64,000 nucleotides of DNA, taken from assembly GCA_963082975.1 (NCBI GenBank), contig OY720349.1, forward strand, positions 67,950,501 to 68,014,500, given 5' to 3'. The notes beneath the pieces were generated by a model that worked only from the letters and a program-made list of their open reading frames with translations, made no database searches and was not told the origin of the DNA. Made by a program: the position numbers and the translations under genes. This document shows positions 1 through 64,000 of the stretch, one piece after another. The first letter of the stretch is position 1. Each line of letters starts with the position of its first letter. This DNA comes from Labia minor (taxonomy: Eukaryota; Arthropoda; Insecta; Dermaptera; Spongiphoridae).

Positions 1-418
1 AATCTTTGGCTGTACGTAAAGATATCAAGATATGCGTCACCAAGTACGGTACTATAAAAAAAATAATATAATAATAATAATAATATATAATATAAAAATA
101 ATTAATTAAAGATGGTTAATTAGTATAAAACTCGCCTCTAAAAATGAAAAAATAAAAATAGGATTACTATCAAAAAATTATTTAAATAAAAATAAAAATC
201 ATTCTATTAGAATCCAATATTCTACTTTTAATAATTTTAAGTATTTTATTTTCTTATAAAAATACAAAAATATTATTGTGTGATAACAACATTAATAGTC
301 AAATTAATTATTTCAGATATTGTATATATATATGTATTATTATATTAAAATAATTGTATGTATATTATTACTCTGAATGTTTAAAAAATAATTAAATTGA
401 ATTAATAAGTAAAGATTA
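1..418. other. AT-rich non-coding DNA downstream of the last lola-type exon
   Basis: I see only A+T-rich sequence with TAA and TA microsatellite stretches. No zinc-finger codons, inverted repeat or open frame of note. It follows the decayed exon in transcription order and may be intron or 3' flank. Confidence 0.5.
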
Positions 419-607
419 TTATTTAAAAATATTGTTATATACTGATTTTAAATGGTTATTCATGCTGCCCTTTTGATGAAATCGTTTTTTACATATACAT
501 AATATAATATATCTACGCGTATTTCGATTCAACACCGTTTATTATGTCGATGACCAACGTGATTGGTTTTATTTGCTCAAAATTCACTCAAAAGTTCATA
601 ATATAGA
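419..607 (-). pseudogene. lola: Decayed lola-type zinc-finger exon (type A)
   Basis: On the minus strand a pyrimidine-rich stretch ending in CCAG (at 608-611) is followed by 189 bases that align with the type-A lola exons at 9244 and 13391. The latter is 188 bases, so the net difference is one base. The second finger half reads KKRFHQKGSMNNHLKSVY, matching the HQKGNLNKH part of the live exons, and then reaches a stop at 419-421. The part before it keeps a recognisable KTNHVGHRH and GVESKY, but in shifted frames. The shared phase-1 frame hits a stop six codons in. The first CxxC is gone, the second has collapsed to CxC, and the final zinc-binding His is Tyr. The acceptor still looks usable. 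I read this as a dead member of the exon array that has lost its zinc ligands. Confidence 0.72.
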
Positions 608-2167
608 CTGGAAAAAATAAATCATATATTATAGTAACAAAATTGATTTTTTTTTATAATAAAATATCTGTATTTAAACAAATGATGTTTTTTTTTTTTT
701 TTTTTTTAAACATATTTTAACCTACCTCTACTTTATAATTAATTATGGAATTTATATACATTATAATATTATTATATATTATTTATAAACGTATTGTGAT
801 AATATATAATTCTATTTACATCAAAATTCACATAAACTTCATGGAAAAATAATTAATTATATTAGTCCCTTCATAAATTGAGACTAAAATCATATATACA
901 TTATAATAAAAAAAAATATAATCCAAAAGATATCTTTATAATATGATAAACATTTTAAAATTAATGTAATTTTTATAAATATAAATTAAATATACTTTTC
1001 AATTTTCAATTAACATTTGATAAATTTCTTGACCACACCTTTTTTAACAAAAGGAACAAATGCGATTAAAAAAATAATGTTTAACTAAAATTTTAACCTG
1101 AATAAAAGTGAAAATAATATGATTTTTTTTAATTACTTGTATTAATATAAAATCTAAGTGAAAAAAATATTTTTATTTTTTTTTTATTTTTATTTTTTTT
1201 TTTTTTTTTTTTTTTTTTGCAAAATTTACATGAAATTAATTCGTTTTTATGAATTATCATTATTTCATTATTATCATATGAAAAAAAGTATAATATACTA
1301 TTATAATTCTTAAAATAAATTAAACAAAAATCCATTATATAAAAAAAATATTTTTTTAGAAATAATTATTTTTCAAAAGTATAATGTTCCTCATAATTGA
1401 CACTCATTATAAACTTAACTTATTATTTTTATTCAAATAATATACACACATATATATGTGTTACCTATATTATAACAAACTTCCTTAAATGGGATGCATC
1501 ACCAATTTTCAGTCGTTGAAGAAAGGGAGGTGGTTTCAGAAGAAATAATAATAATAATATTCTTTGAAGACCTCCCACCCTTTGTAAAGGGTGAAATTTG
1601 GTGGCGCATTCAATGTGACGTCGATACCATAATTAAGAATTAACTTTAAATATTATATACATTATATAATATAATATAACAATAGTATTCTTTGTTTAAT
1701 CATTTCTAAATAAAAAGAATATGATATCTCATTTTTAAGGGCAAGAACTTTCGAGTTCCATAGAGCCACAGGTAGATATATGTAGATATATGATTTTAAT
1801 TTGAAAAAAATCAATCATTAATGTATATTTAGAAGGAAAACTGCTTATATTCAAACAGAATAGTGCTAAGATTGTAAGAATCTTCTTAGAAATCGTTTTT
1901 TACATAACTATATGATATTTTTCATGGACAGAATAAATTTACTTGAAAAAAAAATACTATTCTTAAAATTTAAATACAAAAATAATAATTTTATTTATAA
2001 TCTAATTTGAAAATATTTCTTTAATTTGTATATGTATAAAAAAGAAAATAATAATAGGTGTACTAATAAATATTTATATTATATTTAAATAATAACTGAT
2101 TTCAGATATAAATATTCCTATTTTATATTTATTTCTTTAAAATTAAGTTAAATAAATATATTTATAT
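608..2167. other. Intron between exons; contains one foldback
   Basis: Mostly A+T-rich with T runs near 690 and 1195-1218. The one richer patch is the quasi-palindrome at about 1483-1620, listed separately. No zinc-finger codons seen. Confidence 0.5.
1483..1620. repeat. Quasi-palindromic, GC-richer foldback (possible MITE relic)
   Basis: The left arm contains GGGATGCATCACCAATTTTC and AAAGGGAGGTGG. The right arm contains CCTCCCACCCTTT and AAATTTGGTGGCGCATTC, so the two halves are imperfect reverse complements around an ATA-rich centre. The patch stands out from its AT-rich surroundings. No clear target duplication was found, so the class is unknown. Confidence 0.4.
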
Positions 2168-2349
2168 TTATATAACTTTATGAACACATTTTATATGTTT
2201 TTTCAAATGATCTTTTCGAAAAAATTGGTAGTGGCATATATAACATTCGAACTTGCGCTCCTTGATGCAATCTTCCCGAATGTGACGAAGAAGATGGAAA
2301 CGATGTTTATAAGTTCGAAAGCAATTTATACAGAAAAATCGAAGTTCCT
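2168..2349 (-). CDS. lola: Lola-type alternative 3' exon, two zinc fingers (type B)
   Basis: This is the most distal open exon. It has no methionine, so it is found only by translating from the acceptor (minus-strand TTTTTTGTAG, AG at 2351-2350). Two bases complete a split codon and 59 codons follow to TAA at 2168-2170. The 60-residue tail holds a C2HC finger (residues 7-28, ligands C7, C10, H23, C28, core YKHRFHLLRHIREDC) and a C2H2 finger (36-57, C36, C39, H52, H57, core FFRKDHLKKH). Every zinc ligand is intact. The type-B signature REDCIKERKF places it with the exons at 6354, 11061, 15498 and 22026. In the mature protein it would replace the other tails and set DNA specificity behind the shared BTB domain. 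The role comes from the family; the exon structure is read from the sequence. Confidence 0.85.
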
Positions 2350-4394
2350 CTACAAAAAATAAAAATCCAAAACATATTTAAAAACAATAAAAAAATAAAA
2401 CAATTAATACAATGGATAATTTATGTCTGGTTAAATAGGATAATAGGGATTTATTATTAATGAATAATTAGTGATAATAACAAATATTTTGATTAAAAGA
2501 CAAAAATAATAGTAATAGTATATAACGTATAATAAAAAACATAAACACAATTAAAATGTAAATTAGCTGGAGTGTCTCCACTCGACTATCTCGCAATTTG
2601 AATTGGATTAATTATCATATATATTATATTTAAATTAAATTTAATTAATTATAAATTAAAAATTAAAATTAATAAATAATATTTATTAAACCAGTGCGTG
2701 TTTGGCTCTTTGTTGATGGCACCACGTCACGTGTTGGTGCGTGAGATTTGCAGTGTTAAAAAATTAATTCTGGTACTTTCAGCTATTCAATCAAGCTGAA
2801 ATTCTATATATAGCAGTTTTATACAATTATTAATCATGTGAAAAATTATCAAACATATACCTATATTATTGCGGTCAGTTTAGAGGAAAATGGTAGGTAA
2901 TGACCCTCTTCTGGTTGAGCTACATTTCTCAAAAGTTGATAGAAAACTACGAATTTTGAATAATACCCATGTACCAAATTTCATGCTTCTAGTTCAAATG
3001 GTTTTTGCGTCATCTTGTCTACATGCACACACACACACACACACATACACAGAAATTTTTCTCAACCTTAGTGAAAATGATTCAGGATCCTTCAAAACGT
3101 ATAAAAACATCAATATATATCTTGACAACGAAAATTTTCGTGATCGCAATACTATCTCTGGCGAGATAGTAAAAATATAACTTGAAATCACTTGAAATAA
3201 TTTAAATTAATTAATTTAAATAAAATTATTATTGTAAGATGAAATGACAAAGGTTAATAAAAATAATAAGATAAAAAATATTAAATAAGAATTACTTCCT
3301 TTTGTGTTCATTGTAAGATATCTTCTTTAAATTGCTTTTATTAATAATTGAAATTGTTCGAATCATATTTTAAAAATAAATGAATATCATTCAAGTGAGA
3401 AAAGAAAAGAAATGAATGTACCCCTCAAAAAACATGATATACAATTTTATTCCTTAGTCAACAATCGCTATTTTGTTCACTCATTCATACATATATTTTC
3501 AAGTATACTTAAATAACATTCTTAAACTATCATAAATGAATTTTGATTAACTTCAAAATACCAAAAAATAAGATTTCATTTTATTATTTGATTAACAATA
3601 AATTTCTTCAAAGGCAAGTCAATGAAGGTAAGGTGTCACTTAAATATAACATAACAATATATTTGTTTGTGCATGAGCAGGGGCCTTGGATGACTGAGAT
3701 TAATCAGGCAATAAAATACATTCATGTTGATATTTGAAGCAAAACAATAAATTTTTCTAATTTGCTAATTTTCTTCTTTCTTGGTCTTCTGAAAAATATT
3801 TTAATCTTCTCTGGTATATTTATTTCATATCGCCTTAATTCGCCACTGCTTATTACAATAAACATATATAAAGATGTACATATACTCGTATCTGTATAAA
3901 AAAATTTCCAATAATTTGACAAGATAATATTTATTTATTTATTTAATCGTAAAAATAATTCAATGATTTTGGAAATAATTTTCCTTTGATTAATATTTAT
4001 TTAAAAAAAATCTGGAAAAAATGATTCCTAATAATAAAATGATATTCATTTTTATTAAAGATAGTAAAAAAGAGGTAAAAATAAATAAATCTATAATATT
4101 TTTTTATAATTATTTAATTAATTAAAGTTTGGTGTATTAAAATAGGAATTTTTCATTATTTTTTTTAGTTACAGGGTAGAAGTGATTAAGTCTCAATTTA
4201 ACAAGTCAATGAAATAATCAACATTTTCCCTTTGGTTATTCATCAAGTAAATATAATATACTTACTATATATTATATATATTATATATAACAAATTTAAA
4301 AAAATTACATTCAATGAACATTTGTCATTTTAATGGTTTTTCACAATAATAAATATTTATATACTATCTTTGTGACATAGATATTAAGAAAATA
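2350..4394. other. Intron; holds repeat family A copy 1
   Basis: Apart from the repeat at 2562-3170 and a CA microsatellite at 3027-3050 within it, only AT-rich sequence. Open frames at 3543-3922 show low-complexity residues and no zinc-finger pattern, so I regard them as chance. Confidence 0.5.
2562..3170 (+). repeat. Repeat family A, copy 1 (unclassified, about 600 bp)
   Basis: Starts TTAGCTGGAGTGTCTCCACT and ends at ATCTCTGGCGAGATAGT. It is nearly collinear with the copies at 7739-8325 and 30688-31325. A 10-base inverted match (ACTATCTCGC near the start, GCGAGATAGT at the end) suggests a foldback or DNA element. A CA microsatellite sits at the same internal place in all long copies. An open frame inside (NDPLLVELHFSKVDRK) is partly conserved between copies, but is short and not a recognised protein. 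Confidence 0.75.
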
Positions 4395-4612
4395 TTAAGA
4401 GGTGACTTTATGAACAAATCGTAAATGTGCTTTCATGTTTCCTTTTCGATGAAATCTTCTTTTACAAATATCACATCTAAATTTTGGATCTACACCACAT
4501 TCATATCGCAGATGATGAAGCATATGTGTCCGATGTTTGTAGGTCTTTCTACATCGTGGACATGCATGTCGCATATTTGCAGGATAATTGAAATGTCCAA
4601 ACACATCCATAA
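4395..4612 (-). CDS. lola: Lola-type alternative 3' exon, two zinc fingers (type A)
   Basis: The acceptor is GTTTTGTCTGTAG on the minus strand (AG at 4614-4613). The exon contributes a split codon plus 71 codons. The 72-residue tail begins with a 16-residue leader (MDVFGHFNYPANMRHA) that is not zinc finger. A C2HC finger (CPRCRKTYKHRTHMLHHL, then YEC) and a C2H2 finger (CDICKRRFHRKGNMKAH, then VH) follow. All eight zinc ligands are present. The linker YECGVDPKF is the type-A signature, and RFHRKGN matches the HQKGN class of exons at 9244 and 13391. The ATG inside is not a start: the frame is open back to the acceptor, and the protein start lies in the shared exons outside the window. Confidence 0.88.
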
Positions 4613-6353
4613 CTACAGACAAAACATAAAACAGAACAAAAAAAAATGTTGTATTAGAAAGATTAGATTAAATATTAAATATCGATTTGTACATTTAAAT
4701 AGCTACAAAAATAAATAAATAAATAAAATAATGTAATATATGTATTTACCATCACGAAAAGTGATTTTTAATTTAAATAAAAAAATATATGGCACTTGTT
4801 TTATTTAAATTACTAAATTAATACCCTTCATTAATATCTCTAATTGATTAATTAGTAAAATAACTGACAAAATTTAGATCATATAATTAAGAATGTTAAC
4901 CATCAATCATATTTCAAGAGTATTATTATAATTTTCCAATTCTTTACCTGGGAAATCCAAACAAATTTGATTAATTTTTTATGATAAATATTTTGTTATG
5001 ACATGATAATTTATGCTGAATGAAATTTCTATTTATGAATTTCTCTAATAGATTGTGCTTGGAGGGGGGGGGGGGGGGGGAAAGTGAAACAAATGGATGA
5101 GAAAAAGCTAATTATAAGTTTGTTTGTTTACGGGGAAACCAATTGAAAAAAAAGATCTTTTCTAGGACCCAAATAATGGCAGATTTGATGGAAGTAACTT
5201 AGGTTAGGGCGGTTAAAAATTATCGAGTGCAGAAACACCACGAAGACATTTATCTTGAATTTACTTGTTTGATAGCAGTGAAAAAAAAGCGACATTACAA
5301 TATCATATGTTATTTAATGGACTCGACACGAGTTTAACCCTTTTTAATATTAAAAATTATGTATATGTTACATAGGGGGGGGGGGGGGCGGGGGAGGAAT
5401 AAGAATTTTAGAAGGGATTAGGTGGGGCATTGTACAATTTGAAGGTTAGGAAACACTGCTCTAGTCTATTCTATGTATTATAAGCATATCCCTTATTATA
5501 TATATATATATTTTCAAAACAAACTTTTTGTGGATTTCTATACTTGACAAAATGAACAAAGATCGATGTATGGAATAAAGTAGGGGAAGAACAATTTAAG
5601 ATAGGAATTAGATAAAAGATCAGGAAAAGATAGGAAATTATAAATAAGATTAATAGTTAGAATTAATTATTAATAAAACATTACTATGCATGAAATTAAA
5701 TAAGTCGTAGATTTTGTCCAACATACATCAGTTACAGTTTGTGACTGAGAGCGGTCACCATCTGAAACTTTCACTGATCACCATTCTTCGGTATATTAAT
5801 AAAATTTAGAGATGTGGTAGTTAGATAAAATACTATAAATCGGTTAATGTGATCCAAGAGCAAGATTGTAAAATAAATAAATATAAACGATAATTTTGAA
5901 TAAATCCAAACAAATGATAAGAAAAAAATTAACAAAAAAAAAATACTAAAATGATATTAATTATATTATTGTTTGAAGGTACAATAAATTGAATTAATAT
6001 AAAATTAAGTAATTTATATTTTAATTTGATCCACGAAATATTACATAATTATAGTGATTTGTTGTTTGTTATTAATTACATACACACTAAGGCTGTTTAA
6101 TTCAGAATCATCTAGAGACAATTTGCTTAAATGTAGAAAGAAAGTAGTGATCAAATATAAATAAATATTTTGTTTTAATATAGAAATTTGACATTTATTA
6201 AAGAAATGACAATTATACTTATATATTAATAAATAAATATTATTGAAATTATAAAATTTGATAATAATAAAATGTAGAAAATGACAAAAAATATAAATAA
6301 ATTTTATTATAGTTGTGAAATATGTAAAATATATACTTGGTTTAAATTAATCC
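4613..6353. other. Intron; holds a degenerate hAT-like element
   Basis: Contains the G-run-bearing element at 5051-5458. The rest is AT-rich with nothing I can assign. Confidence 0.5.
5051..5458. mobile_element. Diverged hAT-like MITE with two poly-G tracts
   Basis: The right end, read inward from 5458, is CAGTGTTTCCTAACCTTC, a typical hAT terminal motif. The left end is weak (GATTGTGCTTGG). Flanking 8-mers CTCTAATA (5043-5050) and CTCTAGTC (5459-5466) agree at 6 of 8 positions, as an aged 8-bp hAT target duplication would. Two long G runs (about 5065-5080 and 5376-5390) lie near both ends. No transposase frame remains. Confidence 0.55.
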
Positions 6354-6556
6354 TTATTTATCGTGATTAAATAGTATATGCCTTTCCATATAATATTTTC
6401 TGGCAAATTTTTTATTACATAAATGACATTGAAATTCCCCTTTAAGTCCACATTCTTCACTAAGATGTCGAAGTAAATTCTCACGATGTTTGTATGATCG
6501 TGGACATTGTAGACATCCAAAATGTGGCTCTATTGTGAATGAGTTCCAGTGTTTAG
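6354..6556 (-). CDS. lola: Lola-type alternative 3' exon, two zinc fingers (type B)
   Basis: The acceptor TTTGTATTCCGTAG (AG at 6558-6557) opens on AKHWNSFTIEPHFG, a short leader, then two fingers ending in FNHDK and the stop. Finger one is C2HC (CLQCPRSYKHRENLLRHL, then EEC). Finger two is C2H2 (CHLCNKKFARKYYMERH, then NH). The second finger's recognition region RKYYMERH is almost the same as RKYHMERH in the exon at 11061, and the linker EECGLKGEF matches EECGKEGKF there, so these two are close paralogues although a type-A exon lies between them. Total contribution is 67 residues. All zinc ligands are intact. Confidence 0.88.
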
Positions 6557-9243
6557 CTACGGAATACAAATAATCAAATATCATTTTAAAAATTAAATAA
6601 AAAAATACAATTTATAATTACAAAAAAAAAAAATATTAATCGAATTTGTCAAGAACATTATAATAGGATATTAGTCAGATAAAAAATTATTTATTCTTAT
6701 CATTCATTTAGAACTTTAAAAATATAATAACAATAGTGTATTTGTGAAAACAATAAAAGGATTTTAGGCCTAAATACATAAATAAATGAAAATCATTGAA
6801 ATAAAAACGTATGTCACTGATTTCATGAATATATTATAACATTTAATTTAATAATAATAATAATAATAAATTTGAAGATTAAACATTTAATAAAAATAGT
6901 TGCAATGATGTACTTAATTAAATATCTATTTTCATAAATAAAAAAAAATATTAGAATAAATAAAACAATTTTTTTTTATTGACAAGTCATTATACATAGC
7001 ACCACATTTTGAAAGAATTTTTTATTATACATATTACAAAATATAACATTAATATAATAGAAGATATAAAAATAATTTAAAAGTTTAGAGTTTAGATAAG
7101 TAGTCGCTTTTTCTAAATTTTATTCATAAAAACCATAAAATTTATATATTAGAACAAAACTTTCGAGAAAAATTTAAAATTACAAAAAAAAAAACATTGG
7201 TGATTTCGTTTTTTATGATATTCGTTGTGAAGATAATAATGCATAGAATAACGAAATTTGCTCCTGAATGCCGTATATTTTCTGCATTAGATCGACGAAC
7301 TAATAAAATAAATAAAAAAAAAAATAATTAGGTAATAAGCAAATGATAGGAAATAATAAATAATAGAATGGAAAACACTGGTAAGTAAAAGAATTGAAAA
7401 TATACATATATAAAAATTGCATGAATAGAATTTGAATAGGAAATGGAAGATGGAAGTTAAATATAAAAAAAACCTCTCCATATATATTAAATGAAAAATT
7501 GTTGAAATTATAAAATTATTAATTTTGAAGATTCTTGTATCAATATACAAAAAAATTAAAAAAAATGTAAAATAAAATAAGCAAAAATAAAATAATTTAT
7601 ATATTGGGGTTAGGTTATGAAAATAACTAAAATAATATATGTATTTTAAAAGTATTTTTATTTACATACCCATAAAAATAAGTTTCCATAAGTATTGATA
7701 ATAATTAAATAAAACAATTTGTAGGTATTTTAAAATAAAATTAGCTGGAGTGTCTCCACTCGACTATCTCGCAATTTGAATTGAATTAATTAACAGTTAT
7801 ATTATATTTAAATTAAATTTAATTAATTATAAATTATAAATAATAAATATTTAACCAGCGCATGTTTGGCTTTTTGTTGATGCCACCTCGTCACATGTTG
7901 GCGCGTGAGATTTGCAGTGTTAAAAAATTAATTCTGGTAATTTCAGCTATTCAATCAAGCTGAAATTCTATATATAGCAGTTTTATACAATTATTAATCA
8001 TGTGAAAAATTATCAAACATATATCTTTATTTTTACGGTCACTTTAGAGGAAAAAAATCAAAACGTTGTAAGTAATGACCCTCTTCCGGTTGAACTACAT
8101 TTCTCAAAAGTTGATAGAAAACTAAGAATTTTGAATAATGATCATGTACCAAATTTCATCATTCTAGCTCAAACCGTTTTTGCGTAATCTTGGTTACATA
8201 CATACACACACACACATACACACAGACATTTTTCTCAACCTTAGTGAAAATGATTCAGGAACCTTCAAAACGTATAAAAACATCAAAATCTCAACATCGA
8301 AAATTTTCGTGATCGCAATACTAGTAAAAAAAAGAACGAAAATAGTTTTATAAATTCAAAACAAAATTAAATCTCAAAACCAATTTAAGTACTTTTTAGC
8401 AAATATATTAATTAATCTGATAATTATTTTAATTAATAAAATTGTTTTTTTTTCTTCTAATTCTTAAAATATTAAAATAAAGCTTAAATTTAATTTTGAA
8501 AAATTAAAAATATAAAATTAAATTAAATTTCAATAAAAATTTTGTCACAAAAATATTCATAATTTTTGTTTTTCATTTTTTGTATCACTTCAATATGAGT
8601 AATTAGATTGATTAGATTCAATTTGTTGTTTTATATTCTATATATATATATTCATGAAAGTAAACAATAATTTATTCACTAAATATTATTTACAGATAAT
8701 TTAATTCTGTACATTTTTTTTGCACAGTACTATGTATGTATATTCAATCATTCTTATAGTTAGATAAAAATTTATCATCAAACAAATATACGAATTAAGT
8801 TTTACATAACCCTTGCACTAGTTATGGAATTTTTAATTAATTGAATGAAATCGATATTTTTAAATATATAACACTATTAATAAATAAAAATTTACAATAT
8901 AATTTAATAACAAAAAAAAAATATAAATGATTAATTTTAAAATTGTAATTATGGACATTAAGTATAAATTTATATACAGAATTTATATATAATTTAGAAA
9001 GAATGGAAAACAGTGTTAAATATTGTTGAAATTTAACTTTTATTATGAATAATTCAAAAAGATTTTTTTAAGTAAGTAATATTCCTTTTCATAATTATAT
9101 CCTAAAATCACTCGTGAAAAGATGGATTTATTTTCTAGTTAATAAATAATTTTCAACCAAAGATCTTATATACAATATTTAAAATTCTCAAAAAACACCA
9201 ATCAATATAGCAAATTTGAATTTTTAGACTTGTATTATAGAAG
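6557..9243. other. Intron; holds repeat family A copy 2
   Basis: Repeat A occupies 7739-8325. A weak zinc-finger-like stretch on the minus strand near 7195-7300 (KFRYSMHYYLHNEYH) is out of the shared splice frame and is treated as unproven. The remainder is AT-rich. Confidence 0.45.
7739..8325 (+). repeat. Repeat family A, copy 2
   Basis: Collinear with copy 1 from TTAGCTGGAGTGTCTCC through the CACA microsatellite to GATCGCAATACTAGT. The last bases lack the ATCTCTGGCGAGAT found in copy 1, so the 3' end has a small deletion. Confidence 0.75.
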
Positions 9244-9437
9244 TTAGGAGGGAATTAAAGTAATTCTATGTACAATTCGACAATGTGTATTCAAATTGCT
9301 CTTTTGATGAAATCTTCGTTGACAGATGAAACAAGAAAACTGAGGTTCAATACCGCATTCCCAACGAATATGCCGATACCAGTGGGATTTATTTTTATAT
9401 GATCGTGAACATTGAGGACATTCAAAGCGCATTGGTC
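9244..9437 (-). CDS. lola: Lola-type alternative 3' exon, two zinc fingers (type A)
   Basis: Compact exon with almost no leader. After the acceptor (minus strand GTTTCAG, AG at 9439-9438) the frame reads a split Gly codon, then PMRFECPQC, straight into the C2HC finger (core YKNKSHWYRHIRWEC). The C2H2 finger follows (CFICQRRFHQKSNLNTHCRIVH), with a short tail RITLIPS. It yields 64 residues with all zinc ligands intact. RHIRWECGIEPQF and QRRFHQKSN are nearly shared with the exon at 13391 (RHIRWECGVEPQF, QRRFHQKGN), making these the closest type-A pair. The dead exon at 419-607 belongs to the same subgroup. Confidence 0.88.
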
Positions 9438-11060
9438 CTGAAACAATTAAAACAGATTATTAATAAAAATATAGCGAAAATGCATTATTAATATTTATTG
9501 CATAAAAAATACTAGTAAAAATAATGTGAAAATTGTAACAAATGATTTTAAAACAATAAAATAAAATAAAAAATAAATGAATACATAAATTTTTAAAATT
9601 TACTAATGAATATAAGAAGAAAATAAGAAACGATATTTAATCTAATTGAATTTTGAGTTGTTTTGGGTAAAAATCATACTTATTACTTTGGATTTTTGAT
9701 TAAGAACAATTTAAATAGAAATTAAGAAAAAAAAACAAATCTGAGTCAATGTTTAAAAAAAATTTACAACTATTAATGATTTTAAGTTTTAAATTTACCC
9801 CTAGATAGATAAATATATATACTTAAATCAGTTAGATTAAAATTTTACAAATCTAATAAATATAAATAAAAAAAATCTTAGATATCAATAAACCTGATAG
9901 GTATTTTATAAGTAGTACAAAAAAAGAAAAAAAAAATAATTATAGATCAACAAAACATAGCACCTCACTACAATACAAATTGTAACAAATCCTATTTTAG
10001 TTATTATTGTAGATACATATTTAAATATAAATATAAATTTCTAGATTCTTACCTCTTTTTTATATAAACACACTTAATCAATAAAATACCAAACTATTAA
10101 CGTTATCTTCTTATATAATATATACTCTTCTTATTTTTTTAATTGCAATCCTCCAGGTATTCCCCCTTGCCATTTTAAATCTTTATTTACAATATAATCT
10201 TTCTCTTCCTAATAAGTTCAATGACTTAAAATCCATTTTAATTAAATTGATTAAAAATTAACAAATTATAATTAATTACTTGAATAATATGTACGAGTAT
10301 ATCCATATGAATAAGATTAAATTTAAATACTTAATGAAAATAATATGAATTATATATTAAAATATATTTTATTAAAATTATAAATAATTTACAAAATGTA
10401 ACAATGTTATTTATTTATTATGACATAGACTCATGATTTTTTTAAAGTTACCCCTAATCATATTTTAACATTCATATCACTTCAATTTAAAATCTTTTAT
10501 ATTAATTTTGGCGAGAACAAAATTACCATTTATTTTTTAAATCAAAAAAATAAATATATAAATACTAAAATATATTAATAAAAAATCAACTTTCTATTTA
10601 AATTAAATAATGTATAATAACTACTTTTCTCAAATAAACTTAAAAAAATCAAAACTGTTTATGATAAAAAACTGAAAATTTAAAAATATTTTTTTTTCAA
10701 TGTTAGTATAGTTTTATAGTTTAAAGAAGTAATATCCCAGCGTCCATAATATTTATTTATTGTTTCCAATAAAAAAGTTAATATTTCCTATCTAAATTCA
10801 ATTTTTTTCTAATAATTTTAATTTTTCTCAACTGAACTTGAAAATAAAATTTTCAAAGTTGAAGAATAAGTATCTAAAGAAATAAATCAATAACAATAAC
10901 CAATTTTTTGTTTTATTAAATCTCAAAATCAGCAAGTTGAGAGTTGCCCCCCTCATCCTATATTCTATTATATTATATACATACATATATACTTCCCTAT
11001 CATCATCCCTCACTACGGACAAAAAAACAATTAATATAATTTTATTATGTTATTTCAAGA
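9438..11060. other. Intron, nothing recognised
   Basis: AT-rich throughout. The minus-strand frame at 10828-11022 has no motif and lies just downstream of the next exon's stop, in what would be its 3' untranslated region. Confidence 0.5.
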
Positions 11061-11293
11061 TCAAAATCTCCGCATTTTATGGACTCTTATAACATGCCTT
11101 TCCATATGATATTTTCGTGAGAATTTTCTCAAACAAATGAAGCATGGGAATTTTCCTTCTTTTCCACATTCTTCACGAAGATGACGGAGTAAATTGTATC
11201 GATGTTTGTACACATGGGTACAGCGTGGACAAGGATGTCGTTGTTCTGTCTCTGTCTCATTTCTTGTTAATTGATAATTATGCCATTGAGAAT
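11061..11293 (-). CDS. lola: Lola-type alternative 3' exon, two zinc fingers (type B)
   Basis: The acceptor AATTTCGTAG (AG at 11295-11294) leads into DSQWHNYQLTRNETETEQRH, a hydrophilic leader of about 20 residues, then CPRCTHVYKHRYNLLRHL with EEC (C2HC) and CFICLRKFSRKYHMERH with VH (C2H2). The tail is KMRRF. It adds 77 residues with all zinc ligands present. It pairs with the exon at 6354 through the RKYxMERH recognition region. A plus-strand frame overlapping this exon is its shadow. Confidence 0.9.
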
Positions 11294-13190
11294 CTACGAA
11301 ATTCATTAAACATTCATTATATTCATTATATTTACATTAACTTTGTTATTATTAATTAATATATAAAGTAGTCGGAAGAAAAATTAAATTAAAATAGACA
11401 AAAACAAAAAAAATGGATTAAATTTTAGATTTAAAAGAATGAAAAAGAATGGAAAATAGAATAAAGAAGAATTAATTCTAATTATAAGTAAGAAAAAATA
11501 AAAAGATTTGAATTAATAATAAACAAAATTATAGAAAAGAAAAATATTCAGTTTAGAAAATAGAAATACAACAATTTATTTGCATTTACCCATCAACTCC
11601 CAATTTTTTATTTTCAATGGAATTTTAGAGCCCCAGTAAATGTAAAAAACTGAGAATAGTTAAAAGTTTTATTTCTCTATTTAGGCAAATACTAGAAAAG
11701 AAAACTACTTTAGATTTTAATGATGGGGGGAAGGGAATTTTTATATACTAAAAAAAAAAAAAAAATAATCATCCATATTTTAAAATTATTAAAAACTTAA
11801 AAATTAATTTAAAAAGTCACCATTTAATGATATTAAATACATACAATATCCTCTACAACCTTTTGCTAAATTTTAAATGATTAAATAAAAAAAAAATATT
11901 TTTTATTTTAATGTTTTTTTAAATATTTTTTTAACCAATAAATCCAAATTTTTAAAAAAAATTTTAAAATATTAACATTGTTGAATAAACTTTTCTTACA
12001 GGTTACACACTTTATATTATTACACAATGTATTATTTAAATATTAAAATTTGTATTTGGAGTTGTAATTTAAATAATAAAAATGTAGATAATATAAATAA
12101 AGAGTCATTATTATATAAAGAGGGTGTAATAAAATCATAATAAATCATATAAACGTTTTTATCTATGATAGTAAAAGATGAACAAAAAAAGAATGAATAT
12201 GCTGCTCTTTTACAATACCTGAAGAAAATAACGTTTAAACGTACATAGGATGCGCCTTAAGAGACAACAGACGGACGGACAGAGGCAATCGCAGATTAGT
12301 ATTATTGATTATCCATTTGATCAAAAAATAAAGTTTATACACATTTTTTAATTTTTTAATTTTATGAAATTATTATTCTGGAGGTATCAACATTTTAAGT
12401 AGTATGGAATAAATATGTAGTTACAATTTGAATTGATGAATCTAATAGCTTTGACTGAAAATATAAGGACTGGAATGAAAGGTTAGTACTATTCACTATT
12501 TATTTGATTAATTACAATATCGAATCATTGTTAATTAAATAGTATCAATCCATGAAAATATTTCAATATTAAATAATGAAAGGAAATTAACAAATTTATT
12601 TGTTGAAATATGGACAGATTTTGGTTTTAGGGAGGGTAGTTTTATGTTTGTATGGAAAGAGTAATGAAATATCTCAATTCTGAAATACATATGTATAATA
12701 ATAAAAATATTTAAACAATGATATAAAAATCTTTATTTAAAGATAATAAAAATATACAATACAAATTTATAAGAAATCACAAATATAAAGTTTTAAAGTA
12801 AATTCTATTTATCAGACAAATTTGTCAATATTGATTTTAATTGCTTTGGTCGGATTATATTCATTAATTCTATTAATAACTTGATTTTAAAATTAGGCTC
12901 ATCTATCCACAAATTGCATTAAGGATACAAGACTAGAAAATTAAAATCTGATTATACTCTTAAATAAAAATTTATATAATCATAATTCCTTGAAATTGTG
13001 GATAGATCATTTTTTAAATTATTTATATTAAGTATTTAAACCTTTTTAAATTTTCAATCACTTAACTTAATTATTTGGCATCTTGAAAGGAACTTAATAA
13101 TTTTTGAAGAAACTTTAATTGTAAAGCAATCAAAGGGGGGATCAAAACATATCAAATGTTGAAAAATTGACTTATCGGAAAAAATTTCTT

Positions 13191-13232
<42 letters not shown>

Positions 13233-13390
13233 ACCCTTCATAATAATAATAATAATAAAAAAAGAATTATAAAAAAAAAAAAATTATGAAATAATAAGTT
13301 ATTTTTCCTTATAGTATGTCGCCAGCATTTAATCAAAAGCAGGTGAAGATATTTTAAATATTTAAATATATTATTCTCTTTTATAATATA
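11294..13390. other. Intron, nothing recognised beyond homopolymers
   Basis: A short GC-richer patch at about 12240-12300 (GACGGACGGACAGAGG) is not assignable. A T run of about 40 bases lies at 13191-13231. No other structure seen. Confidence 0.5.
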
Positions 13391-13578
13391 TTAAGTAATT
13401 TTATGTACAAATCGGCAGTGTTTATTTAAATTGCCTTTTTGATGAAATCTTCGTTGACAGACAAAACATGCAAATTGAGGCTCTACTCCGCATTCCCATC
13501 TAATATGACGATGCAAATGGGCCTTATGTTGATAAGAGCGATAGCATTGGGGACATTGAAAACGTAGTTTTCCGTGTA
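13391..13578 (-). CDS. lola: Lola-type alternative 3' exon, two zinc fingers (type A)
   Basis: The exon has no methionine, so it appears only when read from the acceptor (minus strand TTTATGTTGCAG, AG at 13580-13579). The frame is a split Val codon, HGKLRF, then CPQCYRSYQHKAHLHRH, IRWEC (C2HC) and CFVCQRRFHQKGNLNKH, CRFVH (C2H2), ending KIT and TAA at 13391-13393. It gives 62 residues, among the shortest exons of the array. All zinc ligands are intact and substitutions relative to the exon at 9244 are mostly conservative, so it appears under constraint. The 188-base length matches the dead exon at 419-607 to within one base. Confidence 0.87.
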
Positions 13579-15497
13579 CTGCAACATAAATAAAGAAAAA
13601 AATTCAAAAAAAAAAAAAAAATATAATTAGTGTATTCCCAAAAAATGAAAGAAGGAGGAGTATTTTGATCTAATAGAGGAATAGGGAGATGAAATCTGAG
13701 CTAGACAATATTTTGGTAAAAAAAAATATGTAGATTTTATATAATAACAATGTACATTTATTAATGAAATAAGATATATTGAAGAACATTTATAAATTAA
13801 TTTATAATTTTAATTACAAATCATAAGATATGATGATAACGTACGTGTATTTATATGAAAATGTTCAACAAAAGAAATTTCATTTATATATTAATATATT
13901 TATAGTAATAAATTAAAATAAAATTAAAAACAGGATGTATTAATAAATATTTTTAATCACAGAAAATATTCATTCCACTTTTTCAATTCCTCTTTCTTTA
14001 GACAATTAAGATTGAATATTTTTACAATCAAAATATAAGTATTTGTGTTTTTTTATATTTTTATATCATATATATTATATGTATCATAAAATCATAAATG
14101 AGTATGAAAAGTGAAAATAATCTGTAAAGTTTATTTGTGATTTATTTTTATTTCTGTAATAAGTAAAAAATAGTTTATTATTAAATTGATTTATATTAGT
14201 TAAACTATATTAGCCAAAAAATAAAACTATTTATATTTGAAATAGAATTAAATTTTCAATTAATTTCTAAATAAATACAAATGGAGAGAACCGTAATAAT
14301 GCTGTAATATGTAAAATATTATTGAATAATTGATTATATAATTAAAATACATCTTACAAAAAATTAAATCTTTGTGAATATATTAATTTATTCTTTAGAA
14401 AAACTCAACACAAGAAAAATATTTTTAAAATTTAAAATATTTTTGAATTGATATGTCTCTGCATATATAATATATTTATGATGTGATTGGTTCCTTATTT
14501 TTTACAATGAATAAATAAATATAAATAACAAAACTTGATTGATTGATTGATTTGCAATAACTATTATTTTAAAAGAGTGAACTACTATTATTAAGTTACT
14601 ATATATCCATCCTAGGCATTTATGATCATTTCTAATGGAAAGGTGGAACAAGCATTCATTACTTTTAGAACAGGGTTGTTGGTTAATTTCACAAAATATT
14701 AGCATATATGGATATTGAATATTGAATATTGACAATAAAGATTTTATGTGTTTTTTTTTTTTTTTTTACAAATAACATATTTGATGATATATCATAACAT
14801 CAATATATATAAAATATGTTTGTCTATAATATTATGAATGAATAATTTTATAGTAAGATTCAATTCAAATATTTTATAAATTCAATAATGATCAAAGACT
14901 TAGATTCTTAGATAGATCAGCGAACCTGTTCTGCCAACACAAATCTTAAATTTTCAAGTCAATCAAAATATATGACAAATTGTATTAATTTAATTATTAA
15001 TATATCAATATATATATATATATATATAGGGATAATAACATATAATATATATATACATATATATTTAAAATTTATATTTTTTTTTTATTTTTTTTTTTAA
15101 TAGTTTAACATCCAACAACATATAATTTTCTATATAGAAAGTATAACTATAAATAGAGGAAACATATTCCATGGAGACATCAAACAATGAAATTCTGACA
15201 AGAAAGTTACATAACATTAATTCCGATGTTTTCTGTTGAGATTATTATAGAACAGGCACATTTAACACATACCACATTTTAAAGACATTCCATTTAGAAG
15301 AAATAAGATATACTTATCGATTGACATGACTAAAAAAAGAAGAAACTGAATAATACTAATTTAGCAAATTATTTGGTAACACTGAAGATTGTAGAATGGT
15401 GTGTTTTGAGACTCATAAGAAAGAATCTAAAAAACATCAATGTAAATTCTTAGAAATGATTTTACATCTAATATATATATATTCGTATAATTGAAAA
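13579..15497. other. Intron; possible decayed exon near its 3' side
   Basis: AT-rich with a T run at 14752-14767 and TA repeats near 15010. The candidate relic at 15185-15329 is listed separately. A cysteine-containing minus-strand frame at 14502-14735 does not keep finger spacing. Confidence 0.45.
15185..15329 (-). pseudogene. Possible decayed lola-type exon
   Basis: The minus-strand tract TTTCTTCTTTTTTTAG is followed, in the shared phase-1 frame, by VMSIDKYILFLLNGMSLKCGMC and a stop. Reading through the stop gives MCLFYNNLNRKHRN, then a cysteine and SEFHC. The spacing CxxC-x12-H and a later EFHC resemble the first finger and linker of live exons, with two stops and small spacing errors. 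The match is short and the DNA AT-rich, so chance is a real alternative. Confidence 0.3.
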
Positions 15498-16222
15498 TTA
15501 CATATTTTTATGACTCAAAATATGAACTTTTAATATGTCTTTTCGAAAAAATTTTTTCAAACAGATAGAACATTGGAAATTTGGTTCACTTATACATTCT
15601 TCACGAAGATGACGTTTCAAATGTTTAAAAAGTTTATAAGTACGTGGGCAACGATGACAGGCGTGACGAGAATGTGTCGTTGAATTTAATTGTTTTTGTT
15701 GGGGAGGCTGTTCATTTGATTTTTCTTCTTGTTTTTGATTCAACTCTTGAACCAAGGTTTGATACAGATTTGTGTTAAAGTGTTGATCCGGATCTATACT
15801 CAGGTTTTGATCCAGATCCACACTCAGATTTTGATCCAGATCCACACTCAGGTTTTTATCTAGATCCACACTCAGATTTTGATCCAGATCCACACTCAGA
15901 TTTTGATCCAGATCCACACTCAGATTTTGATCCAGATCCACACTCAGATTTTGATCCAGATCTGCATTTAGGTTTTTATCTAAATCTGTATTTAGGTTTT
16001 TAACAAGATCTTCGTCTTTAAAATCTTGATCAGAATCCTGAATCATTTGTTGTTCAGTATCTTGAATTAAATCTAGATCTGAGTCTTGAATTAAATCTAG
16101 AACTGGTTGTTGAATTAATTGTAAATCGGAATGTTCTATTAATTGTAGATCTGGCTCCTCCATCAACTCTAGTTCCGGTTGTTGAATCTGCTCTAGAACT
16201 GGGAGTTGGTCCGGTATTTCAT
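15498..16222 (-). CDS. lola: Lola-type alternative 3' exon with expanded acidic repeat (type B)
   Basis: Longest exon of the array, adding 241 residues from the acceptor TTATTTAG (AG at 16224-16223). It opens with an acidic, Gln-rich leader (DEIPDQLPVLEQIQ...) containing a loose DLxLIQ repeat. About ten copies of an eight-residue unit follow (consensus DLDQNLSV, roughly residues 84-163), encoded by a 24-bp minisatellite at about 15780-16000. Then come a QKQ-rich spacer and the finger pair: C2HC (CHRCPRTYKLFKHLKRHL, EEC) and C2H2 (CSICLKKFFRKDILKVH, SH). The second finger ends H-x3-H instead of H-x4-H. All ligands are present. Such an acidic leader might act as an activation or interaction region, which is inference. 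Most repeat copies differ only at single residues, which suggests recent expansion and possible length polymorphism. Confidence 0.9.
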
Positions 16223-19200
16223 CTAAATAATAAAAAATAAGAAAAATGATTAGAATACATTGGATAACTTCTTAAAATAAAAACATGTATTCACAATATT
16301 TAATTTTCTGAAAGATAATATATATATATATACATATATGTATATAATAATATAATATAAATTAATATATTTTATAAAAAGCATTTAAAGATAAGTAAAA
16401 AAAAAAAAAAAAAATAAATTTGTGTTATAATAAATTTATGATGTCTTCCTAGTAGAAGTTATAGAATATACAGGTCATCTCTCCGTGGGGTTAAATTAAA
16501 TTTTCCTTATTTAATTATCTATTAACCATTAATGTTGTTTTTTCAGTTTTAACAATTAATTATATTCTCCCCTTGACTTCGAGAAACTGGTATTGATTTT
16601 GTGCATAATAGATCCACGCATTTTAAAAAATAATCGTACAAATTATCTTGCTTTATATTCATAATTGCTTGTAACAAAAAATAATAATCATATGTTCTAC
16701 AACTTGGTAAATTGATTTTTAAATAAAATGTAAAGTGAATACCTATACATGAATGAATATACTTATGTACTTTAAAAAAAAAAAAGAAAATTATATATTA
16801 AGTCTATAATTATTTTGTTTATATATAATAAATAATGGTTCATTTTAAGATCTTCAATAATAATAATAATAATAATTTGACTAATAAATTCCCAAATTCC
16901 TATTTTAAAAAATAGAATAACATATATTATTATTATTAAAACAACGAATATATGATTATTTAATTTATAAAATTTATTAATTAGTAAATAATAGAAGAGA
17001 TTAAGTTTGTAAATATAATAATTTATTATTATTTTCTTTTCTTTGAATATAATATTGATTTTTTTTTTCTATTTTTTAAGGTAAATACATAATTATGAGC
17101 ATATATTGAAAAGTATATTAACGATAAGGCATATCAGTCATTAAAATAAGCTGCACCCTCTAAGGTTTTTGAGGCCACAGTCTTAAAATTTATAAATAAA
17201 AAATTCATATTAATAATTAATAAATTAAAAAATCAATTTTAGAAATTAAATTTTATTTTATATAAGAATATGGAGCCTCAAAAAAAGTACAAATGCAATC
17301 CCAATGATATGATATAATTTTTAATATATTAAATAAATATAAAATTATGTGGCTATTTATGTACATTTTCTGTGTAACAAATTTAGATTAGATTAAATGT
17401 TATGAATCAGAGAAAAAAAATAGTAGTATCATCAATTTGTGAATTTATTCAATTAATTAACACAAATAATTATTAACATAATATATGTAAATATGTTTTA
17501 TTATATATACTACACAAACAATTTAAATACATTATAATATATATAAATTATAATATCATCTACATAATTACATTAAATAAATTCTTAATTTAAAAGAAAA
17601 AATAATATGATATAACTTTGGTATAAATATATGTAAATGATTAGAGTATACGTTGACAATGAAAAAAATACTTTAATAAATAAATATTATTTAATTTTTT
17701 TTTTAATATCTACGTATTGGTTAATAAGTTATTTTAACATTTATGAATTTATATTTTATACTTTATTTCTGAATTTCTGGTTATATTAAAAAATGATTTT
17801 TTTCGTTAATTCACATTAATGTTTGCTAAATATTTTATAAAAAGAAAAAATAGATTAAGATTCCATTATTTTTATTTGAATTTTTCCAGAAAAATAGTGT
17901 TTTTTTTTTTTCTTTTTGGTATTATAAAATCTTTTAGATAATTAAGAATATGTATTTAATTGGATTGTGTGATATTATTAAAGATAAATATGCAGTCTTT
18001 AATATTTGCACTGTTTAAAAATGTTATTTATTTAATAAAAAGATCTATGATCTACATATTTCTATTTAATGATTATTTATATTATGTATTAAAAAAAAAA
18101 GAGAATCATCATAGAAATATACCCTGTCTTTATAAGCATTATTTATTTATTTGTTCATCAAGAGATTTAGTTTATATTATAATTAAATAGAAATAAAAAA
18201 TAAATCATATGAAATTATTTTATTAAAAAAAAAAAAAAAAAAAAAATAATTTATATGTTTGTATGTATTTTAAAACATAGATATTATATATTAAATGTTA
18301 CAAACTAGAGCAGCGGTCGCCAAACTTTTTGACCTCACAGACCAGTTAATTCATAATTTAAATCCCGCGGACCACTAATAGGATTTTTTAAGAGTGTTAA
18401 ATATATTTATATTTATAAATAAAAATTGTGATCAAAGAACACATAAAATGTACCTAGTTAATAAAATGAAACTATTATCACGTATTGTTATGAATTGAAT
18501 CATGTTGTAATGCATCTTAAAACATAACTTAACTTAACATGATGAGTAAGTAAGTAAGTATATTCCACCAGCGAAATTTTCTTGCGGACCACCCACCACT
18601 TTGGCAACCGCTGTACTAGAGCATGAGAATAAGATATATATATAAATCATATATTTATTGGAGTATATGTTCAATATATCTTTGAATTAACTAATTTATT
18701 TGAATAAAGAATATATAAAGATTTTTTTGTAAATAATAGATTTAGATCTAAAAGGTATAAATATAAATTCGATTAAAGGTATATGATTATAATACATAAA
18801 TAATACAGCCTCTTTTGATTTTCTCTTAACATTCATATATTTTGGAAGATTGCGTTTTTATTTTTCTCACTTTTCAATGATATGTATTTTTAAGTATTCT
18901 TTATTAATTAGATATTCAAAACGTATTTATAGTTATCAACATTTAAATGATATTTTAAAATATAATTTTATTAAAATAATAATAATAAAATTATATTTTT
19001 TTAATACCTAATATCTTTATATAATTAATAAATTTATTGAATATTTAATTATATTATAATTTGATTTAATAAAATAATTTTTCTAAAGAATTTATCAATT
19101 GAAATATCAAATTAAATGCCAATATTCTAGTATCATTAGATTAGATTAGACAATGAGGACTAATTCCTAATTAAAAAAGTGCTTCAGGAAATTGTAATAA

Positions 19201-19757
19201 TAATATTAATAATAATAGTTGGATTTAAAAAAAATTTACAATGCTATTTTTGATATTTAATGGCAGAAAATATTGCATTGTATAGGACCCCCTTCATTTA
19301 TTTTAATTAAATAAAAAATCATAAAAGTCATAAAGCTACAGTTGTCCGAGATCTCAATAAAAAATACTATTAATAAAATTAATTATTATAATTCTTTAAT
19401 TATAGAGAGATGGTGGATTCCCATATTACTCTCTTTTCCAATTACTTGCAAAAATTTAAAAATATCGTACTTTTATTATCATAAGATAAACTTTACGCTT
19501 CCGGTCGTTAAAATAATTTTAATTTTATTAAATTTTTTTACTAGATTATTCCGAAAATTTAATTAGTTTTAGCTAAAGATTATAATAATTTTATTATTGA
19601 ATCTTATTTTCTCTCTTTTATACATATAAAACAAGCAGTGTTATATTTATATAAATATATTAAAGAAATATACATAATTGTATCAATAAATTATTAAATT
19701 TGACCTCATACAAAACGAAAACGTTAAATAATATTTATTTTGAAGATGATAGAGATA
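16223..19757. other. Long intron; holds one hAT-type MITE
   Basis: The only assignable item is the MITE at 18311-18613. The open frames at 17960-18190 (plus) and 19342-19566 (plus) are rich in Ile, Tyr, Lys and Asn and have no motif. Confidence 0.5.
18311..18613. mobile_element. hAT-type MITE, 303 bp, with target duplication
   Basis: Terminal inverted repeats read CAGCGGTCGCCAAACTTT from the left and CAGCGGTTGCCAAAGTGG from the right. Flanking 8-mers AACTAGAG (18303-18310) and TACTAGAG (18614-18621) agree at 7 of 8 positions. The subterminal GCGGACCAC occurs at both ends. No coding capacity, so it is a non-autonomous element that would need a hAT transposase in trans. Confidence 0.82.
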
Positions 19758-20035
19758 TCATAACTGATAGATTTCTGAAATATTTGTTATATTCGTTGAT
19801 TCCGTTTTCAAGAAGATTTCTCGATGTTTGTGTCGGACATGAGCATTGAGATTATCCCTTCTAGCAATACGTATGGGACAAAAGGGACATTGAAATCGGG
19901 GATAGATCCCGCATTCATTTTTTAAATGCCGATTCAAATGTTTCCGTTGTTTATAAGTTCTTCCACATTGTGGACAGGGATGTCGATGTTGATGGCCTGC
20001 TGCAGCCATTAAGGACTCGAGGGGCAGATATAAAC
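19758..20035 (-). CDS. lola: Lola-type alternative 3' exon, two zinc fingers (A-like)
   Basis: The acceptor is TTTGTTTTGGTCTTTAG (AG at 20037-20036). The frame gives GLYLPLESLMAAAGHQHRH, a mildly hydrophobic leader, then CPQCGRTYKQRKHLNRH with ECG (C2HC) and CPFCPIRIARRDNLNAH with KH (C2H2). A 20-residue Ser/Thr/Ile-rich tail follows (REIFLKTESTNITNISEIYQL), unusual among the short exons. Total 92 residues. The linker ECGIYPRF is type A, but the second finger has IARRDN in place of HQKGN, so it is a divergent A. The methionine further upstream lies in intron sequence and is not a start. Confidence 0.88.
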
Positions 20036-22025
20036 CTAAAGACCAAAACAAATGAAATGTTGAAAAAGGTAAAGGATTCGGGAATTTGGGACGTTTTTAT
20101 GGGAGAGAGTTTTAAGAAAGGGAATGTGGTGAGATGGTTAGAATATGTCGTGCAAATGGAGAAACTAATTTGAGAAATTTCCATCTTTTAATTTCCATCA
20201 AATAAATAATAATTAAATAAAAAAAAAAAAAAACGAGGTGCAAGTTATTATAATTCCAATTACCATGCAGTGAAGGCAACATTGTCTGTTAACGCTAATC
20301 ACACAAACGAAAATATTGAAATACTTCCCAAAATTCATATTATTCTCCTGTGAATGAATTATTTTAGAAAATAATTGTTGAAAATAAATAAACTAATCAC
20401 TTGAAACGGATTGTAATTTTTTGCACCATATTCAGGTAAGATTATAGATTTTAGTGGTCATTATGGGGTCTAAGCTTATTTTAGTCAGGCTTCGCAAATA
20501 TTTAGGAAAATTATTATATTAAATTATCAAGTTTTTACTTTGTATAAATTAATAAACTGTTTGATAAAAGTTGGATTCTTCGTCCTTAATTGGATTATAT
20601 ATATATATATATATATATGTAAAAAGCACATAATTATATCAATTGGGTATCAGAGCGGAATTATCTGTGGATGAGAGATGTACAACAATTTATAATATAT
20701 TAATTTTACACTTCCCCTTCCCATGAGGAATATCTAAATAAATATATTTTTTCTGATGATATATATATATATATATATATATATAGTATCTGTTAATATA
20801 GTGATCCATATAATTACCTTTTTACCATTTTAATCATTTAATCATTTTAATCATTGAAATAAGCATTTAATGAATATATGTGATTTATGAGTCATGAGGC
20901 CATACTAAAATATATTTGTTTTTATATAATATATCTACCAATATCTATATATATATATATATATATAGGTATATACAATATACATAGATAGATAGATAGA
21001 TAAATTAATTTACAAAAAAATCAAAAATATTAATAGATCGAGGAGAAATATTGTAATTTACTTTTATCACAAAATGAAATACTGAAATTAATAAGTTATA
21101 TTTTAATCAATTTTTGGTAATTATTTTAAAAAAGTCAATTATAAATTATACTAAAAACCTTTATTTATTTATAAGAAATGTTTAAAGTTTAAAGGATTAC
21201 TGGTAAACTAATACTTCTTTATTGTTTTAATAATTAATTAATAGAAAGAGTCTCCCTTCGCGTTTCATTCCTCTCGCTAACGTTTATTTATTTTGGACGA
21301 AAAATTTTTTTATAAAAATAAATCTTCTACTGTTAACTGATATTTATTTAGGATTATTTTTTTAATCAATAATATAATAGAGAGTAAAAAAATATAAATT
21401 TGATCAGAAACGTAAACAAGGACATTTTGTTACTTTTCTAGGTTCTTACCATTAATATCTCTAAACACTTAGTAACTAGGGTTATTAGCTTTTAGATCCT
21501 CTTATCAAATAACTTTTTAATAAATCTGAATAGCAATTATACATAACGATTTAATATGTTTTTTTTTCTAAGATTTTAACGATTGAAAATTTGCCCTAAA
21601 ATTAAATTTTACAATACATATTTAAATGAATGTTAACAATTTAAATGAAAAGATTTTTTAATTATTTTTTATTTAAATATCATTTTTAATAAATTTGTAA
21701 ATTTATTGAATAGATATTTGATAGTTATTTTCAGTTAAGGTAGAAAACAGATTTAATACAAAATGACAAATAAATATTAAATATATTATTAAGCTGCAAA
21801 ACCTCATCAAAGAGATTAAAAAAATTAATTTAAACAAGCAAGGAGTAGAGTTCATTTGTAATAATAATAATAATAATAATATATACAATTTATAATTCTT
21901 TTTCCAAAAAATAGATCATACAAGTATTTTAATATAAATTTATATATTATTATATTCATACTATTGTTTATTAAACAAATAAATAATATTTATAACATAG
22001 AAAATAATATTTAATTTTATAAAAA
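20036..22025. other. Intron, TA and TAGA microsatellites
   Basis: TA repeats at about 20600-20618, 20758-20785 and 20945-20967, then a GATA run to 21002. The 140 bases next to the acceptor (20040-20175) are pyrimidine-rich on the transcribed strand and open in two frames, which explains overlapping spurious frames. No gene seen. Confidence 0.5.
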
Positions 22026-22249
22026 TTATTTAATATTATGTACAAATAAACGATGTCTATTTAAATGATCTTTTCGATTGAATCTCCTTCTACAAATTTC
22101 ACATCCGAAGTTTTGTTTTGCACCACATTCCTCACGCATATGCCGTAATAAATTATGACGATGTTTGTATTTTCGTGGACATTGTGGGCACGCATGAGTG
22201 GAATTTTCAAAATTAAATCCAATCCATTGAAGACTAGGCAGATCGTAAA
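22026..22249 (-). CDS. lola: Lola-type alternative 3' exon, two zinc fingers (type B)
   Basis: The acceptor TTTGTGTCGTAG (AG at 22251-22250) opens on VYDLPSLQWIGFNFENSTHA, then CPQCPRKYKHRHNLLRHM with EEC (C2HC) and CEICRRRFNRKDHLNRH with VH (C2H2), ending NIK. It adds 74 residues with all zinc ligands intact. The linker EECGAKQNF and RKDHLNRH mark it as type B, closest in the second finger to the exon at 2168 (RKDHLKKH). Residues upstream of VYDL in the longer open frame are intronic: they are hydrophobic and encoded by the pyrimidine-rich tract. Confidence 0.9.
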
Positions 22250-22950
22250 CTACGACACAAATAAAAAAAAACAAAACAAACATAACATTTGAATTTAAGA
22301 AGTAAATTAATGAACACATTTCAAAATTTTCAAAATATATAAGGGTGTCTGTAAACAATTATTATTAAAGAAAAATTGAATGATAAAAATATATTAAATA
22401 AGAAAAAATACAATTAAATATTGTAGAATTCTTAGTCTCTTAAGTAGCAGATGCGTGTGGATCTTCAAGTAATTCGAATAAAATCCATATGTTTTGAAAT
22501 AAACATATATAGATATACATTTAAATAAAAAATTATAATTATAAACATTTTTTATTTGAATTTCAAGTGAATTAAAAGAAAATCAATAGTTAGATAAATA
22601 ATTTATTATTTATTTTAATAATATCATCATATACATCACTACAAACACAATTGCTATTTTAAAATGATTGAAAATCATTGAAAATCTTAAAATATCATGC
22701 TGTAGTTGTAGTAAAACACTAACAACTCTCTCTCTCTCTCTCTCTTACACTGATAAAGGGCTTGATAAAAGGTTCTTTTTCATTCTTATAAGGATTAACT
22801 CAAGGATTGAAATATTGAACTTAATTTTTTAAATCAGTAAAAAACTATTAGACAGTTCTAGAACTACTTCATTTTAAATTAATTAAAAAATAAATCAATC
22901 TAACTTAATATGACAAATACATGATTTTCATTGATTCTCCAGAAATAACG

Positions 22951-22981
<31 letters not shown>

Positions 22982-23789
22982 GATTATTTACAAATATATT
23001 TAACAAATAAAACAATACTTAAATTTTTATATGAACTTATAATAAAAAATTCAGAGTTTGACAAGAATGTTGAATATTAAAAATATAATAATAGAAACAT
23101 AGGAACACTTCAAATAAAATAATGATCACAGATAAAAGTTGATAAAAGGCCTAAATAAAATTATAAAATTTAATAAATTGATTAATTTTTAGGCTAGCTC
23201 TGATAAACTATTGCATATTTCTGTTTTTGTTTTACAATATTATTTATTTACATTACTTTAATAAAATGTTGATAATTTACAAAATTATGAGATAAAAACT
23301 AAAAATAAAGATAATCATGCATAAAATAATTAGAAATTTAATTTAATAATAATTTAATATAATAATACTCTTATATAGTATTTTCATAATATATATATAT
23401 ATATATATTTTATTTTATGTCATATTTCTTTTACTCATTTTATAAAATAAATAGAAAAAAATGAGAAAATTTCTGGTATAAAATTTTATTTATATTATAA
23501 TAATTAATAAATTATTGTTATAGAGCCTAGAATTTTACAATTTGCTAGTTACTAAGCAAAACTAGATAGCATTAAGAATCTTTGAAATTCATTTATTCCT
23601 AAACTATAAAATACTACTGGAATTATTATAACTAAATTTAAAATTAAATAAGTATTTATTTTACATATGTTTATAATTATATAAGAGAATATAAATAAGA
23701 TCTATTATTATTATAGAGAGAATATCTGAATATTATCTACTACTAGGTTAAATGTGTACCAGTAGTTGACCACAAATATTTTTGATTAA

Positions 23790-24277
23790 CCCTTTGGGTA
23801 CATTTGACGGCTCACGCTCGTCATGCGCAAATTTTGGCGTAATAACATTTGACGAGTCCGACTCGTCATTTCAAATAACGCCAACAGAGTCCAAACAACA
23901 CCCTACAAAAAGATGCCGAGTTTGTTATAAAAACAAAATTAGAAGTGAAACTACCTGGCAGTGCAAACAATGCCAAGTACCTCTGCATTTACCAACATGT
24001 TTCGAAAAATATCACACTTTGCAAAATTATTAGTAATTTTCTTTTTGATATATTTAGTTGAAAGTTGAAAACTATTTGTTATTATTTTTGTTTGTTTTAT
24101 TTATCATTATTATTCTGTAATTATTATAAACTTATATCTTATTTAAACTATGTATTAAATTGAAATAAACAATTTGTTACATACAAAATATTGCATTATC
24201 ATACATCATTCAGATAGCAACAAATTAAATACGTTTCAGATGCATGATACTCTTTGAATAATTCAGTACCCAAAGGG
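23790..24277 (+). mobile_element. piggyBac deletion derivative with TTAA target sites
   Basis: The element is bounded by TTAA at 23786-23789 and 24278-24281, with inverted termini CCCTTTGGGTAC and GTACCCAAAGGG. TTAA duplication and a CCC terminus are hallmarks of piggyBac transposons. Only the extreme 5' end and the C-terminal coding part remain, joined by an internal deletion. The 5' end carries two subterminal palindromic units (CATTTGACGGCTCACGCTCG and TGACGAGTCCGACTCGTCA) that could be transposase-binding sites, which is inference. Confidence 0.88.
23885..24033 (+). pseudogene. C-terminal zinc-binding tail of a piggyBac transposase
   Basis: The frame reads SKQHPTKRCRVCYKNKIRS..., then CKQCQVPLHLPTCFEKYHT, and stops at 24033. 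The arrangement CxxC...CxxCxxxLxxxxCFxxYH is the cysteine-rich domain that closes piggyBac transposases and helps bind terminal repeats. The catalytic RNase H-like domain is missing, so it cannot be active. It is not part of the surrounding gene and lies on the opposite strand. Confidence 0.85.
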
Positions 24278-24357
24278 TTAACTAAGTAATTATAAAATGA
24301 AGTAAAATAAAGAAATTATAAAAACAAAAAAATATTTAGTTAAATCAAATCGATGAT

Positions 24358-24845
24358 TTAAAACTCATTTGAATGTGATTGATCTAGTTGAAAAGAGTTA
24401 TCTATTTCAATATTTCTATTATCATTTGAGTCTATTTTAGGATCAATTCCATGTCGTCTTTTGATATGATCAAATAAATTACCTTTCTGTTTAGATCTTT
24501 TAGGACAATAAGGACATCGAAATTGGGGATCAACACCACACTCGTATCTTAAATGAAACATCATTGTGTTTTTATACTGATAAGATCGAGTACATTTCGG
24601 GCATTTAAATACATTTAAAGAATCTTTGGACTTGTGATATTGTGAAATGATATGACATTTAAAGTCTTCTTCTGTTTCAAAAGCAGCATTACATGGTATA
24701 CATCGTTTGTCAAAAAGAGTTTTCGAATAGATTTTATTTGGTTTTAGCATGGAAAAATTTGGAGAGGCGGAGTCCATCTCAGAAGAAAATTGCTGAACGG
24801 CACTTTCACTTCCACTTCGATTGTCATCAGATTCAGAAAAAATGT
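24358..24845 (-). CDS. lola: Lola-type alternative 3' exon with extra N-terminal finger (type A)
   Basis: The acceptor AAATTTTTTTCAG (AG at 24847-24846) opens on DIFSESDDNRSGSESAVQQF, an acidic Ser-rich leader continuing well upstream of the first internal ATG. A lone finger comes first, CIPCNAAFETEEDFKCHIISQYH (C-x2-C-x12-H-x5-H). The usual pair follows: C2HC (CPKCTRSYQYKNTMMFHL, YEC) and C2H2 (CPYCPKRSKQKGNLFDH, RH). A 30-residue Asp/Asn/Ser-rich tail ends SHSNEF. It adds 162 residues. The linker YECGVDPQF and KQKGN are type A. It marks the change from the short two-finger exons distally to the longer multi-finger exons proximally. Confidence 0.9.
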
Positions 24846-26763
24846 CTGAAAAAAATTTATTAGGATTATAATATGTATTTTAAGAAAAATACAATTTAGA
24901 TTAGAGGAAAGAGTCATTTTTAGAGAAGATGTCTACGATTAAAAAACATCCCAAAATATATATCTAATTTTTATAAAATGTTTAATTTTAAATTTATATA
25001 TAAAAAGAGCTAATATATAATCTAAATTTCACAAAAATTCACTTCAATCAATTATCAATATGATCAATTAAATGATATACAATTGTGACCCTGAAAATGT
25101 ATACACTGTTATGCGTGAGCAGATTTAGGGCTAAGAACATCGTATATTTTCTTCAAGATGAAGATCCTCGCGACCATCATTATGATTTGAGTTATAAATT
25201 CTTAAAGTTTGGATCAAAATGAGCATCCATTTTAACATCTCTCTTTCATTCATTTGTATTTTTAATCCGTAATCGATCTTTTTTAAAATATCTATATTTT
25301 TTTGGGGGACATCCTCAATATGTGTATATATATTATACACACACACACACACACAATTTTTCAAGCATTCTGAATTACAAAGACTATTATTATTTTTGAT
25401 ATTAATAATTTTTGATTAAATTATTAAGTATTTATTTCTTTTTTAAATTAATTATTATTATCGTCGTAATTAATCTACAAAATTCATTAAATAAATTACT
25501 TAAATATTAGTTAAAATTTAAAAAAAGGAAGATTCTTTAAAAATAAATTTATTTTTTAAATAGTTTAATAAAAAAAGATTAAGCTTAATTCAAATTTTGC
25601 TATAGAAACTAGAGGAGTATAAGTAATGAGATAAACGTAGTGGATATCATTGTTCTTGAAACCTTAAAACGTAAAGAAATTCAAAAATCTCTTATTCGGT
25701 TGTTTTTACCGACCGACGATAGTAAGGGAGGTATTGTTTGTTTGTTTTTTATCATATAATAGTAGTAGCAGTCTGCTTGAGTCTTAGCAAGCGTACGGTA
25801 CTTGATAACGACTGTAGAATAAGCAGTTGAAACGTTGTAAATTTATTTTACTAACATAAAATGGATTATACAAATACATATGTGAGGTATTAATAAAGTA
25901 AAGTATCCCTTTAATAGTAGAACTCTCAATTTTGCAGCTCTCGGATGTGAATGTGAAGATACTTACAAATAACAAAATAACAAAATGACAATAAAATAAA
26001 AATCAATAATATTAAAAATTGTTTATTTTTATTAATAAATAAAAAATAATTAAATTAATTTTATGATTATAAATATATAATAAAGGTAAAAAAAAACCAA
26101 TCAATTTATTTATTATTTAAAAAAAGTTATAATTTATTTTTAAACTTCAAAAGAAACATAGATTTAAGAATATGATGTATAAAAATGATTAGGATTATTT
26201 CATCAAAATTTTATGTTTATAGAACTGAGTCTTTTAATCGATTAAAGTAAAGTATGTACGTTTATCTGTATAGAGAGAATATTTTTGTACCTGCCGATGA
26301 ATATATTTTAAATTACTCATACAGTAAGAGAGATAGTATGAAATACCAAACATTATTTATTTATTTAATCAAAAATAAAATAAAAAGAATCAAATGTTAT
26401 TATGTAAACTAAAGTTAGAATTGAAAATATGTATAAAAGGTAATAAGAATAATATTTACTTAAATTAGTATATTTATTTTGAGCAAATTCACATATAAAA
26501 ATTATTCTTATTAAGTTTTATAAGTGTTTTTAAATTTTAATTTATAAAATACACAGAATAAAAATTTATTTTTTTTTTTTTTTTTTTTTTTTTAAGAAAA
26601 TAAAATTATTTTTATTAGATTATTAATGAATAATTTTAATCAATTTTTTATATTTAAAAATTTTAAATTCTTTAAAATACGTAATTATACATAATTGTAA
26701 ATTACTAAATGTCTTTCTTAAGACATTGAACAAACTTTATTCTCTTTACTTAAATGTCTAAAG

Positions 26764-26905
26764 CAGGGATGAGCAACCCGCCACGGTCTACATGCGATTT
26801 GTTTAAGTTTTAATAAATAATAATTTTTTTTTTCTGTGGCCCGCTAAGCTAAACTTTCGTTTAGCACTTTAATAAAAAAGGTTGCTCCCCCCCCCCCCTG
26901 GACTA
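26764..26905. mobile_element. Short hAT-type MITE, 142 bp, with exact 8-bp target duplication
   Basis: GTCTAAAG occurs exactly at 26756-26763 and 26906-26913. The left terminus is CAGGGATGAGCAACC. The right terminus, read inward, contains a run of G followed by GAGCAACC. The inner CTGTGGCCCGC is a common hAT MITE theme. A C run of 13 near the right end is a likely slippage product. Confidence 0.78.
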
Positions 26906-27289
26906 GTCTAAAGAGATCTGATAGGATTTTAACAAATCATAGCTTAATTTTTAAATACAGGAATATTAATTATCATAGTTTTTTTTAAATTATTTTGATT
27001 GGATTTTGAGATCTATTCCCAAATAAGCCAGCTTTCAAATTAAATAGAATATAATTATATATAATCTTAAAACTAAATGAACTTATTAGTCGTAATTACA
27101 TTAACCTAACATAATGGAAATGGAGTATTTAATTTCTAACACAGTTAATTAAAAGGAACTTTCAAAATCATATATCAATACTATTCCTATATTTTCTTAT
27201 AAAGGTTTTCAAAATCTACAACTTGAATTATGTATTTCTATATGTAGATAATATTTTTATATTTATGTCTATTAAACAAATAATACATA

Positions 27290-27850
27290 TATTGGGTTGG
27301 CAACTCGGTCATTGCCGATTTCATTCATAGATGACTTCAGTTGAATTTTTAGGTTTACCGACGTAGTCCAAATGTAAAACACATTTTGGTATTTGATAGT
27401 TGGCAATTCAGCTGTCAATCACTAAAAAAAATTTTTTGATCGGTTCCGTAGTTTTCGTTTGACGTTCATTGAAAAATGAAAGATCAAAAAGGAACATTTT
27501 CGTCATATTTTGCTTTTTTTATTTCCGCAAAGGGAAAAACGCATCGCAAGCTCATAAAAAGTTAAATGTTGTTTATGGCGACGAAACCTTAAAGGAACGG
27601 CAGTGACAAAATTGGTTTGCCAAATTTCGTTTTGGGGATTTTTCACTCAAAGATGAAAAACACTCTGGTCGTCCAGTTAAAGTTGATGACGACCTAATCA
27701 AAGCAATAATCGAAATGCTGCCTGAAAGATGGCAAAAGGTCATTGATCAAAATGAGCAATACATTACAGAATAAAGTTATTTAGTTCCATGAAAAAATTG
27801 TCTTTGATTTTCTTAAAAAAAACGGCAATGACTTAGTTGCCAACCTAATA
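27290..27850 (+). mobile_element. Internally deleted mariner-family transposon
   Basis: Inverted termini TTGGGTTGGCAACTCGGTCA and the complement of TGACTTAGTTGCCAACCTAA are flanked by TA. The plus strand keeps the N-terminal helix-turn-helix part of a mariner transposase (KGKNASQAHKKLNVVYGDE, then QNWFAKFRFGDFSLKDE, HSGRPV). It jumps straight to the C-terminal LPERWQKVIDQNEQYI. The whole DDD catalytic middle is absent, and a stop lies inside the first part. It is dead and non-autonomous; full-length relatives are about 1.3 kb. Confidence 0.87.
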
Positions 27851-27949
27851 TATATCAGTATACATTTGCTGTTCTGAAAAGAATAGTTTCATAATCACAA
27901 TCTGATATTATACTATTAATAACACCAGAACAGATCATGTGAAAATCGA

Positions 27950-28068
27950 TGTTAAAGGTACATATCAAGAAGAACGTGATGGAGACATTGACATCCGAGC
28001 ACAAAAGTACATAGATAGGGATTTCTTCGTATCATTAAAAGTTTACATTTTTCACATCATCTCTGGTC
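27950..28068 (-). pseudogene. Possible decayed lola-type exon
   Basis: The minus-strand acceptor-like GTTAGTTATTTTCAG (AG at 28070-28069) precedes a stretch whose translation includes CEKCKLLMI and then RNPYLCTFVLGC. These resemble CEPCGKLF and RPFVCTYC of the neighbouring exon at 33917 with the middle deleted. The frame is not the shared phase-1 frame and a stop precedes the first cysteine, so if it is a relic it is dead. Confidence 0.28.
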
Positions 28069-28226
28069 CTGAAAATAACTAACCACACATCTTGTCTATT
28101 ATTTTTATAATATTTGGAATAAATCTCTATCTAGATTATTTTATAAAAAAAAGATGTATGGTTATTTTCATAATATATGTAAAATAATTATAAAAATTAT
28201 CCATTGTTTTTGATAATATTTTAATT

Positions 28227-28516
28227 TTAAGGTGGACTGCATTTTTTCGTTAAATGCAATAATAAAGAACGTTTCGATCGATAAACACGATAACATATTT
28301 GACATACAAAATCGGGTTGAATTTTAATATGTCGACTATTGATATGGCTTTTCAATAATCCTTTAGTATTGCATCGATGATCACAATATATACAAGCAAA
28401 TGGTCGATTTTTGCCGCATTGATAGCGTGAATGGTGGTATAATGAGCCACGGTTCTTGAAATTTTTCCCACATTTGTGACATATATGTGCGGATTCATTG
28501 ATTTTCAGATATCCAC
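28227..28516 (-). CDS. lola: Lola-type alternative 3' exon with three fingers
   Basis: The acceptor is TTTTTTTATTTCCAG (AG at 28518-28517). The frame is GGYLKINESAHI, then CHKCGKNFKNRGSLYHH with YQC (C2HC), CIYCDHRCNTKGLLKSH with RH (C2H2), and a third CQICYRVYRSKRSLLLH ending KKC (C2HC), then SPP and the stop. It gives 96 residues. The third, C-terminal C2HC half-pair with no C2H2 partner is unusual in the array and may be what remains of a four-finger ancestor. The linker YQCGKNRPF resembles YNCGNKRPF in the exon at 33917, so these two form a third subgroup. The upstream part of the longer open frame is TA-repeat intron. Confidence 0.87.
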
Positions 28517-28612
28517 CTGGAAATAAAAAAAAATATTTATTAGAATATATATATATATATATGGAATCAAAAAAATTCAAATTTCTTTACTATCTTGTGT
28601 ATACTTCTTTAA

Positions 28613-28798
28613 TTGAAGAATAGTCGTATATTGGAAGATCTTATTCAGAGAGTAGATAAAATTACTCTACTACCTAGCACATTTGAACATGTGGAGGGAG
28701 CGTTGCCTGAGCATACAAAAAGGATAAATTTAGATTTTTGGAGTTCGGTTCGGTTGGAGGGAATCTTTTCAATTTTAGAGTATTATCGTAATGTGTAA
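28613..28798 (+). other. Unassigned open frame of balanced composition
   Basis: The stretch is clearly less AT-rich than its surroundings and is open on the plus strand, opposite to lola: EDLIQRVDKITLLPSTFEHV..., then INLDFWSSVRLEGIFSILEYY, with a stop at 28796-28798. The residue mix looks protein-like. It lies about 100 bases upstream of the acceptor of the exon at 28227. I do not recognise it. It could be a fragment of a transposon gene or of a displaced host exon. Confidence 0.25.
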
Positions 28799-30152
28799 TT
28801 TAAAAATACAAATTTTTCAAAAAAAAAAAAAACAAAAAAAACAATTAAGTTTTGGTTTAATTATCAAAAAATCAAAATTAAATTTACTAAAGTTACAATT
28901 GTCAATATTTGGAATGAAATGAATGGATTCAGTGGTACTGACTAAAAATAAGTAACATTAATCTCAAATTTGATTAAATTTCATTATAATTTCAAACTTT
29001 ATTAACTAAACATAAATAAATAAAATAATAATAGTGTGTTACATTATATTCGTCAATTAAATAATTATAAAGTAATTGAATAAATAAGCATTTTATTGAA
29101 TATATAAATATAAAGTTGTTGATTATTTATTTTAATTTACAATTTTAGAGTTAAGAGGAGAATGAGAGAGGGAATTATTTATTTTGAATGTAAAATTAAC
29201 AAATTTACAAAAATTTCTTATTTCAATTTTAGAAATTTTTAGAAATATCAAAATATATTTGAATTTATTTTTTTATAAAAACAGAAAGAAAACATTACAT
29301 TTTTTTTATATAAAACTTAAAACCCGTCTGTTTATTTTTATTATATTTTATTTTTTTTTTTTGTAATTAGTTAGGCACATAATAGTGGAGTATCTGGAAC
29401 AACGAGCTATCGCTCGACCCTTTAAAAGATATTGATATACAATACTTTAATTATTTATTACAATTATTAAAGGTTACATCATTGCATCAATCTGAATAAA
29501 ATGAATGGAACTTGGGGTCCTCAATAATAATAAATAATATTAAAAAAATGTAAATAATATTTTAGTGAAAAAATATTAAATTAATTAATAAAAGGACAAT
29601 GAATTAATAAATATAAATTAATAATTTAATAAAAATTAAACGGGAATAGATAAAAAAAAACCAAAAAATTAACTAATAAAAATGTATAAGAATTAAGAAA
29701 AAATTAAATGACAAAACAGATTAAAAACTATTTTTAAAATATCATAAATAAACTTACAATGTTAGCAAGAGAAATAAGAAAACTTTTAGATTTTTATATT
29801 ATTAAAATAAATATTTTTGATTTTACTTCGAAATTAAATAAAAAATTTTAAAATATTTTAAATATAAAAAAATATTAATACATTTTCAATTAAAAAAGAA
29901 TGACAAGAGGCAAATATGGATGACTTAGTGACGTCATATAAATTTAAATTAAGAAAAAACTAATGAAGATAATTTTTTCTCCAGGTTGAAACCAATACAG
30001 ATCAATTTGTATTTATAAATATTATGGATGTGTGAATTTCAAAAAAATTCTTCGAGCGGTTAATTAATAAATTAATTAAAAAATAGACAAATATATATAT
30101 ATACAATTTTTGCTAGTATAATAAGATAAGATATGTCTGGCGTTTACTTTTC

Positions 30153-30332
30153 ACTTAAGTCACATAATCATTAAATATTTTAAGAGCTGATATAAAAATT
30201 CCTAATCAGAATATTTTGATTGTTCGGTAAGTAATTTCGTTTTTTCAGCCTTAGAATTTAATTTTTTTTTTAGAACTCGATATTACACTTAAGTCACATA
30301 ATCATTAAATATTTTAAGAGCTGATATAAAAA
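30153..30332. repeat. Direct repeat pair, about 47 bp units
   Basis: CACTTAAGTCACATAATCAT and the following 27 bases to GATATAAAAA occur at about 30153-30199 and again, identically, at about 30287-30332. The lack of divergence suggests a recent local duplication. Confidence 0.7.
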
Positions 30333-30408
30333 GGGATATGTGTGAAAAAGTTCAATTGAATCTACGTAATAGTTTTTGGTTGAAGCCCTTGTAAATATCA
30401 AATTATTG

Positions 30409-30490
30409 AGGGACCTTCAAAAAGTATAAAAACATCAAAACCTCGACATCGAAAATTTTCGTGATCGCAATACTATCTCTGGCGAGATTG
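30409..30490 (+). repeat. Repeat family A, 3' fragment
   Basis: GGACCTTCAAAAAGTATAAA through GATCGCAATACTATCTCTGG and CGAGATTG. Only the last 80 or so bases of repeat A are present, truncated on the 5' side. Confidence 0.7.
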
Positions 30491-30687
30491 TATAAACATA
30501 ATTATTAAATTTAATACCTTATCAATTTCCTATCTATCTACCTCTAATCCCATTATTTACATGTTAAGGCGTTTAGCCCTGTTTCACATTACGCTCTACT
30601 CTGATAGAACGTATCCGCCGCGTTAAGCGAGGTCTTACTGTATATATATATATATAAAGAAAAGATGTTTTCAATGGTTTTATAAAA

Positions 30688-31325
30688 ATTAGCTGGAGTG
30701 TCTCCACTCGACTATCGCGCAAATTTCAATTGGATTAATTAACAGTTATATTATATTATATTTAAATTATATTTAATTAATTATAAATTATAAATTAAAA
30801 TTAATAGATAATATTTATTAAACCAGCGCATGTTTGGCTCTTTGTTGATGGCACCTCGTCACATGTTGGCGCGTGAAATTTGCAGTGTTAAAAAATAAAT
30901 TCTGGTACTTAGAGCGATTCAATCAAGCTGAAATTCTATATATAGCAGTTTTATACAATTATTAATCATGTGAAAAATTATCAAACATATATCTTTATTT
31001 TTACGGTCACTTTAGAAGAAAAAAAATCAAAACGTTGTAAGTAATGACCCTCTTCCGGTTGAGCTACATTTCTCAAAAGTTGATAGAAAACTAAGAATTT
31101 TTAATAATGATCATGTACCAAATTTCATCATTCTAACTCAAACCGTTTTTGCGTAATCTTGGTTACATACATACACACACACACACACGCACACACACAG
31201 ATAGAGACAGACAGACATTTTTCTCAACCTTAGTGAAAGTGATTCAGGAACCTTCAAAACGTATAAAAACATCAAAATCTCGACATCGAAAATTTATGTG
31301 ATCGCAATACTATCTGTGGCCAGAT
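30688..31325 (+). repeat. Repeat family A, copy 3
   Basis: Collinear with the copies at 2562 and 7739, from TTAGCTGGAGTGTCTCCACT to ATCGCAATACTATCTG. The internal microsatellite is longer here (CACACA, CGCACA, GACAGACA at 31170-31216). The terminal GGCGAGAT is changed to GGCCAGAT. Confidence 0.75.
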
Positions 31326-31535
31326 GAAGTTAATTGGTATAATAACTAGAAAATTAATATCAATATTTATTTGCCTTAATTATTTACTATTTATTTATTG
31401 ATCATCAAATTTGTATTAAATTCTATTAATCTTCTAAATTAATCATCAAAATTAAACTTCTAAATAACTCATTAAAGTCTCTATTAATGTAATATATATA
31501 TATATAATATTAATATATAAAATATAAAATAGGGC

Positions 31536-32151
31536 TATGGTACATAGTATTTTGTTGAAAGTAGTAAAAGGTTTTCATCCATTTTGTTTCAATCAGTATA
31601 TTCTATATATAAAAGGCAATGTCTGTGTGTCTGTCAAATACTCAAAAACTACCCGTCCGATTACGGTGAAACTTTCAGGGATTGTTGTGGGCATCCCAGG
31701 GAAGGTTTTAATCTATATATATAAAAGGCAATGTCTGTGTGTCTGTCTGTGTTATTGTTTTGTGTTTTGTACATATATATGTAAAATAAAGAACAAACAG
31801 AAATAAGAAAATAAATTTTAATTAATATTATAATTTATAAAAAAAAATAATGTTCATAAACTTAGAATATTAATTATTTAATTAATTAAAATCTACTTAA
31901 ATAAAATATATTAGTAAATATATAAATAATAATATGAAATAGTCAATAAATCTTATTTATTATACTAGGAAAATTTGTTGTTGATTAAATTAAAATATAT
32001 TTTCCTAGAAAACAAATATATGTCTTATCTACTTATACTGATTGAAACAAAATGGATGAAAACCTTTTACATACAGACTTTCAACCAAATACCATGTATC
32101 ACTCGGGGGTACAGGGGGCGGAGCCCCCGTCTAGATGTGAGGAGCAGCTAG
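31536..32151 (+). mobile_element. Non-autonomous Helitron sequence, rearranged
   Basis: The right end has the Helitron signature: a GC hairpin GGGGGCGGAGCCCCC at 32114-32128, about 20 bases of spacer, then the terminal CTAG (32148-32151) followed by T. Two tandem copies of the likely 5' terminus, TCTATATATAAAAGGCAATG and a close variant, start at 31602 and 31712. About 65 bases at 31536-31600 are the reverse complement of 32030-32095 (shared TTTTCATCCATTTTGTTTCA), so a 3'-end fragment lies inverted on the left. The phrase ACCCGTCCGATTACGG is a feature I associate with insect Helitron ends. There is no Rep/helicase gene. Confidence 0.72.
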
Positions 32152-32195
32152 TATTAAATAAAACATTAATTTATTTTTATGTTCTTATGTTATAT

Positions 32196-32880
32196 CTATC
32201 TATCTATGTGGTTCAATGATACTCGAAAGTTCTTGGCCGCAACAAGTGTCCTGAGCCCCTGTTCCATCTCTCTTACGTCCTTTCCTACGCATCCTTGGTC
32301 TTCCAAGCGGATGTTTTCCAATCGATCTCCCCACCAATATCTTTTTTTCTCCCAGTCTAGCCACGTGCCCCGCCTATCGCAGCCTTCTAGCTTTAATAAC
32401 CTTAACTATTCCTGGAGATGCACTGAAGTCATGCAATTCCTTGTTATGCAGTCTCCGCCATTCCCTGGTGTCCTCATCTTTCTTTGGCCCATAAATGCTG
32501 GGAAGAATCCTATTCTCAAATACTCTGAATCTACTCTCATCTCCCAGGGTCATAGACCATGCCTCACACCCATATAATACAAAAGACAAAATAATTGTTT
32601 TATATATTTTAATTTTGATTCCCTTTGATCATAATTTTGATGTGAGATAAGCCTCTTTACTGCATGATAACAGGAGGCGTTTCCCGATTGCAATCTCGCT
32701 TTAAACTCATCTCGAATATTATTATGTTTTGTTATCACAGTACCTAAGTATTTAAATTTTTCTACATTTTCAAATTCTATATCTTGTATATTAAGATTTT
32801 GTGTGTTAATACTATTCCTCTCTGTGTAAATATCTTAATTAATGTTGATCGATTTGGCCTGAACTCGCAATGATATCTCC
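32196..32880 (-). pseudogene. 3' end of a non-LTR retrotransposon (reverse transcriptase C-terminus)
   Basis: On the minus strand, three frames joined by small frameshifts spell the C-terminal part of a LINE reverse transcriptase ORF: VEKFKYLGTVIT, then SFVLYGCEAWSMTL, FENRILPSIYGPKKDE, WRRLHNKELHDF, and RWAGHVARLGEKKRYWWGDR. The YLGxxIT, LYGCExW and WxGHVxR strings are characteristic. A (TATC)n microsatellite at 32196-32208 sits where the element's 3' tail would be. It is 5' truncated and frameshifted, a dead insertion immediately next to the Helitron end. Confidence 0.85.
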
Positions 32881-33916
32881 TAATATTTCCTCCGCCTATG
32901 GTTCTTAAGTATTTTCTATGTTTTAATAGAGAAATAGAGTATAATATTTCTTGATCATTTCATTTTGATATTTTATTTTCATTGCTTGATTTTTATTATT
33001 GAATATTTTTAATTATAATGAGAGAAATTTGAGAAAATGCAAATTTAGAGACTTGAGACAATTTATAAAAATTAACGGTACAAAACTATAGATAAATAGA
33101 TAGATAGATTAACAATATATACATTCATTAATAGTATTAATTTAAATTAATTGATTTATTTGTTTTTTAAGTTCATTTATTAATTTTTTTAGATCATTGT
33201 TAATTCCCTCCGAGAGGCTCTTGAATGAACAATACGGAGCATTATATATATAAACTTTAAAAAATTAATTTCTGCGGTTATTGATTAAATATCAATAAAA
33301 TTTATATCCTATGTTACTCTAGAGGTATATAAGAAGAATATTGTGATGTAATTTCATATATTATATGGAGTAGAGATTAATTACTTTTTTTTTGTATGAC
33401 TTACATCTAATTTAATGTAATTTACATTACATAAATAAATCTGGCTATGCATAATTAAATCTGATTTAGATAACATACTTTTATTATATTTTATATTTAC
33501 TAACATATAATGTTTACAATATGGTTTAAAAATATTTTTATTTTCAAAATAAGGTATAAAGAGTTATAAAATATCTCACAAAAGTTAATTAACAAATATA
33601 TTCAAAAAAATTACATTTACACCAAATAACAAAGGCAACAAAAAATCATCCATTGGGCAGTCTTTTCAAATAACTATCTAGAAATATCCCTTCTATTCTC
33701 ACCTCTTCAGATGTTCAAAAATTTTATTTCTTTTATTTACAACTACTTTATAATTAATAAATGTTATATTATATTCTAATGATACCTGTTAATAAAACAG
33801 ATGAACAGATTGAGTATTATTGAGTATTATAAAATATAAAAAAATATTCTCTCTAGTAAATTATAATTAAATAATAATCACTCACATATTATTTTAGAGT
33901 TAGAGCATTAAAATTG

Positions 33917-34107
33917 TTAATTCCAAACCATATTTATAGTATGTTTTTTCTTAATATGTACCCTTATTAAGTCTTTTGTATTACTTCGATATTCGCAATA
34001 AGTACATACAAAAGGACGTTTGTTGCCACAATTATAACGTTTATGATGTTGTAATGAATTTATAGTCTTGAACAATTTTCCACAAGGTTCACAAAATATT
34101 CTATTAT
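33917..34107 (-). CDS. lola: Lola-type alternative 3' exon, two zinc fingers (CGNKRPF subgroup)
   Basis: The acceptor is CAATTTATTTTTCAG (AG at 34109-34108). The short frame DNRIF leads directly into CEPCGKLFKTINSLQHH with YNC (C2HC) and CTYCEYRSNTKDLIRVH with KH (C2H2), then TINMVWN. It adds 63 residues with all zinc ligands intact. The linker YNCGNKRPF and CTYCEYRSNTK resemble the first two fingers of the exon at 28227 and the first unit of the four-finger exons further upstream (for example CDYCEYRSKWK at 46255). So it looks like a first unit that lost, or never had, the second pair. Confidence 0.87.
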
Positions 34108-36143
34108 CTGAAAAATAAATTGAAAATAATAAGAGATTAGTATACAATTCAAATTAATAAATACATTTCATGAAGTAAATTCCTAATAAAGTAAGGTATT
34201 GGATAATATAATTTTCTATATATTTAATTTAATTATAATTTATAATCAATTATTATTATTATTATTATTATTTTATGAAAACTAGTATAAGAAAGAAGAA
34301 AACTATGTATCTTATTTAAATCAAGTCGAAGGTGAAATACATTTGATTGATTTAATTTATTAACTATCTACATAAACACAAATCTAAAACTAAAATTAAA
34401 ACTATTTCGCATAAGGAAAAAAATATATTTATTAGTTGTAATAATACAAATAATTTAAACGAAAAATTATTATAATTTATTTAGATATTTATTTTTTTTT
34501 TACATTAACATATAATTAATACATTTATTTTATAAAAACATATCACTATAATATTATTATAATAATATATTACTTTAAAGTTCAATATTTATCTTTACAA
34601 AAATCGAAAAGAATAATTATATATAATAATTTTTCAAATTCTGAATTCAAATGTAGGAATTTTGTAATTTTAATTAATTATATTAATAACAATTCTAATC
34701 AAAAATATAATAAAGAATAGGTATTTACTAATACAAAATTTACATTTTTTTTTATTGAAAATAAAGACGATAATTTTAAAATAAATAAACAATTTAAAAT
34801 TGATGATAATATTGCTACATATTATAATTATCAGGATAAATTTAACCAAGCTAAATTTAATGTTTCTTACGTCTATATCACTTTTCAACATGTTAAATTG
34901 CAAATATAAAATAAAATATATGTATTTCCAAATGGGCTAATGGAATTACTAAATATACTAAAGAAAATACTTATTTAAATTGATATTTGTGATTATGTAT
35001 AGTAACGGAAAAAAGAAAACGCCGGGCCACCCACCAACCAGCCATTGCCGCCATTTCCCGTTAACAGCGGCACCTAATATTTTTATTTTTCCATCACTAT
35101 ACATAAATTATTAAATTTACAATTTAATGAGATCTCCAAAATTTATTAATATATTAATTAACATTCTAAACAGAAATAGGAAAATGAATTAAATTATTTT
35201 TTAATATTTTAATAACTTTTTTATTCATTATGATTAACATTTTATTTATCAACTTAATTTCACCTAAAAATACATTTTTATGATTTTAAGTAAATAATAC
35301 ATAATTACTTAATTAAATGGACGTCATATATAAATACAATAACAATTTAATAATAAATACTAAATACTTAAATATCATTTTAATATGTTCAAATATTTTC
35401 CAGCTGAAATTCTAATTTTGATTTATATTTAATTTGTTATTAATTTAAATATTATAATAAGTATTATTGTTTTTACAAAATTACAAAAAAATCCTTTGTA
35501 AATATCATTGAAATAAAAAATAATTTATTAAAATTATTAAAAAAAAAAAAATACAAATTTTATTTGTAAATAAATAAATAATATAACTAAAAGTTTTCGT
35601 TTTTCTTTTTTTGTAATTAAAATTCATTTCACGAAAAGACAAAATTACTATTATTCAAATTCAAGCCAGAAAACATTGACATTAAAGAAATATTCATAAA
35701 ATAATATAAAAAAAAAAAAAAAAAAAAATGAGAAAATTATGAATTATAATAAAAATTAACAACTAAAGTTACTAAAATGAGTTTATTCTTAATGAGTATT
35801 TTTTTCTATTAACTGTACATCTATTTTTCAATACACAGGCTGTAAAAAGAAATTTAATATCAGTATTTTTTTGATAAAGTTAGCTATATACATGTACTTG
35901 AAGAGAAATGGCACTTGAAAGTCTTTATCCAAAAATTAATATAATATATGCTCGTATAGAATATGACATTTTTTTATTTAATTTAATTAATCCTTTGATC
36001 CATTATTTAATCTTGGCCCTGCAAGTTATTTAGTTCGTTTTCACTGTTATTTTTTAAATATTTTTTGCTAAATACTAATTAATAGGAATGATATATTTAA
36101 TAAAATGATTTGTACAAAAAAAAAAAAGAAAAATTCTTAAATA
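34108..36143. other. Intron; holds one tiny palindromic element
   Basis: The only GC-rich island is the 112-bp element at 34994-35105. Otherwise AT-rich, with an ATT repeat at 34252-34271 and an A run at 35710-35728. Confidence 0.5.
34994..35105. mobile_element. 112-bp MITE with TATGTATAGT termini
   Basis: Left end TATGTATAGTAACGGAAAAA; right end read inward TATGTATAGTGATGGAAAAA, 18 of 20 matching. The interior is strikingly GC-rich (GCCGGGCCACCC, GCCATTGCCGCC) in an AT-rich intron. There is no coding capacity, and the superfamily is not clear. A TTA/TAA symmetry at the boundary may be the target site. A related end occurs at 49338. Confidence 0.65.
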
Positions 36144-36595
36144 TTAATCGAATAATAAATTATAATGTTTACGTTTCATATGTTTGGTTAAATTATCTTT
36201 CAATTTGCATCGTTTAGAACAAAATTTACATTTAAATTGTGGTTCCATGCCACATTCATAACTCATATGTCTATACAAGGTATGTTTATAGGTATAAAAT
36301 TTTCCACACTTTAAACATTGGTGAGAACCTCTCGCCCTTGGATAGGGTTTTATGTTTTTTACTTGAAAAGTATCCTTTTTTTTACGATAATTATGTTGTA
36401 TATTCATATGTTTCACTAAAAGGTTTTTATCCGATGTTTGGAATGTACAAAATTTACAATGTTGATTGCCAATGAGTGTACATTCCTTTTGCATATGATA
36501 ATTTAATAACGGTCTTGAATAGAAACATGTTAAACAATACGGACAAAGGTGTATGGTTTCTTCTTCATCTTCATCACCAATCGTTATTTCAGGTT
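36144..36595 (-). CDS. lola: Lola-type alternative 3' exon, four zinc fingers
   Basis: The acceptor is a T run then AG (36597-36596). The frame opens on EPEITIGDEDEEETIHL, an acidic leader, then two complete units. Unit one: CPYCLTCFYSRPLLNYH with KEC (C2HC) and CKFCTFQTSDKNLLVKH with QH (C2H2). A 25-residue basic linker (NYRKKKDTFQVKNIKPYPRA...) joins them. Unit two: CLKCGKFYTYKHTLYRHM with YEC and CKFCSKRCKLKDNLTKH with KH. It adds 150 residues and all sixteen zinc ligands are present. Unit two carries the YECGMEPQF linker of the type-A exons, so a four-finger exon equals an upstream unit plus an A-type unit. Plus-strand frames here are shadows. Confidence 0.9.
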
Positions 36596-39500
36596 CTAAA
36601 AAAAAAAAATAAAAAAACAAACAAACAAACATCTATTAGAAAAATCCATTTGAATAAAAATCAATAAATATCATAAATGGATGGTTAATTTATAATTTTA
36701 ATTATTTTAGAGTTAAAATAGAAGCAATGAAAAATTCATCAATAGAAACCGGAAAGAGGAGGGGGTGAAAGATTCGAAGATGATCATGCAGTCAATAATA
36801 AAATGAACTCGTGTATCAAATGATTTTAATGGATCCTGTAATGAAAATAATTTCATTCAGGGGTATAGATAATATATTAACAATTCATAATACATTACAA
36901 ATTTTTAAAAATAATGTAATTTAAAAATACACTCAAAATAATGCTATTTTTAATTTTTGTTTTTTTTACTATATTTTTGTGAATTTCATGAGATTTGAAC
37001 AATCAATCATTCCATAACTTGATTAATCACCATTTGACTAAATAATGTATAAAACAAAAAAAAAAAAAAAATAAATAAATAAAATAAATATAACATATGT
37101 TCAATTTTTAAGCACTAAGTTTTTTAATATATATTATATTAATTTTAAATATTTTGGCATTAAAACCCAGGAACTCTAAAAATTTATGTTACACGAAGGT
37201 ACTTAACCATCACTATAAACCTGATTGAGGTGATAGCAATTAAAAAAAACCTATAAAAAGAATAATTTAATATATTTGTATTAATTCTACATTTTTTTTA
37301 AATTATTATAATATATAATATTTTGAGTAAATAATAAGTATTTATAATTTATATATATGATTTTTAGATGACTTTTGAAAACTTAAATCAAAAAAGAATA
37401 TTATATTTTATAAAGAGTATATTTATTATGATATCGTAAATCACATTTAATGAAATAATTAAAAATAATTAAATAAAATTTATTTATTATTATTGTTTTT
37501 AGCATTTAATTTGTTAAAATTTAATATTTAAATACAGAATTAATTTTTAAAATTAAAATTTTTTATTTTATTTTATTTTACTTTTCAAGTATTATTAAAT
37601 TAATAATTTTAGTTTTATTTTCGAGTGTGGGGTCATACACATACAATCATACAATCCAGCTCCGGTTAAATTAAAATAAGATATAATAAAAGTCACAGAG
37701 GCAGGCAGAGCAGGTGCTTATCAGTTCCGACAAGGCTTCAGTGTCCTGATTGTTACTGACATTTACAAACAAGTGATAACAAAATGATATTATCATGATT
37801 GTTTTTTCTAGCCTCAGAACGGAAATTTCTATAAAATTTTTTAAATTAAAATTAAATTAAAATTGTATTTTCATTCGAGTTTGTTCTCGAGAAATGTTTC
37901 TCTCAAATATAAATATGTAACAAAATTAGAAAGAAACATATGTCACACTATATAATTATTTTTTATTTATCTGGAAAAAAATTTAAGAAGAGATTTTTCA
38001 TCAAAATGGGTTTTCCAAGTCCGGATTAACAAAACTCTTAATTTATATATATATATATAAAGTATAAATAAGACAAAATATACATATACATACATAATAT
38101 GTTAAAAGTATGAAATAAGTAAAATCTATAATAAATCCTAATTAAAAATTAATTAAGTTTTTACTCAAAAATATACTACTATTTATATATTCATTATATA
38201 TTAATAATCATGAATAGAGAAATTATATAACACTTCATCATATAAAATGTATATTGTAGAATTGAATTATTTTTCTTGATCTTTTTTAAGAAATGGATCG
38301 TTTGATCTCAATTAATTCAAAATCGGCCAAATCTAATATCAAATATATGATTCTCAAATTATTTCACCCTTTTTTTATAAACAGTTAAAATTAATATTGG
38401 CACAAAAATACTACAACATAATATTTTTATCTAATATGTCATTATAAGTATTATATGTATATTTATCATGAAAGTCTTATTTTTATATAATTAAGCACCT
38501 TATTTACAAACGCAATAGTAATAGTAATAATATATTATTATTACAAAATTTCATAAATTAGAATTAAAATTAAAGTTTACAAAAATAATTTATATATTTA
38601 TATATATAATCATTATTTGATATATAATATATTATGATAAATAGTAATAAGTTTTTCATTTATCGATAATCGATATCTAATTTAAAAAAATTAATTTAAA
38701 AAAAATCGAGTGAACATTATAATTTATTTTGTTTCTAGATCAATCAGTGGCCTGGCATCGCTGAGCAAAAAATACGTTTCTCAACCTTTTAGTATTCACG
38801 GTCCAATTTTCAATCATAATTTTCATCGCGCGCCCCCTCCCCCCCCCCCGCCCTCCCCGCCTCATACAATAAAATGAAAACATTTTACCTTTTTTTTTAG
38901 AACCATATTGAAAAAAAAGTCGGAAATGTTTGAGAGCCTCTTTACATTCACTGACTTGATCAATTTTTTTAAATAACATTTTCTCTTGCACATTTCTGAA
39001 ATAATGGGGGTGGGGCACACTTGGCCATATTGAAAGATCGAAAATGTTTCATAGTGTCGCAAAATCATCTGATCTTTTTTTAGAACCATATTGAAAAAAA
39101 TTGAAAAAAAAAATGGAAAATTTTCAAAAGTTTACGGTCATCTGATTGCCGACCCTTCATTAGTGTGCTCGCGCCCCACAGGTTGAGAATCACTGTTATA
39201 ATAGATTAAATTTTGTTTAATTTCATTTATAATAATTAAATAGTTTTATTTTAAATGCAAATTCTCTTTTAAAAATGTCATTTATTTTAAAAAGTTTTTT
39301 TTTTTTTTTTTTTTTTTGTTTTTGTTTAAGGGCATTCATTCTCTATTTTATTTGGGAAATATTGTTAATACATACACACACATATATTTTAACTAAATAT
39401 TTTGTGATTCCTGTTAACAAACTCAGATCATTTTAATATTTGATAATGGTTTGGAAATTTATAATAAATTCATAAGCATTTGTGTTTTAATATGGTCCCG

Positions 39501-40541
39501 AAAAATATTAAAATTGTAATCGTTAACTAATACACTAAAATACATAGTTATAGTAAAATAAATATCTACTTCAAACAATCAATAATTATAAAACAATGAT
39601 TATTATTATAAAATCTCACTTATTCTATTTTATATTGTATATATATATAATAGGATTATGATACTTATTCTAGCATCGATCGACGATCATATGATAAAAA
39701 TCGCAGGCATTGCAATTATTCATTCTTCTAAAGCTTAAATCAAATATAAGATATATTATTAAATACAATTTAATTCTACATAAATGGCACAATCGAACCT
39801 TATGAATTATTAAAGACATTTAACGTCTGAATTTAGTCCACCCCCCACTTGGACTGTTTTCTCCTAACTCAACTTTAAATCATATACATCTACTGATTCT
39901 TAAATGTTTATGACCTTATATATGTATTTTTCAAGCAACCTTAGTATAATACATAATTTTAGTATAATAAATAAGCATACTTAAGAATAAAATTAAATTT
40001 ATATTACTAATTAGATATTTTTTATTGATTTTTTCTCTAATTGAATAAAAGAACTTTATAAAATATATTTTAAAATTCAATTTAAAAATAATTTTTGATG
40101 ATCGTGATATAAAGAATCATTATTATCTTCAAGCGCTTTAAATTTTTCTTCTACATATATAGAATGATTTCAAATAGGTGAGTAAGTATTTGAAAAATAA
40201 TTCTAATGCTATTTGAATAAGGAAAATCGTACATGTTGGTGTTTTTTCTGTCCTGTCTGTCTGTCTGTCTGTCTTTCATCGTTCTTTCTCCTTTTATTTG
40301 AATATTTTTCCAGTCAATTTAAATATATATATTATTCTTAATCAGAGTCATGACAAAGGATAACATGACGCCTCCATCTTATAAAAATTTGTGAATAAAC
40401 TTCTATTTAACGCCTTTAAATATTGTATCAAGTGTCGGGCGGGCACCTCACACGCTACGACCACTGTCATTAATATTATTATTACTTTTAAGAATAAAAA
40501 GTTTATGAATTTTTCTATTTTTAATAAATTCAATATTTCTT
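36596..40541. other. Long intron; holds a hAT-like relic
   Basis: The relic at 38780-39195 is listed separately. A GC-richer patch at 37625-37790 (including CAGAGGCAGGCAGAGCAGG) is unassigned; I checked it for tRNA-like pairing by eye and saw none. Confidence 0.45.
38780..39195. mobile_element. Degenerate hAT-like MITE
   Basis: The right end read inward is CAGTGATTCTCAACCTGTGG, a typical hAT terminus. The left side has the matching core TTTCTCAACCTTTTAG near 38777 without a clean terminus. Poly-C and GCGCGCCCCC at 38825-38850 mirror GCGCCCC near the right end. The phrase TTTAGAACCATATTGAAAAA occurs twice inside (about 38898 and 39080). No convincing target duplication, so the boundaries are approximate. 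Confidence 0.5.
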
Positions 40542-41008
40542 TTAGTATTTAATGGACATTTGATCCGAATGCATTCGTTTTTTATGCTCATTTAAATTGC
40601 CTTTTTGTTTGAATTTTTGTAAACAGAATGGACACTGAAATTTGGGTTCAACTCCACACTCTAGACGAATATGTTTTAATAAATTATGCCGATAATAATA
40701 ACCTTTTCTGCAATTGGGACAGATGTGAGTGGGTTGTGCATCTCGAGGTGTTTCATGTAAATGTTGGATATGCGCTTTGACATTCACTTGATGTGTCGTT
40801 CGATAATCACAATAGGTGCATTTATACATTTTTTTTATACCACATTCTAAACGAATATGACGTTCAAGCATGGTTTTGATTTTGTAATTTTTTAAACATC
40901 TGGGACAGGAGTAAACAGGTTGTTTGACAGAAATACGATAGGGATTAGAAACGATGGGAAAAGTGGAGTTTCTTAAATTTCTTGAATGATGGCCGCGGTA
41001 TTGAAAAT
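40542..41008 (-). CDS. lola: Lola-type alternative 3' exon, four zinc fingers
   Basis: The acceptor is GCATTTTTTTTCAG (AG at 41010-41009). The frame is open about 45 codons upstream of the first internal ATG: DFQYRGHHSRNLRNSTFPIV..., then VYSCPRC, so the exon start is set by splicing. Unit one: CPRCLKNYKIKTMLERHI with LEC (C2HC) and CTYCDYRTTHQVNVKAH with LH (C2H2). Unit two: CPNCRKGYYYRHNLLKHI with LEC and CPFCLQKFKQKGNLNEH with MH. It adds 155 residues with all zinc ligands present. Unit two has ECGVEPKF and KQKGN (type A). Unit one has a shorter linker, ECGIKKMYKC. Confidence 0.9.
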
Positions 41009-44000
41009 CTGAAAAAAAATGCTTTTATTAATTTAAAATAAAGAAATATTTTATCTCGATGTGTAATAAAATTTTAATAGAAATGCAAAGAAATGCAAAA
41101 AACCTAAACAAAAAAAAAAAAAAAAAAAAATGATGTTAGTAAAAAAAAAGATAGAAAAATTTGTTGGTTTAAAAGGAACAATTAGCTGAAAAAATGTAAG
41201 CAAAATTTTTTTTTATTAATTAAATGCATCTGTTATTCTATAAAATTAATAAATATTATAGATAATTATAGATAAACTCATGCGGAAAAGATAATGCCAA
41301 TTTTCTAGGAACTACAGATATTTTGAAAAATAAAATTTATATTTGGTATAAATAAATTTTATATAAATACATATGTGTAGACCCACATGATGAAAATAAA
41401 AATTTAATTAATGATATATATTTTCAAAAAAAAAATGTTTCAATCCGAATTAATATTTTGTTCTTTTATACAGAAAAAAAAAAGTTGCTCATATATATTC
41501 ATAATGAAAGAAGATGTTTAATGAATATTTAGTGAAATTACTATATATATATATATATTTGAAATATGATCCATGATTTCAGAAGATAAGAATATATTTA
41601 AAGTTTTTGAAAATAAATTAGACGATATATTTTAGTGAATGATAAGAGATTTTATATTTAAGTATTAACATACGAGTAGATATATTTATATATGTCTATG
41701 AACTACACCAAATATTGTATTTCAAATTATGATATGAAGAAAATTGTGAAAAAAAGATTAAGAGAGAAAAATCAATTAGAAAACGTTGATGAGAAATGAG
41801 AAAATGATCAAATAAAATTCGAGATAAAAAAAATTAGCAGAGAATAGGTGGTATTGGATGGAAGTTGTACATATACTCGCGCGCGTAATATTTTCCTGTA
41901 AAATTAACATAGATAATTTCTTTTGAGGAACATACTTACGGTAAATAAAAAGATTAGATGTATAATCACACAATTTTAAGATATTAAATAGAGATAAGTT
42001 GATAAAAGAGATTAGCGGTATCATAATCACAATCTGCAATTAAATTTATTTTAATCAATATTTAATTAATAATTTTTTAAAACACATTTGGGGTTATATA
42101 TACTAAAGCTGAAAGAAAAATTATTTTAGGATATAAAAACAAAATTAATATGCTGTATTAGTATTATTTTTTAATTTTACATGAAATATTAATTTAAATT
42201 ATAATCACTAAGATTTAAAAAAATATTAATGAATTTTAAAAATCACTTATATTTTATGAATTTAGTACGTTTATATATATAAATGGTATAATTTTCTTTA
42301 TATTAAAATATAATCAGAATATATACAATCGTTAACATTCGAACTAATATATATATATATTTTCTAAATAATTAATCAAAGTTTATTGTAAATAGTGTAG
42401 AATTTTTCAAAATGATCCAAAACTATTGAATAATAAAAATTCAATTGAAAAGATTTATATATTTGTAGGTCATCCACTTGAAATCTTTATTTTTGATTTA
42501 ATTTCAAATATAATCTGATGAGAAATATTGTCATAATTTATTAGTTTCTGCAAAAATATAGTAGTTATCCACCTGAAAAATAAAATAACACAAAATAATC
42601 AGTTTATTATATTATTCATTATAAAATCATTTATTTAGTTCTTGGGTTGAAATTATTTATCTTAAGGAATTTAATGAAGTGGAAACACACGAAAATAGAT
42701 ACTTTTTTTGATGTGGTAATCTATAATTCTAGGCAGATGTTTTAAATACAATAGAAAGTATAATGTTTTGGGGGATTGAATTAAATTAATTTATATATAT
42801 ATATAATTTAAAAATTAAATTAAACATATATATATATAAGTTTAATGTGTGATTGAAAAATTATATATATATATTAGAAGATAGAATATAATTTAATTAT
42901 TCTTAAAACTTTTATTTATATTTTTATCTATTTTTATATCATTCACAATGAAATACAGAAAAATTGTATGGAATTTTTTTTTTACCTTTTCGTAGTATTG
43001 ATCTCTTTATCATCTTTTTCTTTCTACAAAAAAAAAATGAACTTAAAAACCCAACTATGAAAATAAATCTATTAAACTAAACTCAAAAATTATAAAAACA
43101 AACAAAAGATTAGGGAAAGAATGGTAAACAGTAAAAAAAAAAACATTTTAATTAAGTATTATATTTTTTCTTGCAATAGATTTTTTTATTCAAAAATTCT
43201 CCACACAGCATATAGAAAGAGGAGAGAATCTGTTTGTTTTAACGTATCGTATTCCTATATATATATATATATATATAGGTATATTTTTATTACTATATCA
43301 AAGATTGTGTTAATAATCATTAAAAACAGAAATTAAATTAAAACAAAACATCTTTCCTAATTCTAATATTATTTTTGAACATTGTAAAAAACATAAAATT
43401 ACGACCTTAGTTATAAGTACTTGGGACCTTCCGTTTCTTTTGAATAATTCAATCGTTTGATTCACGATGACGTGAGGTTCCTTTCTTCTTGAATATACTG
43501 ATACTGAAAATCAATTCACTCAAAAGAATCAGAATGTCCAGTAATAGTCAGAAATATGAAAAAATTGGAATCATCATTCAAAATATTAATAAATTATAGT
43601 TATTTTTTTAATTTCTTTCAAATTACTATGTATTTTTACAGAGATGTCAATTTCAATTCGTTTATACTCACAAAAATTTAAAAAGTGAGAAAATTTTAGA
43701 ATTATATAATCTAAAATAATATATTGTAAATATATATATATATATATATATTTAGCAAGGTTTTTAGAAAATTACACAGGTTTATAAATCATTGTGTAAA
43801 AAGCTTCAATCGTAATGAATAAATAAAATTACAAATAAAAAATAAAATATATCTAAATTTGGACTTTCTATTTAGGATTATCATAATTGAGTTTATGAAT
43901 ATAAAAGAAGAGATTAAATTACTAAAGCGGGGTTTCCATTAGCAAGTTTATGATGTTAAAATGCATTTACTCTTAATTCATACAATTTTATACTTATCAC

Positions 44001-44428
44001 ATAGAATTATGCTAGGTGATGTTAAGATCAGAATTATAATACTTTTTGGTATTTATGACTTGTGAATACGACTAAAGTAAAAAAAGCCTTATTACTAAAA
44101 TTTTAGACGTTATATATTTTTTTATTTTAAATTTGAGAAATTGTTCAATTTTATTATTTTATTAATATATTGGTGTTAAAAAACATAAATGAATTTAGTT
44201 ATTTGTAAAAAAAAACAACTTATTATTTAAAGAATATATAAATATATATAAATCTAACTAATTATTTTATTTTTTTGGTTTGATATCTGAAATCGTGTTT
44301 TGAATCATAATAATTGCGAACAAATACGATTTAGAAACATTTCTCTTTTTAAATATATTTATACAAAATAAAAATAAATAAATAAAAATATAGAAAAATA
44401 TATAAATATATAAATATATATATATATA

Positions 44429-45290
44429 CACCCTCCATTCCAAAAGAATCCGAACTTTTTAAAAAAACAAAAAACCAATGTACATTTTGGAACAAATCAT
44501 TTTTATTAATTAATGTATTCCCCTTCTGCATCGATACACAAATTTGCACGCTCCAACAAGTTGTCAAACGACTTCTCCATGTCCTTTATTGGAATGGTCT
44601 TTTAGGACGTCGGTCGTCGCCTTCTCAATGGTTTCAATCGATGCGTGCCACTTTCCTTTCATCGCCAAATGCAGTTTAGGGAACAGATAAAAGTCGCACG
44701 GAGCCTGTTCTGGTGAATAGGGCGAATGATGCAAAGGAATAATGTGATTTTTGACCAAAAATTCAGTTACAAGTCGCGAACGATGTGATGGTGCTTATCG
44801 TGCAAAAGAGTCCAACTGCCGATTTCTCGATATTCAAACGCTTCATGACGCCCAAGTAAAACTCTCCAGTGACTGTCTGGCCGGGTGGATAATCCCTTTT
44901 GAATCGTAAAAATTCGGTTCTGGGACGGCCTGATCTTTCGTCATCATCCAGCGTCTCTCTACCCGATTTGAATCGCCCGAACCACTCGTAAACGATTAGA
45001 TAATCATCACCATATGCATTTTGTAGCATTTGGTGCGTGTCAGTAAAAGTTTTACCAAGTTTAACACAAAAATCAATTGCAGCTCTTTGTTTGAAACTCA
45101 TTTTCCGACCGATGTACAAAACACACTGACATTTGAAACGCAATAACTTTTGTTGTATGCATCCAAATGTCATGAAATTTATACCAGTTGTCAATGAGGG
45201 ACTAAGCCATCTACGGGTAAAATATTACAACAGATGGCATTAGTGGTACTATTTTTTTTAAAAGTTCGGTTTCTTTTGGAATGGAGGGTG
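44429..45290 (-). mobile_element. Internally deleted mariner-family transposon
   Basis: Inverted termini CACCCTCCATTCCAAAAGAA at both ends, flanked by TA (44427-44428 and 45291-45292). About 862 bp against roughly 1.3 kb for a full mariner. The minus strand encodes an N-terminal DNA-binding half (MSFKQRAAIDFCVKLGKTFT..., YEWFGRFKSGRETLDDDERS, GRPRTE) and a C-terminal half (VKNHIIPLHHSPYSPEQAPC, DFYLFPKLHLAMKG). The middle is deleted, and with it most of the D,D catalytic region; only the last-Asp motif SPEQAPCDFYLFP survives. A one-base insertion near 44600 shifts the C-terminus out of frame. It is dead but probably young, because the ends match well. Confidence 0.9.
44564..45194 (-). pseudogene. 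Broken mariner transposase gene
   Basis: Two open pieces remain, 44763-45194 and 44564-44758, separated by deletion and frameshift. The C-terminal continuation (EKSFDNLLERANLCIDAEGE) is in a third frame down to about 44515. The N-terminal residues before MSFKQ belong to upstream non-coding element sequence. No functional protein can be made from this copy. Confidence 0.88.
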
Positions 45291-46254
45291 TATATTATAA
45301 TCTATAATTGCGTGGTCGGTCTTATAATGGTTTGAGGAGGATCGACTTGAGGTGAAATTTAAATTATAATTCGAGTTTTTTTTTTTAATTTATAAAATTA
45401 AAATGGAATGTTAATTTTTTATAATAAAATATTTTAATAAAATAAAAAATTATTTTTTTCTCTTTTTAATGAAAATAATGAAAGTCCAAGAGCACTGAGA
45501 TTGAATCCCCCTCCTCCTCATGACCGCGACTGAATCATAATTTACATATTTTAAAGGAATTATAAACAAAAGGATAAAAAATGTAGAGAAACAATTACCA
45601 TTTTCACTTTTGCTTTTTAGTTCTTTTGAAAGTGAATGACATCTAATCATTGTAAGTTTTATATTACTTATTTTAATTGGATGTCAGAGCCACTCTCTTT
45701 TCATCGTGTAAATAGGACTTTAATAAGTAGATAGAGTGAAAGTTGGTGTGTATATGACATTTACAGTCTTTCACTTCCATTTGAATGCATTGAGTTCACG
45801 GTAAGTTAAAAATAAATAATCCTTTATCATTATAAATGGTAAAAATAGAAATTTACTTCTAAGGTAAGCGATGGCCATTTATTTTGTGAAATATGCTTAA
45901 TTCTTTAATTCTTATTAACTAAAAATTATTGTTACATATTAATTAATTTAGTTTAGAGAAAAGTTTTGCATTTTATAGTTCAAGATTGAAGAAATTCTAC
46001 AATAATAACAAATAATCTGTCAAAATGTTTTAGGGTTTTCAAAAATGAATCGCCTAATATATTCTACAATAAAGAGTAATTCTAAATGTATTTTGTATTA
46101 TTACTTTTTTCAACTGATAATAGTTAATAAAGAAATGATTATAAAATATATGAGTTCGTTGAATGACATGCACACAAAAAAAAAACAAAAAACAAAAAAA
46201 ACTTGAATGTAGAAACCACGCTTAGGACTGTGTTCTTGGAATAAGGATACTCGT

Positions 46255-46706
46255 TCAATCAGTATAGGAATGTTTCTGTTTATAATGGGCAAAGAGATCG
46301 TTCATTTGGTAACATTCAAATTGACAATGGGAACAAGTGAACTTCATTTTTGAGGATGGTGGACGGCCAAGGACTTTGCCTAGACACTCCATTCTCATAT
46401 GATTTAATAAACTGTGTCGATGATGATAACGTTTTTGACATTTCTCACAACGATAAGAGCCGAGTGCATCTTTTGGTCGATGATGTCGATGAAGTACATG
46501 CGTTTTCAAATTGCTTTTCCATTTACTACGGTATTCACAATAATCACACTTGAATGGCTTTTCCACGTCACAATAATAGTGTAAATGATTGCTCAGCGTT
46601 TTCAAGTCTTTAAATTTCTCTGCACATTTGGGGCATGATAAATCAGAATCCGGATGGAGACAAATTTCAAAAGGACCACCGCTGGAAGTTTTGTTGTTAT
46701 TATCCT
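46255..46706 (-). CDS. lola: Lola-type alternative 3' exon, four zinc fingers
   Basis: The acceptor is TTTTCTTTTGTCAACAG (AG at 46708-46707). The leader EDNNNKTSSGGPFEICLHPD is followed by unit one: CPKCAEKFKDLKTLSNHL with YYC (C2HC) and CDYCEYRSKWKSNLKTH with RH (C2H2). Unit two: CEKCQKRYHHRHSLLNHM with MEC and CSHCQFECYQMNDLFAH with KH. It adds 150 residues. The inter-finger linker in unit two is about eight residues longer than usual (LGKVLGRPPSSKMKF), and the last finger lacks the usual basic K/R-K-x recognition start (ECYQMND). So DNA contact by that unit may differ. All zinc ligands are present. Confidence 0.9.
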
Positions 46707-49575
46707 CTGTTGACAAAAGAAAAAAAAACACAACAAAAACAATCAATTAATAAATTTGAATGAGTTAGATTTAATAGAAAAAATTTATATTTTAATAAAT
46801 ATATAGAAAAAGAATAGAAGCGAGAAGCAGATCACACAAAATATCAATCTAAGATACATAGAAATTTTTTTAAGCAATATATAAATCTATTTAAGTTAGT
46901 GAAAAGTGTCTTGGATTGATTTTGAAATTGCATAAATGTGCCATGCCTAACTAATATAATTGATCCAATCGAGGAAGGCTTCCTCCCTGAAAAAAAATTG
47001 TATATAATAATTTTTATAAGAATTATTATTTAAAATTATTTGTAATATACAAGCAAAATTTAAAATATGTATCTTTAAAAGGAAGTTAACTTTTAATCCA
47101 TTTTTTTTTTTTTTTTTTTAAATTTATAAATTAAGAATAAATATTTATAAATCATTGTAATATTTATTGAATAATTAAAAAAATAAAAATTCAAATTAAA
47201 TGCAAATAATTATAATAAGAAAAATTAAATATTTATACTCGAATAAAATCAGAGTTATTATTTATGCTAGGGAAAAAAGTAATTATTTAATTAAACAACA
47301 ATTTATTATGATTTTTATTTATTTATTTATTTATTTATAAAGAACATATAATAAATTACAAGTTTTCTTGTTAAGAGCAATAGGATAATAATGAATAAGT
47401 TTATATAGGATTTAAGTAAATAAAGTAAAATATTTAACATATGTAGATGAAAATAATAAAATATTTCTTATTTTGAATAAGAGAATATTAAAATAGATAA
47501 AATGTTTCTTGTGGTAACCCCAAATTAATATTTCGAACTTTTATTATAACTGGAAAATTTAGGTTAGAGTAACTCATTAATATATATAAATAAAAATTCA
47601 TTAATATAACTATTCTTTTCTAAAGAATAAACTGTCCCTATTCGCGAATTCGCGAATAGTTTGAAGGATTTGAATTAATATAATAATTTTTAAGAATAAC
47701 ATTTTTAAGGAATTTCAAGTGTAGAACTTATAAAAATATTAAACATAAAATACACTAATGGTAAAATAATACAAACACTAAGGATTTGTGCTAAACATAA
47801 AACGTTTAGTAGGCTTGGCTACAAAATTGTGGCAACGAATTAAGACGACATTATTTCACATTTGAAATGTCTCTTCTCGTGAAGTGAAATGTTAACTTGT
47901 AACTTAGTAAAGTAAAATAATCAAATAGAAAGTTTAAATAGACAAATACTTTGTTTAAAAAAACATGCCTGTGATTATCAAACTTTATAAATAGGAATGA
48001 AAAATTTTATTTTTTTAAAATGCTGACTCAAGGCATTTTAAATGTAAAATAGTTGCATTTTAATAACTGCTGAAGAAGCCACAATTTCTTCTTCTGGTTT
48101 GGTTATTGATAATTTAATTTGAGTTAACAAAATATAAAGTAGGTGGTGGATTTTAGGTTTATTTACGTATATATTGAAATAAGAGGGGTAACCTTTAATA
48201 ATATTTTGAATTATTTATATTTTTAAAAGAATATTTTAAATAATAAATATATAATATATTGGCAAAAGAAGTTTTTGGGAAACAACTCAAGTTGTTTATT
48301 TTTTAAATATTGATTTGAAAAAATTAAATAATACGTAGGTATTATATAGATTTCGCTAATGGATAGTTATTAAAGTAATCAAAACTTTTTTTGAAAGTAT
48401 TTTTCTTTTTTGAGATGTTTGCAATTTTTAGTTACTACATATGCAATTTTTTTTTTTTTTTTTGTATAATTTACTGCTATACTATTTTATATTTAAATGT
48501 AAAAATAAATGATTAAAAAATGGATTTATTTATTTTCAAAGTAAAATCGAATGGATACTTTATTGAAATCCTATGTGTGGGATGAATTAGCTTTAATTTT
48601 TACATTATTACGACTTAAACCCTCCTAAAGAGATTTAATCAAGATTTTGAATGTTCATTCTTTTTTTTTTTTATATAAATCATAAATAAATTGGGAGAGT
48701 GCAGTTGGCCTGCCAAACCTTGGGGAAGGTATGTGTAAGGAGTCTCAAAAAGTAAATTTAGGTATTTTTACCAATAAAAATTAATATAAATAAAAATATT
48801 TTTAAAAAAATATTGTGGGAACATTAATTTTGTACCAAAAATAAAAATTATAACAAAATTGTTTTGTAAAAACCTACAGATAAGCACCCTCCCCATCCGA
48901 TCAACTTATTTTTAAGAAATATTAATTCTGGAATAACCACAGATTTCAACTTTGAAACAAACATTGTTTAAAATAATTAGTCAGGTTTCAGAGTAAGATT
49001 GAAAGTAAATTTACCCTGTCGTCCCTTTCGAATCAGAATAATACAGATATATTTTATAATTAACGTAATTAAATTAATTAGTTGATTAAAGCAATTCAAA
49101 AATAAGGCAAATTTTGTCAAACTTAGGAAAATAGGGTTAAATATTTTAAATATAATTAGTTGATTATATTTATTGCCTATTCTGTGATGTGACATATAAT
49201 ATACATATTATTTAACTTCGTTGTTTTTGTTGTTTTTTATATTCTTATAAAAATAAATACTTAAATCCTCTATATGAATTATTCTTTATTACTTACTGAT
49301 TATATTTCTATTTTATAAAAACAGAAAAATAAACTATTTATGTCTAGTAACAGAAAAAAAGAGAACGAACGCCAGTCTAGTCAGAGAGAATGCTTTTGAG
49401 AAAGGCGGCGCTGGTCTAGATTGATGATGTTCTTTCTCTTTTATCCATCTCAGTGTATCTAAGAGGGCAACTACATGTATCATCTTATGATCTATGTTAA
49501 AGCAGCAGTTACAATAGTTGCCCACTCAGGTTTAGAAATATAATTATATCAAATCACTAGAATTGTGTATTTTTT
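46707..49575. other. Intron; nothing firm except a possible MITE end
   Basis: AT-rich with T runs at 47101-47119 and 48448-48463. A possible MITE lies at 49338-49462. The minus-strand frame at 49334-49525 overlaps it and is probably not a gene. Confidence 0.45.
49338..49462. mobile_element. Diverged relative of the 34994 MITE
   Basis: The left end TTATGTCTAGTAACAGAAAA aligns with TTATGTATAGTAACGGAAAA at 34993. A weak partner, ATCCATCTCAGTGTATCTAA, lies at the right. The interior is GC-richer (GAAAGGCGGCGCTGG). It sits just downstream of the exon at 49576, in what would be that exon's 3' untranslated region. Confidence 0.4.
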
Positions 49576-50054
49576 TTAAGTCTGATGAGTATTTTTAATA
49601 TGTTCTGTTAAACTTGATTTTTGTCTATAACGTCTAGTGCATAAATGACAAGGAAATTTTGCGTCAAGGCCACATTCATATCTCAAATGATGCACCAATG
49701 TATTTTTATGCAAATAGGATCGGTCACATTTTGGACATAAATATTTCGGTCGAGATTCTTTTGGACGTAGATGTTTCGAATTAATATGATTTTTTAAATT
49801 GCCTTTCCGTTTAGTAGAAAAATCACAAAAAGTGCATTGATATTGTTTCGGTGTGTTACATTCATTACGATAATGATAACGGCAAGAATTTTCACTACCA
49901 AAGACACGATAACATTTCGGACATAAAAAATTATTATGAATTGTTTGAATTGGGGCAGAATTGTTATCTAAGAAGGAGTTTTCGGCAGAATCATCGTCAT
50001 CGATATCCCCATCCTGATCGATATTACCCTCTTGAGTATAATTTAAATTCTCCT
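49576..50054 (-). CDS. lola: Lola-type alternative 3' exon, four zinc fingers
   Basis: This frame of 159 residues contains no methionine at all, so it is visible only from the acceptor (T run then CAG, AG at 50056-50055). The leader EENLNYTQEGNIDQDGDIDD is strongly acidic. Unit one: CPKCYRVFGSENSCRYHY with NEC (C2HC) and CTFCDFSTKRKGNLKNH with KH (C2H2). Unit two: CPKCDRSYLHKNTLVHHL with YEC and CHLCTRRYRQKSSLTEH with TH, ending QT and a stop at 49576-49578. All sixteen zinc ligands are intact. The linker YECGLDAKF and RQKSS make unit two type A. A plus-strand frame over the leader is a shadow. Confidence 0.88.
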
Positions 50055-50269
50055 CTGAAAAAAAAAAAACAAAAACAAAAAAAAAAGATTGAAAATCATA
50101 TTAAAATAAAAATAGAAATAAATAAATTTTTAAAAATCAATTCATAATTGATTGATTGTTTATCAAATTAAAATCAAGTATAAAATAATAGAGTAATTAT
50201 TTAAAATTAAAAGAAATGTGAAAAATTATAATAATATGTAGACATACAAGTTAGTAAGAGATGTAATTT

Positions 50270-50305
<36 letters not shown>

Positions 50306-52782
50306 AAGTAAAGAAATTACAAGATTTTTATTCAATAAATTTTCTTTAGATGAAAATGCAATAGATATTAGTAGTTCTATACGCACAATCATGTAAGGAA
50401 AATTTATAACTTTTTTTAAAAAATAATCTTATTTAATAATGTTAAATAATGTTATATAAGAATAATAAAAACACAATTCAAGTGTTAAAATAATTATCTA
50501 AATTTTTTTATTTTAATAATTGAATAGGATCTAATAAATAAAAACATTAAGTAAATATAAAGAGGAAATTAAATAAAAACTAAAAGATATATAAATAATA
50601 TAAGAAATAAATAATAGTATCTAGAAATCAACATGTTTAGAACTAAAAGAAAAAGAATATATCATAATAAGAAAAATAATTATTACAATTTTGCTCTGTA
50701 AAAAAATAAAATATATAATATTATTAATATAATACCTAGATGATAAATAAGATTGAGTGTCTTTTTTTTTTATTTAATTTGAAATTGAAATAGTAGAATT
50801 ATTAAATGATCTATAAAAGAAAATAACAAATTTATTCTTTATGCACAATCTTAAAAAAGAGCCTTATCTTATTATGTTTGTAATATCTAAAAAAAATGTC
50901 ACTTTTAGCATTTATAGAAATTATTTATTTATTTATATGAATTTAATATTAAAATATGTTTCAATTTACAATAATTAAAATATATATAATAGTTAAGTAT
51001 AACACAATAATAATAATAATATTTATATTAATCGTAAATATCTATACATTTGGAAAATAAATAAATGAAATTGATTTCATTTTATTAAGTTATATGATAT
51101 TTAAAATTTTAAATTATTGATAAATTGGTAATTAAATCAAGACATTAAATGAATATGATATATTTTAAAAAAAAAATGTCAATTTATTTTGCAATATTAT
51201 TGATGAAATTTTGCAAATTAAAGATATTGAAATTATGGAATATAAATAATATATATTAAATTAATAATTAAATACCTTTCTAATGAATAATTTACATATG
51301 TACACATGTTTAATTTAAACTCATTTTAATTGGTATATAATTTTTATCTCACAAAATTTCGACCGGTAACAATTTGACGTTTGAATATAAAATTTATCAT
51401 ATCATTTAATAAATTGACATATCTTATGTTCATTTATTTAAAAGATTACAATTCTTAAAAAAAAAACAAAAAAACAAGTTTATTGATGAAGAGAACAATT
51501 AAAAAATTTTCAATTTATTTAAAAAATATATTTCTCATCTCATATATTACATATAATAACAAGATTAATAAAAATTAAAATAAAAATTTTTATATTTCAA
51601 TGTTGGCATGGATGGAAATATTAAACGCAAAAATTTTAAAATTATTTTAATTTTTAAATTAATTTTTTAAAAATTTATTAATGTAACAAAATTAATATTT
51701 AAAATTTCAAAATAAATTTTTCTATAATTAATATTAATGAATTATTTTAATGATTTTAATTATTTTAATAAAATAATATTATTATTTATTAAGATATTAT
51801 TTTATTTTATTTTTATATTCTCAAGACTTATTCCAGAATTTCTTAAATATTTAAATCAAAAAAAAAACATGATCGATTGAAAACAATAAAAAAAAAAAAA
51901 TTTGGGATTCTATCATCTTAAAAAAAAGTTGGTGTTTGTGCACACGTGCTTTTTGGAGGGAAAAAATATTAATATGAACGATAGAAATTTTTCCTTGGCT
52001 AGGAATATATAGTGTAGCTATAAAATAATTTCTATATTAATAAATAAAAATTTATAATATAGCCAGAATAGAAATGACTTAATCAAAAATAAGTATATAT
52101 TTATAAAAATACTATATTCCTATGTATATTTATAATAAACTTTTAATTTATTTTTTAACAAAATATGTATCTATGACCCTTAAACATTATTCAGTTTTTA
52201 TAAGTTGAATTATAATATAATTTAAAATATATATATATATATAAATAATTTAAATAAATAAAAAAAAAAAAAATCTTATTTATTTATTTTTTTTTTCATT
52301 TGAATTAATGAATTATGAAGTAAGTTGTTTCAAATTTAATAATTTTTTTTTTCTTTTTATATAACAATTCACTTTCGACATTTTTTTTTTTAACAGGGTG
52401 GAATTTAAAGTCGAATCTTATTTATATTAAAGAACATCTTATAAGTATGGTCTTAGCATGGTCACTATCACTAGTGTACTATACGTTACGTACTTAAGTT
52501 GATCTTCAATATTCATTCGACTATGAATTCAGCCCATATAAAAATAAAATTAACATTTCGCATCAATGAGGCATTATTAAGAATTTCAAAGATCTCAATT
52601 GAAAAAAAATTTACATTAAGAATATTCTTAGTGAAAAAATTGAGTTTCCAATAAATACAGCAGCATCTGTTGAATGAAGAGAACAGAAAAGAACTGGAGT
52701 AAATGCATAGGAGAGAGCCATTCTTCCAAAATCTATGAGTCAAATTTATCTTATAAAACAATTTAAACTGTATTTATATTGT
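50055..52782. other. Intron; AT-rich, one doubtful exon relic
   Basis: A TA run lies at 50275-50303. The stretch 52500-52760 has a minus-strand frame with CCIYWKLNFFTKNILNVNFF, loosely like the second finger of the exon at 15498 (CSICLKKFFRKDILKVH). It may be a relic or chance and is treated in the findings. Otherwise nothing. Confidence 0.4.
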
Positions 52783-53201
52783 TTATGAATTTATCTGTAT
52801 ATGTTTGGATGTTAGCATATGCTTTTTTTTAAAATGTATGTTTAGATCATTCGGTTTATATCCTAAATAATTACATTGCGGACATTTATATGGTGGGGGC
52901 AATCTGCAAAAATTGATTATATGATTTTCATAATTCGCTATGCGTGAATATTGAAGATTACATTTGGGACAGGTCCAGAGTTTTTTCGAGTGAGACCCGA
53001 GATGAATTTCCAGATGACTTTTCCTTTTTGCACTGTATGGGCAAATTGGGCAATGAAACGGTTTTCCTTTACCACAATCGTATCTTAAATGTTGTTTTAA
53101 ACATTGAATATTTTTATATCTTTTTTTACATGTATTACATTGATAAATGGGCGCTGAAGCATTGATAGCAAAATCTTCAGATAATGGATCAGTTGATGCA
53201 G
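52783..53201 (-). CDS. lola: Lola-type alternative 3' exon, four zinc fingers
   Basis: Found by reading from the acceptor CTTTTTCTTTTTTCAG (AG at 53203-53202); only a late methionine exists. The leader AASTDPLSEDFAINASAPIY is followed by CNTCKKRYKNIQCLKQHL with YDC (C2HC) and CPICPYSAKRKSHLEIH with a closing H only three residues on (LGSH). Then come CPKCNLQYSRIANYENHI with NFC (C2HC) and CPQCNYLGYKPNDLNIH with KH (C2H2). It adds 139 residues and stops at 52783-52785. The second unit has lost the usual ECG linker (NFCRLPPPYKC), making this the most divergent four-finger exon. A plus-strand frame overlapping it is a shadow. Confidence 0.87.
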
Positions 53202-56200
53202 CTGAAAAAAGAAAAAGAAATTATATATTAATAACAATAAATTTAATTTAAAGAAATTCTTGCACATTTATACAGTTCAATTGATTAGGCACTTTTCTGA
53301 AAGATTTAAAAACTACGTTAACGATATATGTAAATTATATAACAAATACTTCCTTCAATTGAGTAAACAATTAATATTATATTTACTAAGTTAAATGTTT
53401 GTATATAAAATTGATAAATTATAGATATATTAATTAAATTCTTTTTTATTTGAAATAGTGTTAAATTTAACATAAATTAGAGTGTATTTTGTTAAAAAGT
53501 TAAGTTTACAAATTAACTAAGTGTATTACACTCTCTCTTTCTTTTTATTTTCTTATGATATTTTTATGATTATTTTTAATCATTATAAATAATGTGTGAA
53601 AAATATTATTTTATTTATTTATAAATAAATAATAATTTATAATATGTATATATTTATATTACCTAAATATATATTTTGTTGTGATTTAATTATTTTAATT
53701 GTCACAAGTTTTATAATAAAAGTACCTACCATGTATTATTTTAAACATTTTAGGGGGACTAACATTTTTTAATAATAGTAATAATAAGTATTAAGAAAAT
53801 CGAGAAATGTATTAATACTATTTATTTCATATTTACAAATCAAACATTAAGAAGAAACATTTATTAATCATTTTAATTTATTTAGTTTCTAATCTATAAT
53901 TAAAAAAAAAAATACTTGCATAAAATAAAATATGTACATAATTCTTTCCATTCATTAAACCTTAAGTTAATTAAAATACAATAAAAAAATACTTAGTTCA
54001 AAAAATATATAATTTCTCATAAGTTTAAATTATTGTTTATTTAATAATAAATTAAAACATGAAGAGATTTTTATAATATTAAATATTAATAAAATAAATA
54101 GTAAAAAAGTAATAGTAATAGTAAATAAAATAGTACAATTAGATTATAATGATATGTACATATATTCCTAAATGAAAATGTTATTTTAATTCTTAATTTT
54201 AGGATATCATAAATACTTACCTCTTATTATGTATAATTAAATAGTAAAATTTTTAAAGGAAATCATGAAGCTTTAAGACAAAAATATAATAACAAATTTA
54301 AAAATTTCATTTATTTATGGAATTTTTCTCAAAATAACTGATCAAGTGTGGTAAGGCCACACAAAAAGCAGTTTTAACCAGCAAGCGTTATGTTACAACA
54401 CTAAAGTGGTGAACAAGTGGTGAAAGACATAGAGCAACACTTACTTGCTCACCAGCTCTGTCTGATCACACAGAACTGGTTTCATAGTTGTTACTCAACT
54501 GCATTGTGTTGTCAAAAATTTACAGAAATTGCTTTTTATGTGACCGTATGTTTAGTACCTGTAAAAAAAAATTTAGTTTAATTTTTTTCTTCCCACGCTA
54601 CCTTCTTCTAGAAAAATTAAAAGGTTAATTGCTTTTATAATTATCAAGTAGAATTATAATAATAATAATAAATTAATTAATTTATTGAACATTTCACTTT
54701 TTTTTTGGCTTTTAATAAATACACACTTAATTATAAAATAAAAATCATTTGAAATTTGTTGGATAAACTACTTACCATCAATCATCATTAATTCAATTAT
54801 ACATATAAATGAAATATAAAAATTGTACAATTTAATAAAAAAAATTTATTCATATGAAAAAGAGTATAGATAGATTCATTATTATTACTTACATTAAAGT
54901 TTCTAAATATTAATTATACATACATATGTTTGTTTTATTTCTTATTTTTTATTAAGATTTATTAAGATTTTTTAAATGTAATAATTATAAAATTATAAAA
55001 ACGTTAATTTAGAAAAACATTTATTTTATTTATTAATATAATAACGTGATTCTATAAAATAATGATTAATTATAGGTGAAAATAATATTTTTTGTTGTTT
55101 TAATAATACACATTGTAGGTATATACATAATAGTCATACATATGTTTCAATTCTTATATTTCATATATATATTTACATATATTTATAAATATATGAAAAT
55201 TTAACAAAATTAAAAAAACGATTAGAAATAAGTTGTGTAATCTAATTTAATTTTTAATTTGTCTTAGTAAAATACATTTATTTTACGTATAGAAATTTTA
55301 AAATTAACGAGTAATTAATTAATGGTATTATATAATCAATAAACAATTTATTTGAGTATAAATTTATTTTTTTTATTATTATAAATAGTACCTGGATCAA
55401 CGAGCAGCCTCTCGGTGCTTTAATAAATTAATATTTTTTATGACTATGAATAAATATTGTTTTATGAATATTACGAGTTTGTGACTGAGAAAATTAATAA
55501 ATTCGGAAATGAATGAATATCCTGCTCCTTTTTTCTACTTTTCTATCTAATAATCATTTCTATTTGTACGTTGTAAATGTCTATCAATTTCTTTTCTTTT
55601 TACATAATTTTGGTATAAAATATTTTATAATAATTTATTAAAATCACACAACACCTGGCTGTTTTAAAAGATCTCACATTTTATTTAATAATATTAAATA
55701 TTATTAGATCATATTTATTTAACAATTTATTTAAAATAAGATGTTCTTTAATTATAATTTTAAATGAATATCAATTAAAAAGAAATTAAGAAATTAAGGA
55801 ATTAATAATTTGTTAAAAATTTTCAAGATCAGAAAGAAATATATATATATATATTTGCAAGAATCATAAGAAAACTTTTAGAATATTAAAATAAGTAATA
55901 TTTAAAATTTCTTTTATAATTGTACATTTGTATTTCTATGTTGCTAACTTATTTTCACCTCAAAAACTTATTATGTGAATTTCATCAAAGTTATTTGCGT
56001 GAGTTTAAGACCAGACATATTTTACTATTCTTGCTAGTATAATAAGATTAGTTAGATAGATAGATAGATTTACACAAAATTATAAAAGAAATAAAACAAA
56101 AATATCATAAAGTCTACTTATAATATTGTATATTGTATATTTAATTTATGGCAATTTAATTAATATAGCTAATTGTAAAACAGTTATATAATAGTCTTAT

Positions 56201-56563
56201 AAGCATACTTTTTTATTAATTAAATAAAGCATAACGTAATGATTAACACAAATACAAATAACTATTATATATAAAGGTCACACATACATATATATTCCAA
56301 TTTCATAAATCTAAGAAGAAACTAATAAATTAATTGTAATTTATTTAAATAATTATCAAATTATGAAATTAGTTATTTGAATTTAAAATTGTTTTTTTTT
56401 TTTTTTAGGTAACTTGAATTTATTCCATTTGTTACAATCTCGAACGAATATTTGAGTGAGTTGAGTTGAGCACTCTTGAGAGAAATATTATTAAATTCTA
56501 CAAAGGGTTTTTATTACTAAGCTTATAGCATAATATAGAACATGAATAATAGCTGTTTAAATT
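53202..56563. other. Intron; holds a MITE
   Basis: The MITE at 54349-54555 is listed separately. Short GC-richer strings near 55388 (GTACCTGGATCAACGAGC) recur near 29384 in similar form. The remainder is AT-rich. Confidence 0.5.
54349..54555. mobile_element. MITE with AAAAAGCA-containing inverted ends
   Basis: Left TAAGGCCACACAAAAAGCAG and right end read inward TACGGTCACATAAAAAGCAA agree at 15 of 20 positions. The 200-bp interior is less AT-rich than the intron and non-coding. No exact flanking duplication seen, so the superfamily is left open. Confidence 0.6.
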
Positions 56564-56961
56564 TCATTTAGTGCTATGCCTTAAGTGGACATGAGATTTT
56601 AGAGAAATCTCGCGGTGGGATCGATATGAACAATAGGTGCATTTAAATGAAGGTTCAGTCCCGCAATAGTACCGTATATGATTTTCTAAACTTTTCGGAT
56701 TTTTATATACCTTATGACAATAGGTACATTCGTAAGCAGGTGGATCTTCTTTAGAAATGCGATGTTTATAAAAAATATGCATTTGCAAATGATTTTTTCT
56801 CCTCGCTTTATAATTGCATTCACTACACTCAAATACCCTCTCTTTGCCACAATCTTTTCGTAAATGAGCGGAGAGCGAAGCACGATTTTTATAGATTTTT
56901 AAACATTGGTGACACTGCGTTTTTTCAACTTCAAATCGTGCTGGCCATGGTTCATCTGAAT
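56564..56961 (-). CDS. lola: Lola-type alternative 3' exon, four zinc fingers (tandem twin 1)
   Basis: The acceptor is ATTTTCTTTCAG (AG at 56963-56962). The leader DSDEPWPARFEVEKTQ is followed by CHQCLKIYKNRASLSAHL with KDC (C2HC) and CSECNYKARRKNHLQMH with KH (C2H2). A short linker leads to CTYCHKVYKNPKSLENHI with YYC and CTYCSYRSHREISLKSH with RH. It adds 132 residues with all zinc ligands intact. The exon has exactly the same coding length (398 bases) as the next exon upstream at 58280 and shares long identical stretches with it (LKIYKNRASL, YKNPKSLENHIRY). It is a tandem duplicate, and the differences are mostly substitutions. Confidence 0.92.
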
Positions 56962-58279
56962 CTGAAAGAAAATAATAAAAATATTGCAATCAATTTAAAG
57001 ATAATAAAATAAATTTCTTAATTTTAATTTAACAAAAAATTAATCTTACAATAAAAGAAATATAAATATGAAATACCCATGATGAAGTACTCTTATATTA
57101 GTTATATTAATTAAAAATAATGAATAAAGTGAAAAATTTCAATAATTAATTTATGGAATGAAGAGACTAATAAATAAAAATAGATAGACAAAGGAAAAAA
57201 AAAAGAAATTTCAATATATGTACCTTACAATTTTCAAATTTAGTTATTAACAAGTAATCATAGAATTATGTTTGTTAATAAGTAATAAATAACTTACCTA
57301 AAATTGTTTTATTTAGATGAATAAGATTTGAATGATCAAACCATTTTTTTTTTTAAAGTATATATTGAATACTCGTATCTGAAGTTAGTACAATTATTTT
57401 TTAATGAAAATTACTTTTGGATATAAATAATATGATATCATCAAATTTCTTAGCTTGGATAAATTCAATACATTTGATTGTTTTAATATTTTTAATTGTT
57501 TTTGGCACTTAATAAGAATAAATTATATATTTTGGAATTAGGTTATATGTATTTATATTTTGAGGTTAAAAAATAAATAAATAAATAAATTTAGATATAG
57601 AAATAATGAAAAAATACTAACGTAATAATTTACATATATTCCTAAATCCAGCAGCATCAGCATCATAAATATTTAGTTTGATAATAAAATGACTTTTTGA
57701 TATGTACAATAATAAACTTATCTCTTTTTTTATCTTTCGAGCTAGAGAAAAAAAATTATTTAAGGGTAGTCAAAAATTTAAATATAAATTATTATTTAAC
57801 ATTTTATTTTAGAATATACCATTTATTTATTAATTGTTACATATATAGAACATATACTTGTTTATTTGTAATTAAACAAACCTTTTTAAAGGCACAATTA
57901 ATTTTTTCTTAAATTTTTTTTTTTTAAGAAATATAAAACAAGTTTAAAAATAAAAATAAAAATAAAAAACAAAACAAACTAGATGACCTTAGTACCATTT
58001 ATTTAAGGTAAAATAATAAATAAATAAAATAGTTTCTTTCTATTTATATATTTAATAAGTAATATATATGTATATATATATATAATTTATATAAAGGATA
58101 TTTTACATTTAGGAATTTAGGAATAAAAGGGTAAGAATTATTTATTCGTTTCAATTTTTTTGATTGTAAAAAATTACATTAGCACCTTGACCATATCTAC
58201 TAAGTGATGAATATTTAGAAAAAGAAGAAGAAAAAAATAGGAATATTTATAAAAATATTAATTTTTTTCAAAAAAGAAA
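56962..58279. other. Intron between the twin exons, nothing recognised
   Basis: At 1.3 kb it is the shortest inter-exon distance in the array, consistent with tandem duplication of one exon. AT-rich only; the plus-strand frame at 57697-57912 shows no motif. Confidence 0.5.
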
Positions 58280-58677
58280 TCAATTAATTTTATGAATACG
58301 CCATAAATGAGATCTCATTGATGTGTCTCGATGAGATGAAAATGAACAATAGGGACATTGAATTGGCGGTTCCGATTGATTTCCACAATATCGGATATGA
58401 TTTTCTAAACTTTTGGGATTTTTATAAGACTTTTGACAATTTAAACATTGATAAGCCGGTGGAATTTTTTTCGACATCCGATGCATATATAATATATGAA
58501 CATCTAAATGTGCCTTCCTTCTTGCCTTATATATACATTCAGTACATTGATATTCTCTAGCTTTACCACAATCTTTATGTAAATGTGCTAATAGGGATGC
58601 TCGATTTTTATAGATTTTCAAACACTGGGGACATTGAATTTTTTCTTCTTCTTTAAATGAAAAATTCCATTCAGGAT
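58280..58677 (-). CDS. lola: Lola-type alternative 3' exon, four zinc fingers (tandem twin 2)
   Basis: The acceptor is TTTTTATCTTGCAG (AG at 58679-58678). The frame begins DPEWNFSFKEEEKIQ, about 20 codons before the first internal ATG, then CPQCLKIYKNRASLLAHL with KDC (C2HC) and CTECIYKARRKAHLDVH with MH (C2H2). These are followed by CLNCQKSYKNPKSLENHI with RYC and CPYCSFSSHRDTSMRSH with IH. It adds 132 residues. In the third finger one residue before the closing Cys is missing relative to its twin (RYC against RYYC), and the linker is longer (GNQSEPPIQ), so the total is unchanged. This is the 5'-most exon of the array in the window. Confidence 0.92.
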
Positions 58678-59352
58678 CTGCAAGATAAAAATCAACATTC
58701 AGATTAAAACAACTTCAATCAAAATAAACAAATAAATCAGAATTATATTTAATTATAAATAATATAACCTTGTTGTGTTAAAATAAACATTAAAATAATA
58801 ACCGAAAAGAAAAAAAAACCATCAACCCCGTTACAGAGAGTTAGTAATGCTGTGATGTGCTTACTCTTTTGTTTATTTACAGAGAAGACATGATTTATGT
58901 ATTAATAAAAAAATGAAATACAATAATATTGTTTTTTTTTTTTTTTTTTTTTTTAAATGGATCTACATATTGAGAAAATAAAACAGGAATGGTAATCGAA
59001 TTAAAAACCAACATTTATATATTTTATGGTCCATAAGTATTTTTCAAATTTTATATTATAAAAAATGATTTTTGTGATACCAACACTTCTATTATTATTA
59101 AATATCGTATTAATATTTAGTTCATTTAGTATTACTAATATTCGATCAATTGATAATATATGATAGGGCAAGCGGTGAGTAAGTAAATAAAAAATAAAAG
59201 AATAAATAAGTAAATTTTTGCAAAATGAAATAAATAATTTATAAAATAAAAAATGTTTTAGGAAACATACTTAAATATAAATCGAAATTATATTAACTAA
59301 ATTATTTATTTTTAATAATCATGTGTTATTTTGAACTCTAGGATTCTTAATA
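58678..59352. other. Intron between the first exon of the window and the hAT element
   Basis: AT-rich with a T run at 58931-58954. A GC-richer string near 58826-58865 (CCCCGTTACAGAGAG) is unassigned. Confidence 0.45.
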
Positions 59353-59746
59353 CATTAATGCATAGGTTCTTAAACTTATGTACTCCACGGACCCCCACTT
59401 GAAAAAATTTTTTTTGACGGACCCCCATCACAACTTTAGGTACTTTACGTCATTTTATTAATTAATTTCTGGCTTACGATCTCATAAGGACAAGGATATA
59501 TGATGAATATTTCTAACAGTGATTGGTGAATAACGATTTTTTTGCATATTGTAGAACACATTTTATTAGAAATTATAATATTGAAGAAAGAAAATACAAA
59601 CATTGTCATAGCAACAAATCTCACAAATTATAATGGGTACTTACATTAAATTCATATAAATATTTTATAATTTTTTTCAGAAAATATTAAATAAGAAATA
59701 TTTTAAAAAATAACTGCATCTATCTCATTAAATATAACTTACATAT

Positions 59747-61606
59747 TTAATGAGATGTATGCAGTTGTTTTCTTGAAACAAGAATCTCAATATCTGGCTT
59801 AATATTGGAAACTTTTAATCTAAGATCCGGCTCTACATTTAATTTGTTTCTATATTTAGACTTAATATAAAATAGTACCGAAAAAGCTTGTTCGCATAAA
59901 TATGTTGTGCAGAATGGAATCAAGTGTTGAAGTGCTTTATTTGCAAGCGCAGGATAATCTGACCTGAGAAGTAACCAAAAGTTGCTCAATTCAGTTTTGT
60001 TAAATTTTAGTTTATAAGTTGTATCACATGATAATTCCACGAGAATATCTTGTTCAGGTGCAGATAAATGTTTAGTATTTGTAATTTCCATATTAAATGG
60101 ATCTCTGATCCAGTTATTGCAAGGATCAGGAGTAGAAAAATACTTCCTGAAGTTGCTTTTCAAAGTAATTAAATGTTCAACAAATAATTGACGCGTTTGA
60201 TTAAGCAATTTTTCACTGGAGCTTTCTATGAAATCATTGAGAGTTGGAAAAGACTCATATACACCGTTCTGGATGCGTTTCGACCACAAGTCGATTTTTT
60301 TAATCATTGCTTCTATTTTATCTTCAACTTTAAATATATTTACAACAGTACCTTGCAGGCTCAAATTAAGTTCGTTCAATTTTGTAAAAATATCAGTCAA
60401 GTAAGCCACCTTAGCTAACCAGATAAAATCATTGAAACATTCGGTCAGTTCAAAATGCGCATCTATTAAAAACAATCGTATTTCATCTCGAAGCTCAAAA
60501 AGGCGAATGAGTACTTTCCCGCGGGACAACCAACGTACATCTGTATGTAATAATAAATGTGTATGTTGACTACCCATTTCCTCACACAAAATTTTAAAAA
60601 CTCTGGAATTAAGTGGACGAGCCTTAATGAAATTGACAATTTTAACTACTTCGTCTAATGTTCTTTTCAAATCTGGTGACATATTTTTGGCTGCTAATGA
60701 TTCTCTGTGAATGCAGCAATGATTCCAAACAACCTGAGGCGCAACATTTTTAATAAGAGCAATCAATCCAGTTCTTGTACCTGACATTGCACGAGCACCA
60801 TCAGTGCAAATTCCAACACATTTTGGCCACTCTATTTCATTTTCGGTTATAAAATTATTCAAACTGTTAAATATGTCATTAGCTGTCGTTCGTGAAGGTA
60901 GTGAATCACAAAACAATACATCTTCTTGTATTTGATTTTCAAACTCATATCTAATGAAAGCTAACAAATTGGCATTATTAGTGACATCAGTACTTTCATC
61001 CAATTGTAATGAGTAATAGTGACTTTTGCGCACTCTCGATATTAATTCTTCTTTTATATTACATGACATGTCTTCAATCCTATTCTTAACCGTATCATTT
61101 GATAATGAAATCAAATTTATATCGTTTGCTGCTTTAGTTCCTAACATTATATTTGTAATTACTTTTGTAGCAGGAAGAATTAATTGCTCTGCTATATTAT
61201 GCGGCTTTCCTGCTTTAGCAATAAGTAGAGCTACTTCATATGATGCCATTACTGCTTTCTTACTCATACCACCAGATCCCGTCTTTACCATCAATTTCTG
61301 ACTTGAATTAAGTTCTTCTTTTTTCATTTTCAAAAATTCGATAGACTTACTAACATGCTCGCTGTGCTTTGTTTGTAAATGACGTCTGAGATTAGCAGGT
61401 TTCATACTTTCATTGGATAAACTTTCCTGACATAGAACGCAGACTGGTCTTTCCACATCATTGTTGCAAATATAAGTAAATCCAAATGATAAATAATCAT
61501 CCGAATATTTTCTAGTTTTGCGTTTCTTGGTAGAGTTTGCTGTTGATGCCTCATCATCTGATTCTTTCCGTTTCTGTGTTGAACCAGTTTGTAGCCAACG
61601 ATCCAT
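59747..61606 (-). CDS. hAT transposase with BED zinc finger, 619 residues, open
   Basis: A DDE transposase that would cut and paste its element in the nucleus. A basic stretch KKRKTRK (27-33) suits nuclear import. A BED-type finger lies at about 40-85 with C56, C59, H76 and H81. The RNase H-like core starts around 197: LQLDESTD gives the first catalytic candidate D203 and GICTDGARAMSG the second, D269. CCIHRESLA (297-305) and TDVRWLSRG (355-363) are motifs conserved in this hAT group. The C-terminal dimerisation region (541-590, FWLLLRSDYPAL, CEQAFSVLFYIKSKYRNKL) supplies the glutamate candidate E572. Closest in type to the host-domesticated ZBED5-like and FAM200-like proteins. There is no stop or frameshift. 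The start ATG lies at 61604-61606, and a shorter overlapping frame is a shadow. Its perfect target duplication argues for an active or recently active element, not a host gene. Confidence 0.92.
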   Translation of the reverse strand: MDRWLQTGSTQKRKESDDEASTANSTKKRKTRKYSDDYLSFGFTYICNNDVERPVCVLCQESLSNESMKPANLRRHLQTKHSEHVSKSIEFLKMKKEELNSSQKLMVKTGSGGMSKKAVMASYEVALLIAKAGKPHNIAEQLILPATKVITNIMLGTKAANDINLISLSNDTVKNRIEDMSCNIKEELISRVRKSHYYSLQLDESTDVTNNANLLAFIRYEFENQIQEDVLFCDSLPSRTTANDIFNSLNNFITENEIEWPKCVGICTDGARAMSGTRTGLIALIKNVAPQVVWNHCCIHRESLAAKNMSPDLKRTLDEVVKIVNFIKARPLNSRVFKILCEEMGSQHTHLLLHTDVRWLSRGKVLIRLFELRDEIRLFLIDAHFELTECFNDFIWLAKVAYLTDIFTKLNELNLSLQGTVVNIFKVEDKIEAMIKKIDLWSKRIQNGVYESFPTLNDFIESSSEKLLNQTRQLFVEHLITLKSNFRKYFSTPDPCNNWIRDPFNMEITNTKHLSAPEQDILVELSCDTTYKLKFNKTELSNFWLLLRSDYPALANKALQHLIPFCTTYLCEQAFSVLFYIKSKYRNKLNVEPDLRLKVSNIKPDIEILVSRKQLHTSH

Positions 61607-61699
61607 TTTATGGAGTAATTTATTAACATTGAACTACAATAATATAAATATAATATAAATATAATATAAATATAACGAATTATTATTTACTAGCTATGT

Positions 61700-62221
61700 T
61701 TTAATATGATTTTAAATGAATGTTTTAATATCATTTTAAATGAATGTTTTAAATCATTTTAATAAATGTTTTAAATCATTTTAAATAAATGATTTAATAT
61801 CATTTTAAATGAATATTAATTTATATAATAAATATATTTCGTAATTTGATTCTAAAATATTATTAATTTCGTAATTTGATTCTAAAATATTATTAATTTC
61901 GTAATTTGATTCTAAAATATTATTAAAATAAATATTTTTTATTCATAAAACTAACTTATACTTACTCTCAAAAACAGCCTTTCTGGGAAATTGCAAAATG
62001 TGTTTAGTGTTTTTATAAAATAATGATCATGCAAATTACACTAAAAATTAAAAAAAATTATTAGCTATAATAAACTATTATTAGCTATAATTTAATTATA
62101 ATTAATTAAATTAATAAAAATAATTTAAAGATACAACTCGTTGAGAAATGAACTTATAATTAACATTAATAAAAATAATTTAAAGATACAACTCGTTGAG
62201 AAATGAACTTATAATTAACAT
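61700..62221. repeat. Tandem repeats in the 5' region of the hAT element
   Basis: Three sets. A unit of about 24 bases around GAATGTTTTAATATCATTTT at 61707-61815. Three copies of a 30-base unit beginning TTTCGTAATTTGATTCTAAA at about 61838-61925. Two copies of a roughly 53-base unit containing AAAGATACAACTCGTTGAGA at about 62113-62220. They lie between transposase start and right terminus and could hold promoter or transposase-binding sites; that is inference. Confidence 0.75.
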
Positions 62222-62695
62222 TTGCTTTAAAACTGTTTAAAACCCCAGAGTGGACGCTGACAATTTGGGTTTTTCCGGGTAAGACTGTCCCCTCCCCTGG
62301 TTTTCCCCAATAACAAAGTGAAAGAAAATTCCCTTATATGCCTCCCCTTCCGAGCCCCTAAGAGGGGTTATTTTAAAGGAACAATCGAAAAATGATTTTA
62401 AATGAATGAATGGATGAAAATTCAAATTTTATATATAGTTTTTTATATATGTTTATTTATTCACAAAAAATTAATTGACATAATTATCAATTTAATAAAA
62501 TAAAATAGTATTATTAATAGTATTAAATTATAGCCGTAATTCTCTAGGAGGATATAGTTAAACAATGAACTTTAAATATTTATATATGTATATATTTTTA
62601 CGATGATTTTTTTCCGAGGACCGCGGACCCCCAGTAAAGGCTTCGCGGACCCCCAGGGGTCCGCGGACCACAGTTTAAGAACCACTGCATTAATG

Positions 62696-64000
62696 CATTA
62701 TTTGGAATTTAGTGTGGAAATTATTTATTCTTGTGCGAAGTTTATTATTGTGAGAGGATTGGAATTGATTAGTTTTTTTGAGCAAAAAACAACGGAAGTC
62801 ATTGTGGTACATTGAAATTGATCATCAATACACAATTATAATTGGTATATTTTATCCTTAATTATCCTTTCTTACTAAACTCAACTAGGGGTTTTTATGT
62901 GTAATAAATGGATTTATTATCATTAAAAAATCTTAAAAATTTATTTATATAACAATAAAAGATTTTTTAGTATTGTTTGTTCTGCCATTTGTTCACTGTG
63001 GGCAAGTTGTTTTCAAAATTATACAAATAAATATTTTCTAGAATGTTAGTATAACAAAGATTACTGTTTCTGAAAATTCACTAATGAAAATATTTAAATC
63101 GACATGTTATTATATTTTTTAATATAGAACTTCTTTTTTTTACCACTTTGCATTGAAATTTTATATTTAATATAAATTTGAAAATATCAAACATAAAAAT
63201 AATCAGATATACAACAAATTATAATTCAACATGCAATCATTTTTAGATTAGAGATTAATTTTCTTTATACGATTACTTTTTTTTCAATTACATAATATTT
63301 ATAAAAAATTAATAAAATTGTTATAAATTGGAATAAAATAAAAGGTTGGCTATTATTATATTATTATATTAAAGTAAAATAAATATATGTACATAAAAAA
63401 GAAAAGAAAGATAAAACAAGGTTAATGATTAAAACAAAAAAATATAAATACATATCTCTATCTTATTAATAATAATAGTATAGTGAAATAAAAATAGACA
63501 AGATTAATGATTTTAAATTTTTAATTTATTTCAATATATCCATCAACAAAGAGATATATAAATTTTTACATTCGAATTTAAGGCACATTTTATTTTATTT
63601 CTGATTAAAAAGATTTATTTATGAATTCAATAGGTACTCCACTATATAATAAAAATCAATAGACTTGATCATTTGTTTATGTAAATGGTCAAAAAAATAA
63701 TTGTAAATATCATTAATTTTTATATTTATATATATTCATTCATGAATATATTTTCAATTGAAATGAATTCATTTAAATTTGATTTAAAACTTAGAAAAAA
63801 AAATAATAGAACATAAATTATAAATATTTTTATTTATCTTATCAATTATGAGACTATTATTTAATATATTATAATAATAAATATAAACAACGGCTATCTA
63901 ACTAATAAATGTAATTAGAACGAATTCAAATGATTAAACTAAAAAACTGAGTGAGGTTACAAATGCCCGAGTAATATTAATTTAGAAACAACTCTTATTT
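62696..64000. other. Intron upstream of the hAT insertion
   Basis: AT-rich; no zinc-finger exon or BTB sequence. In transcription order this precedes every exon in the window, so the shared 5' exons must lie beyond 64000. The string GTGGAGTACCT (reverse strand near 63640) weakly resembles GTGGAGTATCT at 29384. Confidence 0.45.

Follow-up and report, generated by a model that had tools for sequence, protein, structure and literature searches.

The window analysed here, a 64-kb stretch on chromosome 5 of the earwig Labia minor (Dermaptera; genome 604 Mb; C6:67950501-68014500), appears to belong to the 3' exon array of lola (longitudinals lacking), an identity suggested by the architecture of the locus together with the kind of BTB domain in its hub. 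We consider it quite probable that a lola array with a BTB hub has grown here by local tandem copying, that one kind of exon (B) came from A-like neighbours, and that the alternation of A and B exons along part of the window is a local by-product of this history. The giant array in an earwig is a stronger result than the alternation. Throughout, exons are named by their start positions, with negative positions lying left of the window's first letter.

The Labia minor genome spans 604.50 Mb with a contig N50 of 2.4 Mb and 404 gaps, according to PMC11937785. We observed TTCGG repeats at the right end of C6; TTCGG is given as the Labia minor telomere motif, and chromosome 5 as telomeric only at its right end, in PMC11829193 (Table 1).

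A BTB-coding hub lies about 0.29 Mb past the right end of the window on the same (minus) strand, with the halves of the BTB domain in two hub exons (C6:68301480-68301662 and C6:68300279-68300521, both minus; Pfam E 2.4e-29). The domain is putatively of the Tramtrack group, for which the motif FCLRWNNHQ is a signature, and the assignment of the array to lola assumes that a C2HC finger paired with a C2H2 finger is the typical lola tail. When we searched the whole genome with the hub BTB and scored 58 of 58 candidates, only the two hub exons and one frame-shifted copy exceeded 62% identity; that second copy (C6:39907217-39907536) is also intron-less. Among the PDB matches listed (the best 60 of 309 in one search and 3 of 3 in the other), none was named lola and only generic finger and BTB proteins appeared. 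Searches of two further contig collections, one of them viral, gave no useful relative of the exons, the viral set giving one partial match of 22 residues.

We read 234 kb directly (C6:67890501-68124500) and scanned its minus strand, which yielded 64 exon frames. In the last hub exon, a single codon base precedes GTAAG, so that its donor, near C6:68299488, is in phase 1, and the best-scoring acceptor fits the hub phase in 63 of the 64 exon ORFs, with two bases before the first codon completing the hub codon. The exception is -40264, where the in-phase acceptor ranks second. Our acceptor score is a simple pyrimidine count, which makes a single case weak evidence and the total not. Seventy C2HC+C2H2 modules were present in 63 of the 64 ORFs, the remaining one (120975) being without its last finger, and among the matches listed from a two-strand scan of 204 kb, the plus strand gave nothing beyond scattered finger matches of the kind expected by chance, the frames being at most 47 residues long.

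Beyond this stretch, the array is far larger. Three whole-genome protein searches gave 139 minus-strand clusters, to which direct reading added 3 minus-strand places, and 26 further places lie on the plus strand, for a total of at least 168. Two of these, both minus, are relics, which leaves at least 166 (140 minus-strand places over 0.59 Mb and 26 plus-strand places), a lower bound because no search scored more than 150 candidates. The 168 places were seen at different depths: 66 lie in the stretch that was read, and the other 102 comprise 3 read fully, 15 seen as a finger pair only and 84 seen as matches alone. Each of the at least 140 minus-strand places would offer a zinc-finger tail, those that were read have a phase-1 acceptor, and the sequence predicts that every mRNA carries the BTB hub spliced to a single tail.

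On the plus strand, the 26 places extend over C6:67393365-67503990. All three that we read fully encode the same finger type and have an acceptor available in the same phase. No BTB or hub match was found within 10 kb 5' of these plus-strand exons, and the whole-genome BTB search gave no BTB match inside the plus-strand block. The plus-strand tails may be trans-spliced as in mod(mdg4), may reflect a scaffolding inversion, or may be unused. In flies and Lepidoptera, mod(mdg4) combines a BTB hub with numerous alternative 3' exons, a part of which lie on the opposite strand and are attached by trans-splicing (PMC4667647). Its tails are mostly of the FLYWCH kind, whereas the earwig tails read on both strands are C2HC+C2H2 pairs.

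Drosophila melanogaster lola has, like the earwig array, one Tramtrack-group BTB hub and many alternative 3' zinc-finger exons, although the earwig array holds about eight times as many exon places. In the fly, 17 of 20 isoforms have different C-terminal fingers and trans-splicing is named (PMC11426971), with evidence cited for one trans-spliced isoform (PMC4528330); the opposite-strand block and the A/B sub-array belong to the earwig and go unmentioned for fly lola in the accessible portions of these two papers. Hymenopteran lola is nearer in size. PMC5000498 describes more than 180 alternates across 350 kb in Nasonia vitripennis and 58 alternates across 200 kb in Apis mellifera, each with one hub exon and regular spacing, and states that no lola expansion of comparable size is seen in insects outside the Hymenoptera. 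The earwig array is giant like those of Nasonia and Apis, but its host is a dermapteran, and the median spacing of its minus-strand places is 3.3 kb, compared with 1.4 kb for hymenopteran lola in the same source. If the array is lola, as its architecture suggests, it would be hymenopteran-sized and the statement in PMC5000498 would not apply to every insect. A bolder reading, against which we lean somewhat, is that the earwig has a hymenopteran-scale lola with at least 166 tails, that its 26 opposite-strand tails, which lie about 0.8-0.9 Mb away from the one hub that is intact, are usable solely via trans-splicing, and that a giant lola is an old insect trait that was lost or shrunk in flies. 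Among the literature matches listed, in a coverage that mostly excludes subscription papers, no paper dealt with earwig lola or with alternating lola exon types.

Within the window, the sequence-only reading had described eleven consecutive lola-type exons in strict alternation of two types, A and B. We found all eleven at the positions claimed, on the minus strand; ten are intact last exons of the lola type and the eleventh is a relic. All ten intact positions are ORFs that encode a C2HC finger and then a C2H2 finger. The relic (431..499) is a second finger alone, without a first finger, recognised by profile match and translation; it had been taken for a dead A exon, and its score of 26.6 bits with the A-core profile versus 13.8 bits with the B profile bears this out. 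A exons lie at 4395..4612 (an ORF with linker ECGVDPKFRC, grouped with -1479 and -4552; 84/81), at 9244..9437 (an ORF with HIRWECGIEPQF and QKSN) and at 13391..13578 (an ORF with HIRWECGVEPQF, QKGN and a predicted acceptor). B exons lie at 2168..2349 (an ORF for a C2HC+C2H2 pair, with linker DCIKERKFEC and a predicted acceptor), 6354..6556 (an ORF with RKYYMERH), 11061..11293 (RKYHMERH, its predicted acceptor preceded by a weak pyrimidine tract), 15498..16222 (divergent) and 22026..22249 (RKDHLNRH). Exon 15498 has an in-frame 24-bp repeat upstream of its fingers and several candidate acceptors, and 22026 has a second in-phase acceptor further 5'. Two exons sit less easily in the scheme: 19758..20035, labelled A-like, belongs to another lineage and has its sister at -25.5 kb (99/93), and 24358..24845, labelled A, has an extra finger upstream and is unplaced, outside the A/B core.

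The ORF scan found further lola-type exons in the rest of the window, all on the minus strand and each with a predicted acceptor. Those at 28227..28516 and 33917..34107 are followed by four-finger exons at 36144..36595, 40542..41008, 46255..46706, 49576..50054, 52783..53201, 56564..56961 and 58280..58677. In 40542 and 49576 the second finger pair is A-like, and in the tree 58280 is near kin of 56564. Polyadenylation signals are also present, and the AT-rich DNA probably makes such signals too frequent to be informative.

Trees upheld one of the two proposed exon classes and not the other. In a tree of all 70 finger-pair modules, the B exons 2168, 6354, 11061, 15498 and 22026 formed a clade with -8328, a B exon 8.3 kb left of the window (89/92), and 15498 grouped within it with 2168 (86/85). 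A 21-row tree recovered the B clade as well (87/84), and so did a quick tree (85 aLRT) to which 15 exons from other parts of the locus had been added because they matched an A or a B query strongly. A grouping of the five window B exons that leaves out the sixth was neither favoured nor rejected (p 0.22). For the five intact A exons, monophyly was rejected (AU p = 0.0098), and the 21-row tree spread the A-core exons across a weak fork (51/62). B is a clade, then, and A is not a class, with the reservation that modules of 56 columns leave many forks unsettled. The twelve A-core and B exons together form one group (91/88) that extends from -9964 to 22029, and since all twelve lie within about 32 kb, relatives are neighbours.

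The two kinds of exon are also close to each other. The B exon -8328 has 61% identity to the A exon 4395 (dS 0.68), compared with 63% to its closest B, while 22026 has 65% identity to this B exon at -8.3 kb. A whole-genome search with 22026 placed five A exons of the cluster ahead of 15498 and 2168, both of them B exons, which came only 17th and 18th. The A/B contrast lies mainly in the second finger, where identity is 0.49 within B versus 0.40 between B and the A-core; for the first finger and linker, the corresponding values are 0.55 and 0.51. At helix positions -1, 2, 3 and 6 of this finger, five of six A-core exons carry N at position 3 and four of six carry Q at -1, whereas all six B exons carry R at -1 and none has N at position 3 (H in three; I, V and Y in one each). 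Neither residue at position 3 is unique to these exons, as N occurs there in 25 and H in 7 of the other 58 modules, and the helix of 19758 (R-D-N-A) is intermediate between the A and B kinds. By the usual finger recognition rules, A tails are predicted to favour A-rich triplets and B tails G-rich triplets. We propose that the array grew via local tandem exon copying and that the B exons had a single origin from A-like neighbours, chiefly through change of the second finger from a QKGN-like to an RKDH- or RKY-like helix.

A different origin of the two types, raised in the sequence-only reading, is that four-finger exons split into two-finger exons, their halves giving A and B. The second pairs of the four-finger exons 40542 and 49576 are indeed similar to A exons and are placed within or close to their group. 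However, the AU test rejected a clade joining B exons to the first pairs of four-finger exons (p = 0.034), and B exons instead group with the A-core and with some second finger pairs, so we find splitting scarcely credible.

How far does the alternation extend? Inside the window it stands as an alternation of non-B and B over the ten intact exons, but it is not a property of the array, as it breaks immediately to the left, where the order is A (-1479), A (-4552), an A relic (about -7.3 kb), B (-8328) and A (-9964). This relic has weak profile scores but shares 82% DNA identity with the A exon -1479 over 89 bases. In transcript order from 24358, the run reads other, B, other, B, A, B, A, B, A, B, A-relic, A, A, A-relic, B, A. 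No B exon occurs among nine more exons left of -9964, nor among 41 exon frames read right of 24358 out to 171 kb, of which the tree included 40. In a label-free comparison, in which identity at odd lags was subtracted from that at even lags, the permutation p was 0.008 for the ten exons; over the 14 exons with 24358 and -9964 as their ends, it was 0.0355. None of the six B exons is adjacent to another within their own span, an outcome with a chance of 5/210 (0.024), or 35/495 (0.071) when two relics are counted as places. All these p values, including 0.008, are optimistic because the stretch was chosen for its alternation. The alternation is real within the window but is a local and minor feature.

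Such a pattern could in principle be kept by selection, if unlike neighbours avoid unequal exchange or gene conversion, or if a splicing or chromatin rule favours them. Neighbours are indeed unlike over ten exons, with no adjacent B pair among the six. Yet sisters adjoin elsewhere in the array, at 28227/33917 (100/98), 149741/151897 (100/91), 128067/131337, -12381/-15389 (100/98) and 166024/168521 (98/85), and the A-core exons -1479 and -4552 adjoin just left of the window. These adjacent sister pairs point to no array-wide excess of unlike neighbours, and we regard such selection as very unlikely. Selection on the exons themselves is another matter: dN/dS is 0.10 for 13391/9244 and 0.29 for 11061/6354, which indicates purifying selection, and for -12381/-15389, at 0.55 (upper bound 1.52), selection is not evident.

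The sequence-only reading had singled out two close pairs offset by two positions and suggested duplication of an A+B block. The pairs are as described: 13391/9244 (99/95) and 11061/6354 (95/85) are mutual nearest relatives, with dS of 1.26 and 1.25, respectively, and intervals running from about 0.6 to saturation. Given that both pairs are nearest kin two places apart with equal dS estimates, they fit duplication of one two-exon block (13391+11061 / 9244+6354). As a general rule, block duplication did not hold. For 22026 (judged by identity), 15498, 2168, 19758 and 4395, the closest kin are not paired block-wise, and the A and B identity matrices are incongruent: with each A paired to the B it lies upstream of, r was 0.37 (reached by 22 of 120 permutations), or 0.16 with a sixth pair (184 of 720), and with B upstream of A it was -0.71 for four pairs and -0.74 for five, in a test that has little power at four to six pairs. 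The tree check proposed for the general block model, that A and B should both be clades, came out for B (89/92) and against A (p 0.0098), so the model fails by the earlier reading's own criterion.

It could still be that the whole run arose by serial duplication of A+B blocks, with the signal later blurred by divergence and exon loss. In addition to the two offset pairs with their matching dS estimates, identity is higher at even than at odd lags (p 0.008), and the relics show that exon loss occurs. This account must contend with the incongruent matrices, low-powered as that comparison is, with the negative correlation in the opposite pairing, with the position of 19758 and 24358 outside the A-core and with the rejected A clade. 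In addition, not one of the relics that were found favours the B profile over the A profile, although the one at -29.5 kb is nearly tied. We therefore think serial block duplication unlikely. It is most likely that the alternation is a by-product of local history and no rule of the locus: the B/non-B alternation over about 22 kb would have come from local copying, including the copying of at least one A+B pair (13391+11061, 9244+6354). A pure by-product view must ascribe the nominally significant label-free p of 0.008 to the way in which the stretch was selected.

DNA outside the exons was uninformative about the units of duplication. Flanking similarity is lost even in the control pair 128067/131337, which matches over 197 bp at 80% without flanks, so duplication units are unreadable from the DNA. 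A 600-bp repeat occupies matching places between A and B exons (2551-3154 and 7730-8323), and we considered it as a block remnant. We rejected this candidate, as all 40 of the candidates that were scored, from an initial 8850, matched at near full length (the window copy included), with all seven large contigs represented; it is a dispersed repeat and is therefore uninformative on exon blocks.

More than 160 interchangeable DNA-binding tails in one gene would be an unusual route to transcription-factor diversity. In the literature that we found, such scale is reported for wasps and bees alone, and the earwig case reopens the question of its ancestry among insects. The local A/B run shows how an array of this kind may grow, through small bursts of local copying together with change in one finger, and the opposite-strand block would make trans-splicing of lola directly testable.

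We found at least 26 places with lola-type exons at C6:67393365-67503990 (chromosome 5), about 0.45-0.56 Mb to the left of the window. These exons lie on the plus strand, opposite to that of the hub, the shared BTB-coding 5' exons of lola. A BTB search covering this block and the 10 kb 5' of its exons returned no local match.

We also recovered further relics of exons in the array, on both sides of the window. Two relics to its left are A-type (window coordinates -16363..-16241 and -7375..-7215, negative values lying left of the window start), and another, at -29539..-29372, has nearly tied A and B profile scores. To the right, the relic at 81708-81862 has a broken frame.

Within the window, B exon 15498 carries in-frame 24-bp repeats (15783-16154): one array encodes about 7.5 copies of an eight-residue, DLDQNLSV-like unit, and a second has about 4 copies. 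A 600-bp repeat is present at 2551-3154 and 7730-8323 (~87% identity between copies), with a third, inverted copy near -11 kb; all 40 of the 40 scored candidates gave near-full-length matches, spread over all seven large contigs seen.

A single 628-aa minus-strand frame (59750-61633) lies inside the exon array; it encodes a BED-like finger, and its match to the hAT dimerisation domain is weak and falls below cut-off. A plus-strand fragment with a transposase-type zinc finger (23770-24033; zf-Tnp_2, E 2.2e-7) is placed between exons 22026 and 24358.

About 9 kb from the lola hub, and in head-to-head orientation to it, lies a second BTB gene (C6:68310358-68313595, plus). Elsewhere on the chromosome, a BTB copy with 93% identity to that of lola (C6:39907217-39907536, minus) continues uninterrupted through the site where the hub has its intron and shifts frame afterward; this copy looks like a retrocopy.
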